Assembly (NCBI GenBank): GCA_019915135.1
Contig: JAHLMK010000010.1
Location: forward strand, 186,001-250,000
Source of the DNA: Strobilurus pachycystidiatus
Taxonomy: Eukaryota > Basidiomycota > Agaricomycetes > Agaricales > Physalacriaceae
Direction: 5' to 3'
DNA length: 64,000 nt
In this document: positions 1 through 64,000 of the stretch, in pieces
Position numbering within the stretch: the first letter of the stretch is position 1
Layout: each line of letters opens with the position of its first letter
Notes under the pieces: generated by a model
The model's input: the letters and a program-made list of their open reading frames with translations, nothing else
What the model was told of the DNA's origin: nothing
Database searches by the model: none
Made by a program: the position numbers and the translations under genes

Positions 1-284
1 GGCCAAATATTGCCATACATCATATGAGGAACTCATAAGAAGCACTGAACATTCAGAATGCGCATAGCATATTCATCATGAGGTATGGTCTTTCCCTCCA
101 CTGAATGACCGTCTCCAACACGTTAATCACAGGCTCTTCGATCCACTCATCTTTGCACCACTAGTCGCTGCGGTGACAGTCATACCATCTACTTCCTTCT
201 CCTCCTATACGACCTTCGAGTCATACTGGAACTACCTCTATCCATGGGGCTCTGACCACAACGGCAGTAGGTCCTGTAATCTGT

Positions 285-1204
285 TTGTTTCGCATTCGAG
301 TCTCAATCTCGACGGCAGGCGCTCGCATGGTCGGCAACTCGACCGTCCATAGCAACATTGTCGTAGGCTCAAGTACGCTCAGTCTGATCGCGACGCCCAC
401 GTCCAATCCGTCTCCACCTACGAGCACTGCCGACCCACACCCTGCAATTCACTATGCCAGGTCAGTTCAGCGCGTATTCTTTGACCCCCATTCTCGACGT
501 TCGTTTCACAGCGGCGCGATCCATGCGAAGAGCTACATCACCGTCACAGCGGCCAACTCGTACACCGTCTACGGCGAATTCAGCGCTCCCACTGCAGTTG
601 GCACCTGGCCCGCCTTCTGGTGAGAACACCTACAGTTCCGTCCTCGCACCCTGCTCATCAGTCTTCTACGTAGGTTGACGGTAAGAACACATCCCACCTC
701 TTGAACCTCCAAAAGTCCTCACGCAGTCCCGCACCAGGCAGTCAGCGGCTGGCCCCCCGAAGCCGACATCGGCGAATGGAAAGGCACCGCGAACAACTGG
801 TACAACACCTTCAACACGTCCTCCGTCGTCAAATCCACGCTCGTCAGCTGGCCGACCGATCTGTCGTTCCACTCCCTCCAAGCGGTCCTCACGGCGGAAT
901 CGGACGGCGTCAACGTGAAGATTGATTTCTACAAGGATGGGACTCGTGTGGATACACAATATGGGGCTGGATTCGTTGGGAAGCCGTTGTATCTGTGAGC
1001 TTTGGTCCTTGTTACTTTGTTTGTTGATTCTGACCTTCGATGTTTAGGATTATCAATCTCCAAGTATGGATCTCAATACTTCACCAAGCAATTTGAGCTC
1101 ATATTTGTTTCTCCCAGATGGAAGGCAGTTCTGGCTCTCCCGGGCCCACAGGAACGACGACGTACAAGGCGCGCAACGTTCAGGTTACGCGTACTGGGTC
1201 TTAG
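285..1204 (+). CDS. GH16-like glycoside hydrolase, 5' end unresolved
   Basis: Spliced reading gives a concanavalin A-like glucanase fold: a VYGEFSAPTAVGTWPAFW strand, then WPPEADIGEW, which carries the E-x-D-x-x-E catalytic signature of GH16-type enzymes, and a GKPLYLIINLQMEGSSG C-terminal strand. Introns read at 461-511, 620-673, 681-737, 995-1047 and 1064-1117, all 51-57 nt, so two exons are tiny: 7 nt (674-680) and 16 nt (1048-1063). Both are needed to keep the frame and the motif order. The stop is TAG at 1202-1204. No convincing initiator or signal peptide was found upstream; an in-frame ATG sits at 327 but is probably internal, so the start lies in unrecognised 5' exons. The likely role is extracellular beta-glucan cleavage. 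Family assignment is from motifs only; another lectin/glucanase family remains possible. Confidence 0.62.
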
Positions 1205-2306
1205 TAGCATATGAACATGAATAAGTTCTTCTCGTTGTCTCTACTAATGGAACTGAACTCGAACTTGTTTCGCCTGGTATAAGTATTCAGCAGGTAAAAT
1301 ATTTGCCACAATGTGTTGTTTCAAAAAGCAAAAAAAGAGACGACGCAAAGTGGCGGGTATCAATGCAGAGCAACTGCACGGTTATCGCATTACGAACAAA
1401 GCTGCTGTTCGGAGCGCAGGTTCACTGGGAAGTTGGAACATTGTTCGCCTTGCCGTTATATTTGCTTTTGCGATGACGCTCAGAGTGAGGGCGCGTTTTG
1501 TTGATTACTCACGGCCGAGACGATGTGAGAAGACGGACGAAGACCTGGAACTGACCAGTCATTAAGGACATTTGGAGGTAGCCCAATTCAAACCAACAAC
1601 ACGGGACTCGACCTCCCAATCCTGGGGTCTAGATTAACACTCCAATGAGCTGGATCTCAAGGATGAGGACCGAGGGCGCAATAATGACGATGATGGCTGG
1701 CAACCAACCAAATCGTGAGGATGCTACCGGATTCCCATCTTTCTTTCAAGTTTTTAGAGATCTTGCACTCACTTCCACTGATATCTCTATCTGGGACGCG
1801 ACGATAGATGCGCTCAGGTCACCTTTTAAGAACTCCGAGTTTAGAATAATACACGTTATACTGGCGAGTCGCATCAGCGATGATAGCTGGAATCTCAGTG
1901 CATTATGTAGTTCTTCTGGGAATAAGTAAGCCGTGCACGTGTGATGAGGCGTCTGGGCCGTTTCTTCCGGTGTCGATGCAAATGGCGGTCAAATGTGAAG
2001 TCAGAGATACAGACGATGCGAGGCAGTACAACAATGGAAACGGCAACTGCCGTCTGGGCGCGTCAGAGCCGAATTGTCCGGTACAGGGTCCGCGCCCACG
2101 TGGGGCAACTTGTTCTTGATCGCCATTGTTCTGCCAACACTGGCCAGTGGCCACAACGCGCAACCCTTTCTGACTCAACAAAGGACTACTTAAAATGGCG
2201 CTTGTAGCACTATCACATGACCACCTGCTGCTCTATTTCAACCACAGCCTACGGCGACATTCCTCTTCGTCGCTCTCCCACTTTATCCAACCCAATCCAC
2301 AACCTA
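1205..2306. other. Intergenic, no recognised gene
   Basis: About 1.1 kb between the GH16-like gene and the CACTA-type element. The open frames here are short and show no domain or splice-compatible coding pattern. I see nothing else in it. Confidence 0.5.
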
Positions 2307-2962
2307 CACTACGTGGGGGCAAATGTATTACCTTGGTAAAAGGAAAGGAGAAAGGTTAGGCAAAAGGAATAAAATTACCCATTATTTTCTCGGAGACAAA
2401 GACATACTTTTACCCCCGCAAAAGGAATGTACAAAGACATAATTTTACCCCGGCAATTGATTGCCTTTTCCTCGGCACAAAGGCTGAGAGAACGGCAAAC
2501 AATTGCCGCGGAAAAAGTCTTCCTTTTTCCTTGAGAAAAAGAAAATGCCCGACGAGAGGGTGATGAGCGCCTGCAGACCGGGCTCTCAGCGGCCTGTGCT
2601 CGGTCACTAAGCACAACCCAAATGACGTGCATGTACTGTCATCAATATGCTGAGTAGCTGAACAGAGGCGCTGAGTGCCCGGTCTGTGGGCACTCTGGGC
2701 GCTCATCACCCTCTCATCGGGCGTTTTCTTTTTCTCAAGGTAAAAGGAAGACTTTTTCCGCGGCAATTGTTTGCCGTTCTCTCAGCCTTTGTGCCGAGGA
2801 AAAGGCAATCAATTGCCGGGGTAAAATTACGTCTTTGTACATTCCTTTTGCGGGGGTAAAAGTATGTCTTTGTCTCCGAGAAAATAATGGGTAATTTTAT
2901 TCCTTTTGCCTAACCTTTCTCCTTTCCTTTTACCAAGGTAATACATTTGCCCCCACGTAGTG
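2307..2962. mobile_element. Non-autonomous CACTA (EnSpm/CMC) foldback element
   Basis: The element begins CACTACGTGGGGG and ends with its exact complement CCCCCACGTAGTG. It is flanked on both sides by CTA (2304-2306 and 2963-2965... read as cta on each side), a 3-bp target-site duplication, as expected for CACTA transposons. The two arms are nearly identical inverted copies of about 290 nt each, differing by only a few substitutions and one short indel near the centre, around a loop of roughly 60-70 nt near 2610-2670. It encodes no transposase. High arm identity suggests recent insertion or gene conversion. Its right end lies 100 nt upstream of the FunK1 kinase start, so it sits in that gene's promoter. 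Open frames on the minus strand within the arms are products of the repeat, not genes. Confidence 0.88.
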
Positions 2963-3062
2963 CTACCACATACACACACCCCACACTTTCCCATTCCAAC
3001 TACACCGACTCGACCTACTCGGCCATGGCTACAGATAACCTGTCGAGCAGATAGACCTCACG

Positions 3063-5822
3063 TTGCTCAGCAAGGATCGTCCTCGCCCTCCCCACACGCC
3101 GACGAACAACCCAGCCGTCACCGCTGCCCTCCAGGCCAACAAAAACACCCCCCAAGCCAATGGAGCCGCCGTGCGTGGTCGCATGGACGACGCAGCTCGG
3201 ATGATCTACGCTCGGAGCGACTACGACGGCTTTCTCAATCGAGACCTCAGTCGGTCTCGCGTCTTCGTCGTTATAGACGAGCTCATGGACAAAGTCTTGT
3301 ATCTCCCATCCGACTGGGCTACGCGCTACGCGGAAGCGATCGACAAGGTCTCCAAAGATGAAACTTTCCAGCAGTATTGGCGGGCATATCTGGAGCTATG
3401 TAACAACAAGAAGCTCACGGAGAAGGAGCTCTACGTCCCCCTCAGGTCGATGAACAATCGCGTCGTCAAAGTCATCCGTGATGTCTTGGGGACTCCGGCC
3501 GACGAGCTGGAGTTCTTTGTCAATGATCCACGCAAAGTCCATGACGGCATCTTCGCCGTTAATGGAGGACTGTCTCCAGACATCGTTCAGCTCATGGAGG
3601 CGCTTGGGCATACCTTGAAGAACATCGAAACATTAAAACGTGATTGGTCCATTGTGTGGTCCATGATCGCCCACATCTGGGAGGTCAAACATACCGATAC
3701 CGCATTCTATGATGGACGAGCTGGTATTGTGAAGTATTACGAGGGTTCGTCCGACTGTTTTTGGCTGTCGATGTGCGCATATCTAACACTTATCCAGGTC
3801 ACCCTCCCAAGAAATACGACCGTCCAGCACCCAAACCGCAGCGCAACTCCAAGAATCAGAAGAAGAGCTCCCACCCGGAACCACAAGAGGTTCAGTCTGA
3901 GGGTCAAGCGGCGGCAAAGAGGAAATCATCGGAGGAACCGAGGAGAGATGATGCAAAGCAGCGTCGTCACTCTGCCCCAGCTGCGACTTCCAAACTTAGG
4001 CCAATCGCTGCGCAACCTCTCGAAACGATCGTCGAAGAAGACGCGACATCCACAGACGCTGTCATTCCTGAGATTCAGGTCATGGTTCTCCCCCAACTGC
4101 AAACCGCGCGATATGCTGCTGAGCAGATGTCTCCACCTGGTCTCCGCTCCTCCTGCACCAATGTTCTCATTGACCGCGATCGTCTCCAACTGCAGTATTA
4201 CAATCATAGCGCCATCGTTGTGTCGACCGCCATCGATCTACGGAAGGAGGAGGATGTCAAGAAGTACATTGCCATGATGATCGGATTTGACCGCCTTACT
4301 CTTCGCCAGCGCGGCTTCCTCGACATCATCGACCAGAGCGCTACATTTCTCACCAACTATTCCACCGACCCACCAGGTGATGACATGTACTGCGGCATGA
4401 AGCTCAAGTTGAAGAGGGATGGGCAAGATTTCACGGTCACGCTGGGGCGTATCATCTCTCAAGAGCCTGGGATCATCGGCCGGTCAACGTCTACTCTCCA
4501 CGCCACCTCCGCTGAGTGGCCTGACATATGGCTTGTCGTCAAGTTCTCTTGGCCTGCTCCCGGTCGCACGCCAGAGCACAAGTTCATCGAAGCTGCTGTG
4601 GCGAAGGCCAACGAGGTGGCTGGGAAGGGCAAGAGACATTGGGTCCTGGACCATCTTCCCAACCTCCTTCACTGCCAGGACTTTCCTCCGGAAAAGGATT
4701 CGACTGAGCGACGAGTGGCTGAACTTCTCGACAAGGCCGTACACCCAACCAAGGACGAGGACGGGAACAAGAAGGCGTTCCTGTATGAAACTCGCCCTCT
4801 CCGCATCACAGTCCAGGAGCTCCTGTTTCCCATCGAGACCCTCTCTACGGCTAAGGATGTTGGACAAGTGGTCCTCGATGTTGTTCAGTGTGAGTCTTGA
4901 GTTTGTCTTGTTCATCTATAATGGCACTAACATTATGAATCCAGGCCATCAATGGTTGCGCGTCAAGGCCGAAATTCTCCACCGCGACATCAGCATGTCC
5001 AACATCATGTATCGCTATGATAAATCTGGACACATATGTGGTGTTCTGAACGACTTCGACTTATCATCAATTTTGGCAGCACTTGAAGAAGGCGCATCAT
5101 CCACGTCACTCCAGCGCACCGGGACGCCACCATTCATGGCTATGGATCTCCTAGCTCCGCCTCCGGCTCGCGTCGCTGCCGCTCATCATTGCTATCGCTA
5201 TGATCTCGAGTCGTTCTTTTATCTCCTCTTGGTGATATGTATACGATACAAACTCGACAAGCACGCCACCCCAAACGCCCCGCCCACAGACAAGCCTAAG
5301 GCTAGAGATCCTCATCCAACGCCGCCCGAGCTTGATGTGCATCTAGTTCGCACGAAATCGAGCGAAAAAACAGCCATCATCGACAGTTGGTTCCAGGCAG
5401 GCCTGTCCTGGGACGCTATCGGTAAATCCAAGAGAGATTTCTTTACGGGTGATGCGGATTCGCAGGATTTGGTCGTATCACCCGAGTTCGAGATCTTCAA
5501 GCCTTGGTTGTCCCAAGCACAAGCTATGTTTACCGGTGGTTTCCAAGCGCGGACCACATACGTCGTGGCCACTCGAACCTCTGCCATCGCACCTCAAGAG
5601 AAGAGCGATTTTGAAGATTTTGAATTGCTCTTCGGCCAGGACGAGTCCACTCCGGAGGTTGCTCCTCCTCCTCCCTTGAAGCCATTCGAGTCGGATAACC
5701 TTAATGGCCACATCTCGTATGATAAGTTTTTCAGACCCGGCGTGGTCATGGCAAAGAGAAATGGGATCCGCATTCGCACTCTCGAGCAAGCTAAGCAGGA
5801 ACGAACCGAAGTAAACCATTAG
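3063..5822 (+). CDS. FunK1-type fungal protein kinase
   Basis: Three exons (3063-3744, 3798-4889, 4945-5822) join in frame to about 883 aa. The C-terminal third holds the kinase catalytic core: HRDIS (catalytic loop), NDFDLSS in place of DFG, and RTGTPPFMAMDLL as the activation/P+1 segment, the form seen in the agaricomycete FunK1 family. The middle contains a basic, low-complexity stretch rich in Lys, Ser and Glu, then the N-lobe-like region. The start was chosen as the first ATG of the open exon; an ATG at 3025 meets a stop after nine codons. FunK1 kinases are expanded in multicellular mushrooms and are thought to be regulatory, but individual substrates are unknown. The CACTA-type element immediately upstream could affect expression. 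Kinase assignment is firm; the exact start is less so. Confidence 0.85.
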
Positions 5823-6041
5823 ACATTCAACGTCATCCATCTCGTACAGTTTTACAGCTCGTATTTGTATCATTCCGGTGTATCATTTAGGTGGCTTTCG
5901 AACAGAAGTATGATGATTCACTAGACAACCGATGAAGCTGCGAATCAAGACCGTGAAAGAAGCGCTTCTAGCGACGGAGTGAGGCAAGTGGACTCAGTCA
6001 TCTTTCATGAAAATCCGTACTGCGCGTTCGAAAAGTTTATA

Positions 6042-8152
6042 CTAGCGCCATTCATAGTCCTTCTCCCTGGCTTCCGCTTTCATGCGCCATCTCTCACCTT
6101 GCACCATCGTCAGATAGATCGCAGCGCTCCCTATCAGCAAAACAACAGCGAAGATGGTGTACATTCAACCTGCAAGACGGTCAATCCAAGTTCAGTGTTC
6201 CGTTGCACGGAATTGAAGGTTTACCATCGCCGAGGCTATCCTAAGAACGCATGTGAACGCTGCCAAGTTGTTCTCATTGGATTAAGGAGCATACCTGAAT
6301 CGGTACCGCAACCTCTATCGCCACGAATACCATTGGGCTACGGAACAAGCTGCCCATAGCGACCTAAACCAACCGCAGATATTGGGAACAGCCAGATTGT
6401 CACGAGCGTACTTCGCAGACGCATCTGCGAGGTCATGTCAGATCATGTACTCAAGGGAGTGAACGAATCAATTGATCACCTCTGGATACGTCGTGCCGTC
6501 GTTCCTGGCCTTGAGTTTGGCCAGCTGGATATCCGACCAACGCCCTCCGAGGACACTTCCAGTCATGGCGCCTTTCAAATTCGATCAGCAGACAGATGGC
6601 GAGGAAGAGTGCCATTTCTGTTTACAACCCTAATCCAAAAGAGAGAAGTACGAATCCAATTTTGAGCGCGTTATACTGGTAGTGATTGCCGAGCGTTCGG
6701 GAGGTCGTGTACACGACTGTGAAGCAGTAGGAAAATATCAGACCTGTAAAGCAGCTATCGGTGAGAAGAAGTCCCTGATTGGGGTGGGTAGGAAGATTGA
6801 CCAGAGGCGAATGACATGGCGAGGTTGTTCAGGCGACAAATCGCAAGCCATAGTGGTTTAATGGGATTCACATGTTTCAACGAAATGATCTTCAGTGTGT
6901 CGGGTCCTTGATCAGAGCGTCCACCGTCCTTGTTGATCCTTGCTTCTGAATCTCAGCATCCCGGGTCGGCTCTGGTCACGACTTTGTGAGGCTAGGTGGT
7001 TCTCTTGTGTTCTTGGTGTCTTTCTTCTTCTTCTCTTCTTGCTCTTTGAGACGCTGTTTGAGAAGGTTCTGGTACGCCGAGCTGCGCTCCTTCCGGAACG
7101 TATCTGGGAAGAAAAGAAGGAAGGCGAGAAAAATAACCCCCGCTAGAATAGAAAGGAACCAAAAGACCGCGCGCCAGTTGAAGCCGGTGGTGAGAACACC
7201 GCCGAGGATTGGTCCTAGTGCAGGACCGAGTAAGGGCGAGATATAGTATATACCCACCCGACGGAACGTGAGTTCAATGTGATGGAGACTGGCAGGTCGA
7301 CAATTGGCCTACCTTTCTTCCTCGCTCTTTTGGATCATAGATATCCGCCAGACTTGCAACGCCAGTCGAGCCAACCGCACTAGAGCTACACGTACTACTG
7401 AGTCCAGAGAGTTGAGGTGATGCAAGCTCAAGCCTACCCAGCAGCCTGTAGCACTCGCATCCCAATGAGTCTATATAATCAGTCTTGTAGAACGGCGGAT
7501 GTTTGAATTTTGTGACAGACATACAGCCCGATGCTTCTACTCGTTGCGACCACGACCGAAGCGGCGCAAAACACTGCTAACGAGACAAGATAAACAACCT
7601 AGGTTTCAAATCGAAAGTCAGTTCAAAGATCACCCAATAAAAGATACCTACACGTCTACCCTTGACTTTGCTAATAGCACTCCACACAACAGGCGTGGTA
7701 CCTTGCGTCAGTATGAACAGCGATACGCTCAAACTGATCTGGGAACTGGTGGCAGGCAGGTCCGCTTCCATTTCCTGAATGGCAGCTAAGTGAGGATCAT
7801 GCGCTAGTGAGCACTCGTGGGCACCACGAGCGGAATCCTCACGATTTTGGATGTTTGCAGAGACACCAGCAATGAGGGATCCAAAAGCGACCAGGAAGAG
7901 CACTAGATTCTACAAGATTTGGAGGCGTTAGTAGAGCACGCGATGTGCAGTAGGGTATGTACACACCTTACGTGCTGCAGACCATTGCCTTGGATCGTTT
8001 TCGACTGGCATATGTTCGATGTCTAGCGTCGGCTCCTCTGAATTCTCAATGATAGATGAGGCTACATCGCTCTCGACAGAGACCTCTCCAGTATGAGTCA
8101 GGTCCGTATCAGCAGTTGTAGGTGTAGAGACTGCAGATGGCTGAGATTGCAT
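6042..8152 (-). pseudogene. MFS drug:H+ antiporter (DHA1) pseudogene
   Basis: Read on the minus strand from ATG at 8152, a family-typical order is visible: a cytosolic head ending DPRQWSAARK, TM1 LVLFLVAFGSLIAG, the SQISLSVSLFILTQGTTP block, LIGMRVLQAAG, LADIYDPKERGRK (MFS signature loop), GIYYISPLLGPALGPILGG, a central charged loop, then FTVVYTTSRTLGNHY, SVLGGRWSDIQLAKLK and a C-tail ending DYEWR. Lesions: the acceptor before VGIYYIS reads GG instead of AG (7258-7259); joining across 6570-6640 is one base out of frame; about 50 codons of membrane segments appear missing near 6345-6365; and a Trp codon has become TGA (6165-6167). Together these argue for a dead gene. It lies head-to-head with another MFS gene, 483 bp away. 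Confidence 0.8.
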
Positions 8153-8635
8153 CGTATCAAAGGTCGCAGCAGTGATGCACAAAAATGAAGACTCCGGACC
8201 TCTCACTTAAGGCTCGTGTTGTTATCGGTCGACGAGGACCGAGATACAAGCTTCGGAAACAACAAATCCAAAGAAAATGTCATAATGCGCATCACCTGCC
8301 TGACATGGGCGAGTTATCTGCGCTGGCGCAATTGAAACTTGCAAGTACACACGCTCGTTCAGGTTGACAAGGCCTCAAACTGGCCCGGTGGCTTTGAACG
8401 ATGACGCCATGCTCGGCAGCTCGGCACACTACTTTCTGGCATTCGACGCGGGGTACCGGGGTCTTGCTCACAAACCACATCAAGTGTATTCTAATCCTTT
8501 GTCAGAAAGATGCAAAGATTTCTCATCGTTTCGGCTGGCCAAGTCAGCAAACATTTCCCTATATTATGGGGCTGTATTCCTTGGAAATGAGCATCAACCG
8601 CCTCTCAACCCTCAGTTCTCCTCCTCCAAGCCACA

Positions 8636-10562
8636 ATGGTCGCAGACATCATCCGAGACTCGACTGTGGGCCAGTTCATCAACTGGGTATCTGGCGGCAA
8701 ATACCTCCCCTACACCGACCAACGACCAGGCTTCGCGGTCCCATCTCATTTCCTCCTTCCATCTGACTCGAAGTCGCGGCCTTCCACGGCAGCGTACGAC
8801 TCGTCCGATGCAGCCACCCTCTGCGGCGACATGGAGAAGAGGCCAAAGGGCAGCATAACTCCAGATACGGAGTTGAAGCGCGAATCAACGATCGCGGTCG
8901 ATCCTGAAAATCAAAAGCAATTGGATGCCACCACCCTGCCAAATCCGTATCTGGTCGACTGGTACGGCGATGATGATCCAGATAACCCTCGGTATGTATT
9001 TGCATTGTCTGCGTCGGTTCTCGAAGCTGACTTGTTTTTTTCAGTAATTGGTCACCTGCGAAACGCGCTTTCGTCGCTTTCAGCATCTCCTTGTTGACAT
9101 TCACGATGTACATTGGTTCCGCCATATACACGCCCTCCATTCCCGGTCTCATGGAAGAGTACAACGTCTCTCTGGTGCACGCTACTCTTGGCCTTACCCT
9201 CTACGTGATGGCGTATGGAGTTGGACCCATGTTCCTCACGCCCTTCCAGGAGATCCCTGCCTTCGGTCGGAATTCGATCTACATCAGTGGTCTCTTCCTG
9301 TACCTCATCTTTCAGATCCCGATCATCACCGCCACGAACATTCAGACCGTTCTCGCCTTCCGCTTCCTGACGGGTTTCTTCGGTAGTCCAGCGTTGGCCA
9401 CGGGAGGCGCGTCGATGGCGGATATCTACCCAATGCACCAACTCGCATATGTCATGGGTGTTTGGGCCCTCGGTGCTGTCGCCGGACCCATCACTGGCCC
9501 AGTTATCGGTGGATTCGCTGCTCAAGCCAACGGATGGAGGTGGCCGCAGTACGAATTGATTTGGATCACGTCTTTCGGATTCATCTTTCTCTCTCTTGTG
9601 CTACCAGAGACATATGGCCCTACCATTCTCCTGAAGCGTGCAAGGCGTCTGCGAAAGCTGACTGGTAATCAACAGCTCCGCACTTAGAGCGAAATCGACG
9701 CAGAAGGAGAATCGGTTGCTCAGATACTTCACGAGGCATTGGTTCGACCATTCGTGCTGGCGATGGAGCCTGTCCTGTTGTTCGCCAATGTCTATCTTGG
9801 CTTTGTTTGTAAGTCTCCTATCGAAAACTCACTCTGACTTTACTGACATGTCTTTAGATGCCATCTTCTACCTCTGGTTCGAAGCATTCCCGTTGGTCTT
9901 CTCCGATATCTACCACTTCAACCTCGGCGTCAGTGGCCTTCCCTTCTTGGCCTTCCTCGTTTCTGGTGCCATTACTGTACGCCTTTCCCATCATTCATCT
10001 CCAGCTTTGGCTAATTTACACTCTCTAGTATACGGCTTACTGCTTGTACCAAATGTATCATATCGCACCTCGGTATGAGCGAGCTGCCAAGGCAGGCAAA
10101 GAGGTCGCCCCGGAAATTCGTCTCGAGATCGGTCTCATCGGCAGCATCTTCATCCCCACATCGGTCCTCATCTTCGGCTTTGCCTCCAAAGAGAGCATTC
10201 ACTGGATTGTCCCCGTCATCGGCGCAGCTCTCTATCTTCCAGGGATCTTCCTCAACTTCCAGGGCATTCTGATGTACATCACATCCGCATACCCCATGTA
10301 TGCTGCTTCGGTCCTCGCTGGCAATGATCTAGCCCGCTCGACCATCGCCAGTATCTTCCCTCTCTTCGGACATGCGTTCTTCAGCAATTTGGGTTTAGGA
10401 CCAGCCTCGGCCATTCTGGCAGGCATATCGTTCGCATTGATGACTGTCTTTGCTGTGAGTTCTATCTTGTCAATTGCTCCTTCTTCGCTTGCTGACCTCT
10501 ATCTTCAGGCTTTGATCAAGTGGGGACATGTCCTACGAAGACGCTCAAAATACGCTCAGTGA
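8636..10562 (+). CDS. MFS transporter (DHA1, FLR1/polyamine-type), one in-frame stop
   Basis: Five exons (8636-8991, 9045-9808, 9858-9976, 10029-10454, 10509-10562) join to 573 codons. A long acidic N-terminal tail ends in NPRNWSPAKRAF, followed by twelve predicted membrane segments. The MFS loop appears as LRKLTGN after TM6, and AGNDLARSTIASIFPLFGHA marks the second half; this pattern is typical of fungal drug/polyamine H+ antiporters at the plasma membrane. The frame is otherwise clean, but codon 9685-9687 is TAG between LRT and SEIDAEGES, where relatives have an acidic residue (GAG to TAG is one step). A 23-nt intron removing it would be too short and would break the frame. It is either a young pseudogene, a strain-specific null allele, or a base-call error. 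Confidence 0.78.
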
Positions 10563-12510
10563 AAATTGCCCTCGAGTGGAATAGTCGTGGCACCGTCGAT
10601 ATCAAGTTGGCAGCATATTTATCTCACAGAGACAACCTAAATCATGATACCCTCCATAGACTATTGTCATATAACTCAATCATTAGAACAGCATCACCGG
10701 TACCCTAGAATCTACATACTAAGATAAGATAGCAGTATACTATTATACCTTCTTGTATTTCTTAAATCTTACCGGCATTCATACGCATCGCAAATAACAA
10801 TATGTGCGACAATACTCTCTGCTCGTTGACCTGAAAGTTGACCTTTGACGTAGATTACGCAAAGTGTCATATAGTGTGGCGTAGTGTCCTTGCGGATTCG
10901 AACTCTTGGGCAGACGCGATCTAACCTCGGTCCTCGGGTTCGCGAGGTGTTAGTTGTCTGAGTCTCTTCCACTCTCTTCCACTTTCCCACTGCTACAAAA
11001 TGTGTCTTCGACGCCCGATGGACGACCTGTTCTTATCGCCTTCAAAATGATTTACGAGGTACTTAACGGAGCCTGGTTTCATAGAACTTTACGTGCAAGT
11101 TACAAGTGTCAAGTCTCCGAAGGACTCTTGGCGCCTTTTGGACACAGTGGCCCTCAACTCCACTCAGCAGCGCTTGACTAGCGGCGCTGGTGGAGGGTCT
11201 AGCCTGGCGACCAAGTGGGTCACCGCATGTCAAATATCACGGCAAGAGAGACGAGTCAGTTTCGAGAGGGTGGCTTCTCCGAGTCGTCCTGTTAAGCTGT
11301 GCGTAAGGAACAGATCCGCTTCTTTCTCCCCTCTGTACGCTGACGTTTCATTCAGCGGCGTTTTCCACAACAGACCAGAAGAGGTCGCGATATTCAAGAC
11401 GGACCAAGTGGGGCTTGTAACAGCCTTCAACACAATCCTTTGAACGTTGTAGATCCACTTTGGACGACTTGAAAGCTTCAGCTTTGATTTTCCACTATGT
11501 AACAGCGCCTAGGCGGCGAATGCCAGGAGGATCGCGTTATCGTTAACGATATGTCAACACGCGCTGGATATCGATCAAAGGCTCGGACTGAACCTCGCGC
11601 GCACGTCGACAAGCTTCACTCTACTGTATGGCTCATGTCTGTTGGTTCCACATCAATTTCAGACAGTGCGGATCACTTTAGTGCCCACAGTCTGCTGGCT
11701 GCGCCGGGATTGCGCTCTCTAGCATCGCCACTGTAACGTGCAGGATTGGAGACGGAGATTACTTGCATTCATCACCAGGAATGCACGGGGCGAATCATGT
11801 CACCAAGTATAATCCCCTTGTCTCCATTACCCACGCAGGTTGGCATCTCATGTCACTAGCATTCGAATACTTCAAGTTGGCAACATCAAAATGTAGAAGC
11901 CCCTCAACACGGACCTTCCATGGTATATATAGGTCTGTGGGCGCATGTGGGTGAGCCAGTGTTGGAGCCTGCACAGTTCAAGCGCCTTAGACAGTTGGGT
12001 ACAGTTGCGTTCCAAAATCGGGCCTACGCCTTTCATTCCTCCTTCTGAATCTCTCCTCTGCGGTCCTACCCTTGATTGAGCTGTATCTCTGCATCTACGC
12101 GCGTCAGGGTGACATAGAATTTGCCCCATGTCTGCCGTCAACCTGTCGACTGGCTGGTATGAATCGACACCTGTCTCTTCCTCCTATCATCAGCGTCGCC
12201 TCGAAACCTGAGCGCTCATGATTCGGCGCTCAGCGCTCAATCTGATGACATTGAGTTCTCAAGACGACCCGCCCAATTCTGACACACGAGAATCACATTT
12301 GACAGGAATAGTCTGGGAATAGTACAAGAATCATAATGTTTCAGACACGCACCTGGACCTGCACTAGACACCGCATCGCTTTCCGAACACCGATCATTTC
12401 ACAGCCAAGCCATAGCTTAAAAGCAAGACAAACACGCACTATAGGTCTCCAGAGTCCCAACCGATTCATCCTCCCTCTTTCTCCATCCCTCACCAGCACT
12501 CTTCATCACC
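10563..12510. other. Intergenic, no recognised gene
   Basis: About 1.9 kb without supported coding sequence between the MFS gene and the PLAC8 gene. A weak tRNA B-box-like string occurs on the minus strand near 10890-10905, but no cloverleaf can be drawn. Nothing else stands out. Confidence 0.5.
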
Positions 12511-13186
12511 ATGGAAAAGGTTCGTACTGCTCTTCAGTGTCTAGTGAACCTACTCTAACATCCGTTGTCCCACAGTCATACGCTCAACAGTCATACGCTC
12601 AACAGTCCATGCCATACAGTCAACAGCCCGTGGGTACACCCCAAATGTCCATCCCGCAGGGAAGCCGCAACGCGAGGAACCTGCCACTCCATGACGGGAA
12701 ACGCGAATGGAGTGAAGGCCTTTGTGGCTGCTTCGGCGATTGTGGAACATGTACGAATGCCCATTCTCAAATTCATGCTATACGCTGACACCACTCTCCA
12801 GTCTGCGTGGCATGCTGGTGTCCTTGCATCTCCTACGCGAAGAACAAGCGGCGCATCGACCACTTGAACGAGAAAGGCTACCCCGACCCCGAGCATGGCG
12901 GCTGCTGCAATTCGGATTGCATGATCCACGGATGCCTTACCGGTTTAGCGGGTCTAGGATGGATTCTCCAAGTAAGCGATGGTCGCAACCACAATCACAC
13001 GAACATATGCTGACCCACGTTTCCCAGATCGGTGTTCGTTCCAACATTCGTGGGCGATACAGCATCAAGGGCGGAGGTTGCGGTGACTGTTTGGCGGCAT
13101 GGTGCTGCACTCCGTGCGACCTGACCCAAGGAAGTCGCGAAATCGAGCTGGAGGAACAGAGTTTCTCCCAGCAGCACCATCACTGA
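12511..13186 (+). CDS. PLAC8 family cysteine-rich membrane protein
   Basis: Four exons (12511-12519, 12576-12750, 12802-12971, 13028-13186) join to 170 aa; the first exon encodes only Met-Glu-Lys. After a Gln/Ser/Tyr-rich head with tandem SYAQQ repeats, the PLAC8 core starts at WSEGLCGCFGDCGTC, followed by CWCPCISYAKNKRR, the family's CxCPC segment. A second hydrophobic, Cys-rich block (CLTGLAGLGWILQ, then GDCLAAWCCTPCDLTQGSREIELEE) is the conserved PLAC8 C-terminal half. Proteins of this family (for example plant FWL/CNR and PCR types) sit in the plasma membrane and are linked to metal tolerance or organ size; no specific function can be given here. All splice sites are canonical and no defect is seen. 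Confidence 0.88.
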
Positions 13187-13715
13187 TTGTCGAGATGATG
13201 TTCTGTGTAACATTAGAGTCGAACTGTATTTATGTGCCCTGGGATGTCTCGTTCAATCTATATGTTTAATACCCTCTCTCTAGTGAGGTATGAGCTGTGT
13301 CTGGCCGGAGAGGATACCCTTTGTTTCAGTGTATGTCAACTCAGACTCCAAGAACATAGGAACGGAAAAAGAGTCTCAGTACATTGCCCACCCACCCACT
13401 GCTATGCCGCCTGTCGTAAAAGAGACATAACCATCAAATGTAAAACATTCGCGACATCTAGGCGCGTCGAGAGGGTTCCATATTAAGCTGGTACAAACAT
13501 AGAAGCTACATAGCCAAAAACAATGCAAAGAGAGCGCGTCGACAGCAATAGGTAATCGCAAAAAAGAAAAGCGGAACGATGGGATGATGATAGGAAAGCG
13601 AGAGAACGGGTGGACAGCGACAGCGGATAGCAATGCGACAAGAGAAATTCCGGGGATATCAGACAATGATTGTGGGGTTTCGTTTGATCATAATGAAAAA
13701 AGGTCAATGCAAAAG
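13187..13715. other. Intergenic between convergent genes
   Basis: About 0.5 kb between the convergent PLAC8 gene and the RING/RRM gene. I see no gene in it; presumably it holds both 3' ends. Confidence 0.5.
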
Positions 13716-13743
13716 GTGAGAGTGAGAGTGAGAGTGAGAGTGA
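13716..13743 (+). repeat. GTGAGA microsatellite
   Basis: A perfect hexanucleotide array, GTGAGA repeated about 4.7 times, 24 nt downstream of the stop codon of the minus-strand RING/RRM gene, so it probably lies in that gene's 3' UTR. Confidence 0.9.
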
Positions 13744-13767
13744 ACAGCGGAAATTGTGGGAAAAGGT

Positions 13768-16678
13768 TCAGCGCAGCCCAGTGCCTGCCAGGCGTTGCGC
13801 AAGGGCTTGCACCAAGTGCGCCTCGACACCGAACTCCCGGGCCAGATCTTCCATGTCAGGCGCAACGACCTCCGCGGGCTCGCTGCAAGGAGAGCCCTCC
13901 GAGACGCTGCTGGGAGTGTGGAAACTCTTGTCCTCCTGATCATCTCCATCCTCGATATCGGCATCGAATTGGTAAGAGGAGGAATCAGCCTCGGAAACTG
14001 AAACACCCCCATCCCGAGCCTGTAGAATTTCCTTGAATTTATCTGTCTGCTCCGACGTGAAGACTTCGATTATACGTCAGCCTGCGGCTTGGAAGGCATC
14101 GATGGTAACTCACTGCGACAGCCTTCGCCAGCCCGGAGAAGGTCGTGCAAAAGAGTTTCATTGAACTCTTCGCTGGCTGGCTCTTGCTCGATGCGGTTTT
14201 GGAGAACCTGCGTGGCAGTGAATGCGGCATCTTGATTGAAAACGTCAGTCTTGAGAGAAAGGGAAGCGATGAAAAGCGAACCATAGAGCAGGTCGCGAAA
14301 GTTGGTCGTCCAGAATACGCCACGACCTTCTTCATCCACAGGGAACTTGCTCAAGACGCTGATGAGCGAATGGAAGGGAAGAGAAGGCACTTTGAGGAAA
14401 TGGGCCTGAAGAATCGAATGAGTACAGTGTAAGATGATGGTGCGTGGATCCTTACGTCGGGAGAGCGGATGAGATACAAGAGGGCGGTGACTTCCGAATC
14501 ACCCATCAGGCCACACTCTAGAGCAGTGATCATGCGGTCATTTTCCATGCCAGCAAGAGAAGGGTGGCTTCCAGAGAATGCGCCCCGCCAAGTAGGGAAC
14601 AGCTACGAACACAAGTGAGCTGAGGTCGCTCCAGCGAGTCGTGCAACTTACCGCGGACATCAACTCTTCTTGAGAGCTGCGAGTGACGGTTACGCCTCGG
14701 GCACGCCTGCCTTTGCCAAGTACACTTCCCCTGCTTCGCTTGACGGGAAACGCCATGTCTTCTCGGCCCTTGTTGGAAGACGAGACCGTTTCGCCACGCA
14801 GAATGGCAGCGGCAATCTGTTCAGACTTGACTTCGACGAAGGCGTGACTCATGGTCTTTCCCTTGCGGTCCAAAAGAACATGAACGCGTTCGATTGGCTG
14901 TTGGAGCCAGGCAGTGATGGTTGGTGGCGTAATATCCTACAAAGGAGGCTTCAATGATCATAGATGTAACGAGGAGGGCATAGGCTTACCCAAGGGACAT
15001 TATCAATGCGCAGGACAGTGTTCTCTTGATCTTGAAGTGCTCGACCGTTGGTGCGGCGGTGAGAACGAGGAGGTGGCGTACTAGCTCTAACTTCGCTGTG
15101 ACTGAAGATAGACTCCCCACGCTCAAACTCAAAAGCGCTCTCGAGTCCACCAGTAGCGCTTCCAGGGGACGAGAAAAGGGGATCCAAAAAGCTTTTGCCT
15201 TTAGCAGTACGCCCGTCATCGCTGACAGGCCGATTGCTTGCAGACTTTTTGGCTTTGGGAGGGGCGCCGCTGACAAGCTTGAAGTCTTCCACAGACTGCT
15301 TGCAGACAGCGCACTCCATATCCTTCTCGCCGACGATGTTGAGAGCGCTGGTAAGGCACGCAGAGCAAAGAGGATGTTTGCACGGAACGAGGATGGCCAA
15401 GCGAGGAGGGTTCTGGCGAGAGCAGACGGAGCACGCCACAGGAGTGGGTTCGGGCTCAGGAGAGGGGGGGGCGGAGGCGGGAATGCTGAGCTGTGCGCGT
15501 TCAACAGCATGAGGTTCCGAGTATGACTGGGTATAAGAGTAATGCTGAGTTTGATTAGGGTATCGGTTGAAATTACTCTCCATTCTAGAAGGCAAGCTGG
15601 TGTTACCCATGAAAGGGTCTGCGAAGGTGGGCTGGCCGAAGACAGGCATCATGGGCGGTTGGGGTAGCACGTTGTTGAAGAGATTATAAGCGGTGTACTC
15701 TTGTTGATATTGTGGGTGTACGCTGTTTTGGGAAGGCAGGGAATGTTCGTGGTTCCGAGTAGGTGCGGGTCCATATTGATCTTCATAGTCATAGTCGTGC
15801 TCGACGTCGTTTTCGTCAATGTCAAAGAGGTCCAGAGAAAGGTCGGGGTTGCGTTGGGGGGTGTTCGAAACCTGTGATGACAATGATCGTCAGCTGCGAT
15901 GCGAGTCAACGAGCGAAGCAACGTACGACACCAAATGCCTCCCGACGCCGGGTCTGGGCAGGATCGGTAAAGCTGCCCTTGAGCTTGAGCTGTCGGGCGA
16001 GGTCGCGGTTGGGTGGAGGGGTCGCGATCACCGAGTTTTTGATCGTTGACACGCTCTTACGTGCCAAGGGTGAAGTCGGGACCATACGCTGACTGGCATT
16101 GATGACCGGGGCGTGAGATTGGGAAAGGGCGCGCCGCCGGTGATTGGAAAGGAAGGGAGGAGGCAAGAGCACTGCCAAGAGAGTGAACAAGCAGCGGAAG
16201 GAACAAGCAGGACAAGCCTTACCTTCTTCGGCAGTGATGTAATTGGAGGAGTCGTTGCCGTCGTAGAAAGAGGCTTGTATGCGTCAAAAAAGGGAAGAAA
16301 ACGAAAGAAAAGCGACCCACAATCGTCCTCGTCGTACTGCGAGGCGTCCGCCATGCCTTTGGAGACCTTGATGCCGTGTTCGTTGGCGCGGGAACGCCAG
16401 TTCTGGGCAAGGTCGGCTAGGCTGTTGTCGCTGGCGGTGTACGACTTGACGAGCGCCGGAGAGGTGAATGACATGTGTCTGAGAACGTCGGGGTGGCTTT
16501 TCGCGCTCGCCGGCGTCGCGAGCGTCGAGGGCGGGTTGGAGGACGTGAAAGAGCGCAGGCTGATGGGCGTGTAGGGCGTCGCCGGGGACACGGGAGAGCG
16601 AGCATGCGCGTATGAGAGGGACTGGGAGTGAGCGTGAGCAGAACGGTGGGCGCGTTGTGGTGTAACAGGCGAGGTCAT
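13768..16678 (-). CDS. RING finger and RRM domain protein
   Basis: Minus-strand gene from ATG at 16678 to TGA at 13768-13770, with several short introns. The N-terminus is Ser/Pro/Ala/His-rich and disordered. A central C3HC4-type RING follows: CSVCSRQNPPRLAILVPCKH then CSACLTSAL and CAVCKQS. About 100 residues later an RRM starts at VLRIDNVPWDITPPTITAWL with the second strand SHAFVEVKS. The C-terminal part contains a conserved-looking block (FPTWRGAFSG, ALECGLMGDSEVTALLYLIRS) and an acidic tail ending LAREFGVEAHLVQALAQRL. RING domains usually give E3 ubiquitin ligase activity and RRMs bind RNA, so a role coupling RNA binding to protein turnover is plausible but not shown. Exon borders are partly inferred; domain calls are secure. 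Confidence 0.78.
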
Positions 16679-17411
16679 GGTGGTCGCACGAAGGGAAAGG
16701 CCAGACGGAAGAGGGAACCGTGTTATGCGCCAGAGGCTTCGGACCAAAATCCTGACAATTTCTGTGACCAGATTTGGTCATTTATTCCACAAAGGGCTCG
16801 AAACTGTCCAAAGCTTCACAGAATTTGTGAGGATCTTACCCAAACACGAGTGGGATCAATCAACAAGGGCACGCGTAGCACGTGATCCGTGATGTTTTAT
16901 GGCGCGCCACTGCCCTTGACGCGTTATAACACTGTCAACAGCAATTTGCATTATTTCACTGCACTCAAGAGCAATGACATACTGCGGTCCTCAGGGGTTT
17001 GAGCTACGACCAGCTCTTCTTCGACCAGGCATCCGTGTATAGCGCTTAAAGGCTGCGAATGATATGTGCATGTCAATGCATACGAAACAAAAATGTCGCT
17101 GCTTGATCTTTATGCCATATACCGTGCACTCCCATCAGCATCTGTCAATGTCGGGCGCCAAAACAAACAGCGTCTATCCTATTTTACATCGATGAACGTC
17201 GAAGTGCCTCTACGCGCAACAGCACATTAGGCTTTGAAGAGAGTCAGTCCCTGGACAAGCACTGCGGCGTCCGCATCCCATTCAGTAATCATCACCAGCA
17301 CAGCCGGTCCCCACAGCCCGCGCGTCAATTGACAAGCATCCTGGATCAACGGGCACGTCAATACAATTTATACCTATTACCTGGGTTACAAACGCCTCTC
17401 TCAAGGCCACC
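16679..17411. other. Intergenic (divergent promoters)
   Basis: About 0.7 kb shared by the divergent RING/RRM gene and the single-pass membrane protein gene. No coding region and no clear promoter motif were recognised. Confidence 0.45.
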
Positions 17412-17849
17412 ATGGAGGCAACCGTTGTAGCATCAACTGGACAGGACCCTCTCATACTCCCCTCCACAGTCATCATCCCCACACCCACTCGCACCTACAC
17501 CCGAGACTTGTCCTGGACCACAGCCATCAGCGCCAGACCGAACGCACCTTACCAGCCCGACAATGGTGCTGTTGTCCAAGTCGTCCATCATCATGAGCAC
17601 TGCGCAGAAAGACATCACCCGGCCGGAGCTCTCATTGTGGCTATCTTGGGTGGCGTCGTCCTAGGCCTGCTTATAGCCCTTTGCGGGATTATGCTGGCTG
17701 CGCGGAGGAAGAGGAGAATGGCCGCTGCCCGAGACTCAGACGCTGTTGAACAAAAGCTCGTTCGAGGCAGTTTTGATTTCGGAGCTGGCGATGAGATGGA
17801 ACCGCTTCTTGACGAGAACGCGGCAAGGAGGAACTCCAGCATAGCATAG
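17412..17849 (+). CDS. Small single-pass membrane protein, unknown function
   Basis: An uninterrupted 145-codon frame, unusual in this intron-rich window. Residues 1-70 are Thr/Pro/Ser-rich, in the style of an extracellular or luminal stem. One strongly hydrophobic segment (about residues 73-96, ALIVAILGGVVLGLLIALCG) is followed by the stop-transfer cluster RRKRR and a short acidic tail (GAGDEMEPLLDENAARR). The resulting topology is N-outside, C-inside. No family was recognised; similar stem-TM-tail proteins are common in agaricomycetes. That it is a real gene is supported by its sensible topology rather than by homology, so confidence is moderate. Confidence 0.6.
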   Translation: MEATVVASTGQDPLILPSTVIIPTPTRTYTRDLSWTTAISARPNAPYQPDNGAVVQVVHHHEHCAERHHPAGALIVAILGGVVLGLLIALCGIMLAARRKRRMAAARDSDAVEQKLVRGSFDFGAGDEMEPLLDENAARRNSSIA

Positions 17850-18796
17850 CCTATAGTTGAATGGCAAGACGCATTGTGCCGTCACGAGCACCTTATCTAC
17901 ATAGACGTTATGTTTACCTGGCATCTGCTTACATAGGTCGGAGACACCGGATTTGTGTTGTTCAGTAGAACAAGCTCACGGAGAAAAAACACCTCGACTG
18001 ACCGTTGGCTCGTATTGTTATCGCTTTTGATACAATTTGGACTACGCATCGCATAGACATACGAGTTTCGGGCCCGCTGTCGGAGAATATGGGCAGCCTC
18101 CAGATATACATCCAGCAGGTCGACGAGAAGGTAGAACTGAATGCATTACGGGTGTTACGGCGTCGGCCGCTGTCGGACATACAAGCGTATCTTTCGATAG
18201 GTCTTGGCTACCTGCGGATTAACGAGAGCAAGTCACCTGAAGTCCCAATCAGAAGAGGAAGAGTAGGATATTCGAACACCCCATGGTTCTGGAGCGGATA
18301 ATCACAGGTCCACCTGTAAAGCGACTAGATATCGGTGCCTCCCTCCGACCTGATAGTGCCACGTCAGAAACAACTTGACATCAGATATACAGCGAACGAC
18401 TGAACGAGGCAACCTGTCCCCACCTAAGGACAAGCTCAAGCTTCTTGCGGACTTACACGTATGACGGTGAGTCCTATGACAGCATGCCAGTGATGTCGGC
18501 AACAGTATCGACAAGACAGATCCTGTGCTCTTAGTAGGCTCGCCATTCGCGTTCTGTAACTTTCGCTGAGAGATGGCCACTGATTTGCCGCGTTGGTGAT
18601 GGTCGAGAGGCAATTGCCATAGGTGCGGGATGAAAGCCTAGTAGCACGGAGATAGCCTGGAAATAGCGCTGATGGCCCAAAACAGGCATGCGCACCTGAC
18701 GTCACGATCCGATTATGCAGTCCTATAAAGCCAGATTTCGCGGCGTCACGGCCTTCAACTTACACCACATCATTCTCTCTGCCATCTTTTTCAATC
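17850..18796. other. Intergenic upstream of the dehydrogenase gene
   Basis: About 0.95 kb. The only element I can name is a TATA-like sequence near its right end (18724-18730). Confidence 0.45.
18724..18730 (+). promoter_or_regulatory. TATA-like box of the zinc dehydrogenase gene
   Basis: TATAAAG lies 73 nt upstream of the ATG at 18797, a usual spacing for a fungal core promoter. Confidence 0.5.
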
Positions 18797-20188
18797 ATGC
18801 CTGAAGGAACCATGAAAGCGCTCTGGTACAACGCCGTACGTCGTGCCCGACGCTGTCGTTGTCGTGTGCGCTGACGAGCTCGCTGTGCAGCCCAGGGATT
18901 TCGAGATCAAGCAGGTCCCGATACCACAGGTCGGCGACAACGACGTCCTTCTGAAGGGTGTGTGCGTTTCCTCCATCGCTGTTCTCGTTGCTCAAAGGCG
19001 TTTTGTCAGTGTCCTGCTGTGGTACGTCGCGTCGCCACATGACGTCACTATCTCCCCCATCTAACGTCGCCAAGGTGTCTGCGGCACTGACGGGCACATT
19101 CACGAGGGCGAATTCATCTCCACGTTCCCTGTGCGTGTCGGCCTCTCTTTCTCATCCAAGTCGCGTCCTCATCACGAACAGCTTATCCCCGGTCATGAGG
19201 CCATCGGCTCTATCGTTGAGATGGGCAAGAACGTCAAGGGCTTCGAGAAGGGCGACCGCTGTGTCGCCGACGTCGGAGAGACTGTGCGTGACTCCCCACA
19301 ATCTCCTGCCCTCAATCTGACGCACCGCCTACAGTGCGAAAACTGCTTCTACTGCCGGCGTGGCCAGTCGCTGATGTGCGAGAACTTCCATGCTCGTGGC
19401 GTCACCAAGGAGGGTGGTTTCGCAGAGTACATCTCCTAGTAAGCTTCATTCCCCTCGTCGTTTGGACCGGTCTGAATGTCTTAGCCCGCAAAACAAATTG
19501 TACAAGATCAAGAATCTCTCCGACGAGGACTCTACCCTGTTGGAACCCGCTGCTTGTGCCATCCACGGCCTAGACAAGCTCAAGCCCGAAGTTGGTATCG
19601 AGGTTCTTCTCCTTGGCGCAGGGCCTACAGGGTTGATTCTCGCTCAACTGCTCAAACTCAATGGCGCGTCGCGCGTTGTCATCGCTGCCAACAAGGGCAT
19701 CAAGATGGACATCGCCAAGGACTTGGACGCTGGTGATGAGTACATCGAGCTCGACAGGCAGAACCCTGAAGCGCAGTGGCAGAAACTCAAGGACGACAAC
19801 CCGTACGGCTTTGATGTTGTCGTTGAGGCAACCGGTGTCGAGAAGCTCGCCAACGAGAGTATCAACTATGTTCGTCGCGGCGGTACCCTCATGATCTACG
19901 GTGTCTACGAGAACAAGGCTCTTGTTCACTGGCCCCCTTCCAAAATTTTTGGTGACGAGATCAGGGTATGGTCGCTCAGAATTTCCTGTCATTCGTTTGC
20001 TCATCGTCTTCCAGATCATCGGATCCTTCTCTCAAACCTACTGCTTCCCTCGCGCAGTTGCCTACCTTGACAGTGGAAAGATCAGAGTCAAGGGAATGGT
20101 CACCGATACTTTCAAGCTCGATGATTTCCAAGCCGCTTTGGACAAGATGAACAGTAGGGGAGCCCTCAAAATTGCGATCAAGCCCTAA
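18797..20188 (+). CDS. Zinc-dependent polyol/alcohol dehydrogenase (arabinitol/sorbitol type)
   Basis: Eight exons (18797-18835, 18891-18957, 19010-19021, 19075-19130, 19182-19283, 19335-19438, 19485-19965, 20015-20188) sum to 345 codons, giving 344 aa, the usual medium-chain dehydrogenase length. Catalytic-zinc ligands are in [15 protein letters not shown] and PGHEAIG; structural-zinc cysteines are in [15 protein letters not shown]; the Rossmann loop is [17 protein letters not shown]. The third exon is only 12 nt and supplies Val-Ser-Cys-Cys just before the catalytic-zinc cysteine. The family oxidises polyols such as D-arabinitol or sorbitol with NAD(P)+ in the cytosol; mushrooms use such enzymes for mannitol/arabinitol turnover. 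The exact substrate cannot be read from sequence. No defect is seen. Confidence 0.87.
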
Positions 20189-20496
20189 GTTCGAACAGTC
20201 AATAAGTAATCGCAGCATTGTACATTTTGTAGATTAGTCACATCGTGCAGATTGATAAATTATCGTTTCTTCTGTTCAATTTTGCGGCGTAGCGCTGCTT
20301 GATACATACCTCCCGACTGCATGTCAAACACATTGTGCATGCCAAGACTGAATGAGTTTTGCCTTGATCAGACGCAGTCTCTCGTCAATTCTTGGGAGCG
20401 CATATATAGCGCTATTGGACTATATTCAAATGTACAATATACTTAATTGAAAGTCCAAATCCTGGTTAGATATATATAAGTTGAGTTAAATGACTT
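20189..20496. other. Convergent 3' intergenic spacer
   Basis: About 300 bp between the ends of two convergent genes (dehydrogenase on plus, glycosyltransferase on minus). AT-rich; it holds the presumed 3' ends and nothing else recognised. Confidence 0.5.
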
Positions 20497-22124
20497 CTAC
20501 AATAATCTATTAGAGCCAATCTGCACACCCTTGGCCATTCTGAACATTATAATGTTGCCAGACAAACTCGAGAACCCATTCCCGACGAACACCTCGGCCC
20601 GTTCAGCGATGGCCATGTCAATGGCCCCGCTGATGTACTGCTCTTCGTTCGTTATGTCAAGGTCCTGGCTGCTCGCCATGCCCTCCTCCACCGGCGACCA
20701 GCCATCCTTCTCCAGCTCCTCCCAGAGCTCGTTCAACCACCATTGATAGCCGTTCGAAAGCAAATACACCTTCTCCAAGTTCAACTCCGGACTCTCATCG
20801 CGGACTTGGCGGAGGCGGTCGACGATCTGCGTGATGTCGGGAAGACAGTGTTCGAGGTAGTGGTCGAGCTGGCCAGTGGGTGAGGATGGGTCGAAGTCCT
20901 CTGGGCTGAAGCTGTCGACGATGCCGGGGAAGCGGTTCATGCCCTGGTACTGTACGCTCCACTTGGCGAGATGGCGGCAGTGTCCGTCGTAGTCCCCGCG
21001 TCTGAGGTGGACTGCGACTAGCCCAGGTATGACGTCCGTCGCAGCATCTGACCCGGGCTTCTCATTGTCAATGCCCTCCATGTTGCGGTCAACCGCACTT
21101 TGCACCAGGGCCGACCATTTGAAGTCGCGGAGGATAGGCGTCGATGCCAAGAGCGGGTACATCGATATCACCCTCTCAGAGCCGAAGAGTCTGGGATGAA
21201 GGCTTGGTGAGCGGAAGCGAAAACTTAGTTAAAAAAGGACACGAACAGGTAATTGAAGACGGGCTTTTCTGCAAAGTCGACGACGAGACAGGGGTCATCA
21301 CTGACATTCGCGAGCCAGTCGACCCAAGTGTTCAGAAGCTCAGCTCCATCCAAGGAATCGTCGCTGAGCCGGTCCTCCGCCGCAGAACTCAGGCGAACGC
21401 GTTTGCTCGTCGGGCATACGGAATCGAAATGAGATAGATGCACGGCTCGGATGTCATGGGGCGGCGGTCCGTCGGACGTTGATGCTTCCTCGAACACATC
21501 CTGTGTGAGGGAAATCGACGGCATATCTCCTCCCGCCGTCGGACCGGAGATGAACGCGTTTAGTGGCATATGCGTCGGGCGTAATGCGCCATCGTAAAGG
21601 GTATATGGCAGAGGGAGCTGGGACCATGTGTAGTCGCTGAACACAAACGAGCGGTTGGATGCATAGGCAATATACGAGAGCAGCAGTCTGGGAAGAATAT
21701 CATGATCAGATGCTCTACAGGTGAGAAAGTGAACGACGTACTGTTCTTGCAGGATGTTGTTTAGACCGAGACCCCAGAGCGTTCCCTCAAAGCGCAAGTA
21801 TCTGCGGTCCACCTCCGACGTTCGGTGTTGGGGGAGATTGGTTTCAAACCGATGGATATCAGAGTACGTCGGGGGTATACCTCCACTAAGGACGTAGAGT
21901 ATGGGTAGGAGAATAGCGATGGTGAGAGCTCGGCGAAAAAGGGGCGTGAACAGGATGCGCGCTGCGAAATGAAAGGGTTTTCGTCGGAAGCGATTTGGAG
22001 GTAGGCTATATACAGTGGTGGCGGGCAGCTCGAGGACTTCATGGTTGGGTAGCGGTTGGTAGCTCCGTAATGTCCGCCCGTTCATGAATCTTCCGAAAAG
22101 AGTGCGAAAGAAAGCGTGGTCCAT
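20497..22124 (-). CDS. O-fucosyltransferase-like type II membrane protein
   Basis: Three exons (22124-21742, 21687-21247, 21190-20497) give 505 aa. A basic cytosolic head (about 65 residues) precedes one signal-anchor helix ([17 protein letters not shown]), so the catalytic part faces the Golgi/ER lumen. The region near residue 340 has [17 protein letters not shown]-x-R-R-G-D is the donor-binding motif shared by protein O-fucosyltransferases and related alpha-1,6-fucosyltransferases. The C-terminal half ends with [20 protein letters not shown], the conserved donor-site loop with Ser/Asn residues. Mushrooms carry many such genes of undetermined acceptor specificity. The sugar and target are unknown; the family call rests on the HLRRGD motif and topology. 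All introns are canonical. Confidence 0.8.
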
Positions 22125-23617
22125 CTATCCTGTAGACTGAGCACGGTAGAGATGGAAGAAGATGGTCAAAAGATGAAGCACAGCATGATTTGATGAGCGA
22201 CTGACGACTGTAACTGCGGGAATACTGTCAGCCTAAGAATATATGCGTAGGCTCAGCCGGAAGGAAATGATGTGAAAATTTAAAATGCAGTGCCAAGGCG
22301 GGTGAGCGTCACCGCTGCCCAGAGGCGACGGCCATAAATTGACGCTGAAGGTACGTAGTTCATCTGCTGCTCAGTGCTCACCTCGTTTTCTTTGTGTATT
22401 GATTGTCGCACAATTAGGACCTTCTCGCAGGCCAAGACGTTTCTGAAGGGTGAGCGAAGAAGCGGGGACTGTTTCGGATACTGACATCACGCCTCGGAGC
22501 GCAGTCCGTGGTTAGCGTGTTATTATCGCCTTGCAGTTGAACTTGAAGGGATAAAAGCAGTGCACCAGTCACTGACACGCCGAAAAATCAAAGAAAGACG
22601 CGAATACGACGCGAGATCGAGGATTCGACGCGAAAGGCAAACCGCGATAAGTACAACTGATGGCTGTCTGACAGGTGCTGCCATTGGCCACGTCGGCCAC
22701 GGACCTACAACCGGCAAAAGCCGATCCCTGATCCTTTCGCTCTGTCTGTCTCAATACTGTAAGTAGTGGTACTTACTCTCCTGTACTACTCTTCAGTTTA
22801 TTTCGTCAGTTTATTTTCACCCTGAGCGCTTTTCGACTGCGTCAACAGGGTCATTTCGACGATGTAGCCTCCGAGATGAGCTTCCGTCGCCTGTGAGCCG
22901 GAATTACTGCTTGCTGAATTCAATGCACCGAGGCCAACTTGAACGAACGGAAACGGTTGGCTGAACCCAAAGTAGTTACATACAGTACTGGGAGGGAAAT
23001 CTGTGGTCACTGACGCGCCCTGGACGCGGCACAGCGCGGCGCTCAGGGATTCGCAAGAGGTGGGCAGGGTGACTGAGGGTTATTTCCAGGTTATTTCCTT
23101 GCCTTTGGTAAGGACACTCCACCCCGAAGTTATTACAGTATGTCAACCAGGGATGACTTGAGACTTACAGCGAGAAGATGGGAGCGAGCCGCGGCCCGCG
23201 GGTCGGCGAGAGCGTCTTCGGAGCTGGCTGGCTTTCACTGGACTGTCAACGTTCAACGTTCAATGCTCAACTTCCATTCTGTCTCGACACTTGACAAAGG
23301 GTACTAGGCAAGGAGTAAGTTCACAGCGGTACGCTGAGGACACCTAGTCAGAAATAACTGGCAAAATAAACTGAGTACGACAATGCATGATGGCATGATG
23401 ATGACCGATGCGACAGTTTTTGGTGACTAAGCGGCGGAAAAGTTGCGTGGCTTAACGGCAACTATGAATTTGACGGGAGGTAGGCGCTCCTCGCTGTTGG
23501 GACAGACATTCAACGCCGACGCCTCCGGGATATAAACTGGGTATATAAGCCTGGTCAGAAACAAATCGTTCTCCTCATTCACTTTCTTGCGATCTAGATT
23601 TCCTCTTGGTTTCTACC
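22125..23617. other. Intergenic (divergent promoters)
   Basis: About 1.5 kb between the divergent glycosyltransferase and short-chain dehydrogenase genes. Near 23248-23272 a short direct repeat (TTCAACGTTCAACGTTCAAT) occurs. A TATA-like box lies near the right end. No coding sequence was recognised. Confidence 0.5.
23542..23549 (+). promoter_or_regulatory. TATA box of the short-chain dehydrogenase gene
   Basis: TATATAAG 76 nt upstream of the ATG at 23618, a good consensus core promoter. Confidence 0.6.
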
Positions 23618-24961
23618 ATGTTCTTCCGATCTGAATCGTTCAGTCCTTCCCGCGACTTGCTAGATTTGACCGGAAAGGTTGTCATCGTCACCGGGTCCAA
23701 GTACGTGCAGACTGTCAAATTCATGACCGTTTCTCAGTGGTATACTGGATTACGTAGCACCGGAGTCGGGTATTCGACTGTCAAACATCTAGCACGAAGA
23801 GGTGCCAAGGTCTATCTGGCAGCACGAAATGAGCAGAAAGCCCACAAGGCCCTGGAGTCATTGAAGGCAGAGAATGTTGCACCAGGCCAAGTCGTCTGGT
23901 TACCATTGGACTTGGCAGACCCAAGGCAGACGAAGAAGGCCGCCGAAGAGTTCATGAAGAAGGAGATGCGATTGGATGTGTTAAGTGAGTGCCGGCTCGA
24001 TCCCTTGGACGACTTTTGACGCCATGATCCAGTACATAATGCCGCTGTGTCCGTGTATTTTTGCATTTTCGCTGCGACCAAATTGACGTCCGAATAGACT
24101 ATTCAATCCTCATCACATAACAGAGGATGGCACGTATGCCGTTCCTTCTCTTTTGTGTCCTACTCATATTCTCTGCAGGCATCTCAGAATACATGATGGT
24201 GAAGTGAGTTTGATTCTGCGTTCAAATTGATACCGACTGATATTATGGTAAAAGCCACGTTGCCGCATTCTTGTTCACCAATACGCTTCTTCCTCTCCTT
24301 ACTTCGACGGCACGCGAGCCCGACTCTGATGTTCGAATCGTGTCCGTACGTCTCTGAATTCCGCAAATGAGTGCTCGGCGTTACCGTTCCTTCAACGTAG
24401 GTATCGTCCAGCGCAAACGCAATGGGTCGGGCGGCAGACCCAGGCATACAATTCAAGACCCTCGAAGACTTCAACCACGAATTCAAGGACGATATGTTAC
24501 CAGATTTCTCTCGATATGGTAAGCAATTTGTGTCCCCCGTGTCTAATTCGCCAGATTGAACAATTCCCTTCACAGCACTATCCAAACTCTGCAATGTGCT
24601 CTACATTAATGTCCTCCAAGCTCGTCTGGATGCCGAATCGATTCCCATCACCTGCATGTCGCTGCATCCCGGTAGCGTCAACACCTGGGCCAATCAGACT
24701 CCGTTTCCACGCGTGGCTGCGATTCTGATGAAGCTTTTCTTCCAAAGCCCGGATGTTGGGGCGTACACCTCATGTTTCGCAGCGGCATCCCCTGCAATCA
24801 AGGCTGATCCCTCCAAGTACAAGGGACAGTACCTTACCCCTGTCGGTGTCATTGCAAAAAAGGAGAAGAATACTCAGCGAGCTGATCTTGGGCAAGACCT
24901 CTGGGGTACCACCGAAGCGATTCTGACGGGCCTTGGGTTGTCAACCTCCCCTTCTTTGTAA
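23618..24961 (+). CDS. Short-chain dehydrogenase/reductase
   Basis: Multi-exon gene. The protein opens with a short head, then LTGKVVIVTGSNTGVGYSTV, the TGxxxGxG cofactor loop of classical SDRs. NAAV follows as the NNAG-equivalent, VSSSAN contains the catalytic Ser, and RYALSKLCN gives the Y-x-x-x-K pair. The tail (HPGSVNTWANQTPFP, TTEAILTGLGL) is typical of the fungal retinol-dehydrogenase/WW-oxidoreductase-like group. Exons include 23618-23700, 23758-23984 and a 16-nt one at 24033-24048. The following exon (24098-24129) appears to use a GC donor at 24130, giving a GC-AG intron ending at 24178; a GT donor four bases on would break the frame. The substrate is unknown. It is intact and lies about 3.3 kb outside the PKS cluster, so cluster membership is uncertain. 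Confidence 0.85.
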
Positions 24962-25169
24962 CCGCTACCTATCTTCTTCTCCCCTATACTGCTCCTGTAT
25001 CCGTAGAATGGAGCTTCTTAGTTGCAGTTTTGCGGAAAGTGAAGTATACGTGGATCGCTGCTATCGGCAAGCTCGGGCCCCAGTTTCAATATCCCAGGGC
25101 ATACATATACTCCACAAGCGTAGCTGGACAAGATTCCCACCGCGACCAGTCATTCGCGTTCCCTCGCCC

Positions 25170-26817
25170 ATGGGTCTATACGACAATACCCTTGGTAAAG
25201 AAATTTCGGACTCCCGCTACATTTTCAAAGTTGACTGGATGTACATGAAGGAGTGTTACTCATTGGGATCTTGGGTATGCTTCACTCTTACAAGAGACAC
25301 GCTCACTGACCGTTGCGATGCAATCAGTGAACACCTACTTCTTTGGTTTTGTGTCACAGCAATATCTGTCCTACTTGAACCATAGTCAGCCTCCTCGCTT
25401 CATCGCTGCTGTAACCTGCCTCTAATTAGATACAGACTTCAACGATCCTACATGGATCAAGTATGTGTCGCATCAATGTTTTTTTCGCCTTGTCTGCACG
25501 CTGAGTCACGAACGCAGGACCACCGTCGCGATTCTTTGCGTGAATGACGCCGTATACACGGCTTCGTGAGTTTCGTACTACTTAGTCTGGGACCTCATCT
25601 CTGATTAATCTCATCCTCAGCTTGTTTTACATGGCGTGGCTATACTGGTCCGAACTGTCTCCTTTCACCGAAGGTCTCAGAGGCTGAGACAAAAGCAGTG
25701 TCCAGAACTTCTCGAATCCTGCTATCTTCCTCAGTAAGTGACCTTCTTCCGACCGTGTCTCAAATTTCACTCGCAGCCGTACCCATATTCATACACTCCA
25801 ATCGCTATCGGCATATCTGCCCTAACGACACACCAGTTTCTCGTATATCGGTGCGTTCAAGAGACTTACACCAGGCGCTTCATGATTCATACTGCTTCCT
25901 AGGGCGTCCCGACTCCTTAACAACAAATGGGTGTATATTTTAATCATGACACTGAGTGCTGGGACATCGCTTCCGCGCTTGCTGGAGGTATCAAGGTGTG
26001 TGTGTCACATTAGTAGCCTGACAGCATATGAACTTCCTTTCGTTGCAGTCATGGACAGTTACAGAGTGAGCCACACCCTTTCTACCTCAGACACGCGCTC
26101 ATTTGGGAACCCCAGCATCACCAGCTTAGGAAGTCTGAAGACATATCTCGTCTGGCTTGGCTTACAGGCCGGGACCGATGTCATTGTCACTTGTACGTCT
26201 ATCAGGCTGGTCCTCTATCCAACTAAGCTCATGTTCCTGGGAGGCACGCTGTCGTTTGCGCTGTATAAGTCGCGAACGGGATTTCCGCAGACGGACAGCG
26301 TCATTTTTCGCCTAATTCGCGGTTCACTTCAGACTGGATTCTTTGTCGTTGTCTTCTCGTTGGGTCACCTCATTGCGTACATGGGTAAGGATCCCATTTC
26401 CGCTGTTAACGAATCTAATATTTTCACTAGTTTCTCCGAGCACCCTCATCTATACCTTCTTCGCCGCAAGTACTGGACGAATGTAGTCTATAACGCTGAT
26501 GGACACTTTACACAGTCGAGGACAGTTGAGAAGTCTACTCGCAGAAACAGTAGATGTTAGTAATTTCGACGCGCACCTGGACAAGCCGACTGACGTTTCC
26601 TCAGATCACGAGTGCGATCCTAGGCAATGCACGCCTCACAGATTCCAGAGTGCCTTCAAGTCATCAACTCTCTAATATTTCAGGGCGCAGACACACATCA
26701 TCATCCGATGTAGAGACTCTACCATCGGCGGGAACGAAGGCTAGACATCATCGTATGACGGAGGATGTCGAGGGCGACTCGGTATTCAATCCTCAGGACA
26801 AGGCTATGACACATTAG
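25170..26817 (+). pseudogene. DUF6534-type membrane protein, probably broken
   Basis: Fragments in the order of the agaricomycete DUF6534 family are visible: a DNTLG start, TYFFGFVSQQYLSYL as the first membrane helix, DTDFNDPTWIK, VNDAVYTASLFYMAWLYW, a central WLGLQAGTDVIV helix, the family hallmark ALYKSRTGFPQTDSVIFRL (26253-26310), a QTGFFVVVFSLGHLIAYMG helix, and YTFFAASTGRM next to SITLMDTLHSRGQLR. Between GRM and SIT the codon is TAG (26484-26486), where relatives carry an aromatic residue. Another stop follows the WSELSPFTEGLRG segment (about 25685), though an unrecognised intron could explain that one. A plausible C-tail ends DSVFNPQDKAMTH at 26816. The function of this seven-helix family is unknown. 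Start and exon borders are approximate. Confidence 0.62.
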
Positions 26818-28245
26818 ATTTAGATAGAGGAAGGGGTAAATTTCAGGTGGGGGTCCAAGGAGAAGTACAGTACAAATACACGATTGGTATGTTTAGTGTT
26901 GCCCAGTGGCTCCGTAGTATGCTTGCTGTTGAGACGGAGCAAGGGGGGCCTCTGCGTAAGGCCTGTATTCTCCATTCCCGACATCTACTCATCACGTTAG
27001 CCTTGTGGAGGGAATAAATGATCGAACACGCACATGTGAGTCCTCCAGCGCCGTATCGTTCCTCAGCCAGAATCTTCTTGTAGATTAGCCACCTAGAATC
27101 GATGGTTTTGCGCCAATTTTGATTGAGTCCACGCAGGGAACTGTGAGATTCTTGCCCTGCATGGATATGGGGGCCGTCGAAATTGATCCTTTTTGGACCA
27201 CCGTCTTGCTGAGCGTCCTAGTCCTATCCAGAGGACGGTTCATCTGTTTCAGAAGCAGCTCCATCTTGTCCGCAGGTTGACCTCAGATTTCTACCAGTGG
27301 AACTGTGCAAAGATTGAGTATATACCAGTAGATACCAGTGGCCGTATGTTAATGACACAGGACAGGCCAAAGACTCTGAGGGCTGCTATCTGGTCCTACC
27401 TGGCCAGACTTGATCTGGTCTGAAATAGTCTGCTCAGATCCCCACCGGAATCTGACGACGTCTGGCAAGGCCATCAGATGGCTTCAGGCCTGACCAGACG
27501 ATTGCGACTTTTCCGACATTATTACCTTCAAACTCTACACGCTGACACAGCTGTGTACCGCACGCATAACATTAAGACCCAGCGCAAGTCCCTCAAAAGA
27601 GTTCTCACCATTTGCACCCCTTCCGATGGCAAATTCTCAATTCTTCCTGACTTCGGAGAGTGTGGTCTTTGGCTGTGATCCAGTGTGGGGATGAAAATAA
27701 GCGTATCGGGTGTAGCTACGTGGAGACAGCAGAAGATCCAGAGTGATGTTGGTGAACGGAGAGTGTCTTGAGACGCGTTTGGAAGAATGTGTATGATACT
27801 ACGATGCGCAAGTCCGATTAGAGGCAAAATAGCATTTTCCGCGCATTTCCTAGTCCATCTTCTTTGCTGTTATAGGAGGCAACAGAAGAGCAGGAAACGC
27901 ACCTCCAACAAACTGAGGATTCTGTGAGTCGTCATCGGCCTTCTCTGGCTTTCAATCGCGGAGGGAAGGTATGTAGGACTGAGCGAATCGTCGATCATGT
28001 GCATGAAGAGGCGAGTCATGTCGAACTCTCCAACAGACCAGTTTCCTCAGCTCGCTGTGAGCATTCCTCGAGTCCTAACTGTCTTCCAGGTTTTGCAGTG
28101 AATGCGCTATCAATAGTAGTACATACACAGAATTCTATCTATCTACTTGTTGTAGTCCGTGTAAACTTTGGAGGAAAAATGTAGGATGTATGATCATGCG
28201 TGGATAGAGTGAAATATGCGTGAACGGATTGCGACGACTCGAGAC
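26818..28245. other. Intergenic, no recognised gene
   Basis: About 1.4 kb between the DUF6534 remnant and the 3' end of the PKS gene. The open frames here are short and lack family motifs. A local run of short CTGGTC/CCAG-type repeats occurs around 27320-27500; no other structure was seen. Confidence 0.45.
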
Positions 28246-31200
28246 TTAAACCTTCTCTGCTTCGAACAGGATACACGTCCCGGCATCTTCGTGGCAGATC
28301 TGGACATTCGAGTACCCAGTCGCCGTAAGACGCTTCCTCCATTCGTTCTCGTCAATAGTGCAGTGCGTGCGGTCGTCGGTGTACCCGAACCATCCCTGGA
28401 AGGAACCCCAGATGAAGTCGTTCCAAATCGCTCCTGGTCGAGGAGGATTTGAAGTACGCGCGGTGCCGTCGGTGTCGACCACAAGAATGCGCCCGCCCGG
28501 CGCGAGGAGCGAGTGGAGATCAGTGAGGGTGGCGTCGAGATCGGGGACAGCGTGAATGACGTTCAATCCCGTAATCACGTCGTAGTGGCCCAGCTGGAGA
28601 CCCTGCTCGCTCGGCTTCTTTGAGAGGTCGTACATCTTCGCCACCATGTTCTTGTAGGAGAAGGATTCGGCCAAACTGCTGGCCAGCGAATAGGAGAGAT
28701 CCGTGACAGTGTATTCGACATCGGCGTTGGGCATGTCGCACAAAGCCTCGACGAGGAACTTCGTCAAACCACCGACACCTATGGGCACGGTTAGGAGAGT
28801 TAACTAGGTCAGAGAGATGAGTTGCATACCTGCGCCGACTTCCAGTACCCTGATAGGACGCTGCTTTCCGAAGTTGGGAGACGAGACGAGCGACTTGAAG
28901 GTCTTCGCAGCCTCTTGGTTCATACTGGTGAACACCTTGTTCTGGCGATAGAAGCCGTCAATCATGTCGTCAGAGTACAACGCCCCAACAGCTGCCTAGA
29001 TCACGGAGAGGGTTGAGGGCAGATCAAGCGACGCGAAGCATTCACATACCGCGGGCGACTCCATTATGGACGGGTGCACCTTCGAAATACGTTCGGTGGT
29101 CTCGAAGTACGTCGGGAACAACTTCTTGGAATGTTCGTACTCCTCGTCTGTCCACGTGCTGTGTGACTGAGTCCGGACGAACTCCTTGCACACCTCGAAC
29201 AAGCGCTGGCGACTGATCTGTGGAGGAGTTAGTGATCTGGTCGCATCCAATGAATAAGCTAAGAATATACCTCCGAGCCGACGAGAGGGTTCTGGCTGAC
29301 GGTGTCAGCCATGACCCGCAGCGCCATGGTATCCAGGATCTTGAACAAGGCCCTAAGATCCTTTATGGCGGGGTTGTGGATCATCGAGGCGAGCTGGTGG
29401 ACCGGCTGCGGGTCAACCCAGTCAAATTCGAGATTGCGCGAGAACTCCGGCTTCTCGAAGATGTCGAAGTGTCCCGAATCATAGTACTGCGTCTGGACTT
29501 CCCGCTCAGCACGCGAAATGCCCAAGTCGTTCCAGTCTGAGTTGATGAGGGCCCGGATCCCCCAGTTGGCAATCATGACGTTCATTGGGGTCTTGACCTT
29601 GGCAATCTCTTCGACCATTCGGCGTCTGGCAGTCTCCAGGCGGGTCTTTTCGTCAGAAGAAACCCATACATCCCATCCACCTCCAAAATCGACGACCTGC
29701 TTCAAATTCATCCTGGTTGTTTTCTGAATCCATTCCCACGACTCCATGGCGTTGGTTGCAGACGGAAGACCGTCCGAGGCCGCGACAAGATTCTCACCAT
29801 AGAGGCGCCGCGCCGGAGCAGTGTCTCGACGACAACATTCCGCGACTAAGGCCACGCTGGCCTTTCTACCATACGCAGACAGGTCTTCAAACGTCTTATG
29901 GTCTTCAGTGAAGCCATGTATAGCGGAGGTGAAGAATAGCGGGAAATGGTCGACGAAAGTGAGTTGCGCGATCTCGTCCTCGTTGGCCTCTAGTAATTGA
30001 GCGAGACGAAGGGTGACCATACTGGATGCGGAGAAGCCAGCAATACGGTAAGGACCCGCAGGTCGCGCTTCCTTGATCTTCTCAAAGTAGAATTGCGCCA
30101 GGGTGTCGACTGTGTCGAGAGGAGCCTCCGGTGTCGGCTGAATAGCCCAAAGCGGAGTCGAGAACTGCTCTTGGATAGCTCTGAAAGCAGCGGTATCGCC
30201 GGCACCTCCGTGAAGAATGATAAGTGGTGTTCCGCTTCCGATGTTGAATTTGAGAATCGTCTGGCCTGGTTGATGCATTGCGTCCCACGCGAACGGCTTT
30301 TCAGCCGTACTGGCCACTGTCTCCTCTACGGCTACGTGCTTTGTGGCCTGCATCTTCTCGACAAGGTCATCGAGACTAAGGTCGCCCAACAGCTGGATCT
30401 GGGTTATCGCAAGATATGGTTTCAAGGCCGTGGACATTCTGGCAGCAGAAAGGGAGTCGAGTCTGGAGGAAATGTTGAGCGCGCCGAATCGGCTGGAAGC
30501 GATGAGCGACTTACCCATACGACGTGAGGGGAACGTTTCTCTCAAACTCATCCTCGGAAGCATCAACAAACTTGAGCACAATCTCCTGGAGAACCTCGTA
30601 GGGGTCTTCAACCTCGAGTTCGTCTGTCGCGGCATCCAACTTCACCAGATGGTTATAAAGCACAGACTCGCTAACGGATTGGGAGATCGCATCCCAGTTC
30701 AGGTTGGGCACATAGATCGAGATACGCTCATTGTTCGCCATACGTAGCAGGCCGTCCTCGAGGCAAAGGCAGATTTCTGTAAGGTAAGGGTCAGATGGGG
30801 GCAACGGTAACCTAGGCGAAACCCATACCGTAGCTATTCATGGTAGAGGATTCCCACTGCTCCAGGTGGGAGTTGGTGGAAGTGAACAGGTCGAAGCCGA
30901 CGTTAGAGTCCGCAATACCAGGTGCTACAAAGGACCAAGCGTTGGGATAGCGAGCAGTCAGATACTCGATACCAGTATTGGCACTGAACACGGAATATCA
31001 GAGTCTGTAGTCAAAGTGCATATCAAGGCGTAGCTCACCTTGCATAGTTGGTCTGACCAGCGGCTCCGAAACCAGCCACGGAAGAGACAGCAAGCAAGAA
31101 ATCGAGTTTCTGGATATCAACGACCTTCTCGAAGGCAAAGTACGCGTCAGTCTTGGGTTTGAAGGGTATCGGGTAGGTGTCGGAATTCTGCTTCAGGAAC

Positions 31201-34200
31201 AGCCCGTCGGACATGACGGCGGCTGTGAACATGGCTCCAGCAAGGGGACGATCCAGCGAGCTGATCAGCTTCGAAAGAGATTCCACCGACGAGGCGTCAC
31301 ACGGCTCGAGCCTTAGCTCGAGGTCAGGAAGAGTCTTGAGATATTCGACGGCGCCGCGCAGGGATCTGTTCTTGGTACCAGCGAGTCGACTGACACCCGT
31401 TCGAGAAGTTAGGACAATATGCCTTGCGCCTTTCTGTGGTCATATCAATGACATCAGTGCCGGAAAGCTTTGAGGGGAAAGCACTCACTTGGTACATCCA
31501 GATGGCGACCTGGAGGCCCAAAGAACCAATTCCACCTAGAATGAGGTAGAACTTATCGTCTGCCAAAGCCAGGGATTGTGCTACGTCGAAATCGGATGGA
31601 AGCAGTTGGTCCGGCGTAAGCGAACCGCCCTCCACGCTGACCTCCGGGAGGGCACGCGTCAAATGCGCGTCGACGGTGGTGCCTATGAGCCAAGGGTTTT
31701 GTGCGACGGCGGCGAGAGCACCTTGTTCTGAATCTTCCCAATTGAAGACAGAAACACCATTGATTCGAGGAACAGTCCGAGCAGACGCGGCAGATAATCC
31801 ACCAATGATAGCGTCTCCTGGGGAAAGACGAGGAAGGACCAAGGGGAGTGATGGCGCAACCAAGACCGGTTTCACACCCAGGTATTCGAGAACTCGCGCG
31901 ACAGAGGAAGCAATCTTGCCGGTTTGAATGACGACGACTTGGATCTGCTGCAAGCTCTGCAGTGGCCTGGAGTCAAGGCGAAGACCAAGAGCCGCGAAAA
32001 CCAAGGAGAGGGCAACGTTCGCGGCGCTGTGCTCGTCAACCGTCTCGGAAACTTGAGCGAGCTGACCCTCGTGAACAAGGGTGAAATTGGACAGTGCAGA
32101 GGGTGCGACGGTCACCACGCGAGCTCCTACTTGCCACTGCGACGACCCGCTGCGCGCGACCGTCCCAACAATACCCCGCAGTCCGCCCTCTGCATCGGAC
32201 AGAGACGAGATCTTCACGAGCACCTGATGAGGACCGGGCAATGGAAGGGCTGGTTGGACAACAGTTTTAGCCTCCTCCACCACCCAGTACTTGCTATTGT
32301 CCAGGGTGTCAGGTGCACGCGGAGCGTAAGAGCGCAGACGGGGTACCAGCACCACGCCCGAGGCATCGAGTGCAATCTCGGATTCGAGGGAGGGAAGGGT
32401 AGACAGCTTTCGAATGGCGGCAATTCTGGACTCCGCTTCCCAGGCGGGATCGAAGAGCACTAAGCGAACGTCGACGGCCACAAGTTCTCGCATCAGCGAG
32501 CGAGCGAAACCAGTAGCAACAGCGCCGTCGAAGGTTCCCGTTGTAGATTCGATCCAGAGCTTGGTATTGCTGGCGCCCGATGACATGGATGCGAGCACAG
32601 TCTTTTGCACTTCCAACACGCGTGAATGCTCGAAGCTGAAGACTACAGGTTCTTCAACCTTGGCAGAGGATTCTGCGGAGGACGCAGAGACGGCGGACAG
32701 TGAGTGCTTTTGCGCCAGCAGCGTCAAAAACAAAGTATTCTCGACATCCTGTGCCCCGTCGACGACTTGGAACTTGGCTTTTTGTAGCTGGCCGCTCCAT
32801 TCCGACTGTGACAACCGATGGTGCTGTTTCCCGGAGCGTAACCCAGTCCAACGCCCTTGAGGGGAAAAGACTTGATCTATCCACTTTCCACCCGGGGCTT
32901 GGGCAGACCCATTGGCCTCAAGTGCAACGAGGAAACCACCAGGAACTAGGAGCCCGTTCAAGTACTCGAGCGATCGCTCCAGTTCGGCCGCAAAGCCAAG
33001 TGTGTGTGTCTCGATGATGACATCGTATGTGGAAGGCGAAAGACCGGTCTGCTTCGAGACGTTGTCGACGTTGAAGGACGCGAGGCGCAGATCAAGCGTA
33101 GCGTGCTCGTGACCACACGCGGTGTAATCCACTCTCAGAGAGGGGTAATCCGAGGCAAGAGCAGTAATCTGCTTGTACAAGGATGCGGTGGCTGGAAAAT
33201 AGGCGTCAGTACGTAGTGCCAGGACGAGGATACGTCCAGACTTACCATCACCAATGTCCAGGATACGCAAAACCTGCTTTCCGGATTTCGCAGCATGATC
33301 CAAGATCTGGCGGACCGCCGCCACCGAGGTGTCCAATGAAGCAGAGAACAGGCCCAGGAGCGAAGATGGTTTGAGCTATAAAAATGTCATCGCTTGTACC
33401 CACTGCAGCAGAATCTAGACTGAACTCACCTCGAGCTCATCGGCAGCGATAGACTGCACTATCTCCTCGAAGACTTTACGGTCCTCGCCCACGGTTCCAA
33501 CAGCCGAACCATTGGCATGGCCGTTGGCGTGGCCATTAGCGTGTCCGTTTGCAGGAGTCGCTACCTTGAGAAATGTGAGTAGGCTGATAAGGAGCAGCTA
33601 GACGACACACCTTCTCATCAGCAAGGGCCACTAAGGCATCCAGGAAGGCATAATCTTCATGTTGAGCTTTGGGCTCGGAAAGCTCTGCAGCCGGCAGGCC
33701 AAGAGGTTGATAAATGTACTCGTAGCTCGTGTCTGGCCGCGTGGGTACCGCGCCAGTCCAATGTTTCGACCTAGAGATTGGTGTGAGGAGAGGCAGCTTC
33801 GTTTCATTCATAGCAACTCACAAGACACAATCTATCAAGGTCACGAGTCGCTCTCCTCGCTCGTTGACAATGAAGGCGTCGCAGGCAATAGAGTCTGTAT
33901 GAAAATGAGCGAGATGAAGCGAAAGCATGTATTCATGGACGTACCGGGCGTCCAGTCATGGGGCACCACGTAGGAATAGAGTGTCTCAGGAACTGCTTCC
34001 TCAACTGCACGGTCGTACAGAGTTACACGACCGATGTGAGAAGGCAGGTAGAAGACGCTCTTGTCGGCATTGCCTGTAAAGACGGGATGTAGGAGGCCGT
34101 GAATGCAGGAGTCCAGGAGCGAAGGATGGAAGACGTAGTCGTAATGGCTAATCGTGTGTCAGACTCTGCTGTAGCTGAGTAGAGGAGGAAGCCTTACGCA

Positions 34201-37200
34201 GTAAGCTCTGGAGCATTTCCGCGAACCTGGTAGAGAATCTCGTGGTCGCCCTCATAACACGCCTCAATCCGACGATAAAGTGGACCGAACGCGGCAGTGT
34301 TGTTGAGGATAGCATAGAGGTCTGAAGGTCATAACATTGGTGAGTACAGGTCCAAAATAGACGTTGTATTGCTCACTCGAGATATCTGCAGGCGTAGTGC
34401 GCGCACGAATGGCAGCGAGGTCGATAGCCCCGGCATCCTTGTCCATGACCTCCGTCGTCATGAAGCCAGTGGCATGTAGACGAGGCTGGTGTACGATATC
34501 AGCCAGAAACTATCGAAAAAAAGTTGTCTTACGTTGCGACCACCCGACGAAGATACGATACTCCAAGCGTGACCGTCTGACTTGACGTTCACGTTCAAGA
34601 CCTTCTCCGGAAGCAGGGGTAGCAAGCTGCGAAGCTCGATGTTCCAGATAGTGCGTGCACCCTCCTCGAAAATCTACGACACATCCTTGAGTACCTATAG
34701 GTCAAGGTAGTGCATGTTGAAGCTCATACCATTTCGAAGAAACCAGTAGCGGGTAAAATAGGTTCACCTTTGATGACGTGCTCAGCAAGATCGGGATGCG
34801 TCAACGCATTCACCGCCAAGGTATCGTAGTTCAGAGGTCCTTTGCGAGTGCGCTTCATCTTGACCGCCAGTTCAGAGCTCTCAGAATAGAAAGGCATGGC
34901 TTTCGGGGCGAAAGGATACGCGGGAATGGGCTTCGATATCTCGAGAGAGTCGGTGGCGTTGACGGCATGGAAGTTGATAGTGTTGACGCCAAGAGTGGAC
35001 AAGTTTCCAACGGCTGAGAGCAAATCGAAGATTTCGTTGAACCCGGTGACGTTCTTGACACGACGCATGGGGCAGACAACCTTGTCAGGCTTAGCGCCCA
35101 TTCCCGAGATATAGGAAGAAAGCGCGGGATGTGGACCAATCTCGACGAAGATAGCCTCGGGCATCTCCTCGACGACGGCAGTCACGGTTTTCTCGAATTG
35201 AACAGGAACACCTAAAACAAAAAGTCGTCAGTATCGACTTCAGATCCTCGAATGAGATGACAAGCCACGTACGTCCATTGTTCCACATGTACTCAGGTGT
35301 GAATTCCGACTCCCATCGCGCGCCGGTCTGCGTAGAGTAAGTCGGGACAACAGGCACATGAGCGCCAGGGTAACGCGAGAAGGCAATCTCCATTTCCTCG
35401 ACATAGCGCTCTTTGCAAGGTTCCATTAGAGTGCAATGTCCCGGCACGCGAGCCTTGATCTTGCGGGCAAAGAAACCGCGCTCAGAAGCGATGGCGACGG
35501 CTTTATCGAGGAGAGCATGGGTACCAGAGATCGTGAAAGCCTCTGGGGCGTTGAAACAGCCGATTTCGAGGACGCCGCTGTCCGGCCCAGCCTCATCCAG
35601 TACCTCTTGAACGATTTCGCGAGCTACGGAGGGGGCACAGGATACGGCGGCCATGCCACCGGTTCCCTCAACAACCGACATCGCCTGTGAACGACGGATG
35701 GCGATCTCCATTGCCAGCTCCTGAGGAAGAGCTCCTGAAGTATAGGACATGGCGGCCTCACCAGCAGAATGGCCAAAGACCAAGTTGGGACGGATACCGA
35801 ACGCCGCCAAAAGGTCTACGAGCGCCATCTGGATCATTGCGATGCTGGGCACTGTGAGGCCTACTGGCCAGACATCAGGCAGAGCTACGCTGGAGCGCGT
35901 TTCTCCAAAGAAGCCAAGATCCTGTACGATGGACTTTCCGGTAAGCTCGACGTGAACCTTGTCCATCCGCAAGATACTGTCCCTGAAAGTAGGGTAGAAT
36001 TTGAAGAGTTGACGACCCACTGAGAGCAACAACGTGTGTCAGAAGTACTCAATGCAAAGAGTGGACCGTGACTTACTCTCGATATGCTGGGGCCCTTGTC
36101 CTGAGAAGACGAAGACAAGCTGTGGGGTGCCTCGCGGAACAAATCGCGGTGCGGGGAATACAAATGGACCATCAGAGGTGCTGATGGCAGCGGCGCGCCA
36201 TGTCAATTGCCTCGCGCGTCGTCCGTAGATGTTGGAGAGGATCGGAAGCTCATCTGGGATTTCCGAGGCGAGCTTGACAAGATCGGCTGCTATGGTTGTC
36301 GTACTGCGTGGGGAAAGACCCGCTGCCATAAGTAGCACAGGCATTCCGCTAGGAAGCGCAGAGGGTTTGGTCGCCTGCAAACGGAGCGTGTTAGCCTTGA
36401 TCGAGCAGGGTGAAGGAGAACAGAAATACCTTTGGAGGAGGGCTTTCAGCGATAACGTGTCCGTTCGCACCCAAAAGCCCAGAGGCATTACTAGAGAAGG
36501 AGATTTAGCCACGTACGAATGCAGCGAGGATATCACACACATTGAAACCAGCCTCTTTCCGGAAGGATTGCGAGTGTTGAATTCCTCAATCTGGGTGGGG
36601 GTACGCATGTTGTATTCCTCCCAGTTGATCGCAGGGTTCGGTTCTTTGAAATTGGCCTGAGGCGGGATGCGGTTGGTGTCGAACATCGAGATGACCTTGG
36701 AGAACGATGTGAGGAAGGCGGTGATTTCTGTGTGGCTATGATAAAGGGGGTTGAGTAAACGGTTCTCCTTTGATGCGCCAAAGTCTCACCCAACGTTCCC
36801 TTTAACGCTGCCAACCAAAAGTTCGGAATCCCTCTTGAAGTGTTTACCGACCCAGTTTGCCTCTACTGGATCCCCAACAGATGTGCCTGTGGCATGGCAC
36901 TCGACGAAGTCAACCTCGGATGGTGAACGACCGATCCCTTTGTACGCCGTAAGCATCGCTGCAGCCTGAGACTCGGCAATAGGCGTCTTCACTGGTCCTG
37001 CAGAACCTGTGAAACCAACAGATTAGTGTTGACTCGACAGGCATGACAATTACATACCCGTAGAATTTACAGCAGTGTTCAACACCTGTGTTAGAGTGAG
37101 AATTCTGAACCGGACGAAGTAAAACTGCTCCTTACGGTCGCGTAAATCTTATCGCCGTCACGGATAGCGTCCTCCAGCAACTTGACCACTAGTACCACAA

Positions 37201-38182
37201 CAGCCTCTCCCCGGCCGAATCTTCCAACAGATTAGTGCTAGTAGGAGATGCTAGAAGAACAATGCGTACCCGTCCGCAGATGAGTCAAAAGGTATACTCT
37301 TTCCACTAGGCGACAAAATAGACAATTGACTGTAGAAGATCCAATCGAGGAACCTACACGACACAACCTATAAGCCGCGGTCGTTTTGGGCGAAGGCGAG
37401 CTTACCTGTGATTGATCTGGCTTCCACCGATTACAGCGGCTTCACACTCACCAGCGCGCAACGATTGCACACCAAGGTGAAGGGCCATCAATGAGGAGCT
37501 ACACGCAGTGTCAACGGGAATGGATGGACCCAGTAGATCCAGCTGATAAGAGATTCGGTTGGCTACAGCGGCTGCACCTCCTCCGAAACCATCGCGAGGC
37601 TCGAACTCATCCTGTTGCAAACAGTCAGCAAAGTTCAGGATCGTGATGACGCGTACTTACCGCATCGGCTGCACTTAGGAGATCAAACGCAACTGCGGAA
37701 CTGAACGCTGCGACGTTCTGAGAACGAGAGTTGATTCCTGAGTCGAGCAATGCGAGGAAGGAGTGTTCCACAAGCTTCCTTGTGCCGGCACCCATGGTTA
37801 GAGCATCCTTGGATGAGATTCCGAATTCGAAATGGTCGAACAAATGGACGTCCTTGAGGAAGCACGCGTCTTTAGGCAAGACCTGACCCAGGTGGGATCC
37901 TTGCCATCTGAAGAGGAATTCAGTCTCGGAGAGCAATGGAGGAATGGGTGACGGACCCGTCGATGTTAAATCTGTCCTTCGGAATACGTTCGGCCGCGTC
38001 TTTACCTGAAAGTAAGAAGTCGAAGAAGGATTGGTGGTCGAAATTGGCGTCGGAGAGAGTGCCAGAGGGAAACTCGGCAGAGATTCCGACCTGCGCAAGT
38101 TGGTGAATACGTCGGAAGGTAGAGGGCCGATGTCATCACGTACCACAGCGACGGGCTTCAGAGTTTCGGCAGGAGGTAACAT
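28246..38182 (-). CDS. Reducing polyketide synthase with C-terminal hydrolase and methyltransferase (strobilurin-synthase-like)
   Basis: Minus-strand gene, ATG at 38182, TAA at 28246-28248, many ~53-nt introns, roughly 2,900 aa. Domains in order: KS (PVAVVGISAEFPSG; DTACSSSL at about 37,500; VECHATGT; KGNVGH), AT (VFSGQGPQH; GHSAGE at about 35,765), DH (HVIKGEPILP with the H-x3-G-x4-P signature; HPSLLDSCIHGL), a methyltransferase-like region with an eroded SAM loop (LDIGDATASL, about 33,240), an ER-like region without a GGVG loop, KR (ILGGIGSLGLQVA; SSVAGFGAAGQTNYARAN), ACP (LDSLSA, about 30,460), an alpha/beta hydrolase (GFSASS nucleophile, SGHFDIF His), and a C-terminal methyltransferase (VLEVGAGVGGLTKF). 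All KS, AT, DH, KR and ACP active residues are present. A His-Ala-Asn-Gly repeat linker precedes the inner methyltransferase. Expected product: an unsaturated, C-methylated, hydrolytically released polyketide acid. The strobilurin-type call is inference from architecture. Confidence 0.9.
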
Positions 38183-41100
38183 TGCGTCTGGGATGAGAAT
38201 AAGATGATGAAAAGGCGAGGGAGCCTGGCGGTGATTCGGGCGTCGACCGCGCAAAGATTATGTAGTGTATGTCTGGTATCGGCCAGCTGAATAAAGGAAT
38301 TCGGGGAAAAGGCGAGGAAAGGGAAACTCGTGGTCGGGGAGGACTAGGCATCCTTGCGGTTATGAAATGGGCTTGTGACGAACTGTTTCGCTGCCCAAAC
38401 GGGGCGAATGTTTTCATCAGGGATATCCAGATTCAGATCTTGATTCCGCCGCTAGTCAGGGTGGCGCCAACCAGAACCCAGAGGACCCAGGAGAAAAGAT
38501 TTGCGATTGATGTGCATGTGTGACAAGCCACTGCCGTGAGAAAACAGTCGGTTCGACTTTCAATTTCGGCCGGCTCCGTTGCGTCACGTGAAACGCCACT
38601 CTGCCGAGCTTGCTCTGCTTCCAGAATTCAGATGGCAATCATGGCATGGTGTCCAAGGGTGTCGGTGGTCAATAGCTTCGGTACCACCGGTGGCCCGAGA
38701 CAAGTATGTCGGACTACGACGAATTCCGTCTGAGGTCATTTACGTTTCGCTATCGATGACTCCACGGTTTCCAAGAAAGCGGTACCTAGTATCTATCTGA
38801 AACGGTCAGTCCCTCTCTGACCCCTCCAGTGGTAGATTCATTTTCCAAGCCCTGAGCTTGATAATGGGTGTCCAGGTGGAGGTCTCGAGGGGTGCCGTTT
38901 CAGGGCGTCTCCAACGAAAGCCAACGAACCTCCATGAAACGATATCACATCTACCTATCATTATCGAGTCCGGCCACAACGCGATATCGATCGCCGAGCA
39001 GTGTGGCCTCCAAACGTTAACGCCAGCCGGACCATCAGACTTGCCATGGCCCATGGCCTGCCATAATGAGATACCAGTGAGTTACTAAGTATACGGTATA
39101 CCGTGCATGGCCGGACGCAGATAATGCGCCCGCCGTGTCCTGCGTAATATTATCTCCATGGCGCTGTAACCTCGTCATAAAGTTCCAGTCCTCATCAGCT
39201 TTCATCGTTCTGTAACGAATCGTCAAGTGGCGGTGACCCATTTAGTCTTTCCCCTCGAGTCAAATGTCACTTCATTCACCGGCTCAAGCCTATCGCGCCT
39301 CCCTCAAATACTTGAAACTATAAGTCTCTCGTGGTACCGGTACTATCACAGATTTGTGACAACGTGTGCATGCGCAAAGAAGCCAGAAAGAAACAGGATT
39401 TTGAGTGCGAGATACCCCCCAATGATTTCTCACCAATGCTCCTCCAGTCAGCATGTCGGGCTTCTCCCATGTCTATCTGATGGCATCTGTGATGCAAGTC
39501 GTAGGTTCATGGACGTAATGTATCAACGTCAAGCCCATGGGGTCGAGCCAGCCGAGCACTAACTTTGAGATAGGACTCAGTCTACGTTACGTGGTCCCAC
39601 AGAGATCCCCGCATAAAGCTTGCGACTGGAATATCTGATTCGTTTACATCCAATCGTCCGCGTCCGGTGCGCGCGCACGCATTGTCTCGTGTCTGCAGGT
39701 TCAAACCTTTGCGCCTCGGTACCGCTGAGAGTAATGCCTGCGGTTCTTGCGTCCGCACAGCGTGACAGACTGAGTTTGGCACATTTTCCGCCAACACAGA
39801 CTGACACAATGTGTCTAGATGTCAACGGGGAATGGGAACACCCATAAGCAGCGCAAATAACCGCAGACAACCATGTGCGCCACTTGTCGACATGAAGGAG
39901 AAAGAAGTGACTTGAATCTACCCCAGATACTTGCTTAGCTGTCTCAGTGTCTGCGGGCCGTCATTGCTGTAAGGAATAATTGAGGCAAAGAAAGATGTTT
40001 GCAAGGGTTGACGTGCTATTGAGAGGAAACTGAATGTCATGGGTCATCCAGACGGCGCTAGAGAGCAACCGAGTGGTGTAAATCAAGAGTTGATTACTGA
40101 AGGTGTAAATAATTCGCAGACATCTAACCAGCGGGTCAAAATATAGTCCAAGCAAAAAAGCTACCTTTACATAACTTGCGCACTGACTCTGCGTTGAACG
40201 TTATCCATTGGGCTGACTGAACACCGTAGACCCCAGACCGATTTCACGTACAAAGCTTTAGAGCATCCGCACCACTGCGCCGCTGGGACGAGCCAGTTTG
40301 CATGACCCGCAGCTTCTCCTGATGCGCACTACTTACTACCCACGGTTTCCCCGCACGCGAAGGAAATAAACAGTCTATGAGCGCCGCGAGAATGCCAATT
40401 GAAGGCCGAAGATTCCTTCCATAGTCCTTGGTTGGGAGAGCTCTACAACAACCGCTTCAACAGCTAACAATGAACGCGCCATTCAAATTGCGCAGATCCA
40501 TGTATGGCAGATAGACACCAAAGCACCGAAGCCACACCCTGCCCAAGGCCCGATATCGATTCAATTGAGATCAGCTTCCCTAGTTGATCGCCAATCCTGA
40601 TATCGACGAGTGTACACAGAAGGGTTGCTGCTTTGACCTAACACGCACTGTTGGAATGCAGAAATAATCCGATGAACAAACCAACGCTCCTCATTTATCA
40701 AGGAGAACGACACTCGGAAGCGCTCAGATCTACAAACGGCGCCCGGAGCGTCTGAACGAGAATATGAGACAAGGCGGTGAAGCCCAGACCGCGATCCCGC
40801 CGTCCTGCTTTGAGGACGGCCCTACGTTAGAACGTCGTTCAAGGCGTGGCAAACGACGGTAAGTAACTGGAGTGTACGGTGTGCATTGCTATTGTCAAGT
40901 CCCTGGATGATTTTGTGTTGCCCGTGAAACGATGGAGTCGTCTGAAAATGGATCTTAGAAAGTTCAAAAAGTGAACAAACCGGCGAGTACCGAAAGCGCC
41001 ACTGCGCGCCACACACGTGAGCGTGTCATCACTCGTTCCAATTGTCCTCATCAGCTGCTTCAATCACTGCACCCGATAATCGAACATCATCCGCGATGAA

Positions 41101-42079
41101 ATCTGGATGGAATGGCAACAAGACTCGATTGGAGTTACCGTGATCTCAACGGAATGAAATGAGAAGAATTTCAATCGTGGAGATGGGAAAGTCCAACGAG
41201 AACAACGATCGATCTACCGGCTGTGGTGAGCAGATCTAGAGTGGGTCTCAAGCTTGCAGGGCAAACTGAGACCAGCAGAGAGATGGGGATCTGCAGACTG
41301 CGTCAGCTGCCACCCGTGGTCACTGGTGAGGAAGAGGTCGATCGCTTGAGGTAGCCATATAAGGCTAGAGAGCAGTCACACCACCGCGACATATTTGGCC
41401 GCAAACCCCGTCGCCCAAGTCTCAGCCTCCCGATCTTACCCACAACACACGGCGTTGGAGAGCCTTCACAAGTTCATGGGATCACCGATGGCTTTTCGAA
41501 TCCGAGCGTGAAAGGCAGGCCGAAGACCAGTTCCCTGAAGACGAATATCACCGTCAATTCTACCGGACAAGCTCGGATGACGCTTACACTTACCGAGTTG
41601 TAAAATATCGTCGTGAACGTTCCACTCGGATTGGACCTCCAGACATGATGCAAGAGCTGCTCAACGAGAGTGTGTGCTAGTGTGTCACGAACGTCAGTGC
41701 TCAGCGCTCAACCAGTAGCGGAAAAATCAGCAAAGAAGATCAACAGTGTTGACAATGATCAAGCTTCCATCGGTCTGAAAAGAGGAAGGACGCCATATGA
41801 AGTGTAGTCGAGACTAATGCCATATTCACTAGGCGAAAAGCTTAGGGCCTATCTTGAGGACCGCGCCACGTCTGTCCTCAGGTGAATTGAGGTTGAGCGC
41901 TACAGCAGTAATGAAGTGCTGATGCTTGTCATGTGTCGTGAGCGGTCTTGACCTGCCTTCCTCAGAGAATAAGACTAAGACTCGGTTTGGAAGACGCCAT
42001 CTTCTTGACATGAAAGTCGGTCACGGCAAGCAAGGCCAGGCAACTGACTGAGACAGACAACGATAACAGCTCGAATTAT
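38183..42079. other. Gene-poor stretch upstream of the PKS
   Basis: About 3.9 kb with no supported gene on either strand; open frames are short and free of motifs. It contains the PKS promoter at its left side and a small perfect hairpin (8-bp stem, 6-nt loop, 40799-40820). A TATA-like CCATATAAGG lies at about 41356, with no gene recognisable downstream of it. Confidence 0.5.
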
Positions 42080-42856
42080 TCACAGGATCTTGTTTACAGA
42101 GTCGACACGCGCGGCCGCAATGCGCTGCCGCAAGTCAATCCAGAACGGGAACCCGAAAACGAGAGTTCCGAAGACATATGAAACCTGAGTGCGACAGTCA
42201 TCAAAGAGTGATTGAAAGCAAGAGACCCGACGTACGCCTGTGGTGAAGTTTCCAATGTGTTTGCGCGCGAGGGTGGCCGTGTACAGCGCTTGGGGGCCGT
42301 GTATCAAGCCGACGGCTGCCCACGCACGCGGGATGTTCGCGCCCGTCAAGTAAGGATTCGGGACGAACGTCAAGTAGAGCAGGCCGGCGACGGACCATAT
42401 CGTGGTCTTGTACGCAAGGCTGGGGAATATGAAGGTCGTGATCACGGGGGGCTTGGTCTACATGTATTTGGTTAGTCTTCATCTGCGCCCCAGGAAAGTA
42501 AACTTACAAGTCCAAGACCTTCCAGCGCACGCGTCTTCATTTTAAGGAGACGCGGCCTGACGTCCTCATAGCGAGTCAACGGAGGAGTGAGTTCAACCCG
42601 GACCAGCTTCTTGCTCCCGTCGCTGAGCGTGCAGATAAGCGTCAAGCTCTGTGTTGCAAGTCAGCACGACAAGGCGAAGAGTTCTGTGAACAAAGGTAAC
42701 CTTGGCGTCGAGAGCAGACACTTCGACACTAATGATAGGCTCTGCGACCTTGCCATACCATTTGGCGTACGCGACAAGGGTCTCCGGCTGGTTCGACAAC
42801 TCCTCCTTGAGAATTGTGGACTTGTCCGCGATGGGGTCTGCCACGATCGTGGCCAT
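42080..42856 (-). CDS. DUF2470 domain integral membrane protein
   Basis: Four exons (42856-42701, 42648-42508, 42457-42236, 42184-42080) sum to 208 codons, giving 207 aa. The N-terminal half, with DKSTILKEELSNQPETLVAY then AKWYGKVAEPI and SLTLICTLSDGS, matches the DUF2470 fold found next to haem-utilisation domains. The C-terminal half carries two to four hydrophobic segments (TTIWSVAGLLYLTFVPNPYL, SYVFGTLVFGFPFWIDL). Fungal proteins of this arrangement are small membrane proteins of unknown function, usually conserved across basidiomycetes, so it is more likely a housekeeping gene than a cluster gene. Splice sites are canonical and no defect was found. Confidence 0.8.
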
Positions 42857-43088
42857 GATGGTGCAAATGGTGGGGAGTGTGACAGTAGGCTGCAAGGCTT
42901 GTAGGATCAGAAAGCTCGGCGTTCTCCTTGACTAAACCCTGGCTAGACCCCCGGATTAGCAGCATCAGCGCACCTCCTTCAAGGAGATAAAAGCGGGCTG
43001 GGTCAGAGTCTAGAGATCCAGGTGTTTCAATCAAAATAATAATCAAAGTGACTCTGCCGTTAGGCGTAACCTTGTAGACTCGTAATAC

Positions 43089-43643
43089 CAGTCGGTTCAT
43101 TCGATACCCACCGGACCGATTGACCGATTGTTTGGTTTGTTTGGTTCGGGCAGGTGGGTATCTCATGAACCGACTGGGCCCGCATGGCAGGATTTAGGCC
43201 TGGCCCGCCAAATGAGAGGTGAGGACTTCAAAAAAATTGGCCTCATTTTGAAAAAAAAGTGCAAAATCACCTATAAGAAAATGAATCCTCGTGTTGTGAA
43301 ACGTCCAGAACTGCAATTAGCTCGAGGGGTAAAATTTGGGACCCTATAAATTGTCGAAGTCGTCGAGCTTAACCTTGACTGCTTGATCCGGAAGCTTACA
43401 AGCAGTCAAGCAACGGTAACGGTTTCTTGCTCTCAAAAAATATCCCTCAAACTGACATTGGATCTCGAGGTTTCAGAGCAAGGAGATTCATTTTAGTATA
43501 GGTGATTTTGCACTTTTTTCTGAAAAAAATGAAAATTCTGTTGAAGTCAGGACGTCTCATTTGGCGGGCCAGGCCAAAATCGTGCCATGGGGGCCCAGCC
43601 GGTTTTGGAAGGTACTCGCTTGCCCGTTGCTGACAAAACCGGA
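43089..43643. mobile_element. Foldback (MITE-like) element with hairpin ends
   Basis: A roughly 555-bp palindromic region centred near 43390 (GACTGCTTG / CAAGCAGTC). The arms share blocks such as TTTTGCACTTTTTT against AAAAAAAAGTGCAAAA, CTGGCCCGCCAAATGAGA against its complement, and CTGGGCCC at both ends, but are clearly diverged. Each end is itself a small palindrome: CCAGTCGGTTCAT...ATGAACCGACTGG on the left (43089-43178) and CCGGTTTTG...CAAAACCGG on the right (about 43600-43643). No coding capacity is seen and no target-site duplication can be proven. It sits about 200 bp upstream of the first methyltransferase gene of the cluster. The transposon superfamily is not identified. Confidence 0.65.
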
Positions 43644-43786
43644 TGGTGTCACGAGCCTAGTAACCTTGATGATGGCGATTAGCCATCAGTGATTTGTGAA
43701 TCTCGATCCCTGCTCGATCCTGTCAATGTGTGTCAGATTCGGGTCTCCGTGATGTGACCAAAGTCTCTTAAACCCTAATGGCGTCC

Positions 43787-43794
43787 TATATATG
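43787..43794 (+). promoter_or_regulatory. TATA box of the plus-strand methyltransferase gene
   Basis: TATATATG 45 nt before the ATG at 43839. Confidence 0.55.
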
Positions 43795-43838
43795 CTATCC
43801 ACGTTCCAATCTAGGTCAATCCCCTCCTCGACGTCGAC

Positions 43839-45059
43839 ATGGCCGCCGAACCCGCTAAGCAAACACCTTACGTCCTAGTGGTAGGCAGCTGTCTTGTCGC
43901 TCATAGTGCATCCTTCTCATCTATTCACTCGTTCAGGCTGACGAGGCTGAATGGGCCAGGTATGATGGCCCGTCCATCTGTTCATGCTAGTGCTGAGACG
44001 ATACACCCAGGCTCGATGCTATGCACAATGGAATCGCCAAGTTTCTGGACAATGAACTGACCCCCGCTCCCTTGGGCCAACCCAAGAACATCCTCGAAAT
44101 CGGGTACGAGCTCGTCTTCTGTTTCTTACTGTATCGTGTAAATTGACCTTTGCTTTCAGTGCGGGGTCAGGAGCATGGTTAGCACTTAGTCTCGCCGTAC
44201 ATCCCTTGCGATTGACTAGTTAACTTACAGGGCTATCCAAGCCGCCAAGCTGTACCCTGACGCCGACGTCCTCGCTGTCGACATGAACCCGCTTCCTGCC
44301 AGGTAAATCGATCCCCGGAATCGACCGTCGACCCTCTGACGAAACAAATCTCCCTCAGGCCCCTGCCTCCCAATGTCCGGTACCAAAACATCAATGTGTT
44401 GGAACCCTTCCCGTTCGAAGCGGGAAGCTTTGACGTCGTTCACATCCGATTGGTCCTCTGCCATGTACGGAAGCTTTGATATTGTTCAGTTTCAAACGCG
44501 TCTAACTCGTCTTCCTATCACAGCTTCCGGATGGACATTCAGTCCTCAAGCGCATCATCGACCTTGTTGCTCCAGGCGGCTGGCTTCTGATCGACGACAT
44601 TGACTGGGCGGAGGCCTTCGAGGGCTTGGAAAAGGCCCCAGGGATCAAGCGCGGTCTCACCGCCCTCGTGAGGTCCATGGAGGCAGAAGCCGGAGACCCA
44701 CATTACGGCAAGACCCTCAAGCCGTATCTCGAAGCGTCGAAGGAACTGAGTGAGGTTCACATCCGAGAGGTCGAGCTCCCCGTCAACCCCATCCCCGAAG
44801 GTATGTCTTCGTGTTTTGACGCGTCTCAAACCAGTTTTGATGTTCCCTCGCAATTGCTGTAGAGCCAGCTTTGGCCGGACTCAGCCAGATGATGAGGAAA
44901 GCCCTCGTCGGTGCTCTTGGCGCGGCGAAACAGAGCTCTGCTACCGTCGGACTTACGAAAGAGGTGCAGGAGGGATTCCTTGCTGAGATGGCCCGTGATG
45001 ATATGGATTGGTCGTATTCGTGCTACCTGTACTTTGCAAGGGTGAAGAAGATTGCTTAA
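43839..45059 (+). CDS. SAM-dependent methyltransferase A
   Basis: A class I methyltransferase of about 280 aa spread over about nine exons. It begins MAAEPAKQTPYVLV, with a 23-nt second exon (ADEAEWAR). The SAM-binding loop ILEIGAGSGAWAIQAAK is assembled from three exons, the middle one 18 nt (44160-44177). VLAVDMNPLPAR is the acidic ribose-binding strand, then FDVVHIRLVLCH and LVAPGGWLLIDDIDW (motifs II and III). The C-terminus is DDMDWSYSCYLYFARVKK. It pairs with a close paralog 2.1 kb away in tail-to-tail orientation. In strobilurin clusters two methyltransferases carry out carboxyl and enol O-methylation; that role is an inference from the neighbourhood. An intact TATA box lies upstream. 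Confidence 0.86.
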
Positions 45060-47167
45060 ATGTATGTATATAGAAATCTGAAATGTAGAGCCAATCTCAA
45101 TGGAATGCACACATCTTTAATCACTGGTGGGTACTCAAGCTTGACCGCTTGAGTCTGCGTGTGTATCTAGATGGCTTCTAAGCTTGAGGTCCTTGAAACT
45201 AGCTTGAAATCTTCCCAATTTCAAGTTCGTATCGGACGTATAAGAACAGTTAGAAGGCATAGTGGAAGCTTCTACGCCGCAGGAAAAGGAACATGTACCC
45301 AGCTTCATTTACTAGGTGTACCGTGTACCTTGTAACACATAGGATCAATGTGCTAATTGAGTCAAGACGCTACGCGGATAGATAGTCCACGAAGTGGCAA
45401 ATGAGGCAAAGGAACACAGGCGATACTAACCTGTGGCGTCGGAAGATGGCGAGTCGACCCTTCTACCCCGTTCAACAATTGCAAGCGGCCTATAGTATGG
45501 GGTGAATGGACTCACTTACATACATACCAGACCGGGAACGGGTGCACCGGGCGTTCCCCGGCAGAGCGACTTGGTCGGACAGACACGATACCGCGAGAGC
45601 CCGTGATGTCTCTGTCACCCACCAAGCCGTTGGGGACCGCTGCTCGGATGTCGCGTTTCTGGGTCCATGTATATCTCATATCATAATGAGAACCAGCTGT
45701 GTAGGGGGAGGAGTCAGTCGTTGTTCAAGGGAGCACCTGCATTGGACACTAGTATGAGTCGCACTGCGAGGTTCCTCAGCTATGTCTTGACTGGTGTATG
45801 TTCAATCAAGAATCACACTCCTTTGTGAGCATACCACTTTGGTGGCACAGGTCAGCACAAGGATACGAGGGACGCAAGGAACAACAGAGTCGAATGGCAT
45901 TGACACTAGTGCAAAGGTATACATGATTCGGCTCCTCCTATCTTTTGAATATCTTGACATATGTAAGTCCCTAGGTGCGGGAGAAATAGAATCAGTCATC
46001 CGTGACAGTCGAAGATGAGACTGACGGATGTATTCGAATGGCAAATGGGACAGCACGGTAGCTGTGAGGGTCACTTTGACCGTACAGAGATATCAAAGTT
46101 GTCAGAAACGTGTCAAGATTGCGCATCCCCAGAGAGAGAACCTGATGGGAAGCCGAGATGATTCTCGGGATATCCAGATCCTGCATCAGTGGTTGTTTCG
46201 ACGTGACCTTGCCAATTTGCGCGCCGGTGGCCTCGCTAAAGGAAATTTGAACGCAATCACAATGAGATGTACCCTCACCTGCACGAACGACGCGCTGATT
46301 GCCTGCGCTCATTCGGCTACACGCGTCAAAAAGTCAAGGGTTTCTTACTGATAACGATGATGACCGCCTTGTCTACCTGGTCGTCAACAACCGCGTGCCC
46401 AGATACCGACTCTACGAGCCAAGGAGCCGGTCGGACTCGTCGATGGGTTTGAAGGACTCGGAGCAAAAACAACCCTGGCGGCCGGTAGCGTAAGATAAGT
46501 TGCGCGTAACAAAAGCTCGCCTCGAGGCGGAGCGTCAAAGTTCATTTCGACAACTCTGAGTTAAAGGAAGCGCGACGCGCGTCGTAGTGCACGTGACGGT
46601 CTCTGAGTCCGCCACGAAAGCCCAGACTGTTAGTGTCAGACTGTCAGTGTTTTCCGAGACCCGACGACATTCGGTTATGTGTCACTGTGCGAAATGATGA
46701 TCACAATCAACCGCCACACACCAATGATTTCGAATAGTGAGGTCGAGGCTTGGATTTTGGTGGGCCGAGGCTGCTGGCGGTCAGTGGAGGTAGGTCAGCC
46801 CATCGCCTTCCGGTAGTGCGATTGCAGCACCCTCGTAGTCAATCACAGGCATGACTTCTTCGTAAGTTCTAAGCAACAAAGACCGCATCTAGATGCTCTA
46901 GATTCCGTGAAGTTCGTTGTTCCACCTGCAGCAGCTGAAGAATCGGCGGCAAAGTACACATGTACATCCCCTCTGCCTGGAATCTTCTGATGGACGCGGT
47001 CACAAAGGCTCATCGCGAACACCTCCTTTGAGCGACTGCCAACCACCATCTGTCATTCACGGAGTGATGGTGATATATCTGTGATAGAGTAGCAGCATGC
47101 GTCGAACGCAATCAATTACTAGTAAGTAGTTTGATGTAACATCAAGATGGCCGACTAACACGCGGAT
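45060..47167. other. Spacer between the two convergent methyltransferase genes
   Basis: About 2.1 kb with no recognisable gene. It contains the 3' ends of both methyltransferase genes. I found no third methyltransferase copy or remnant. Confidence 0.5.
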
Positions 47168-48377
47168 TTAAACACGCTTCTGCGACCATGAGAAGTACAG
47201 ATGAACGGAATACGACCAATCCTGCGCGTCACCACCCATCTCGTTCAAGAATGCCTGCTGTACCTCTCTTGTCAGGCCGCCCTGCGTGACCGTATCGGGG
47301 TTCAACTTCTCCGCGCCAACAGCATTGCTGAAGGCCTGTCGCATGGTGCGACTGAGAGGCCCCAGAGCAGGATCTGTAACGATGACATGAGCAATGAGGC
47401 GAACGACTACAGCGAATGATACGTGCCTTCGGGTGTGGGGTTGATTGGGACTTCCACCTTTTGGACATTGACCTCGCTCAACGCGCTCGAGCTCTCAAGG
47501 GACTGCTTGAGTGTCTTGCCGAAATGTGGGTCGCCATTGTGCGATTCCATGGATTTGATGAGGCCGGTGAAGCCACTTCTCACTCCTGGAGCCTTGTCCA
47601 AACCTTCAAAGGCGTGCAGGAAGTCGATATCGTCGACCAAAAGCCAGCCTCCCGGTGCGACAAGTTCGATGATGCGGGGAAGGACCGTGTATCCATTGGG
47701 AAGCTACAAAGAGAGGGACAGTCAGTTGCACATTCCGACGCGTCTAAACATCAGCCTTACGTGACAAAGTACGAAACGGATATGGACGATGTCAAAGCTT
47801 CCAGGGGGATACGGGAAGGGCTCCAGCACGTTGATCTGCTGAAAGCGAATGTTGGATGGCAGGGGTCTGAAGATTGGAGCTAAGGGATATGTGCTAGGTG
47901 GGCGAAGAGCAATCACTCACCTGGCAGGGAGCGGGTTCTGGTCAACGGCAAGGACATCAGCGTCAGGGAATTGCTTAGCAGCTTGGATAGCCCTAACCAA
48001 GCGAGTCAGCCGGAGGAATTTCTAGCCAGTTCAGGTGCTTACCATGCTCCTGAACCTGATCTGTAAGTAAAAGAACAACTTCAATGACTTGATTAGCAAC
48101 AAAAGGATAGCTCGTACCCAATTTCGAGGATCTTCTTAGGTTGACCTAAGTCTACGGGTGCCAGCTTATGGTCCAGAAACTTAGCCATTCCATTGTGCTG
48201 AGCATCAAGCCTAGACTTGGCTCTAGAAAGTCTGATTGGACTGTGATGACTTCGTACCTGTCCCATTCAGCGTCGGTGGGCTGCATCCAAGGTCAGGAAA
48301 GGAGGATCATGTATATGTATATAAGCGCAACTGCTTACCACCAAAGCATAGGGTGTCTGAGCAGCAGGAGAAGCCAT
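47168..48377 (-). CDS. SAM-dependent methyltransferase B (paralog of A)
   Basis: Minus strand, ATG at 48377, TAA at 47168-47170. The protein opens MASPAAQTPYALV and follows gene A block by block: EIGSGSGAWAIQAAK as the SAM loop, FDIVHIRFVLCHV, the LVAPGGWLLVDDIDF-type segment, EVPINPTPEG, GLTREVQQAFLNEMGGD and DWSYSVHLYFSWSQK. The exon pattern is conserved too, including an 18-nt exon at 48043-48060 in exactly the same place as in gene A. The genes therefore arose by duplication with inversion, then diverged enough to suggest separate substrates or positions. It shares a roughly 630-bp divergent promoter region with the GMC oxidoreductase. A role as one of two O-methyltransferases of the cluster is inferred. 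Confidence 0.86.
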
Positions 48378-48942
48378 GTCGGACGTTGAGGAGGAGGACG
48401 AGGGAGAGATATATCGATTGATTGAATGATACTGGTTATGTAGGATGTCTAAACGTCATTAGCCGGCGAGACGCGGGTCGCGCGTGGTTGTCACCTGGTT
48501 GTCACGGTTGGGATCTGAGATATTGCTTTGATCTCGGAATTCGAGCTTGGAAACGTGTTACAGACCGACAATGATTTCAATTTAGCTTCCGCAAAGTGTG
48601 ACAGCCCCAATCGGGCACTGCCAAAATAGGAACGAGTCTGGGCAAAATCTGTTCCCGGGCAAAAAGATCAAATCTTCCCCTTGGAGGCTTACACTTTCCC
48701 CTTGCATTCCAATGAAACCGTACCTTGAGTCGGGGCGGTCAGGCTACGGTATTGCCTATCTCGCTGCGCGTCGTTCAGCACGTCGACGCTGACGGTGGGG
48801 TCAACTATCATTGCCCGTGAACAGCGAACAGGCAGTTTCGCTCATCCAGATTGACGCACTGAGTATCTGTCTCAACGACCCATACTGGTGGCGTGCCGCG
48901 TATAATACGGTCGCCGGGCTAGGCTGAGGCAGGGCTATCAAA

Positions 48943-48948
48943 TATAAA
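48943..48948 (+). promoter_or_regulatory. TATA-like box of the GMC oxidoreductase gene
   Basis: TATAAA 55 nt upstream of the ATG at 49004, in the divergent region shared with methyltransferase B. Confidence 0.5.
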
Positions 48949-49003
48949 CAGCACCGATTGAAATTCCTCCACCACCACCTTCTCCTCCTCCTCGCTTGAA
49001 GAC

Positions 49004-51637
49004 ATGGGAGCCTCGCACTCGACAGTCTCGGACCCCCATCGCTTCGCCACACCCATAACCGGCAGCGACGACGATGTCAGGTCGCTGCAGGCGCACCCAA
49101 CTAAAAGCTACGACTACATCGTTGTAGGAGGAGGTTGGTGCAATGTATAGCGACATCCACCGACCTCGTACTCACTGTCTCTTGTCTCACAGGAACCGCC
49201 GGCTGTGTTCTCGCGTCGCGCCTCTCTGAGGACCGTCGCGTCAATGTACTGCTCGTCGAGGCCGGGTACAGGTACGTGTCGTACTCCCCAGAAGGACTCG
49301 AATCTCATCGTCGCATTTCCCTCGCAGCAATCAGGGTGTTACAAACTCCATAATTCCTCTCGCATTTCCTATGTTGATGAAGAGCAAGTATGATTGGAAC
49401 TATGAGACGATGTAAGATGCCTTGGTGGTGTATGCCGTATTGATGGTCTGACCAATGCTTCGCCCAGTGGGATGGCTGGTATTGGCGGACGTACTAGTTA
49501 TTGGCCCCGTGGCCGACTTCTCGGTGGAACTAGGTGAGCCGCTCGCGACAGGCTACTCTGTCCTTCGGCCTCATGACATTGAACTATAGCTCTATCAATG
49601 GCTCGATGTACCACCGTTGCGCGCCCGAAGGTCTGTCTCTCTCCCAACGAGGAACTTCATACCGTGTCTGACATTAATGCGCCAGACTTCTCCGCGTGGG
49701 TCGAAGAGGGAGCGAAAGGATGGGACTATGAGAATATGAAGCCGTACGCCGACTTCTTCCCAACTCAGTCATCATCATGACCGTCTCCTCCAGTTATTTC
49801 CGTAAGGCCGAAGGGTACACTCCCCATCCCGACCATCCCAACATAGATCCCGCGCTTCATGGCACGGACGGCCCGGCGAAGGTTACCCATGGAATCATTG
49901 CTGTCAGCATCGGTTGTTTCGGAATTGATTAGCGTACTGACAGTTTCTGTCACAGCCCATCACAAAGGACATCCTCCAGTCTAGTATCAATGTCGGTATA
50001 CGTCAAGTACAGTGAGCATAGCTTGCCTGCAATGTGTGTCATAGTCTGATCTGGGTTTTCTTCCTAGCGACTTCAATACCGATGCTGGACCAACTGGAGT
50101 TGGTTTGTTTGCCCGCAATGTCTTCCCAAACGGAAGCCGTAAGTGCCTCGTCTTTCACTACTAAATCCGTCTGTTAATCACAGTTGTAGGCGTCTCTGCC
50201 GCTACTGGCTACCTTACGCCGTCCGTCCTGGCTCGTCCCAATCTGACTGTCGCGGTGGAGTGTCAAGCGGAGAAGATCGTGTTGAGCTCTGACGAAAAGG
50301 TTCCTCGTGCTAAAGGTCTCATCTTTTCCACCTCCCGAGACGGCCAACGTTTCTACGTTCCTGCTTCGAAGGAGCTCGTCCTCTCAAGCGGAGTTATCGG
50401 TACGCCGCAGGTCCTCATGTTGTCCGGAATTGGGCCTGCCGCCGAGCTGGCAAAACACAACATTCCCGTCGTGCGGGACCTTCCAGTTGGTGAATATCTC
50501 CAGGATGTGAGTTCTCCACTACATGTCCTCAATGAACGGTTGACTCATGAGTATATATAGCACTTCTCGCCTGGTCCCATGTTGATTCGGGCCAAGAAGG
50601 GCACCTGGGACTTCATCCTTCGACCTCTTGGAGGTCTTTGGGCCATGTTCAAATGGTTCTTCTTCGGCAAAGGTCCTCTTTCGTCTTTGAGTGTCCAGGT
50701 GGCTTGCTTCGTGCGTTCTGATGATAAGAAGTTCGTTCACCCACGTCTCTCCGAAATCTCCGACTTAATATGCTGCTTAGGCTGCCCATGCATGACGGAG
50801 CAAAGAAATACCAAGTCAAGGACTGCTGCTCAGGACCCACCGCGCCCGATATCGAACTTTTCTTCGCACCGTTTTTGGCACCTCCCCTCGGCCTGAAGTA
50901 CTGGCCTTTCCCCGGTCTTACCTCTGTAAGCGCGACTTGCTCGTTCACCAAGGCTTCTACTGATTATCATCTTCCCCAGGGTATGCTCTTGTTGAAGCCT
51001 GCAAGCTATGGAACTGTCAAACTCGCGAGCCGTAACGCCTGGGACTATCCCCTCATCGACCCGAAGTACGTCTCCAATCTTCATCAAGCCGCGATTTGTA
51101 TCCTTATATTCCATGCAGCTACCTCGCCCATGAAAGTGACATAGCCGTGTCCATCCTGGGCATGAGGCTGTTGGCCCGCATCGCGCGCACGAAGCCTTTC
51201 GCCGACTCCCTCGATCTTCCCGTGGACTCACACGACAAGACCTCCGTGTTCTGGCCAACAGATTGCAATCCCGACACCGTGAGTGCCGTGATCTCGTTAT
51301 CGCGAGGTGATAAGAGAACTGACACACACTCAAAGGTTTCCGACGAGGACCTCGAAGCATGGGCCAGGCTCCATGGACAGTCTACTGGACATCCCGTACG
51401 TGTTGTGTTCCATACCCAACCCGTTCAGCCTCTCACCCGCTGTTCCAGACGTCGAGTGCAAGAATGGGCGGCTCGCCAAGCACCAGTGTGGTAGACAGCA
51501 AACTCAAGGTTCACGGCGTGGAGGGCCTGAGAGTTTGTGATGCCAGTTGCTTCCCGACCCAGGTGTCTGGACATCCTGCTGCCGTCGTTGTTGCTGTGGC
51601 TGAGCGTGCAGCCGACCTCATCAAGGGCGTCGCATGA
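49004..51637 (+). CDS. GMC family FAD oxidoreductase
   Basis: Many short exons. The protein starts [11 protein letters not shown], then [20 protein letters not shown] (ADP-binding GxGxxG loop), [27 protein letters not shown] (GMC signature 1) and [20 protein letters not shown] (signature 2). The C-terminal catalytic region has [12 protein letters not shown] and [19 protein letters not shown], supplying the two active-site His positions. GMC enzymes oxidise primary or secondary alcohols to aldehydes or ketones with O2 or another acceptor. No secretion signal is present; instead MGASHS fits an N-myristoylation site, so it is probably intracellular, consistent with a biosynthetic role rather than lignocellulose breakdown. 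Its cluster function (alcohol to aldehyde oxidation of an intermediate) is inferred. Confidence 0.86.
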
Positions 51638-51933
51638 TGTGGAACTTTTGGGATTTACATTCGTTTACCATAATGGCCTTTTCTTTCAATATTGTACTTA
51701 TCTTACATACTTACCTCCTCACAAGCTATGCAATAAGCCCCATACAGCGTGTGGGTTCATCTTATGGCGCAGTTCCATGTGCTAGTCAGGGAATTGGAGT
51801 CGGAGTCGTTCTACTTAGCTGGATACTCTCGCCAATGGCACGTTTCTAGAGGTCTGAATATCGTAAGCTAAAAGGATAGGACCACGATAGTCCACACTCC
51901 GAAAAAGCAAAAAGTCGGCCCTGACGGCATCAG

Positions 51934-53938
51934 ATGGGTTCTGACTTGACCCAGCTTCAGCTACGACCACCACAGCGATCGCGATGGCGGGCACTCGTCT
52001 TCGCTGGCCTTTTGTCGGCCTCCCTCGCTTTTTTCACTCATACTCAGCTCAGTCCCCCACCTCAGCGGTGTCGGCCTAATCTGCCCAATATTTTCAATAA
52101 GCACCCGCTTCAAGACAACGAGCCAGAGGTCCGCGACGCCTTGCTCGCCGTCGACTCCTTCGTCCGCCAATCCTTCTACGATAATCGGGACATTGATGGC
52201 CTCGTTGCCGCCGTCGTCACCGCAAATGGCGCAATATACGAGACGGCACTGGGACCACTGAAGGCAAACGAGACGCGCCCAGAGGACCGCGGCGCTGTGG
52301 ACAGGCATAGCATCTTCCGGCTGGCCTCTGGCTCGAAGCTGTTTGCGATGCTTGAGATTCTCATTCTGCGCGAAAGAGGCGCGCTTCAGCTGTACGTTAT
52401 CTCCGACAGTTTCACCAAGAAAATTACTCTGATCTTCTTCCAGCGATGACCCCATCGCCAAATATCTTCCGCAGTCTACCTACAAGCAGGGAGGATGGGC
52501 GGACGAGGACGACATCGATGAAGGGCCTATCACTGTTCGCCACCTTGCGTCGCATATGTCTGGAATGACACGCGAATATCCACGCGGCAACATGGACCAT
52601 TGGCCTCATTCGCTCGAAGGCATCGGTCCGCCTCCAATGAATGGTGCACCGTTTCCCGCTACGCTCGAAGAGACAGTGCTTGGCATCTCGCACTACCCGC
52701 TCAACTTGCCGACAAGCACATACCCCGTCTATTCCAATGCTGGAATGGCTCTTCTGGGTCAGATTGCAGTCGTTGCCAATGCTGCTGCCGAGCGAAGTCG
52801 GGGGGTTGATCAAGCCATGATTCCTAACGGGTGGAGAGAACTGGCACAACGCGACATTTTCGAACCACTAGGCTTGAATGGGAGCTACTTCATTCCCAAT
52901 GCGCGAACTAGAGCCCACGTTGCCGTGGCTAGCAAGTACAGTGACGAAGTGGTATGCTCAAACTATCATCATCCGACTCAACATACTTACTTATGTTCTT
53001 CGAGGACATCGATTTTTTGGACGTGATGGCTTGCTCGGGCGGTCAAATGAGCTCGTTGTCTGGTATGCCGTCATCTTCCCCCATTTTCCCTCAGCTAAAT
53101 TATCGGTGCAAGACTACATCAAGCTGATGCAGACATTTCTCGATCCCACTTTACCACAGAGTCTCCTTCCAGCTCACATCATGCGGGAATGGATGTCGCC
53201 AGTTTTTGGTTTCAATGACGACGAGACGGAGGTGGGCTTGCTCTGGGAGATAGTGAAGATCAAAGACTCGCACTCTCGTCCTCTACGGATTTATCAGAAG
53301 AGTGAGTTGCTCCATATCTTTCTTTCCTTGTCAAATGTTTAATCAGTCCCCAGATGGTGTCCTGGGAGCATCGCGAAGCGTCTTCGCTATCCATCGAGAA
53401 ATGTCCTTCGGTGTCGCCTTGCTCAACACCGGTACGGCGACCATCACAGGCGATATTGCTCTAGAGGTTTTCCGCATCATGCAACCTTACCTCGACAAGC
53501 TTCAAGAGCGAAAAGTCGCGGAGCGCTTCGCTGGACAGTGGCGCCTTCCTCTCCAATCAGATGCAACCTTAAATTCTATGGTGGATATCGTCGTCTCCGA
53601 TGGGTCCTTGTGGATTACCCGTCTCGTACTCGACGGAACGGATGTATTGAGGCTGACCGAGGAGATGCCTGCGTTTGGCGGCGCGCATTCTCGCCGCGTG
53701 GCACTCTGGTCTATGCGGCGAGACGAATTTCGGTTAGCTTCCTATCCACTGTTCTGCTGTCGAGTGTGCAACTCATTCTCACAGGATGGTACTCGGCGCT
53801 GGGGCTGCGACTTCGTGTATGAGTTCGTGGACGGCGATGGATAGTGGATTCTCGAGAGGGTATCCAATGGACCTGGTGTACTTCAAGAAAGGCAAGTTAC
53901 ATGTACCGTCTGCCGGTGTTGTACTATTTCGGGTCTAA
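51934..53938 (+). CDS. Beta-lactamase-like serine hydrolase, membrane-anchored
   Basis: About 560 aa over several exons. A basic head precedes one hydrophobic segment (ALVFAGLLSASLAFF, about residues 20-35), a signal anchor or uncleaved signal peptide. The class C beta-lactamase/transesterase fold follows: FRLASGSKLF carries the S-x-x-K nucleophile pair, VYSNAGMALLG has the Tyr-Ser-Asn motif, and VRHLASHMSGM is the conserved helix. The C-terminal domain is a small beta-rich region ending SAGVVLFRV at 53936-53938 (TAA). Fungal members include esterases and acyl transferases of secondary metabolism (the LovD type) as well as uncharacterised secreted peptidase-like proteins. It might trim or transfer an acyl group on the cluster product, or be unrelated; sequence alone does not decide. 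No lesion was seen. Confidence 0.82.
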
Positions 53939-54343
53939 ATGGAAGACGCGGCAATCGTACTTATCAGGCGCCTAGGGTCATAGAATCAAGGAAGAAGTCA
54001 GTATGCTGTACTGAAGCTATCTCTTGCATCAGGTGTGTCCCTCCTTTCCCACTGTCGATGGCATGCATTCTCTCCGCCAAATTTGCGATTGAGAGTGGTA
54101 CAAGCTGAGTCACTATCTATGAGAGGTCGACGCGATGGCAAGTTGTAATGAAAAGAGACGTGACGTCGAACCCTGGCGTGCCAGCATGAAGTCGGTATAT
54201 GGGAATAGGGCAGAAAAGCTTCAGCCACATAGTGAATCCCTTGTTAAGCAGGTATATTTGTACACTATTCCAACATCGAGGCTTCATTTGTGATCACACA
54301 GATACAGTACACATATTCTTAGAATTTCCGCATTACATCCCCT
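53939..54343. other. Convergent 3' intergenic spacer
   Basis: About 400 bp between the end of the beta-lactamase-like gene (plus) and the end of the aldo-keto reductase gene (minus). I see nothing specific in it. Confidence 0.45.
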
Positions 54344-55716
54344 TTACAGTGGCAACTCCGGGCTGTCAATCAGCATGGCCCCCATCCTGGCATTTCTGTC
54401 ACCAGGAATCTCACTTTCCTCTGCGAGCTTGCGCACAGCCGCAATTTCCTCCTCGGTAAGTTTGATCGAGGAAGCGCCCACATTCTCTTCCAGGTACTAT
54501 ACACAGGCATGAGCATCCTCGAGGTTGATTCGGAGGAGAGGAAGGGAGACCAACCTTGACCTTCTTGGTTCCAGGAATGATGATAAAGTCGGGCCCTTGA
54601 GCCAAAATCCACGCCAGCGTAACCTGTCCCGGCGTCGCATTGTGCTTTTCGCCAATCTTCTTCAGTTCAGAAACGACGTCGAGAATCTTGGGGAAGTTCG
54701 TCGCGGAGAACCTGCGGATTCAATCTTAGAACAAGGCCGGTTACTTACAAAGAGCGATTACTTGGGAATAGTGCGCCTAAAATCATTGGGTTCGAAGTCG
54801 TCCGGGGATTTCTATAGAAGGGCTTGAATGGTGATCCCTGATCCTGAGTAATGTACGTACGTATTGGCCAGTGAGCAAACCGCGTCCGAGCGGGGAGTAG
54901 GTGATAATCGTGACTCCCAGCTCCCTCGCGGTCTCGAGAAGGGCAAGCTTCGGATCCTCGAGGTCAAGGACGAAAGGGGAGTATTCCATCTGGAGAGCAG
55001 CGATGGGGTGGACTGCGTGAGCGCGTCGGAGAGTCTTGGCAGAGCACTCCGAAAGGCCCAAGTACTTGACTTTGCCCTCTCTAATGCATTGGTAAATAAG
55101 AGGACCATTTAGTAACAGAGTTTACGCACTTGACAAGCTCAGCCATTGCGCCGACAGTTATCTATTCACCGGTTTCAATAAGCTGCGAATATACAGAGAT
55201 AGACCATACCTCAATCGGTGTCTTTGGATCAACCCTGGATGTAACATGTTACATATTGCGCGTAATGTGGGAGAGAACGATGATTGCATACCTGTGTTGG
55301 TAAAACAGATCGATGCAATCCACACCAAGTCTTTCGAGCGACGTGGCGCATTGCTCCTTGACGAAGTCCGGGTCCCCGCGCACTCCCTGGGGAGTGATTC
55401 CAAACTTGGTGGCCACAAAGATGTCGTCTCGCTTCCCGGTGCGCTTCAGCCACTTGCCGATCAGCTCTTCCGAGTCTCCGTAGAGGTGCGCGGAGTCCCA
55501 GAACGTGCATCCCGCCGCATGGGCCGCGTCCAAGACCTGGACTTGTTCACATACCGCAATTGCAAGCGCTGAAACGCGATGACTGACCTTGAATCGCTCG
55601 TCGTCGGACTCGACGACTCCGTAGAAACCAGAGGGGCCCAGCTTGGCAATTCCCATCGTCCCGAATCCGATCTCAGAAACGAGAGACTGGCCGATTTTTC
55701 TGGTAGGGAGAGGCAT
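54344..55716 (-). CDS. Aldo-keto reductase
   Basis: Minus strand, ATG at 55716, TAA at 54344-54346, about 340 aa over several exons. It opens [20 protein letters not shown]. The catalytic tetrad of the (beta/alpha)8 barrel is visible: Asp and Tyr in [20 protein letters not shown], Lys in IFVATKFG and His in DLFYQHR. NADPH contacts are in the [14 protein letters not shown] and [17 protein letters not shown] segments, the latter being the phosphate-binding loop. It resembles the AKR13-like/yakC group. It reduces aldehydes or ketones to alcohols in the cytosol and, with the adjacent GMC oxidase, could interconvert an intermediate's alcohol and aldehyde. From memory, aldo-keto reductases also occur in described strobilurin clusters; direct participation is unproven. 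Confidence 0.87.
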
Positions 55717-56805
55717 GGTAGTTGCTTAGTAGAGACGTGATTGCCGTTCAAGGATAATGGTGAGGAGTTGTACGAGATACCGGGGTAAGTCAAGTGTTCA
55801 CTGATTTTTATCTGTAGTAATATTAGAGGGATACTTACTTATGTAGGGTTATGAAATAGATTACGGCCATGAACTTTACAACCGTTGGGGCCGGGATGAT
55901 GACTACGAAACAATTCTGAGAGAAATCAAGTAACGTATCGTTGGAGAGGTGTTTTCGACACGAGAGTGACAGGAGTCACAGGACGAACCTGATTGCGAAT
56001 TTGATTTGATTTCGGCAACAGCGGCATCTTGCGGACTGTCAAAGGGCAGAGTTGCCGGGGATGGTGATCGGTTTCGGTGTTCGCAATCCTGCAGGGCAAC
56101 TGAACAGATCTCCAAACGCCACCATGCAGTCAAATTCGGGGATGTGCAAAGATGTGCACTGTAGCCCTGTGACGCATAGCAATACATCATTCAATCAATC
56201 GATCAATAGATTGTGCCCCGGCCCAGACGGAGTTGCCAGCGGCCAAGTTGCCTAGAGTAGGCCAGAGTTGGTCGAATCTTCAGACCTGCTTCAGATCTTG
56301 GCGACTGGGAGACTGTCGTGTGGACCTTGGCAACCGACGGTAGAGGGTTGTCCCGCATGGGCTCAAAGATTCATCACCGGCGCAGTCTTGTGAACGTTGA
56401 TGGTGAACGAGATAGCAGGGAACTCCTGTATCAAAAGACAAACTCAATTGTCGTGGAAGCGAAGCCGGAAGGACTAGTGTACAACTGTGTACAAGGAGAG
56501 ATAGAGATCTTGTAGAGTAGATGGAGAGGTGGAGAATCTACTCTGTACTTAGATTGAGGAGATGTGGAAACCTCGATCGTTGAGCCGAAACCGATCTTAC
56601 ACAACCAATCTGTAACGTGTCACAGGCATGAATTTCATCCCCGAAATCAGAAATCACGATAGTGCCTCAGGCCGGCGACCGTGTCGGCAAGGTCTTCTAG
56701 CCAACGGTGTTTGGTGTGTGGCCGTCTAGCCGGCCGGGCATGTTCGGGCGCACCCAGTGCTTATAAGACTCTGCGCCATCAACGTCTTCGTTTCAACTAG
56801 CGACG
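55717..56805. other. Divergent promoter region
   Basis: About 1.1 kb between the aldo-keto reductase and FAD monooxygenase genes, the likely promoter for both. A TATA box for the monooxygenase is at 56763-56768. No coding sequence was seen. Confidence 0.5.
56763..56768 (+). promoter_or_regulatory. TATA box of the FAD monooxygenase gene
   Basis: TATAAG 42 nt before the ATG at 56806. Confidence 0.55.
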
Positions 56806-58648
56806 ATGGCCATTGATCGAAAGATTCGCATCGCAGTTGTGTGCGTACAGTCTATTCAGCCACTAGTTGCTTTTCTGATCCGAGTCTAATCCAGTGGTGG
56901 TGGTCCGGGAGGTGTCATCGCGGCTCTCGCCCTGTCCAAGTCCGAAAACTTCGAAATCGACCTCTATGAGGCGGCCACTGCGTTCGGCGACATTGGCCTC
57001 TCCCTCGGGATGCCCTGGCGTCCATGGAGAATCCTCAGATTGCTTGGATTGCAGGACTACCTGGCAGCACTCTTACCTCCCGATCAAATTCCGAAAGAGG
57101 ACGTGACTGGTGCGTCGATATCTCTTCACGGACATGTGATGTCTTGACGACAGTTCTCAAGTGCCGACTATTCACTATCGCAAGTCCGATCAAGCTGTGG
57201 GCGAAGACATTTTCACGTGCACAAGTCTTTGTGGGTCTCCATCTCGCCTTCATGCATAGGACCGACTCCTCAGACTGTCCCTCTTACAGCTGGTTACACG
57301 AGGTTCCGCCGTTCACATTTCCACGCAGCGCTTCTGCCACATCTTCCCTCAAACTGCAAGACATACACGTCCAAGCGTTTAGTCAGCTATACCGAGCCAT
57401 CCAACGCGTCGGATCCCGTCGTGCTAACGTTCGCGGATGGAACGACCGCCGAGTGCGATGTTCTTGTTGGAGCCGATGGGATCAAGTCCGCTACACGAGC
57501 CAGCATGTATAGCCAGGCTGCTGACGAGGCAGAGAAAGCTGGTCGGTCTGATGAGGCGACCAACCTGCGTTACAAAATCAAGGCCAAGTTCAGTGGCGTG
57601 GAGGTTTTCCGTTCAGTCATCACCGCCGAGCAGTTGCGTGCAGCCGCGCCCGACCATCACGCTTTCCGCTGTCCTACTCAGGTCGGTCTTTCATCGCACT
57701 CAACTCGTTTATTGGCCGCTGAAATACACCATAGTTCCTAGGGAAGGAGAAGGTGAGAAGGCCTTAGTTTGCGTATATTGCTCCCTCATACTGACCTGTC
57801 CAATGCAGCACATCATGACCTACCCTATCCAATCAGAGAATAGCCAGTTCCTCAACTGTGCGCTGTACATCTGCGATTATAGTCGCGAGGGCGAAGAGTA
57901 CCCGGAACCATGGGTTCAAGACGTCCCCGCTGAGAATCTCAGGTCGTCATTGCCGGGTTGGGAACCAGACGCACAGGCTGCACTCTCGGTGAGACTATAA
58001 CTCCCTAGACCGCGCCGTTGTAGACTCAGTCTTCATGTCCAGTGCATGGGTGAGGTCGTGAGCCGATGGGCGATTTGCACCCTCAGCCCCTTGCCCTTCT
58101 TCCAGAAGTCCCGAGTCGTTTTGCTCGGAGATTCAGTATGTTTCCTTCTATCTTTTCTGAAGATATTTCTTTGCTGACATCTTGCTATAGGCGGTTCGTG
58201 TGCCTACACCTCTCTCTGCCTTTGATCTGATTACCGTCAATCTTTAGCACGCTATGACGAACTTCCAAGGTGCTGGTTGCGGCCAAGCGATCGAGGTACA
58301 GTAACCTTTTGCCTTTTCTTTGTGTCTACCTTTCTCTTACGCCTTTCTTTTTTTTTTTTGTAGGATGCCTACATTCTGTCTGAGATCCTCACACACCCTT
58401 CCGTTACCCGGGAGAATGTGCAGAAAGCGCTCGAGATCTACTCCGAGGTCCGCGTCCCGATGTCTACGCACGTCTTGGAGAGTTCGCGGCGCACAGGGAT
58501 GGACTGCGCTCTCCACGACGAGGCTGCGGCCGCGGACTTGGAGTCGCTCGGCAAGCGTATGCAGGAGGAGATGAACTGGGCTTGGGACTGGGATCCCGAG
58601 GATGAGAAGAAGAAGGCTTTGGATCTCGTTGCAAAACGTCTTGTCTGA
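56806..58648 (+). CDS. FAD-dependent monooxygenase, salicylate-hydroxylase-like (candidate Str9-type rearrangement oxygenase)
   Basis: Exons 56806-56840, 56895-57109, 57162-57230, 57290-57681, 57735-57752, 57809-57988, 58043-58135, 58191-58193, 58248 onward. The FAD loop IAVVGGGPGGVIAALALS, the DG motif VLVGADGIKSATR and the GD motif VVLLGDSAHAMTNFQGAGCG are all intact, in the order of class A flavoprotein monooxygenases, with the DSAHAM motif completed by a 3-nt exon. An HYRKSDQ segment emerges only with the micro-exon structure. No membrane anchor or signal peptide. The family inserts one oxygen from O2 using NAD(P)H, often on aromatics. In strobilurin biosynthesis, as I recall, an FAD oxygenase (Str9) epoxidises and rearranges prestrobilurin to build the beta-methoxyacrylate skeleton; this gene is the natural candidate here. 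That role is inference. Confidence 0.87.
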
Positions 58649-58999
58649 ATGTCAATGATCCGCTGACTGGATATCGAATTTTAGGCACTAGATACTTCTA
58701 TACTACAGAAACGTGTACACTATTCTTTTACAGGTGCGAAAGGGAAGAATTAGAATCATAAGTGATGTACTTATGTCGTGCAACGCAGTACTAGTCTAAG
58801 TAGTATGGACTGAAGAATCGGATGGTTTATCTAATTTGCTCAACGTTCACACCTCCTCTGGGGTATGAAAAGCTTTGTGATTATTATTGGTCGCGATGTT
58901 CTCTTTTCTCGGGTTACACTTGCCATTAATCCGCTGAGCGCTCGCATATCAACATCTCAAGTTCGGCAGGCCGGCCCGCATTCTTACCTTCCCAACATC

Positions 59000-60380
59000 A
59001 TGATCGTGATCTCTCGTCTTCTGTCTCCTCCAACCAACATCGTCAAACGTGCTCGGCCGACGTTCGTCTTAGGCCGTCTATCTACTCAACAGACCGAAGT
59101 GAATGTCCCTTCCAGTGCTCCAGCCAGGCGCCATCAGTCCTCGTTCGCAGCGTCGAACGATGGTCTACAAATCATTTCCCTCAAACAGAACTACCCTTTT
59201 CCTTGGCTTCGCGATGCATGTCGATGCCCGCATTGCGTCCACCCATCTACCCGGCAGAAATTATTCCGCACGTCTGATATTCCAGTGGACGTCCAGCCAG
59301 CTCTAAACGGCGTCGAGGAGGTCGGCGAGGGTCTCAAGATCCGCTGGTCGAACGGTCATGAATCACTCTATGACTGGGAATTTCTTCAAGAACATTCTAC
59401 CTCTATTTCTCGCACAGAAGCGAATAAAGATCTTTCGAGGGTTGGCTGGACACGTACCAGCATCGCGAAGGAGCAAGACCTCTATCTCGACTATGAGATA
59501 CTCAAGACGAAAGAAGGGCTCAGGAAGGCTATCGATCATACATGCCGGTTTGGCTTGTTGTTCATTGTCAGTTCACTTTGTTTCCATTGAGTATTAGAAC
59601 CATGATCTCAGTGTATACTATAGCGAAATGTTCCAAACGAAGAAACTTCGACGGCCTCTTGTTCGTTGCGCACCCTTGCCCAATATTTTGGTGACATTCG
59701 TAAAACGTTCTATGGCGAGCTATGGGATGTCAAGAATATCTCTAACAGTCGCAACATCGCGTACACAAATCTTGACCTTGGACTTCACATGGACCTCTTG
59801 TTCGTCGACTGCCTTTCTCTTCCAACTGAGCTGATCATCTTCCTCTGACAGGTACTTCCAGCATCCACCCCAGTTCCAAATCCTCCACTGCCTTCGTAAC
59901 CGGGTCCTGGGCGGTTCATCCATATTTTCTGATGCTCTTCATGCAGCGGAGACCCTTCAAATCCAAGACCCTGCGGCATACAATGTCTTGAGGAACGTCC
60001 AAGTTCCATTCTCCTATGTAAACGATGGGCACCACCTCTACCATATCCACCCCACGATCGAGGTCTCTGCCACAGGCAACGTAAACCAGATAAATTATTC
60101 TCCTCCATTCCAAGCGCCACTTCTCCTTGATACACCTCCTGCTTTCTTCAGTGCCCTTCACCAATTCTCGAACTTGGTCAATTCTGAAGAGAACGCGTTC
60201 GAATATACCCTCAAGGAGGGTGACGCGGTGTTGTTCGATAACCGAAGGGTTTTACACGCAAGAAGGGCATTCGAGGAGATACCAGGTCAGGAAATTTCCG
60301 AGGGGGACGCGAATAGGTGGCTGAAGGGCTGCTACATCGAGGGAGATGCTATGTGGGACCGAGGAAGAATGCTGCGATAG
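59000..60380 (+). CDS. Gamma-butyrobetaine/TauD-type Fe(II)/2-oxoglutarate dioxygenase
   Basis: Three main exons. After a basic, hydroxylated leader (MIVISRLLSPPTNIVKRARP) that looks like a mitochondrial targeting peptide, the zinc-binding N-domain appears: FPWLRDACRCPHCVHPSTRQ. The TauD fold has GLHMDLLY (H-x-D iron ligands) and RRVLHARRAF (distal His and nearby Arg), ending ANRWLKGCYIEGD. This is the architecture of gamma-butyrobetaine hydroxylase and trimethyllysine dioxygenase. An in-frame ATG at 58865 would add 45 residues; 59000 is preferred because it puts the targeting sequence at the N-terminus. It could be a primary carnitine-pathway gene that happens to lie here, or a recruited cluster oxygenase: described strobilurin clusters include, as I recall, a non-haem iron oxygenase gene. 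The family is sure, the role open. Confidence 0.86.
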
Positions 60381-62394
60381 ATCGATCGCGACATCTACGG
60401 GAATAGAACGATGTTTGTAGTATTTAAAGTCATGATAAGTACTAGTCAAGAAATAACGGGTTGATAACCTACCTCTTCGAGCCCCTGTTATCAATGGCAT
60501 TACCGCACGAACAGCGCCTTTGACGTTGACGTTGAAGCATGATGAACGACCTATCGCTTTTCTCACCAAGCGGAGGAAGAAACGATCGGACTGTCAGTCT
60601 GTCACGCTGGCCTGAGTTTGTGTCTAATATGAGTCTTCTACTTGGCGCGCAAAACTGGAGACAGCACCCGATCTTGGAGAAGAGTGGATTGTAGTGGTGT
60701 TGGCAGCGCAACAACTTGAACAGAGTCACACTGCGAAAGACTGAGGTAGTAGTAAGGTGACCATGTAGGCTAAAGCCCAATTGCGGCTTGCCACCGCGTC
60801 CATTTAAATGATACACCTAATTTGGCTTGCCTTTCCTCCACGATGACATCGAAACTAACCGCCAGACCACGACGCTGCGACTAGCACTTTCAGACGTCGT
60901 GTCTGATCTTGATGCTGAAATTTAAACCACAGTTCAATGGAACACCGGTCACTACATCGAGTGCAGAACTGCAGGGCTGCTGCATTGGTCCATGGGTTCT
61001 CTACCTGCGCGCTCGCCGCTTCTGACTTCTTGGCTCAAAGATCACTTTAGTGACAAAGGTTCTGACTGACGCCGAGAACACGACTCGGACCGGCCTTGCC
61101 CCTTCGACGTGCCTTCGACAACACTTTCAACTGACCTCGTTTACCGCGTCAATCCTGGAGCTTGCACCGCTGAATCAAACCGTTCTACTCGGATTCGTTC
61201 CCGTAAACAGGAGTCCCTGCCCTAAGCGACTCGGATGCGTGTTTCCCGTTTTGGGGGGCCGCCCATCTGATTCACGTCAAGGCAAAAATCAGCGCCCTGT
61301 GCCGCCGCCCACTAGGCTTTGACATTCTTTATCGCGTGAACGGCTCGTCGGATCCAGATGTGGGTGCCAGGTGGAGGCTGGCATTGCTGTGAAGGAGGCG
61401 AAACACCAAGGCTTCATTAACTGTATTGTGGCGCCCTTCTTTTCGAGTTGTGACCCGTTCATACCTTCCAAATGGTGAAACTCATGCGCCGAAATATACT
61501 GAATTTTTCACCCTCCAGAAAAACTCGCAACTTTAAATCCGAGCGAGAGCAAAACTTCATAAGGTGAGCACTTAGCCGCGTTGTGAAGGGTAAGCTCATT
61601 GCCTTCCACGGATACTGGCGTCAAAGTTGGAACACAGGTCTGGCACAAATAACCCTTCTTCACTTAACAGCACGAAGAACCTAGTTGTGCCATACGGCAC
61701 ATGGCTAGACTCGTTCCGCTGCTAACCAACAGAAGGGAATCTCGATTGTAGACAATCAATTTCGACCGCCGGCGGAACTACCGCTCTGACCATAGTCACG
61801 GCTGATTAACTTATGAGGATCTTCCTGTGCTGTACCCTTGTGATTCTTCTGCCCGTTTTGCGCATGATGCTCAAGAGAATATTCCATTTGCACGAGACCT
61901 CACTCCCTTCGGTGCTAACTACAACTCGAAATCCCATGTTGATCCCCCATAAGTATACTCTATCATTGATGTCGCGTATCAGTGATCTAGTGGGCGATGC
62001 AACTCAAGGTCCAGGCTTGAGTAGATTCCAATGAACCCATGGGTATTCAGACATGCATGTACTAGGCCTTGCAGTGATTTCAAGTTTCCCTGTGACCTTC
62101 CCTGTCAATGTTGAGCCAAAGGCCAATTACGTTCGTGAGGATCATGCATCAGAATGTGCCCTAGCACAACTCCAAATCATGGCTCTACGTGCCTTCCTTT
62201 ACTACGCGTGAGCTTCAGCAGCAATCAGAAGAACGGCGTTGAGGGATCAAGCATTCCGGCTCTAGTCGCGCTAGACACCGCTCAAAAGATATGCAGCTCT
62301 AAAAATACATCTATGTGATCATTCGTTCTCTACGCATCCATAGCTTATGTTCATCGTCGTCAAAATTCATCTCTCTTAAACCAAGGACCGTCGT
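60381..62394. other. Intergenic, no recognised gene
   Basis: About 2 kb between the dioxygenase (plus) and the 3' end of the CoA ligase (minus). Open frames up to about 115 codons exist but show no motifs or splice-consistent coding. Nothing else was identified. Confidence 0.45.
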
Positions 62395-64000
62395 CTACGG
62401 TCGGTCACGCAAGAGCCGCCGGAGCACCTTCCCTGATGCAGTTTTCGGGATCTCGTCGCAGAAATCAATCCCGGCTCCAAGATGCTTATAGGAGACCTTA
62501 TGCTCGGCGACGTGCTGAGAACATCGTCGGTCAGGATTGAGTAGAAAGAGATCAATCAACGAAGACTCGCCTGGATGAGCGCGACCTTGACTTTCGCCAG
62601 TTCATTTTCATCAGTTCCAATGCGACTGCGCGCGCCTTGGGTAAGAACGACGAAAGCCTTGGGCAACTGTCCACTAAATTCGTCTGCCACCGGAACGACG
62701 CAGCAATCTGCGACGTCGGCGTGCTTGAACAAGTGGCTTTCAAGTTCCTCAGGATTGACTCGGAACCCCTTCACCTTCATGAAATCCTGCGAATCTTCGT
62801 ATCAAACGCGTCAAATGGTTGTACGGCATAAGGCAGTACCTTCAGACGCTGAATGTGGAACATTTCGCCCGCTTCGTTTAGGTATACCTCGTCTCCAGTG
62901 CGTAACCATCTAAACGCCTAGGTTCAATGTGCGGATCGAATTGGAAACGCTATATTGACTCACCCATCAACAAAAGTATCGGACCAGCTACAGAGTCCCA
63001 GGCGTCAGCAAAGCGCAGAGAAAGGAGCAGAGGAGCGAGCATGCACTGACGATTCTAAGTTCTGGCTATATCCCGTAGCCAAAGAGGGAGATTTGATCCA
63101 GAGCTCGCCCTTCTCCCCCCGCTCAGCGGGGGATCCGTCCGGGTGAATCACCTTCCAGGAAACACCGGGAAGAATCTTGCCTACACTGGCTGAGGTTGCA
63201 CCGGAGGCGACGTTTCCCGGCGTAGCAACTTGGACAGACAGAGATGGTGCCGTAAGGGCCCCAGCTTCTGTCATACCTAGCAGGCCGTGTGAGACATTTC
63301 CTCAGACTTTGCATGCCAGTACGTACCGTATATCTGTCCGACAACAGATTGAGGAACAATTCGGGCGAGACGCTCGACAAGGTCATTGTTCAACGGGGCA
63401 CCCGCTATCGATACCAGTCGTACACTTCGGAGTGCCTCGACGTCATCACCCAGTTTCTACACAGGCTGATTAGTATGGACATCTCTCACGTCAATTGTTA
63501 CATACCTTCGTGAACAGGACCACCATCGGTGGCACCAATCTGTACAGAGTAGATGAACAATCTTGAAGAACGCCGAGAATAGAGCGCACTTACAGAAGAT
63601 GCGTAATTTGGTACTTCTCAATAGTCTTGACACAGGAGCCCAAGCCGAACTTCGGTGCAACGACAACAGTCATCTGTACGGCCAGCAGAGATTAGATCTA
63701 TCGGGGGTTTATGTGCTGACTGCTCACCCCCGAGAAAAGAGCATGATGTAGCTGTCTACTAGTCAGCCACGCCGTGTATGACCGAGCCAGACGAGCTCAC
63801 GTTGATAAGTAGGCCCAAGATGTCTGTAATCCAAAGGATTCAGTCCTAGAGGCGACAAGGTTTCAGAACTGGGACTCACGGAAGAATGGCAATACTGGAT
63901 ATTCATGAGTGACACATATAAACTCATACACAAGTTGTGGGGTTTACCTGCGAGAGAGACATCTCCTGGCTTATACCGCCTCCGCGAGATGGGTATTGTC
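62395..64000 (-). CDS. 4-coumarate-CoA-ligase-like acyl-CoA ligase, partial (5' end off window)
   Basis: Only the C-terminal two thirds are in the window; TAG at 62395-62397. From the right edge: RRYKPGDVSLA (the segment before the LPFFH-type motif), RSVRLVSIAGAPLNNDLV (A4-like), VVGQIYGMTEAGALT (A5), GEKGELWIKSPSLATGYSQN, MKVKGFRVNPEELESHLF (A8 hinge, K-V-K-G-F) and IPKTASGKVLRRLLRD (A10, with the catalytic Lys). This is an ANL-superfamily ligase of the 4-coumarate/aryl acid group, which activates a carboxylic acid with ATP and transfers it to CoA. In a strobilurin-type pathway it would make the aryl-CoA starter (benzoyl- or cinnamoyl-CoA) for the PKS. Splice sites are canonical in the part seen; the start and cofactor-binding P-loop lie outside. 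Confidence 0.86.

Follow-up and report, generated by a model that had tools for sequence, protein, structure and literature searches.

The window analysed here, a 64,000-nucleotide stretch of contig JAHLMK010000010.1, very probably (at roughly 93%) carries a Strobilurus gene cluster for strobilurin biosynthesis, orthologous to the characterised str and sl clusters of S. tenacellus and S. (Bolinea) lutea (Nofiani et al. 2018, KY070339; PMC6158276). The natural fungicide strobilurin gave rise to a major class of crop sprays. The cluster is near-complete within the window, with most of the published set present; given the genus, its occurrence is no surprise. From the SDR to the PAL gene it spans about 45.5 kb, compared with ca. 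47 kb for the S. tenacellus and S. lutea cluster, and all enzymes named in the consulted part of the published cluster text had counterparts at the locus (PMC6158276). Gene models were built with our own scripts on genomic sequence, and domain calls were based on a Pfam profile search of the modelled proteins. All gene classes proposed in an initial annotation of the window were recovered in this way, most of them by Pfam and the second methyltransferase by alignment with the first. The annotation's assignment to strobilurin was likewise upheld by a PKS with C-terminal hydrolase and methyltransferase, by the clade of the FAD monooxygenase and by a PAL gene beside the CoA ligase. Its starting point at position 28246 coincides with the 3' end of the PKS gene, but leaves the SDR gene to the left unlisted, although it belongs to the published set.

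The GC content of the window was 51.9%, and the assembly comprised 51.78 Mb in 61 contigs. The accessible part of PMC8401616 gives 51.82 Mb, 71 contigs and 51.75% GC for S. pachycystidiatus, and 42.4-51.8 Mb and 51.5-52.1% GC for four Strobilurus genomes, with one strobilurin cluster per species according to antiSMASH counts given without gene maps. The window shares its genus with these clusters, as judged from cytochrome b.

The highly reducing PKS is encoded at 28246..38182 on the reverse strand, with the domain order KS-AT-DH-(C-MeT)-(ER)-KR-ACP-TE-C-MeT. The model guided by the homologous PKS P0125 had 29 exons, 28 out of 28 introns with GT-AG borders, 2824 amino acids (307.0 kDa) and no inner stop; spliced alignment gave 29 exons with P0121 as a guide as well, and 30 with P0127. 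Pfam recognised ketoacyl-synt, Acyl_transf_1, PS-DH, KR, Thioesterase and a C-terminal Methyltransf_23/12, whereas the internal methyltransferase, the enoylreductase and the ACP had no Pfam match and were assigned by position, motif and ortholog alignment. The internal C-MeT motif was degraded (DIGDATASL), and motif inspection of the ER found no recognisable nucleotide-binding motif. Both domains are therefore read from their sequence as probably inactive. The exons encoding the C-terminal C-methyltransferase (28246..29217, reverse strand; PF13489 at residues 2636-2807) contained the SAM motif EVGAGVGG, identical in the six strobilurin-type PKSs of the alignment shown. The published description of StPKS1 reports the same states for all three motifs. 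The domain order is also that of the S. tenacellus PKS, and stpks1 has 28 introns, as here, for a product of 306 kDa versus 307.0 kDa in our model (PMC6158276).

The basidiomycete polyene synthases LpaA and PPS1 share the KS-AT-DH-MT-ER0-KR-ACP-TE architecture with the window PKS. LpaA, however, is described in the consulted part of PMC7473843 as having a canonical internal methyltransferase and ending at the TE, whereas in the window PKS the internal motif is degraded and a further methyltransferase follows at the C-terminus. Over its full length, the window PKS (as a 2806-residue model) was 74.2-83.0% identical to nine strobilurin-type PKSs from Mucidula, Hymenopellis, Mycena and Favolaschia (P0121-P0129), and 62.7-73.6% identical to twelve nearer paralogues, whereas the comparison with nine distant basidiomycete PKSs gave only 29.1-38.9%. 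We therefore rejected a polyene synthase identity, and the outcome that the initial annotation had named as fatal to its reading, a PKS of that type or a PKS and FAD monooxygenase outside the strobilurin clades, did not materialise. The strobilurin-type relatives include the PKSs of Mucidula mucida and Hymenopellis radicata, both reported as strobilurin or oudemansin producers (PMC7828609, consulted in part).

A single exon (29271..30462, reverse strand) encodes a piece of 397 residues with the last part of the ACP and the entire thioesterase. In the published description, this part of the PKS is a partial hydrolase followed by 300 residues without known fold. Our model argues for another reading, which we regard as likely: both parts would belong to a single, complete FAS-type thioesterase whose lid is long and helical and whose Ser-Asp-His triad is intact; prestrobilurin A would then be released by ordinary hydrolysis. 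The AlphaFold2 model (mean pLDDT 80.3, with 204 of 397 residues at 90 or above) showed a complete alpha/beta-hydrolase fold. Human FASN thioesterase provided the 8 best of 1137 Foldseek matches (E 9.2e-12 to 2.3e-10), with an rmsd of 9.8-13.0 Å and TM scores of 0.53-0.56 by target and 0.37-0.41 by query. Ser144, Asp171 and His331 of the piece occupied the canonical triad positions, just past strands 138-143, 164-170 and 322-330, respectively. In an alignment of the window sequence with 35 proteins picked from the best 120 listed, the nucleophile was Ser in 33 rows and Cys in 3, while Asp and His were present in 36 out of 36. In the PKS model these residues are 2283, 2310 and 2470. In PMC6158276 the hydrolase serine is S2240; the two proteins, or their numberings, must hence differ upstream of this residue. 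If this reading is true, no unknown PKS domain would be left to account for the Z-olefin, which would then have to arise through KR/DH programming (or through the lid or the C-terminal MeT). It would correct the published description and make both the release step and the question of the E,Z,E-triene accessible to point mutants.

For the enzymatic steps and the product of the cluster, we infer by homology the pathway of S. tenacellus, which was reconstructed experimentally (PMC6158276). PAL would convert phenylalanine to cinnamate, the Fe/2OG oxygenase would lead on to benzoate, and the CoA ligase would supply benzoyl-CoA. The PKS would extend benzoyl-CoA three times, its C-terminal C-MeT adding the methyl group, and its thioesterase would release prestrobilurin A. 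Epoxidation and rearrangement of prestrobilurin by the FAD monooxygenase may then yield the beta-methoxyacrylate skeleton, to be completed to strobilurin A by the two methyltransferases. The ratio of strobilurin A to bolineol is predicted to depend on the GMC oxidase and the SDR.

The genes for the benzoyl-CoA supply were all present. A TauD/gamma-butyrobetaine hydroxylase-like non-haem iron (Fe/2OG) oxygenase, candidate for str8, lies at 59000..60380 on the forward strand (PF02668, TauD, E 1.9e-44; PF06155, GBBH-like_N, E 1.6e-14). The CoA ligase, candidate for str10, occupies 62395..64000 on the reverse strand (PF00501, AMP-binding, E 1.9e-50; PF13193, AMP-binding_C, E 2e-9), with its stop codon position read by eye and its 5' part extending beyond the window to about 65130. 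It is adjoined by the PAL gene, candidate for str11, with which the published set reaches past the right edge of the window. The PAL model covers 65953-69097 in window coordinates on the forward strand, with an uncertain 5' end and PF00221 matches at C10:252769-254314; its ASG motif was intact and stood directly before an intron. The class A FAD monooxygenase, candidate for str9, lies at 56806..58648 on the forward strand (443 amino acids; PF01494, FAD_binding_3, E 3.9e-17); its 10 exons were checked and contained no inner stop.

The two SAM-dependent methyltransferases, candidates for str2 and str3, are paralogues. MT_a (43839..45059, forward strand) matched PF13489 (Methyltransf_23, E 4.7e-12), and MT_b (47168..48377, reverse strand), which had no Pfam match in its rough model, aligned with MT_a over most of its length. 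These are followed by a GMC oxidoreductase, candidate for str4 (49004..51637, forward strand; PF00732, GMC_oxred_N, E 1.2e-40; PF05199, GMC_oxred_C, E 3.7e-8), a single beta-lactamase-like hydrolase, candidate for str5/str6 or slr5 (51984..53844, forward strand; PF00144, E 5.4e-30), and an aldo-keto reductase where str7 would sit (54344..55716, reverse strand; PF00248, Aldo_ket_red, E 2.2e-59). To the left of the PKS gene, that is downstream, an SDR gene (23618..24961, forward strand; PF00106, E 1.2e-21) is a candidate counterpart of stl2, which lies downstream of the PKS gene in the published cluster as well (PMC6158276). Two further genes may correspond to the enigmatic l1 and r1. The first is a weak model for a small membrane-protein-like product (25927..26560, forward strand; DUF6534 at 22.5 bits, below the cut-off of 28.2). 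The second encodes a DUF2470/TMEM254-like protein of 207 residues adjoining the PKS (42080..42856, reverse strand; PF10615, E 1.9e-8; PF14934, E 4.6e-5).

Gene order was compared through the numbering of the named published genes, with which it agreed except that the FAD monooxygenase precedes the Fe/2OG oxygenase, whereas str8 (the NHI oxygenase) comes before str9 in the published str/sl numbering. This apparent reversal, together with the aldo-keto reductase and the single hydrolase gene, might hint at a variant pathway to a new congener, but we consider this improbable since GMC oxidase, hydrolase and SDR all occur in the published cluster. The GMC and beta-lactamase-like genes, taken by the initial annotation as possible marks of a variant, are not such marks because the published cluster has str4 and str5/str6; in S. 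lutea the hydrolases are even fused to one gene, slr5, like the single gene of the window (PMC6158276). Reading of the predicted flanking translations recognised no halogenase or prenyltransferase, and the consulted part of PMC6158276 mentions neither in the published cluster. Nothing against or beyond a strobilurin cluster was found in the accessible parts of PMC6085771, PMC7725599 and PMC11909596.

Located 235 bp upstream of MT_a is a foldback element of which near-identical copies occur elsewhere. Its presence could be taken to suggest a cluster that is broken or silent in this strain, an explanation to which we give little credit in view of PKS and FAD models without inner stop and of intact active-site motifs at the PKS and PAL sites tested.

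The kinship of the strobilurin cluster to those of producer fungi was further followed in trees of 32 PKS and 26 FAD monooxygenase sequences, that is the window protein plus 31 and 25 proteins picked from the best 120 listed matches. The PKS homologs were searched with an early rough model, and the PKS tree was built from the 2806-residue model. Among the matches listed for the FAD monooxygenase, nine named proteins were 60-71% and one metagenome protein 68% identical to it, and the next one 43%. It fell into one clade with proteins of producer genera (support 1.000), which served as a proxy for Str9. Neither Stpks1 nor Str9 (KY070339) was named among the best 120 PKS and FAD matches listed. 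In the PKS tree, the strobilurin-type PKSs were not cleanly split from near paralogues: P0139 and P0142, annotated without C-terminal MeT, joined Hymenopellis (0.986), and P0128 joined P0137 and P0138 (1.000). Support for the placement of the window was weak, at 0.062 and 0.680 in the tree of PKSs and 0.646 in that of FAD monooxygenases. Strobilurus belongs to the Physalacriaceae, and neither tree united the window with other members of this family. For three of the nine strobilurin-type PKSs, the PKS and FAD matches of one species carried an identical length for the longest contig (Mucidula 839475, Favolaschia 3412355 and M. sanguinolenta 3563225); for the other six, this comparison did not indicate linkage. 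No other close copy of the FAD monooxygenase was seen in the genome, in which two further ketosynthase loci were found (C2 and C27, as gene models only).

Mitochondrial cytochrome b places the host almost certainly in Strobilurus. The query, lacking six inner and the last nine residues and with exon ends set by similarity, was identical to S. tenacellus CYB_STRTC in 366 of 374 compared residues (8 differ; 96% by BLASTP), and the next named taxon among the matches listed reached 85%. One alternative is a paralogous cluster whose PKS belongs to this family but makes another, non-strobilurin polyketide. It is conceivable since further PKSs of 62.7-73.6% identity occur in Favolaschia claudopus and several Mycena, some annotated without C-terminal methyltransferase and some falling among the strobilurin-type PKSs in the tree. 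It is very unlikely given this host and, beside the PKS, the PAL, the Fe/2OG oxygenase, the CoA ligase, two methyltransferases and an FAD monooxygenase of which no second close copy was seen in the genome.

As a strobilurin cluster that is apparently intact, on a long contig with its flanks and with cytochrome b from the same assembly, the locus can serve as a comparison reference for Strobilurus, Mucidula, Hymenopellis, Mycena and Favolaschia. As to cytochrome b itself, a G143A exchange as self-resistance was dismissed, since position 143 holds Gly; the exon matches place an intron immediately behind this residue. D261 was discarded as a special residue, being Asp in 106 of 120 listed cytochrome b proteins. 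A literature search with the cytochrome b residue names returned no paper. Among the 120 listed, only S. tenacellus shared Q254, a residue that Kraiczy, in 1996, reportedly related to natural resistance.

We put at about 0.93 the probability that a Strobilurus species carries at this locus a genuine strobilurin cluster, nearly complete and to all appearances intact. The kind and genus of cluster are already known, and this one has probably been counted in print; one strobilurin cluster each is given for four Strobilurus species in the accessible part of PMC8401616.

Genes were modelled with a purpose-built gene finder trained on the window and further stretches of the genome (assembly of 51.78 Mb in 61 contigs), and domains were assigned by Pfam scan. 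The gene set read in the initial annotation was recovered in this way: a PKS (28246-38182, minus strand), two paralogous methyltransferases, MT_a (43839-45059, plus) and MT_b (47168-48377, minus), a GMC oxidoreductase (49004-51637, plus), a beta-lactamase-like hydrolase (51984-53844, plus), an aldo-keto reductase (54344-55716, minus), a FAD monooxygenase (56806-58648, plus), a TauD/GBBH-like Fe/2OG oxygenase (59000-60380, plus) and, extending past the window end, a CoA ligase of the AMP-binding type (about 62395-65130, minus). The same approach placed an SDR (23618-24961, plus) and a DUF2470/TMEM254-like protein (42080-42856, minus), and a small DUF6534-like gene (25927-26560, plus) had a sub-threshold Pfam match. 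PF00221 matched at three places in the genome, on contigs C2, C17 and C10. The match on C10, the contig of which the window takes up 186001-250000, is a PAL (modelled at 65953-69097 in window coordinates, 5' end uncertain) that lies beyond the window beside the CoA ligase; its ASG motif is intact and directly followed by an intron. Reading the flanking predicted genes by eye revealed no pathway-gene look-alike except one MFS-transporter-like protein. Its gene (8636-10562, assigned by eye from the translation) lies left of the cluster; between it and the SDR stand two gene predictions of different kinds plus a single tiny model.

The accessible text of PMC6158276 names the methyltransferases str2 and str3, the GMC oxidase str4, the hydrolases str5/str6 (in S. 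lutea one fused gene, slr5), the NHI oxygenase str8, the FAD oxygenase str9, the CoA ligase str10, the PAL str11, the SDR stl2 and the enigmatic r1 and l1. For every gene named there, the window plus the PAL beyond its edge holds a candidate. The window has a single hydrolase gene, as in S. lutea, and an aldo-keto reductase at the place str7 would occupy. The FAD gene precedes the Fe/2OG gene, whereas the published numbering runs str8 then str9, which may be a real swap or a numbering effect.

Spliced alignment of the PKS to three orthologs resolved 29 exons when guided by either of two of them and 30 when guided by the remaining one. The model guided by P0125, one of the nine closest strobilurin-type homologs, has 28 introns, all GT-AG, and encodes 2824 aa (307.0 kDa) with zero inner stops; stpks1 is described with 28 introns and 306 kDa (PMC6158276, accessible text). 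Pfam identified KS, AT, DH, KR, thioesterase and C-terminal methyltransferase domains, the last two bearing out the C-terminal hydrolase and methyltransferase noticed earlier, while motifs and alignment served to locate the internal C-MeT, the ER and the ACP. In the alignment, the KS, AT, DH, KR and ACP motifs were intact. The internal C-MeT motif was degraded, likewise in six strobilurin-type PKSs aligned alongside, and EVGAGTG was kept in the Collybiopsis and Gloeophyllum PKSs; the C-terminal C-MeT motif was intact and identical in the six. These states equal those of StPKS1 as far as described in PMC6158276, where, however, the hydrolase serine is residue 2240 and not 2283 as in our model. 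Two more ketosynthase loci, for which gene models were built, occur on contigs C2 (about 399433-400318) and C27 (about 170577-170881).

The published description has a partial hydrolase plus 300 residues of unknown kind (PMC6158276), and phmmer gave the same picture: in the 397-residue translation of PKS exon 29271-30462, residues 64-163 aligned with human FASN, and no further. The structure predicted for this piece from a 36-sequence alignment (35 rows picked from the best 120 matches) had a mean pLDDT of 80.3, with at least 90 for 204 of 397 residues, and formed one alpha/beta hydrolase over residues about 66-345, in which helices 174-287 may be read as a lid. In this model, Ser144 (residue 2283 of the PKS) follows strand 138-143, Asp171 strand 164-170 and His331 strand 322-330. 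Of these 36 rows, all have the Asp and the His; as nucleophile, 33 have Ser and 3 have Cys. In FASN thioesterase, the Asp comes directly after the strand next after the nucleophile. The top eight of 1137 Foldseek matches were all human FASN thioesterase; the superpositions on it were loose (rmsd 9.8-13.0 Å, target-normalised TM 0.53-0.56), which would be attributable to the putative lid. We thus consider it likely, from the predicted structure, that the strobilurin PKS carries one complete thioesterase with a Ser-Asp-His triad. The accessible parts of the few papers found on prestrobilurin and on strobilurin with thioesterase did not show this reading for the strobilurin PKS. For the basidiomycete polyene synthases LpaA and PPS1 a C-terminal TE is annotated, with canonical residues for LpaA (PMC7473843, accessible part).

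Homologs of the PKS were searched with residues 2240-2889 of an early rough model (314 proteins at E <0.001, best 120 examined). Among these 120, nine proteins were 76-82% identical across the entire query region, from Mycena galopus, M. crocata, M. polygramma, M. sanguinolenta (two), M. olivaceomarginata, Hymenopellis radicata, Favolaschia claudopus and Mucidula mucida. M. mucida and H. radicata are reported strobilurin/oudemansin producers (PMC7828609), and Strobilurus, Mycena and Oudemansiella are listed in PMC6378405, both as far as accessible. Over the full length, identity was 74.2-83.0% to the nine, 62.7-73.6% to twelve nearer paralogues, 29.1-38.9% to nine distant basidiomycete PKSs and 27.0% to one ascomycete PKS. 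Favolaschia claudopus and several Mycena have additional paralogues of the strobilurin-type PKS (within P0130-P0147), some of them annotated without the C-terminal methyltransferase, which may be real loss or gene-model truncation.

Among the best 120 of 438 homologs of the FAD monooxygenase, ten were 60-71% identical, nine of them named and one an unnamed metagenome protein, and the next stood at 43%; in the tree, the 60-71% relatives formed a clade with support 1.000. In the PKS tree, the nine closest PKSs formed no clean clade: the homologs P0139 and P0142, annotated without a C-terminal MeT, joined Hymenopellis, and P0128, one of the nine, joined the homologs P0137 and P0138. Neither tree fixed the position of the window protein inside its group. 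A paralogous cluster of the same PKS family making a different, non-strobilurin polyketide is very improbable in our view; the mixed PKS tree, the serine mismatch (2240/2283) and the loose superposition made us slightly more inclined to it, and slightly less confident in the strobilurin cluster and the complete thioesterase. For three of the nine PKSs, the same longest-contig value was reported as for the same-species FAD match, which suggests that the two genes are linked there; the other six gave no agreement. The genome itself has one close copy of the FAD protein, the next match being 46% over a fragment.

As to the host, cytochrome b exons were found on contig C33 (103162-121255), which is probably mitochondrial (28.8% GC over the 28 kb examined); the exons are many, one ending directly after codon 143. 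Of 374 residues compared between the joined protein and CYB_STRTC of S. tenacellus, 366 were identical (96% by BLASTP); Flammulina came next at 85%. The GC content of the window (51.9%) lies within the range of four Strobilurus genomes (51.5-52.1%). The cytochrome b has F129, G137 and G143, and its residues I134 and Q254 recur in S. tenacellus but in none of the other 119 proteins among the best 120 matches.

A foldback element (43168-43604; arms of 174 nt, 77% complementary, spaced by 89 nt) lies 235 bp upstream of MT_a. A genome DNA search with 43180-43560 gave 32 matches, each copy counted in both orientations. The family probably moved recently, judging from the sequence identity of its best other copies: 98%, 93% and, for a partial one, 99%.
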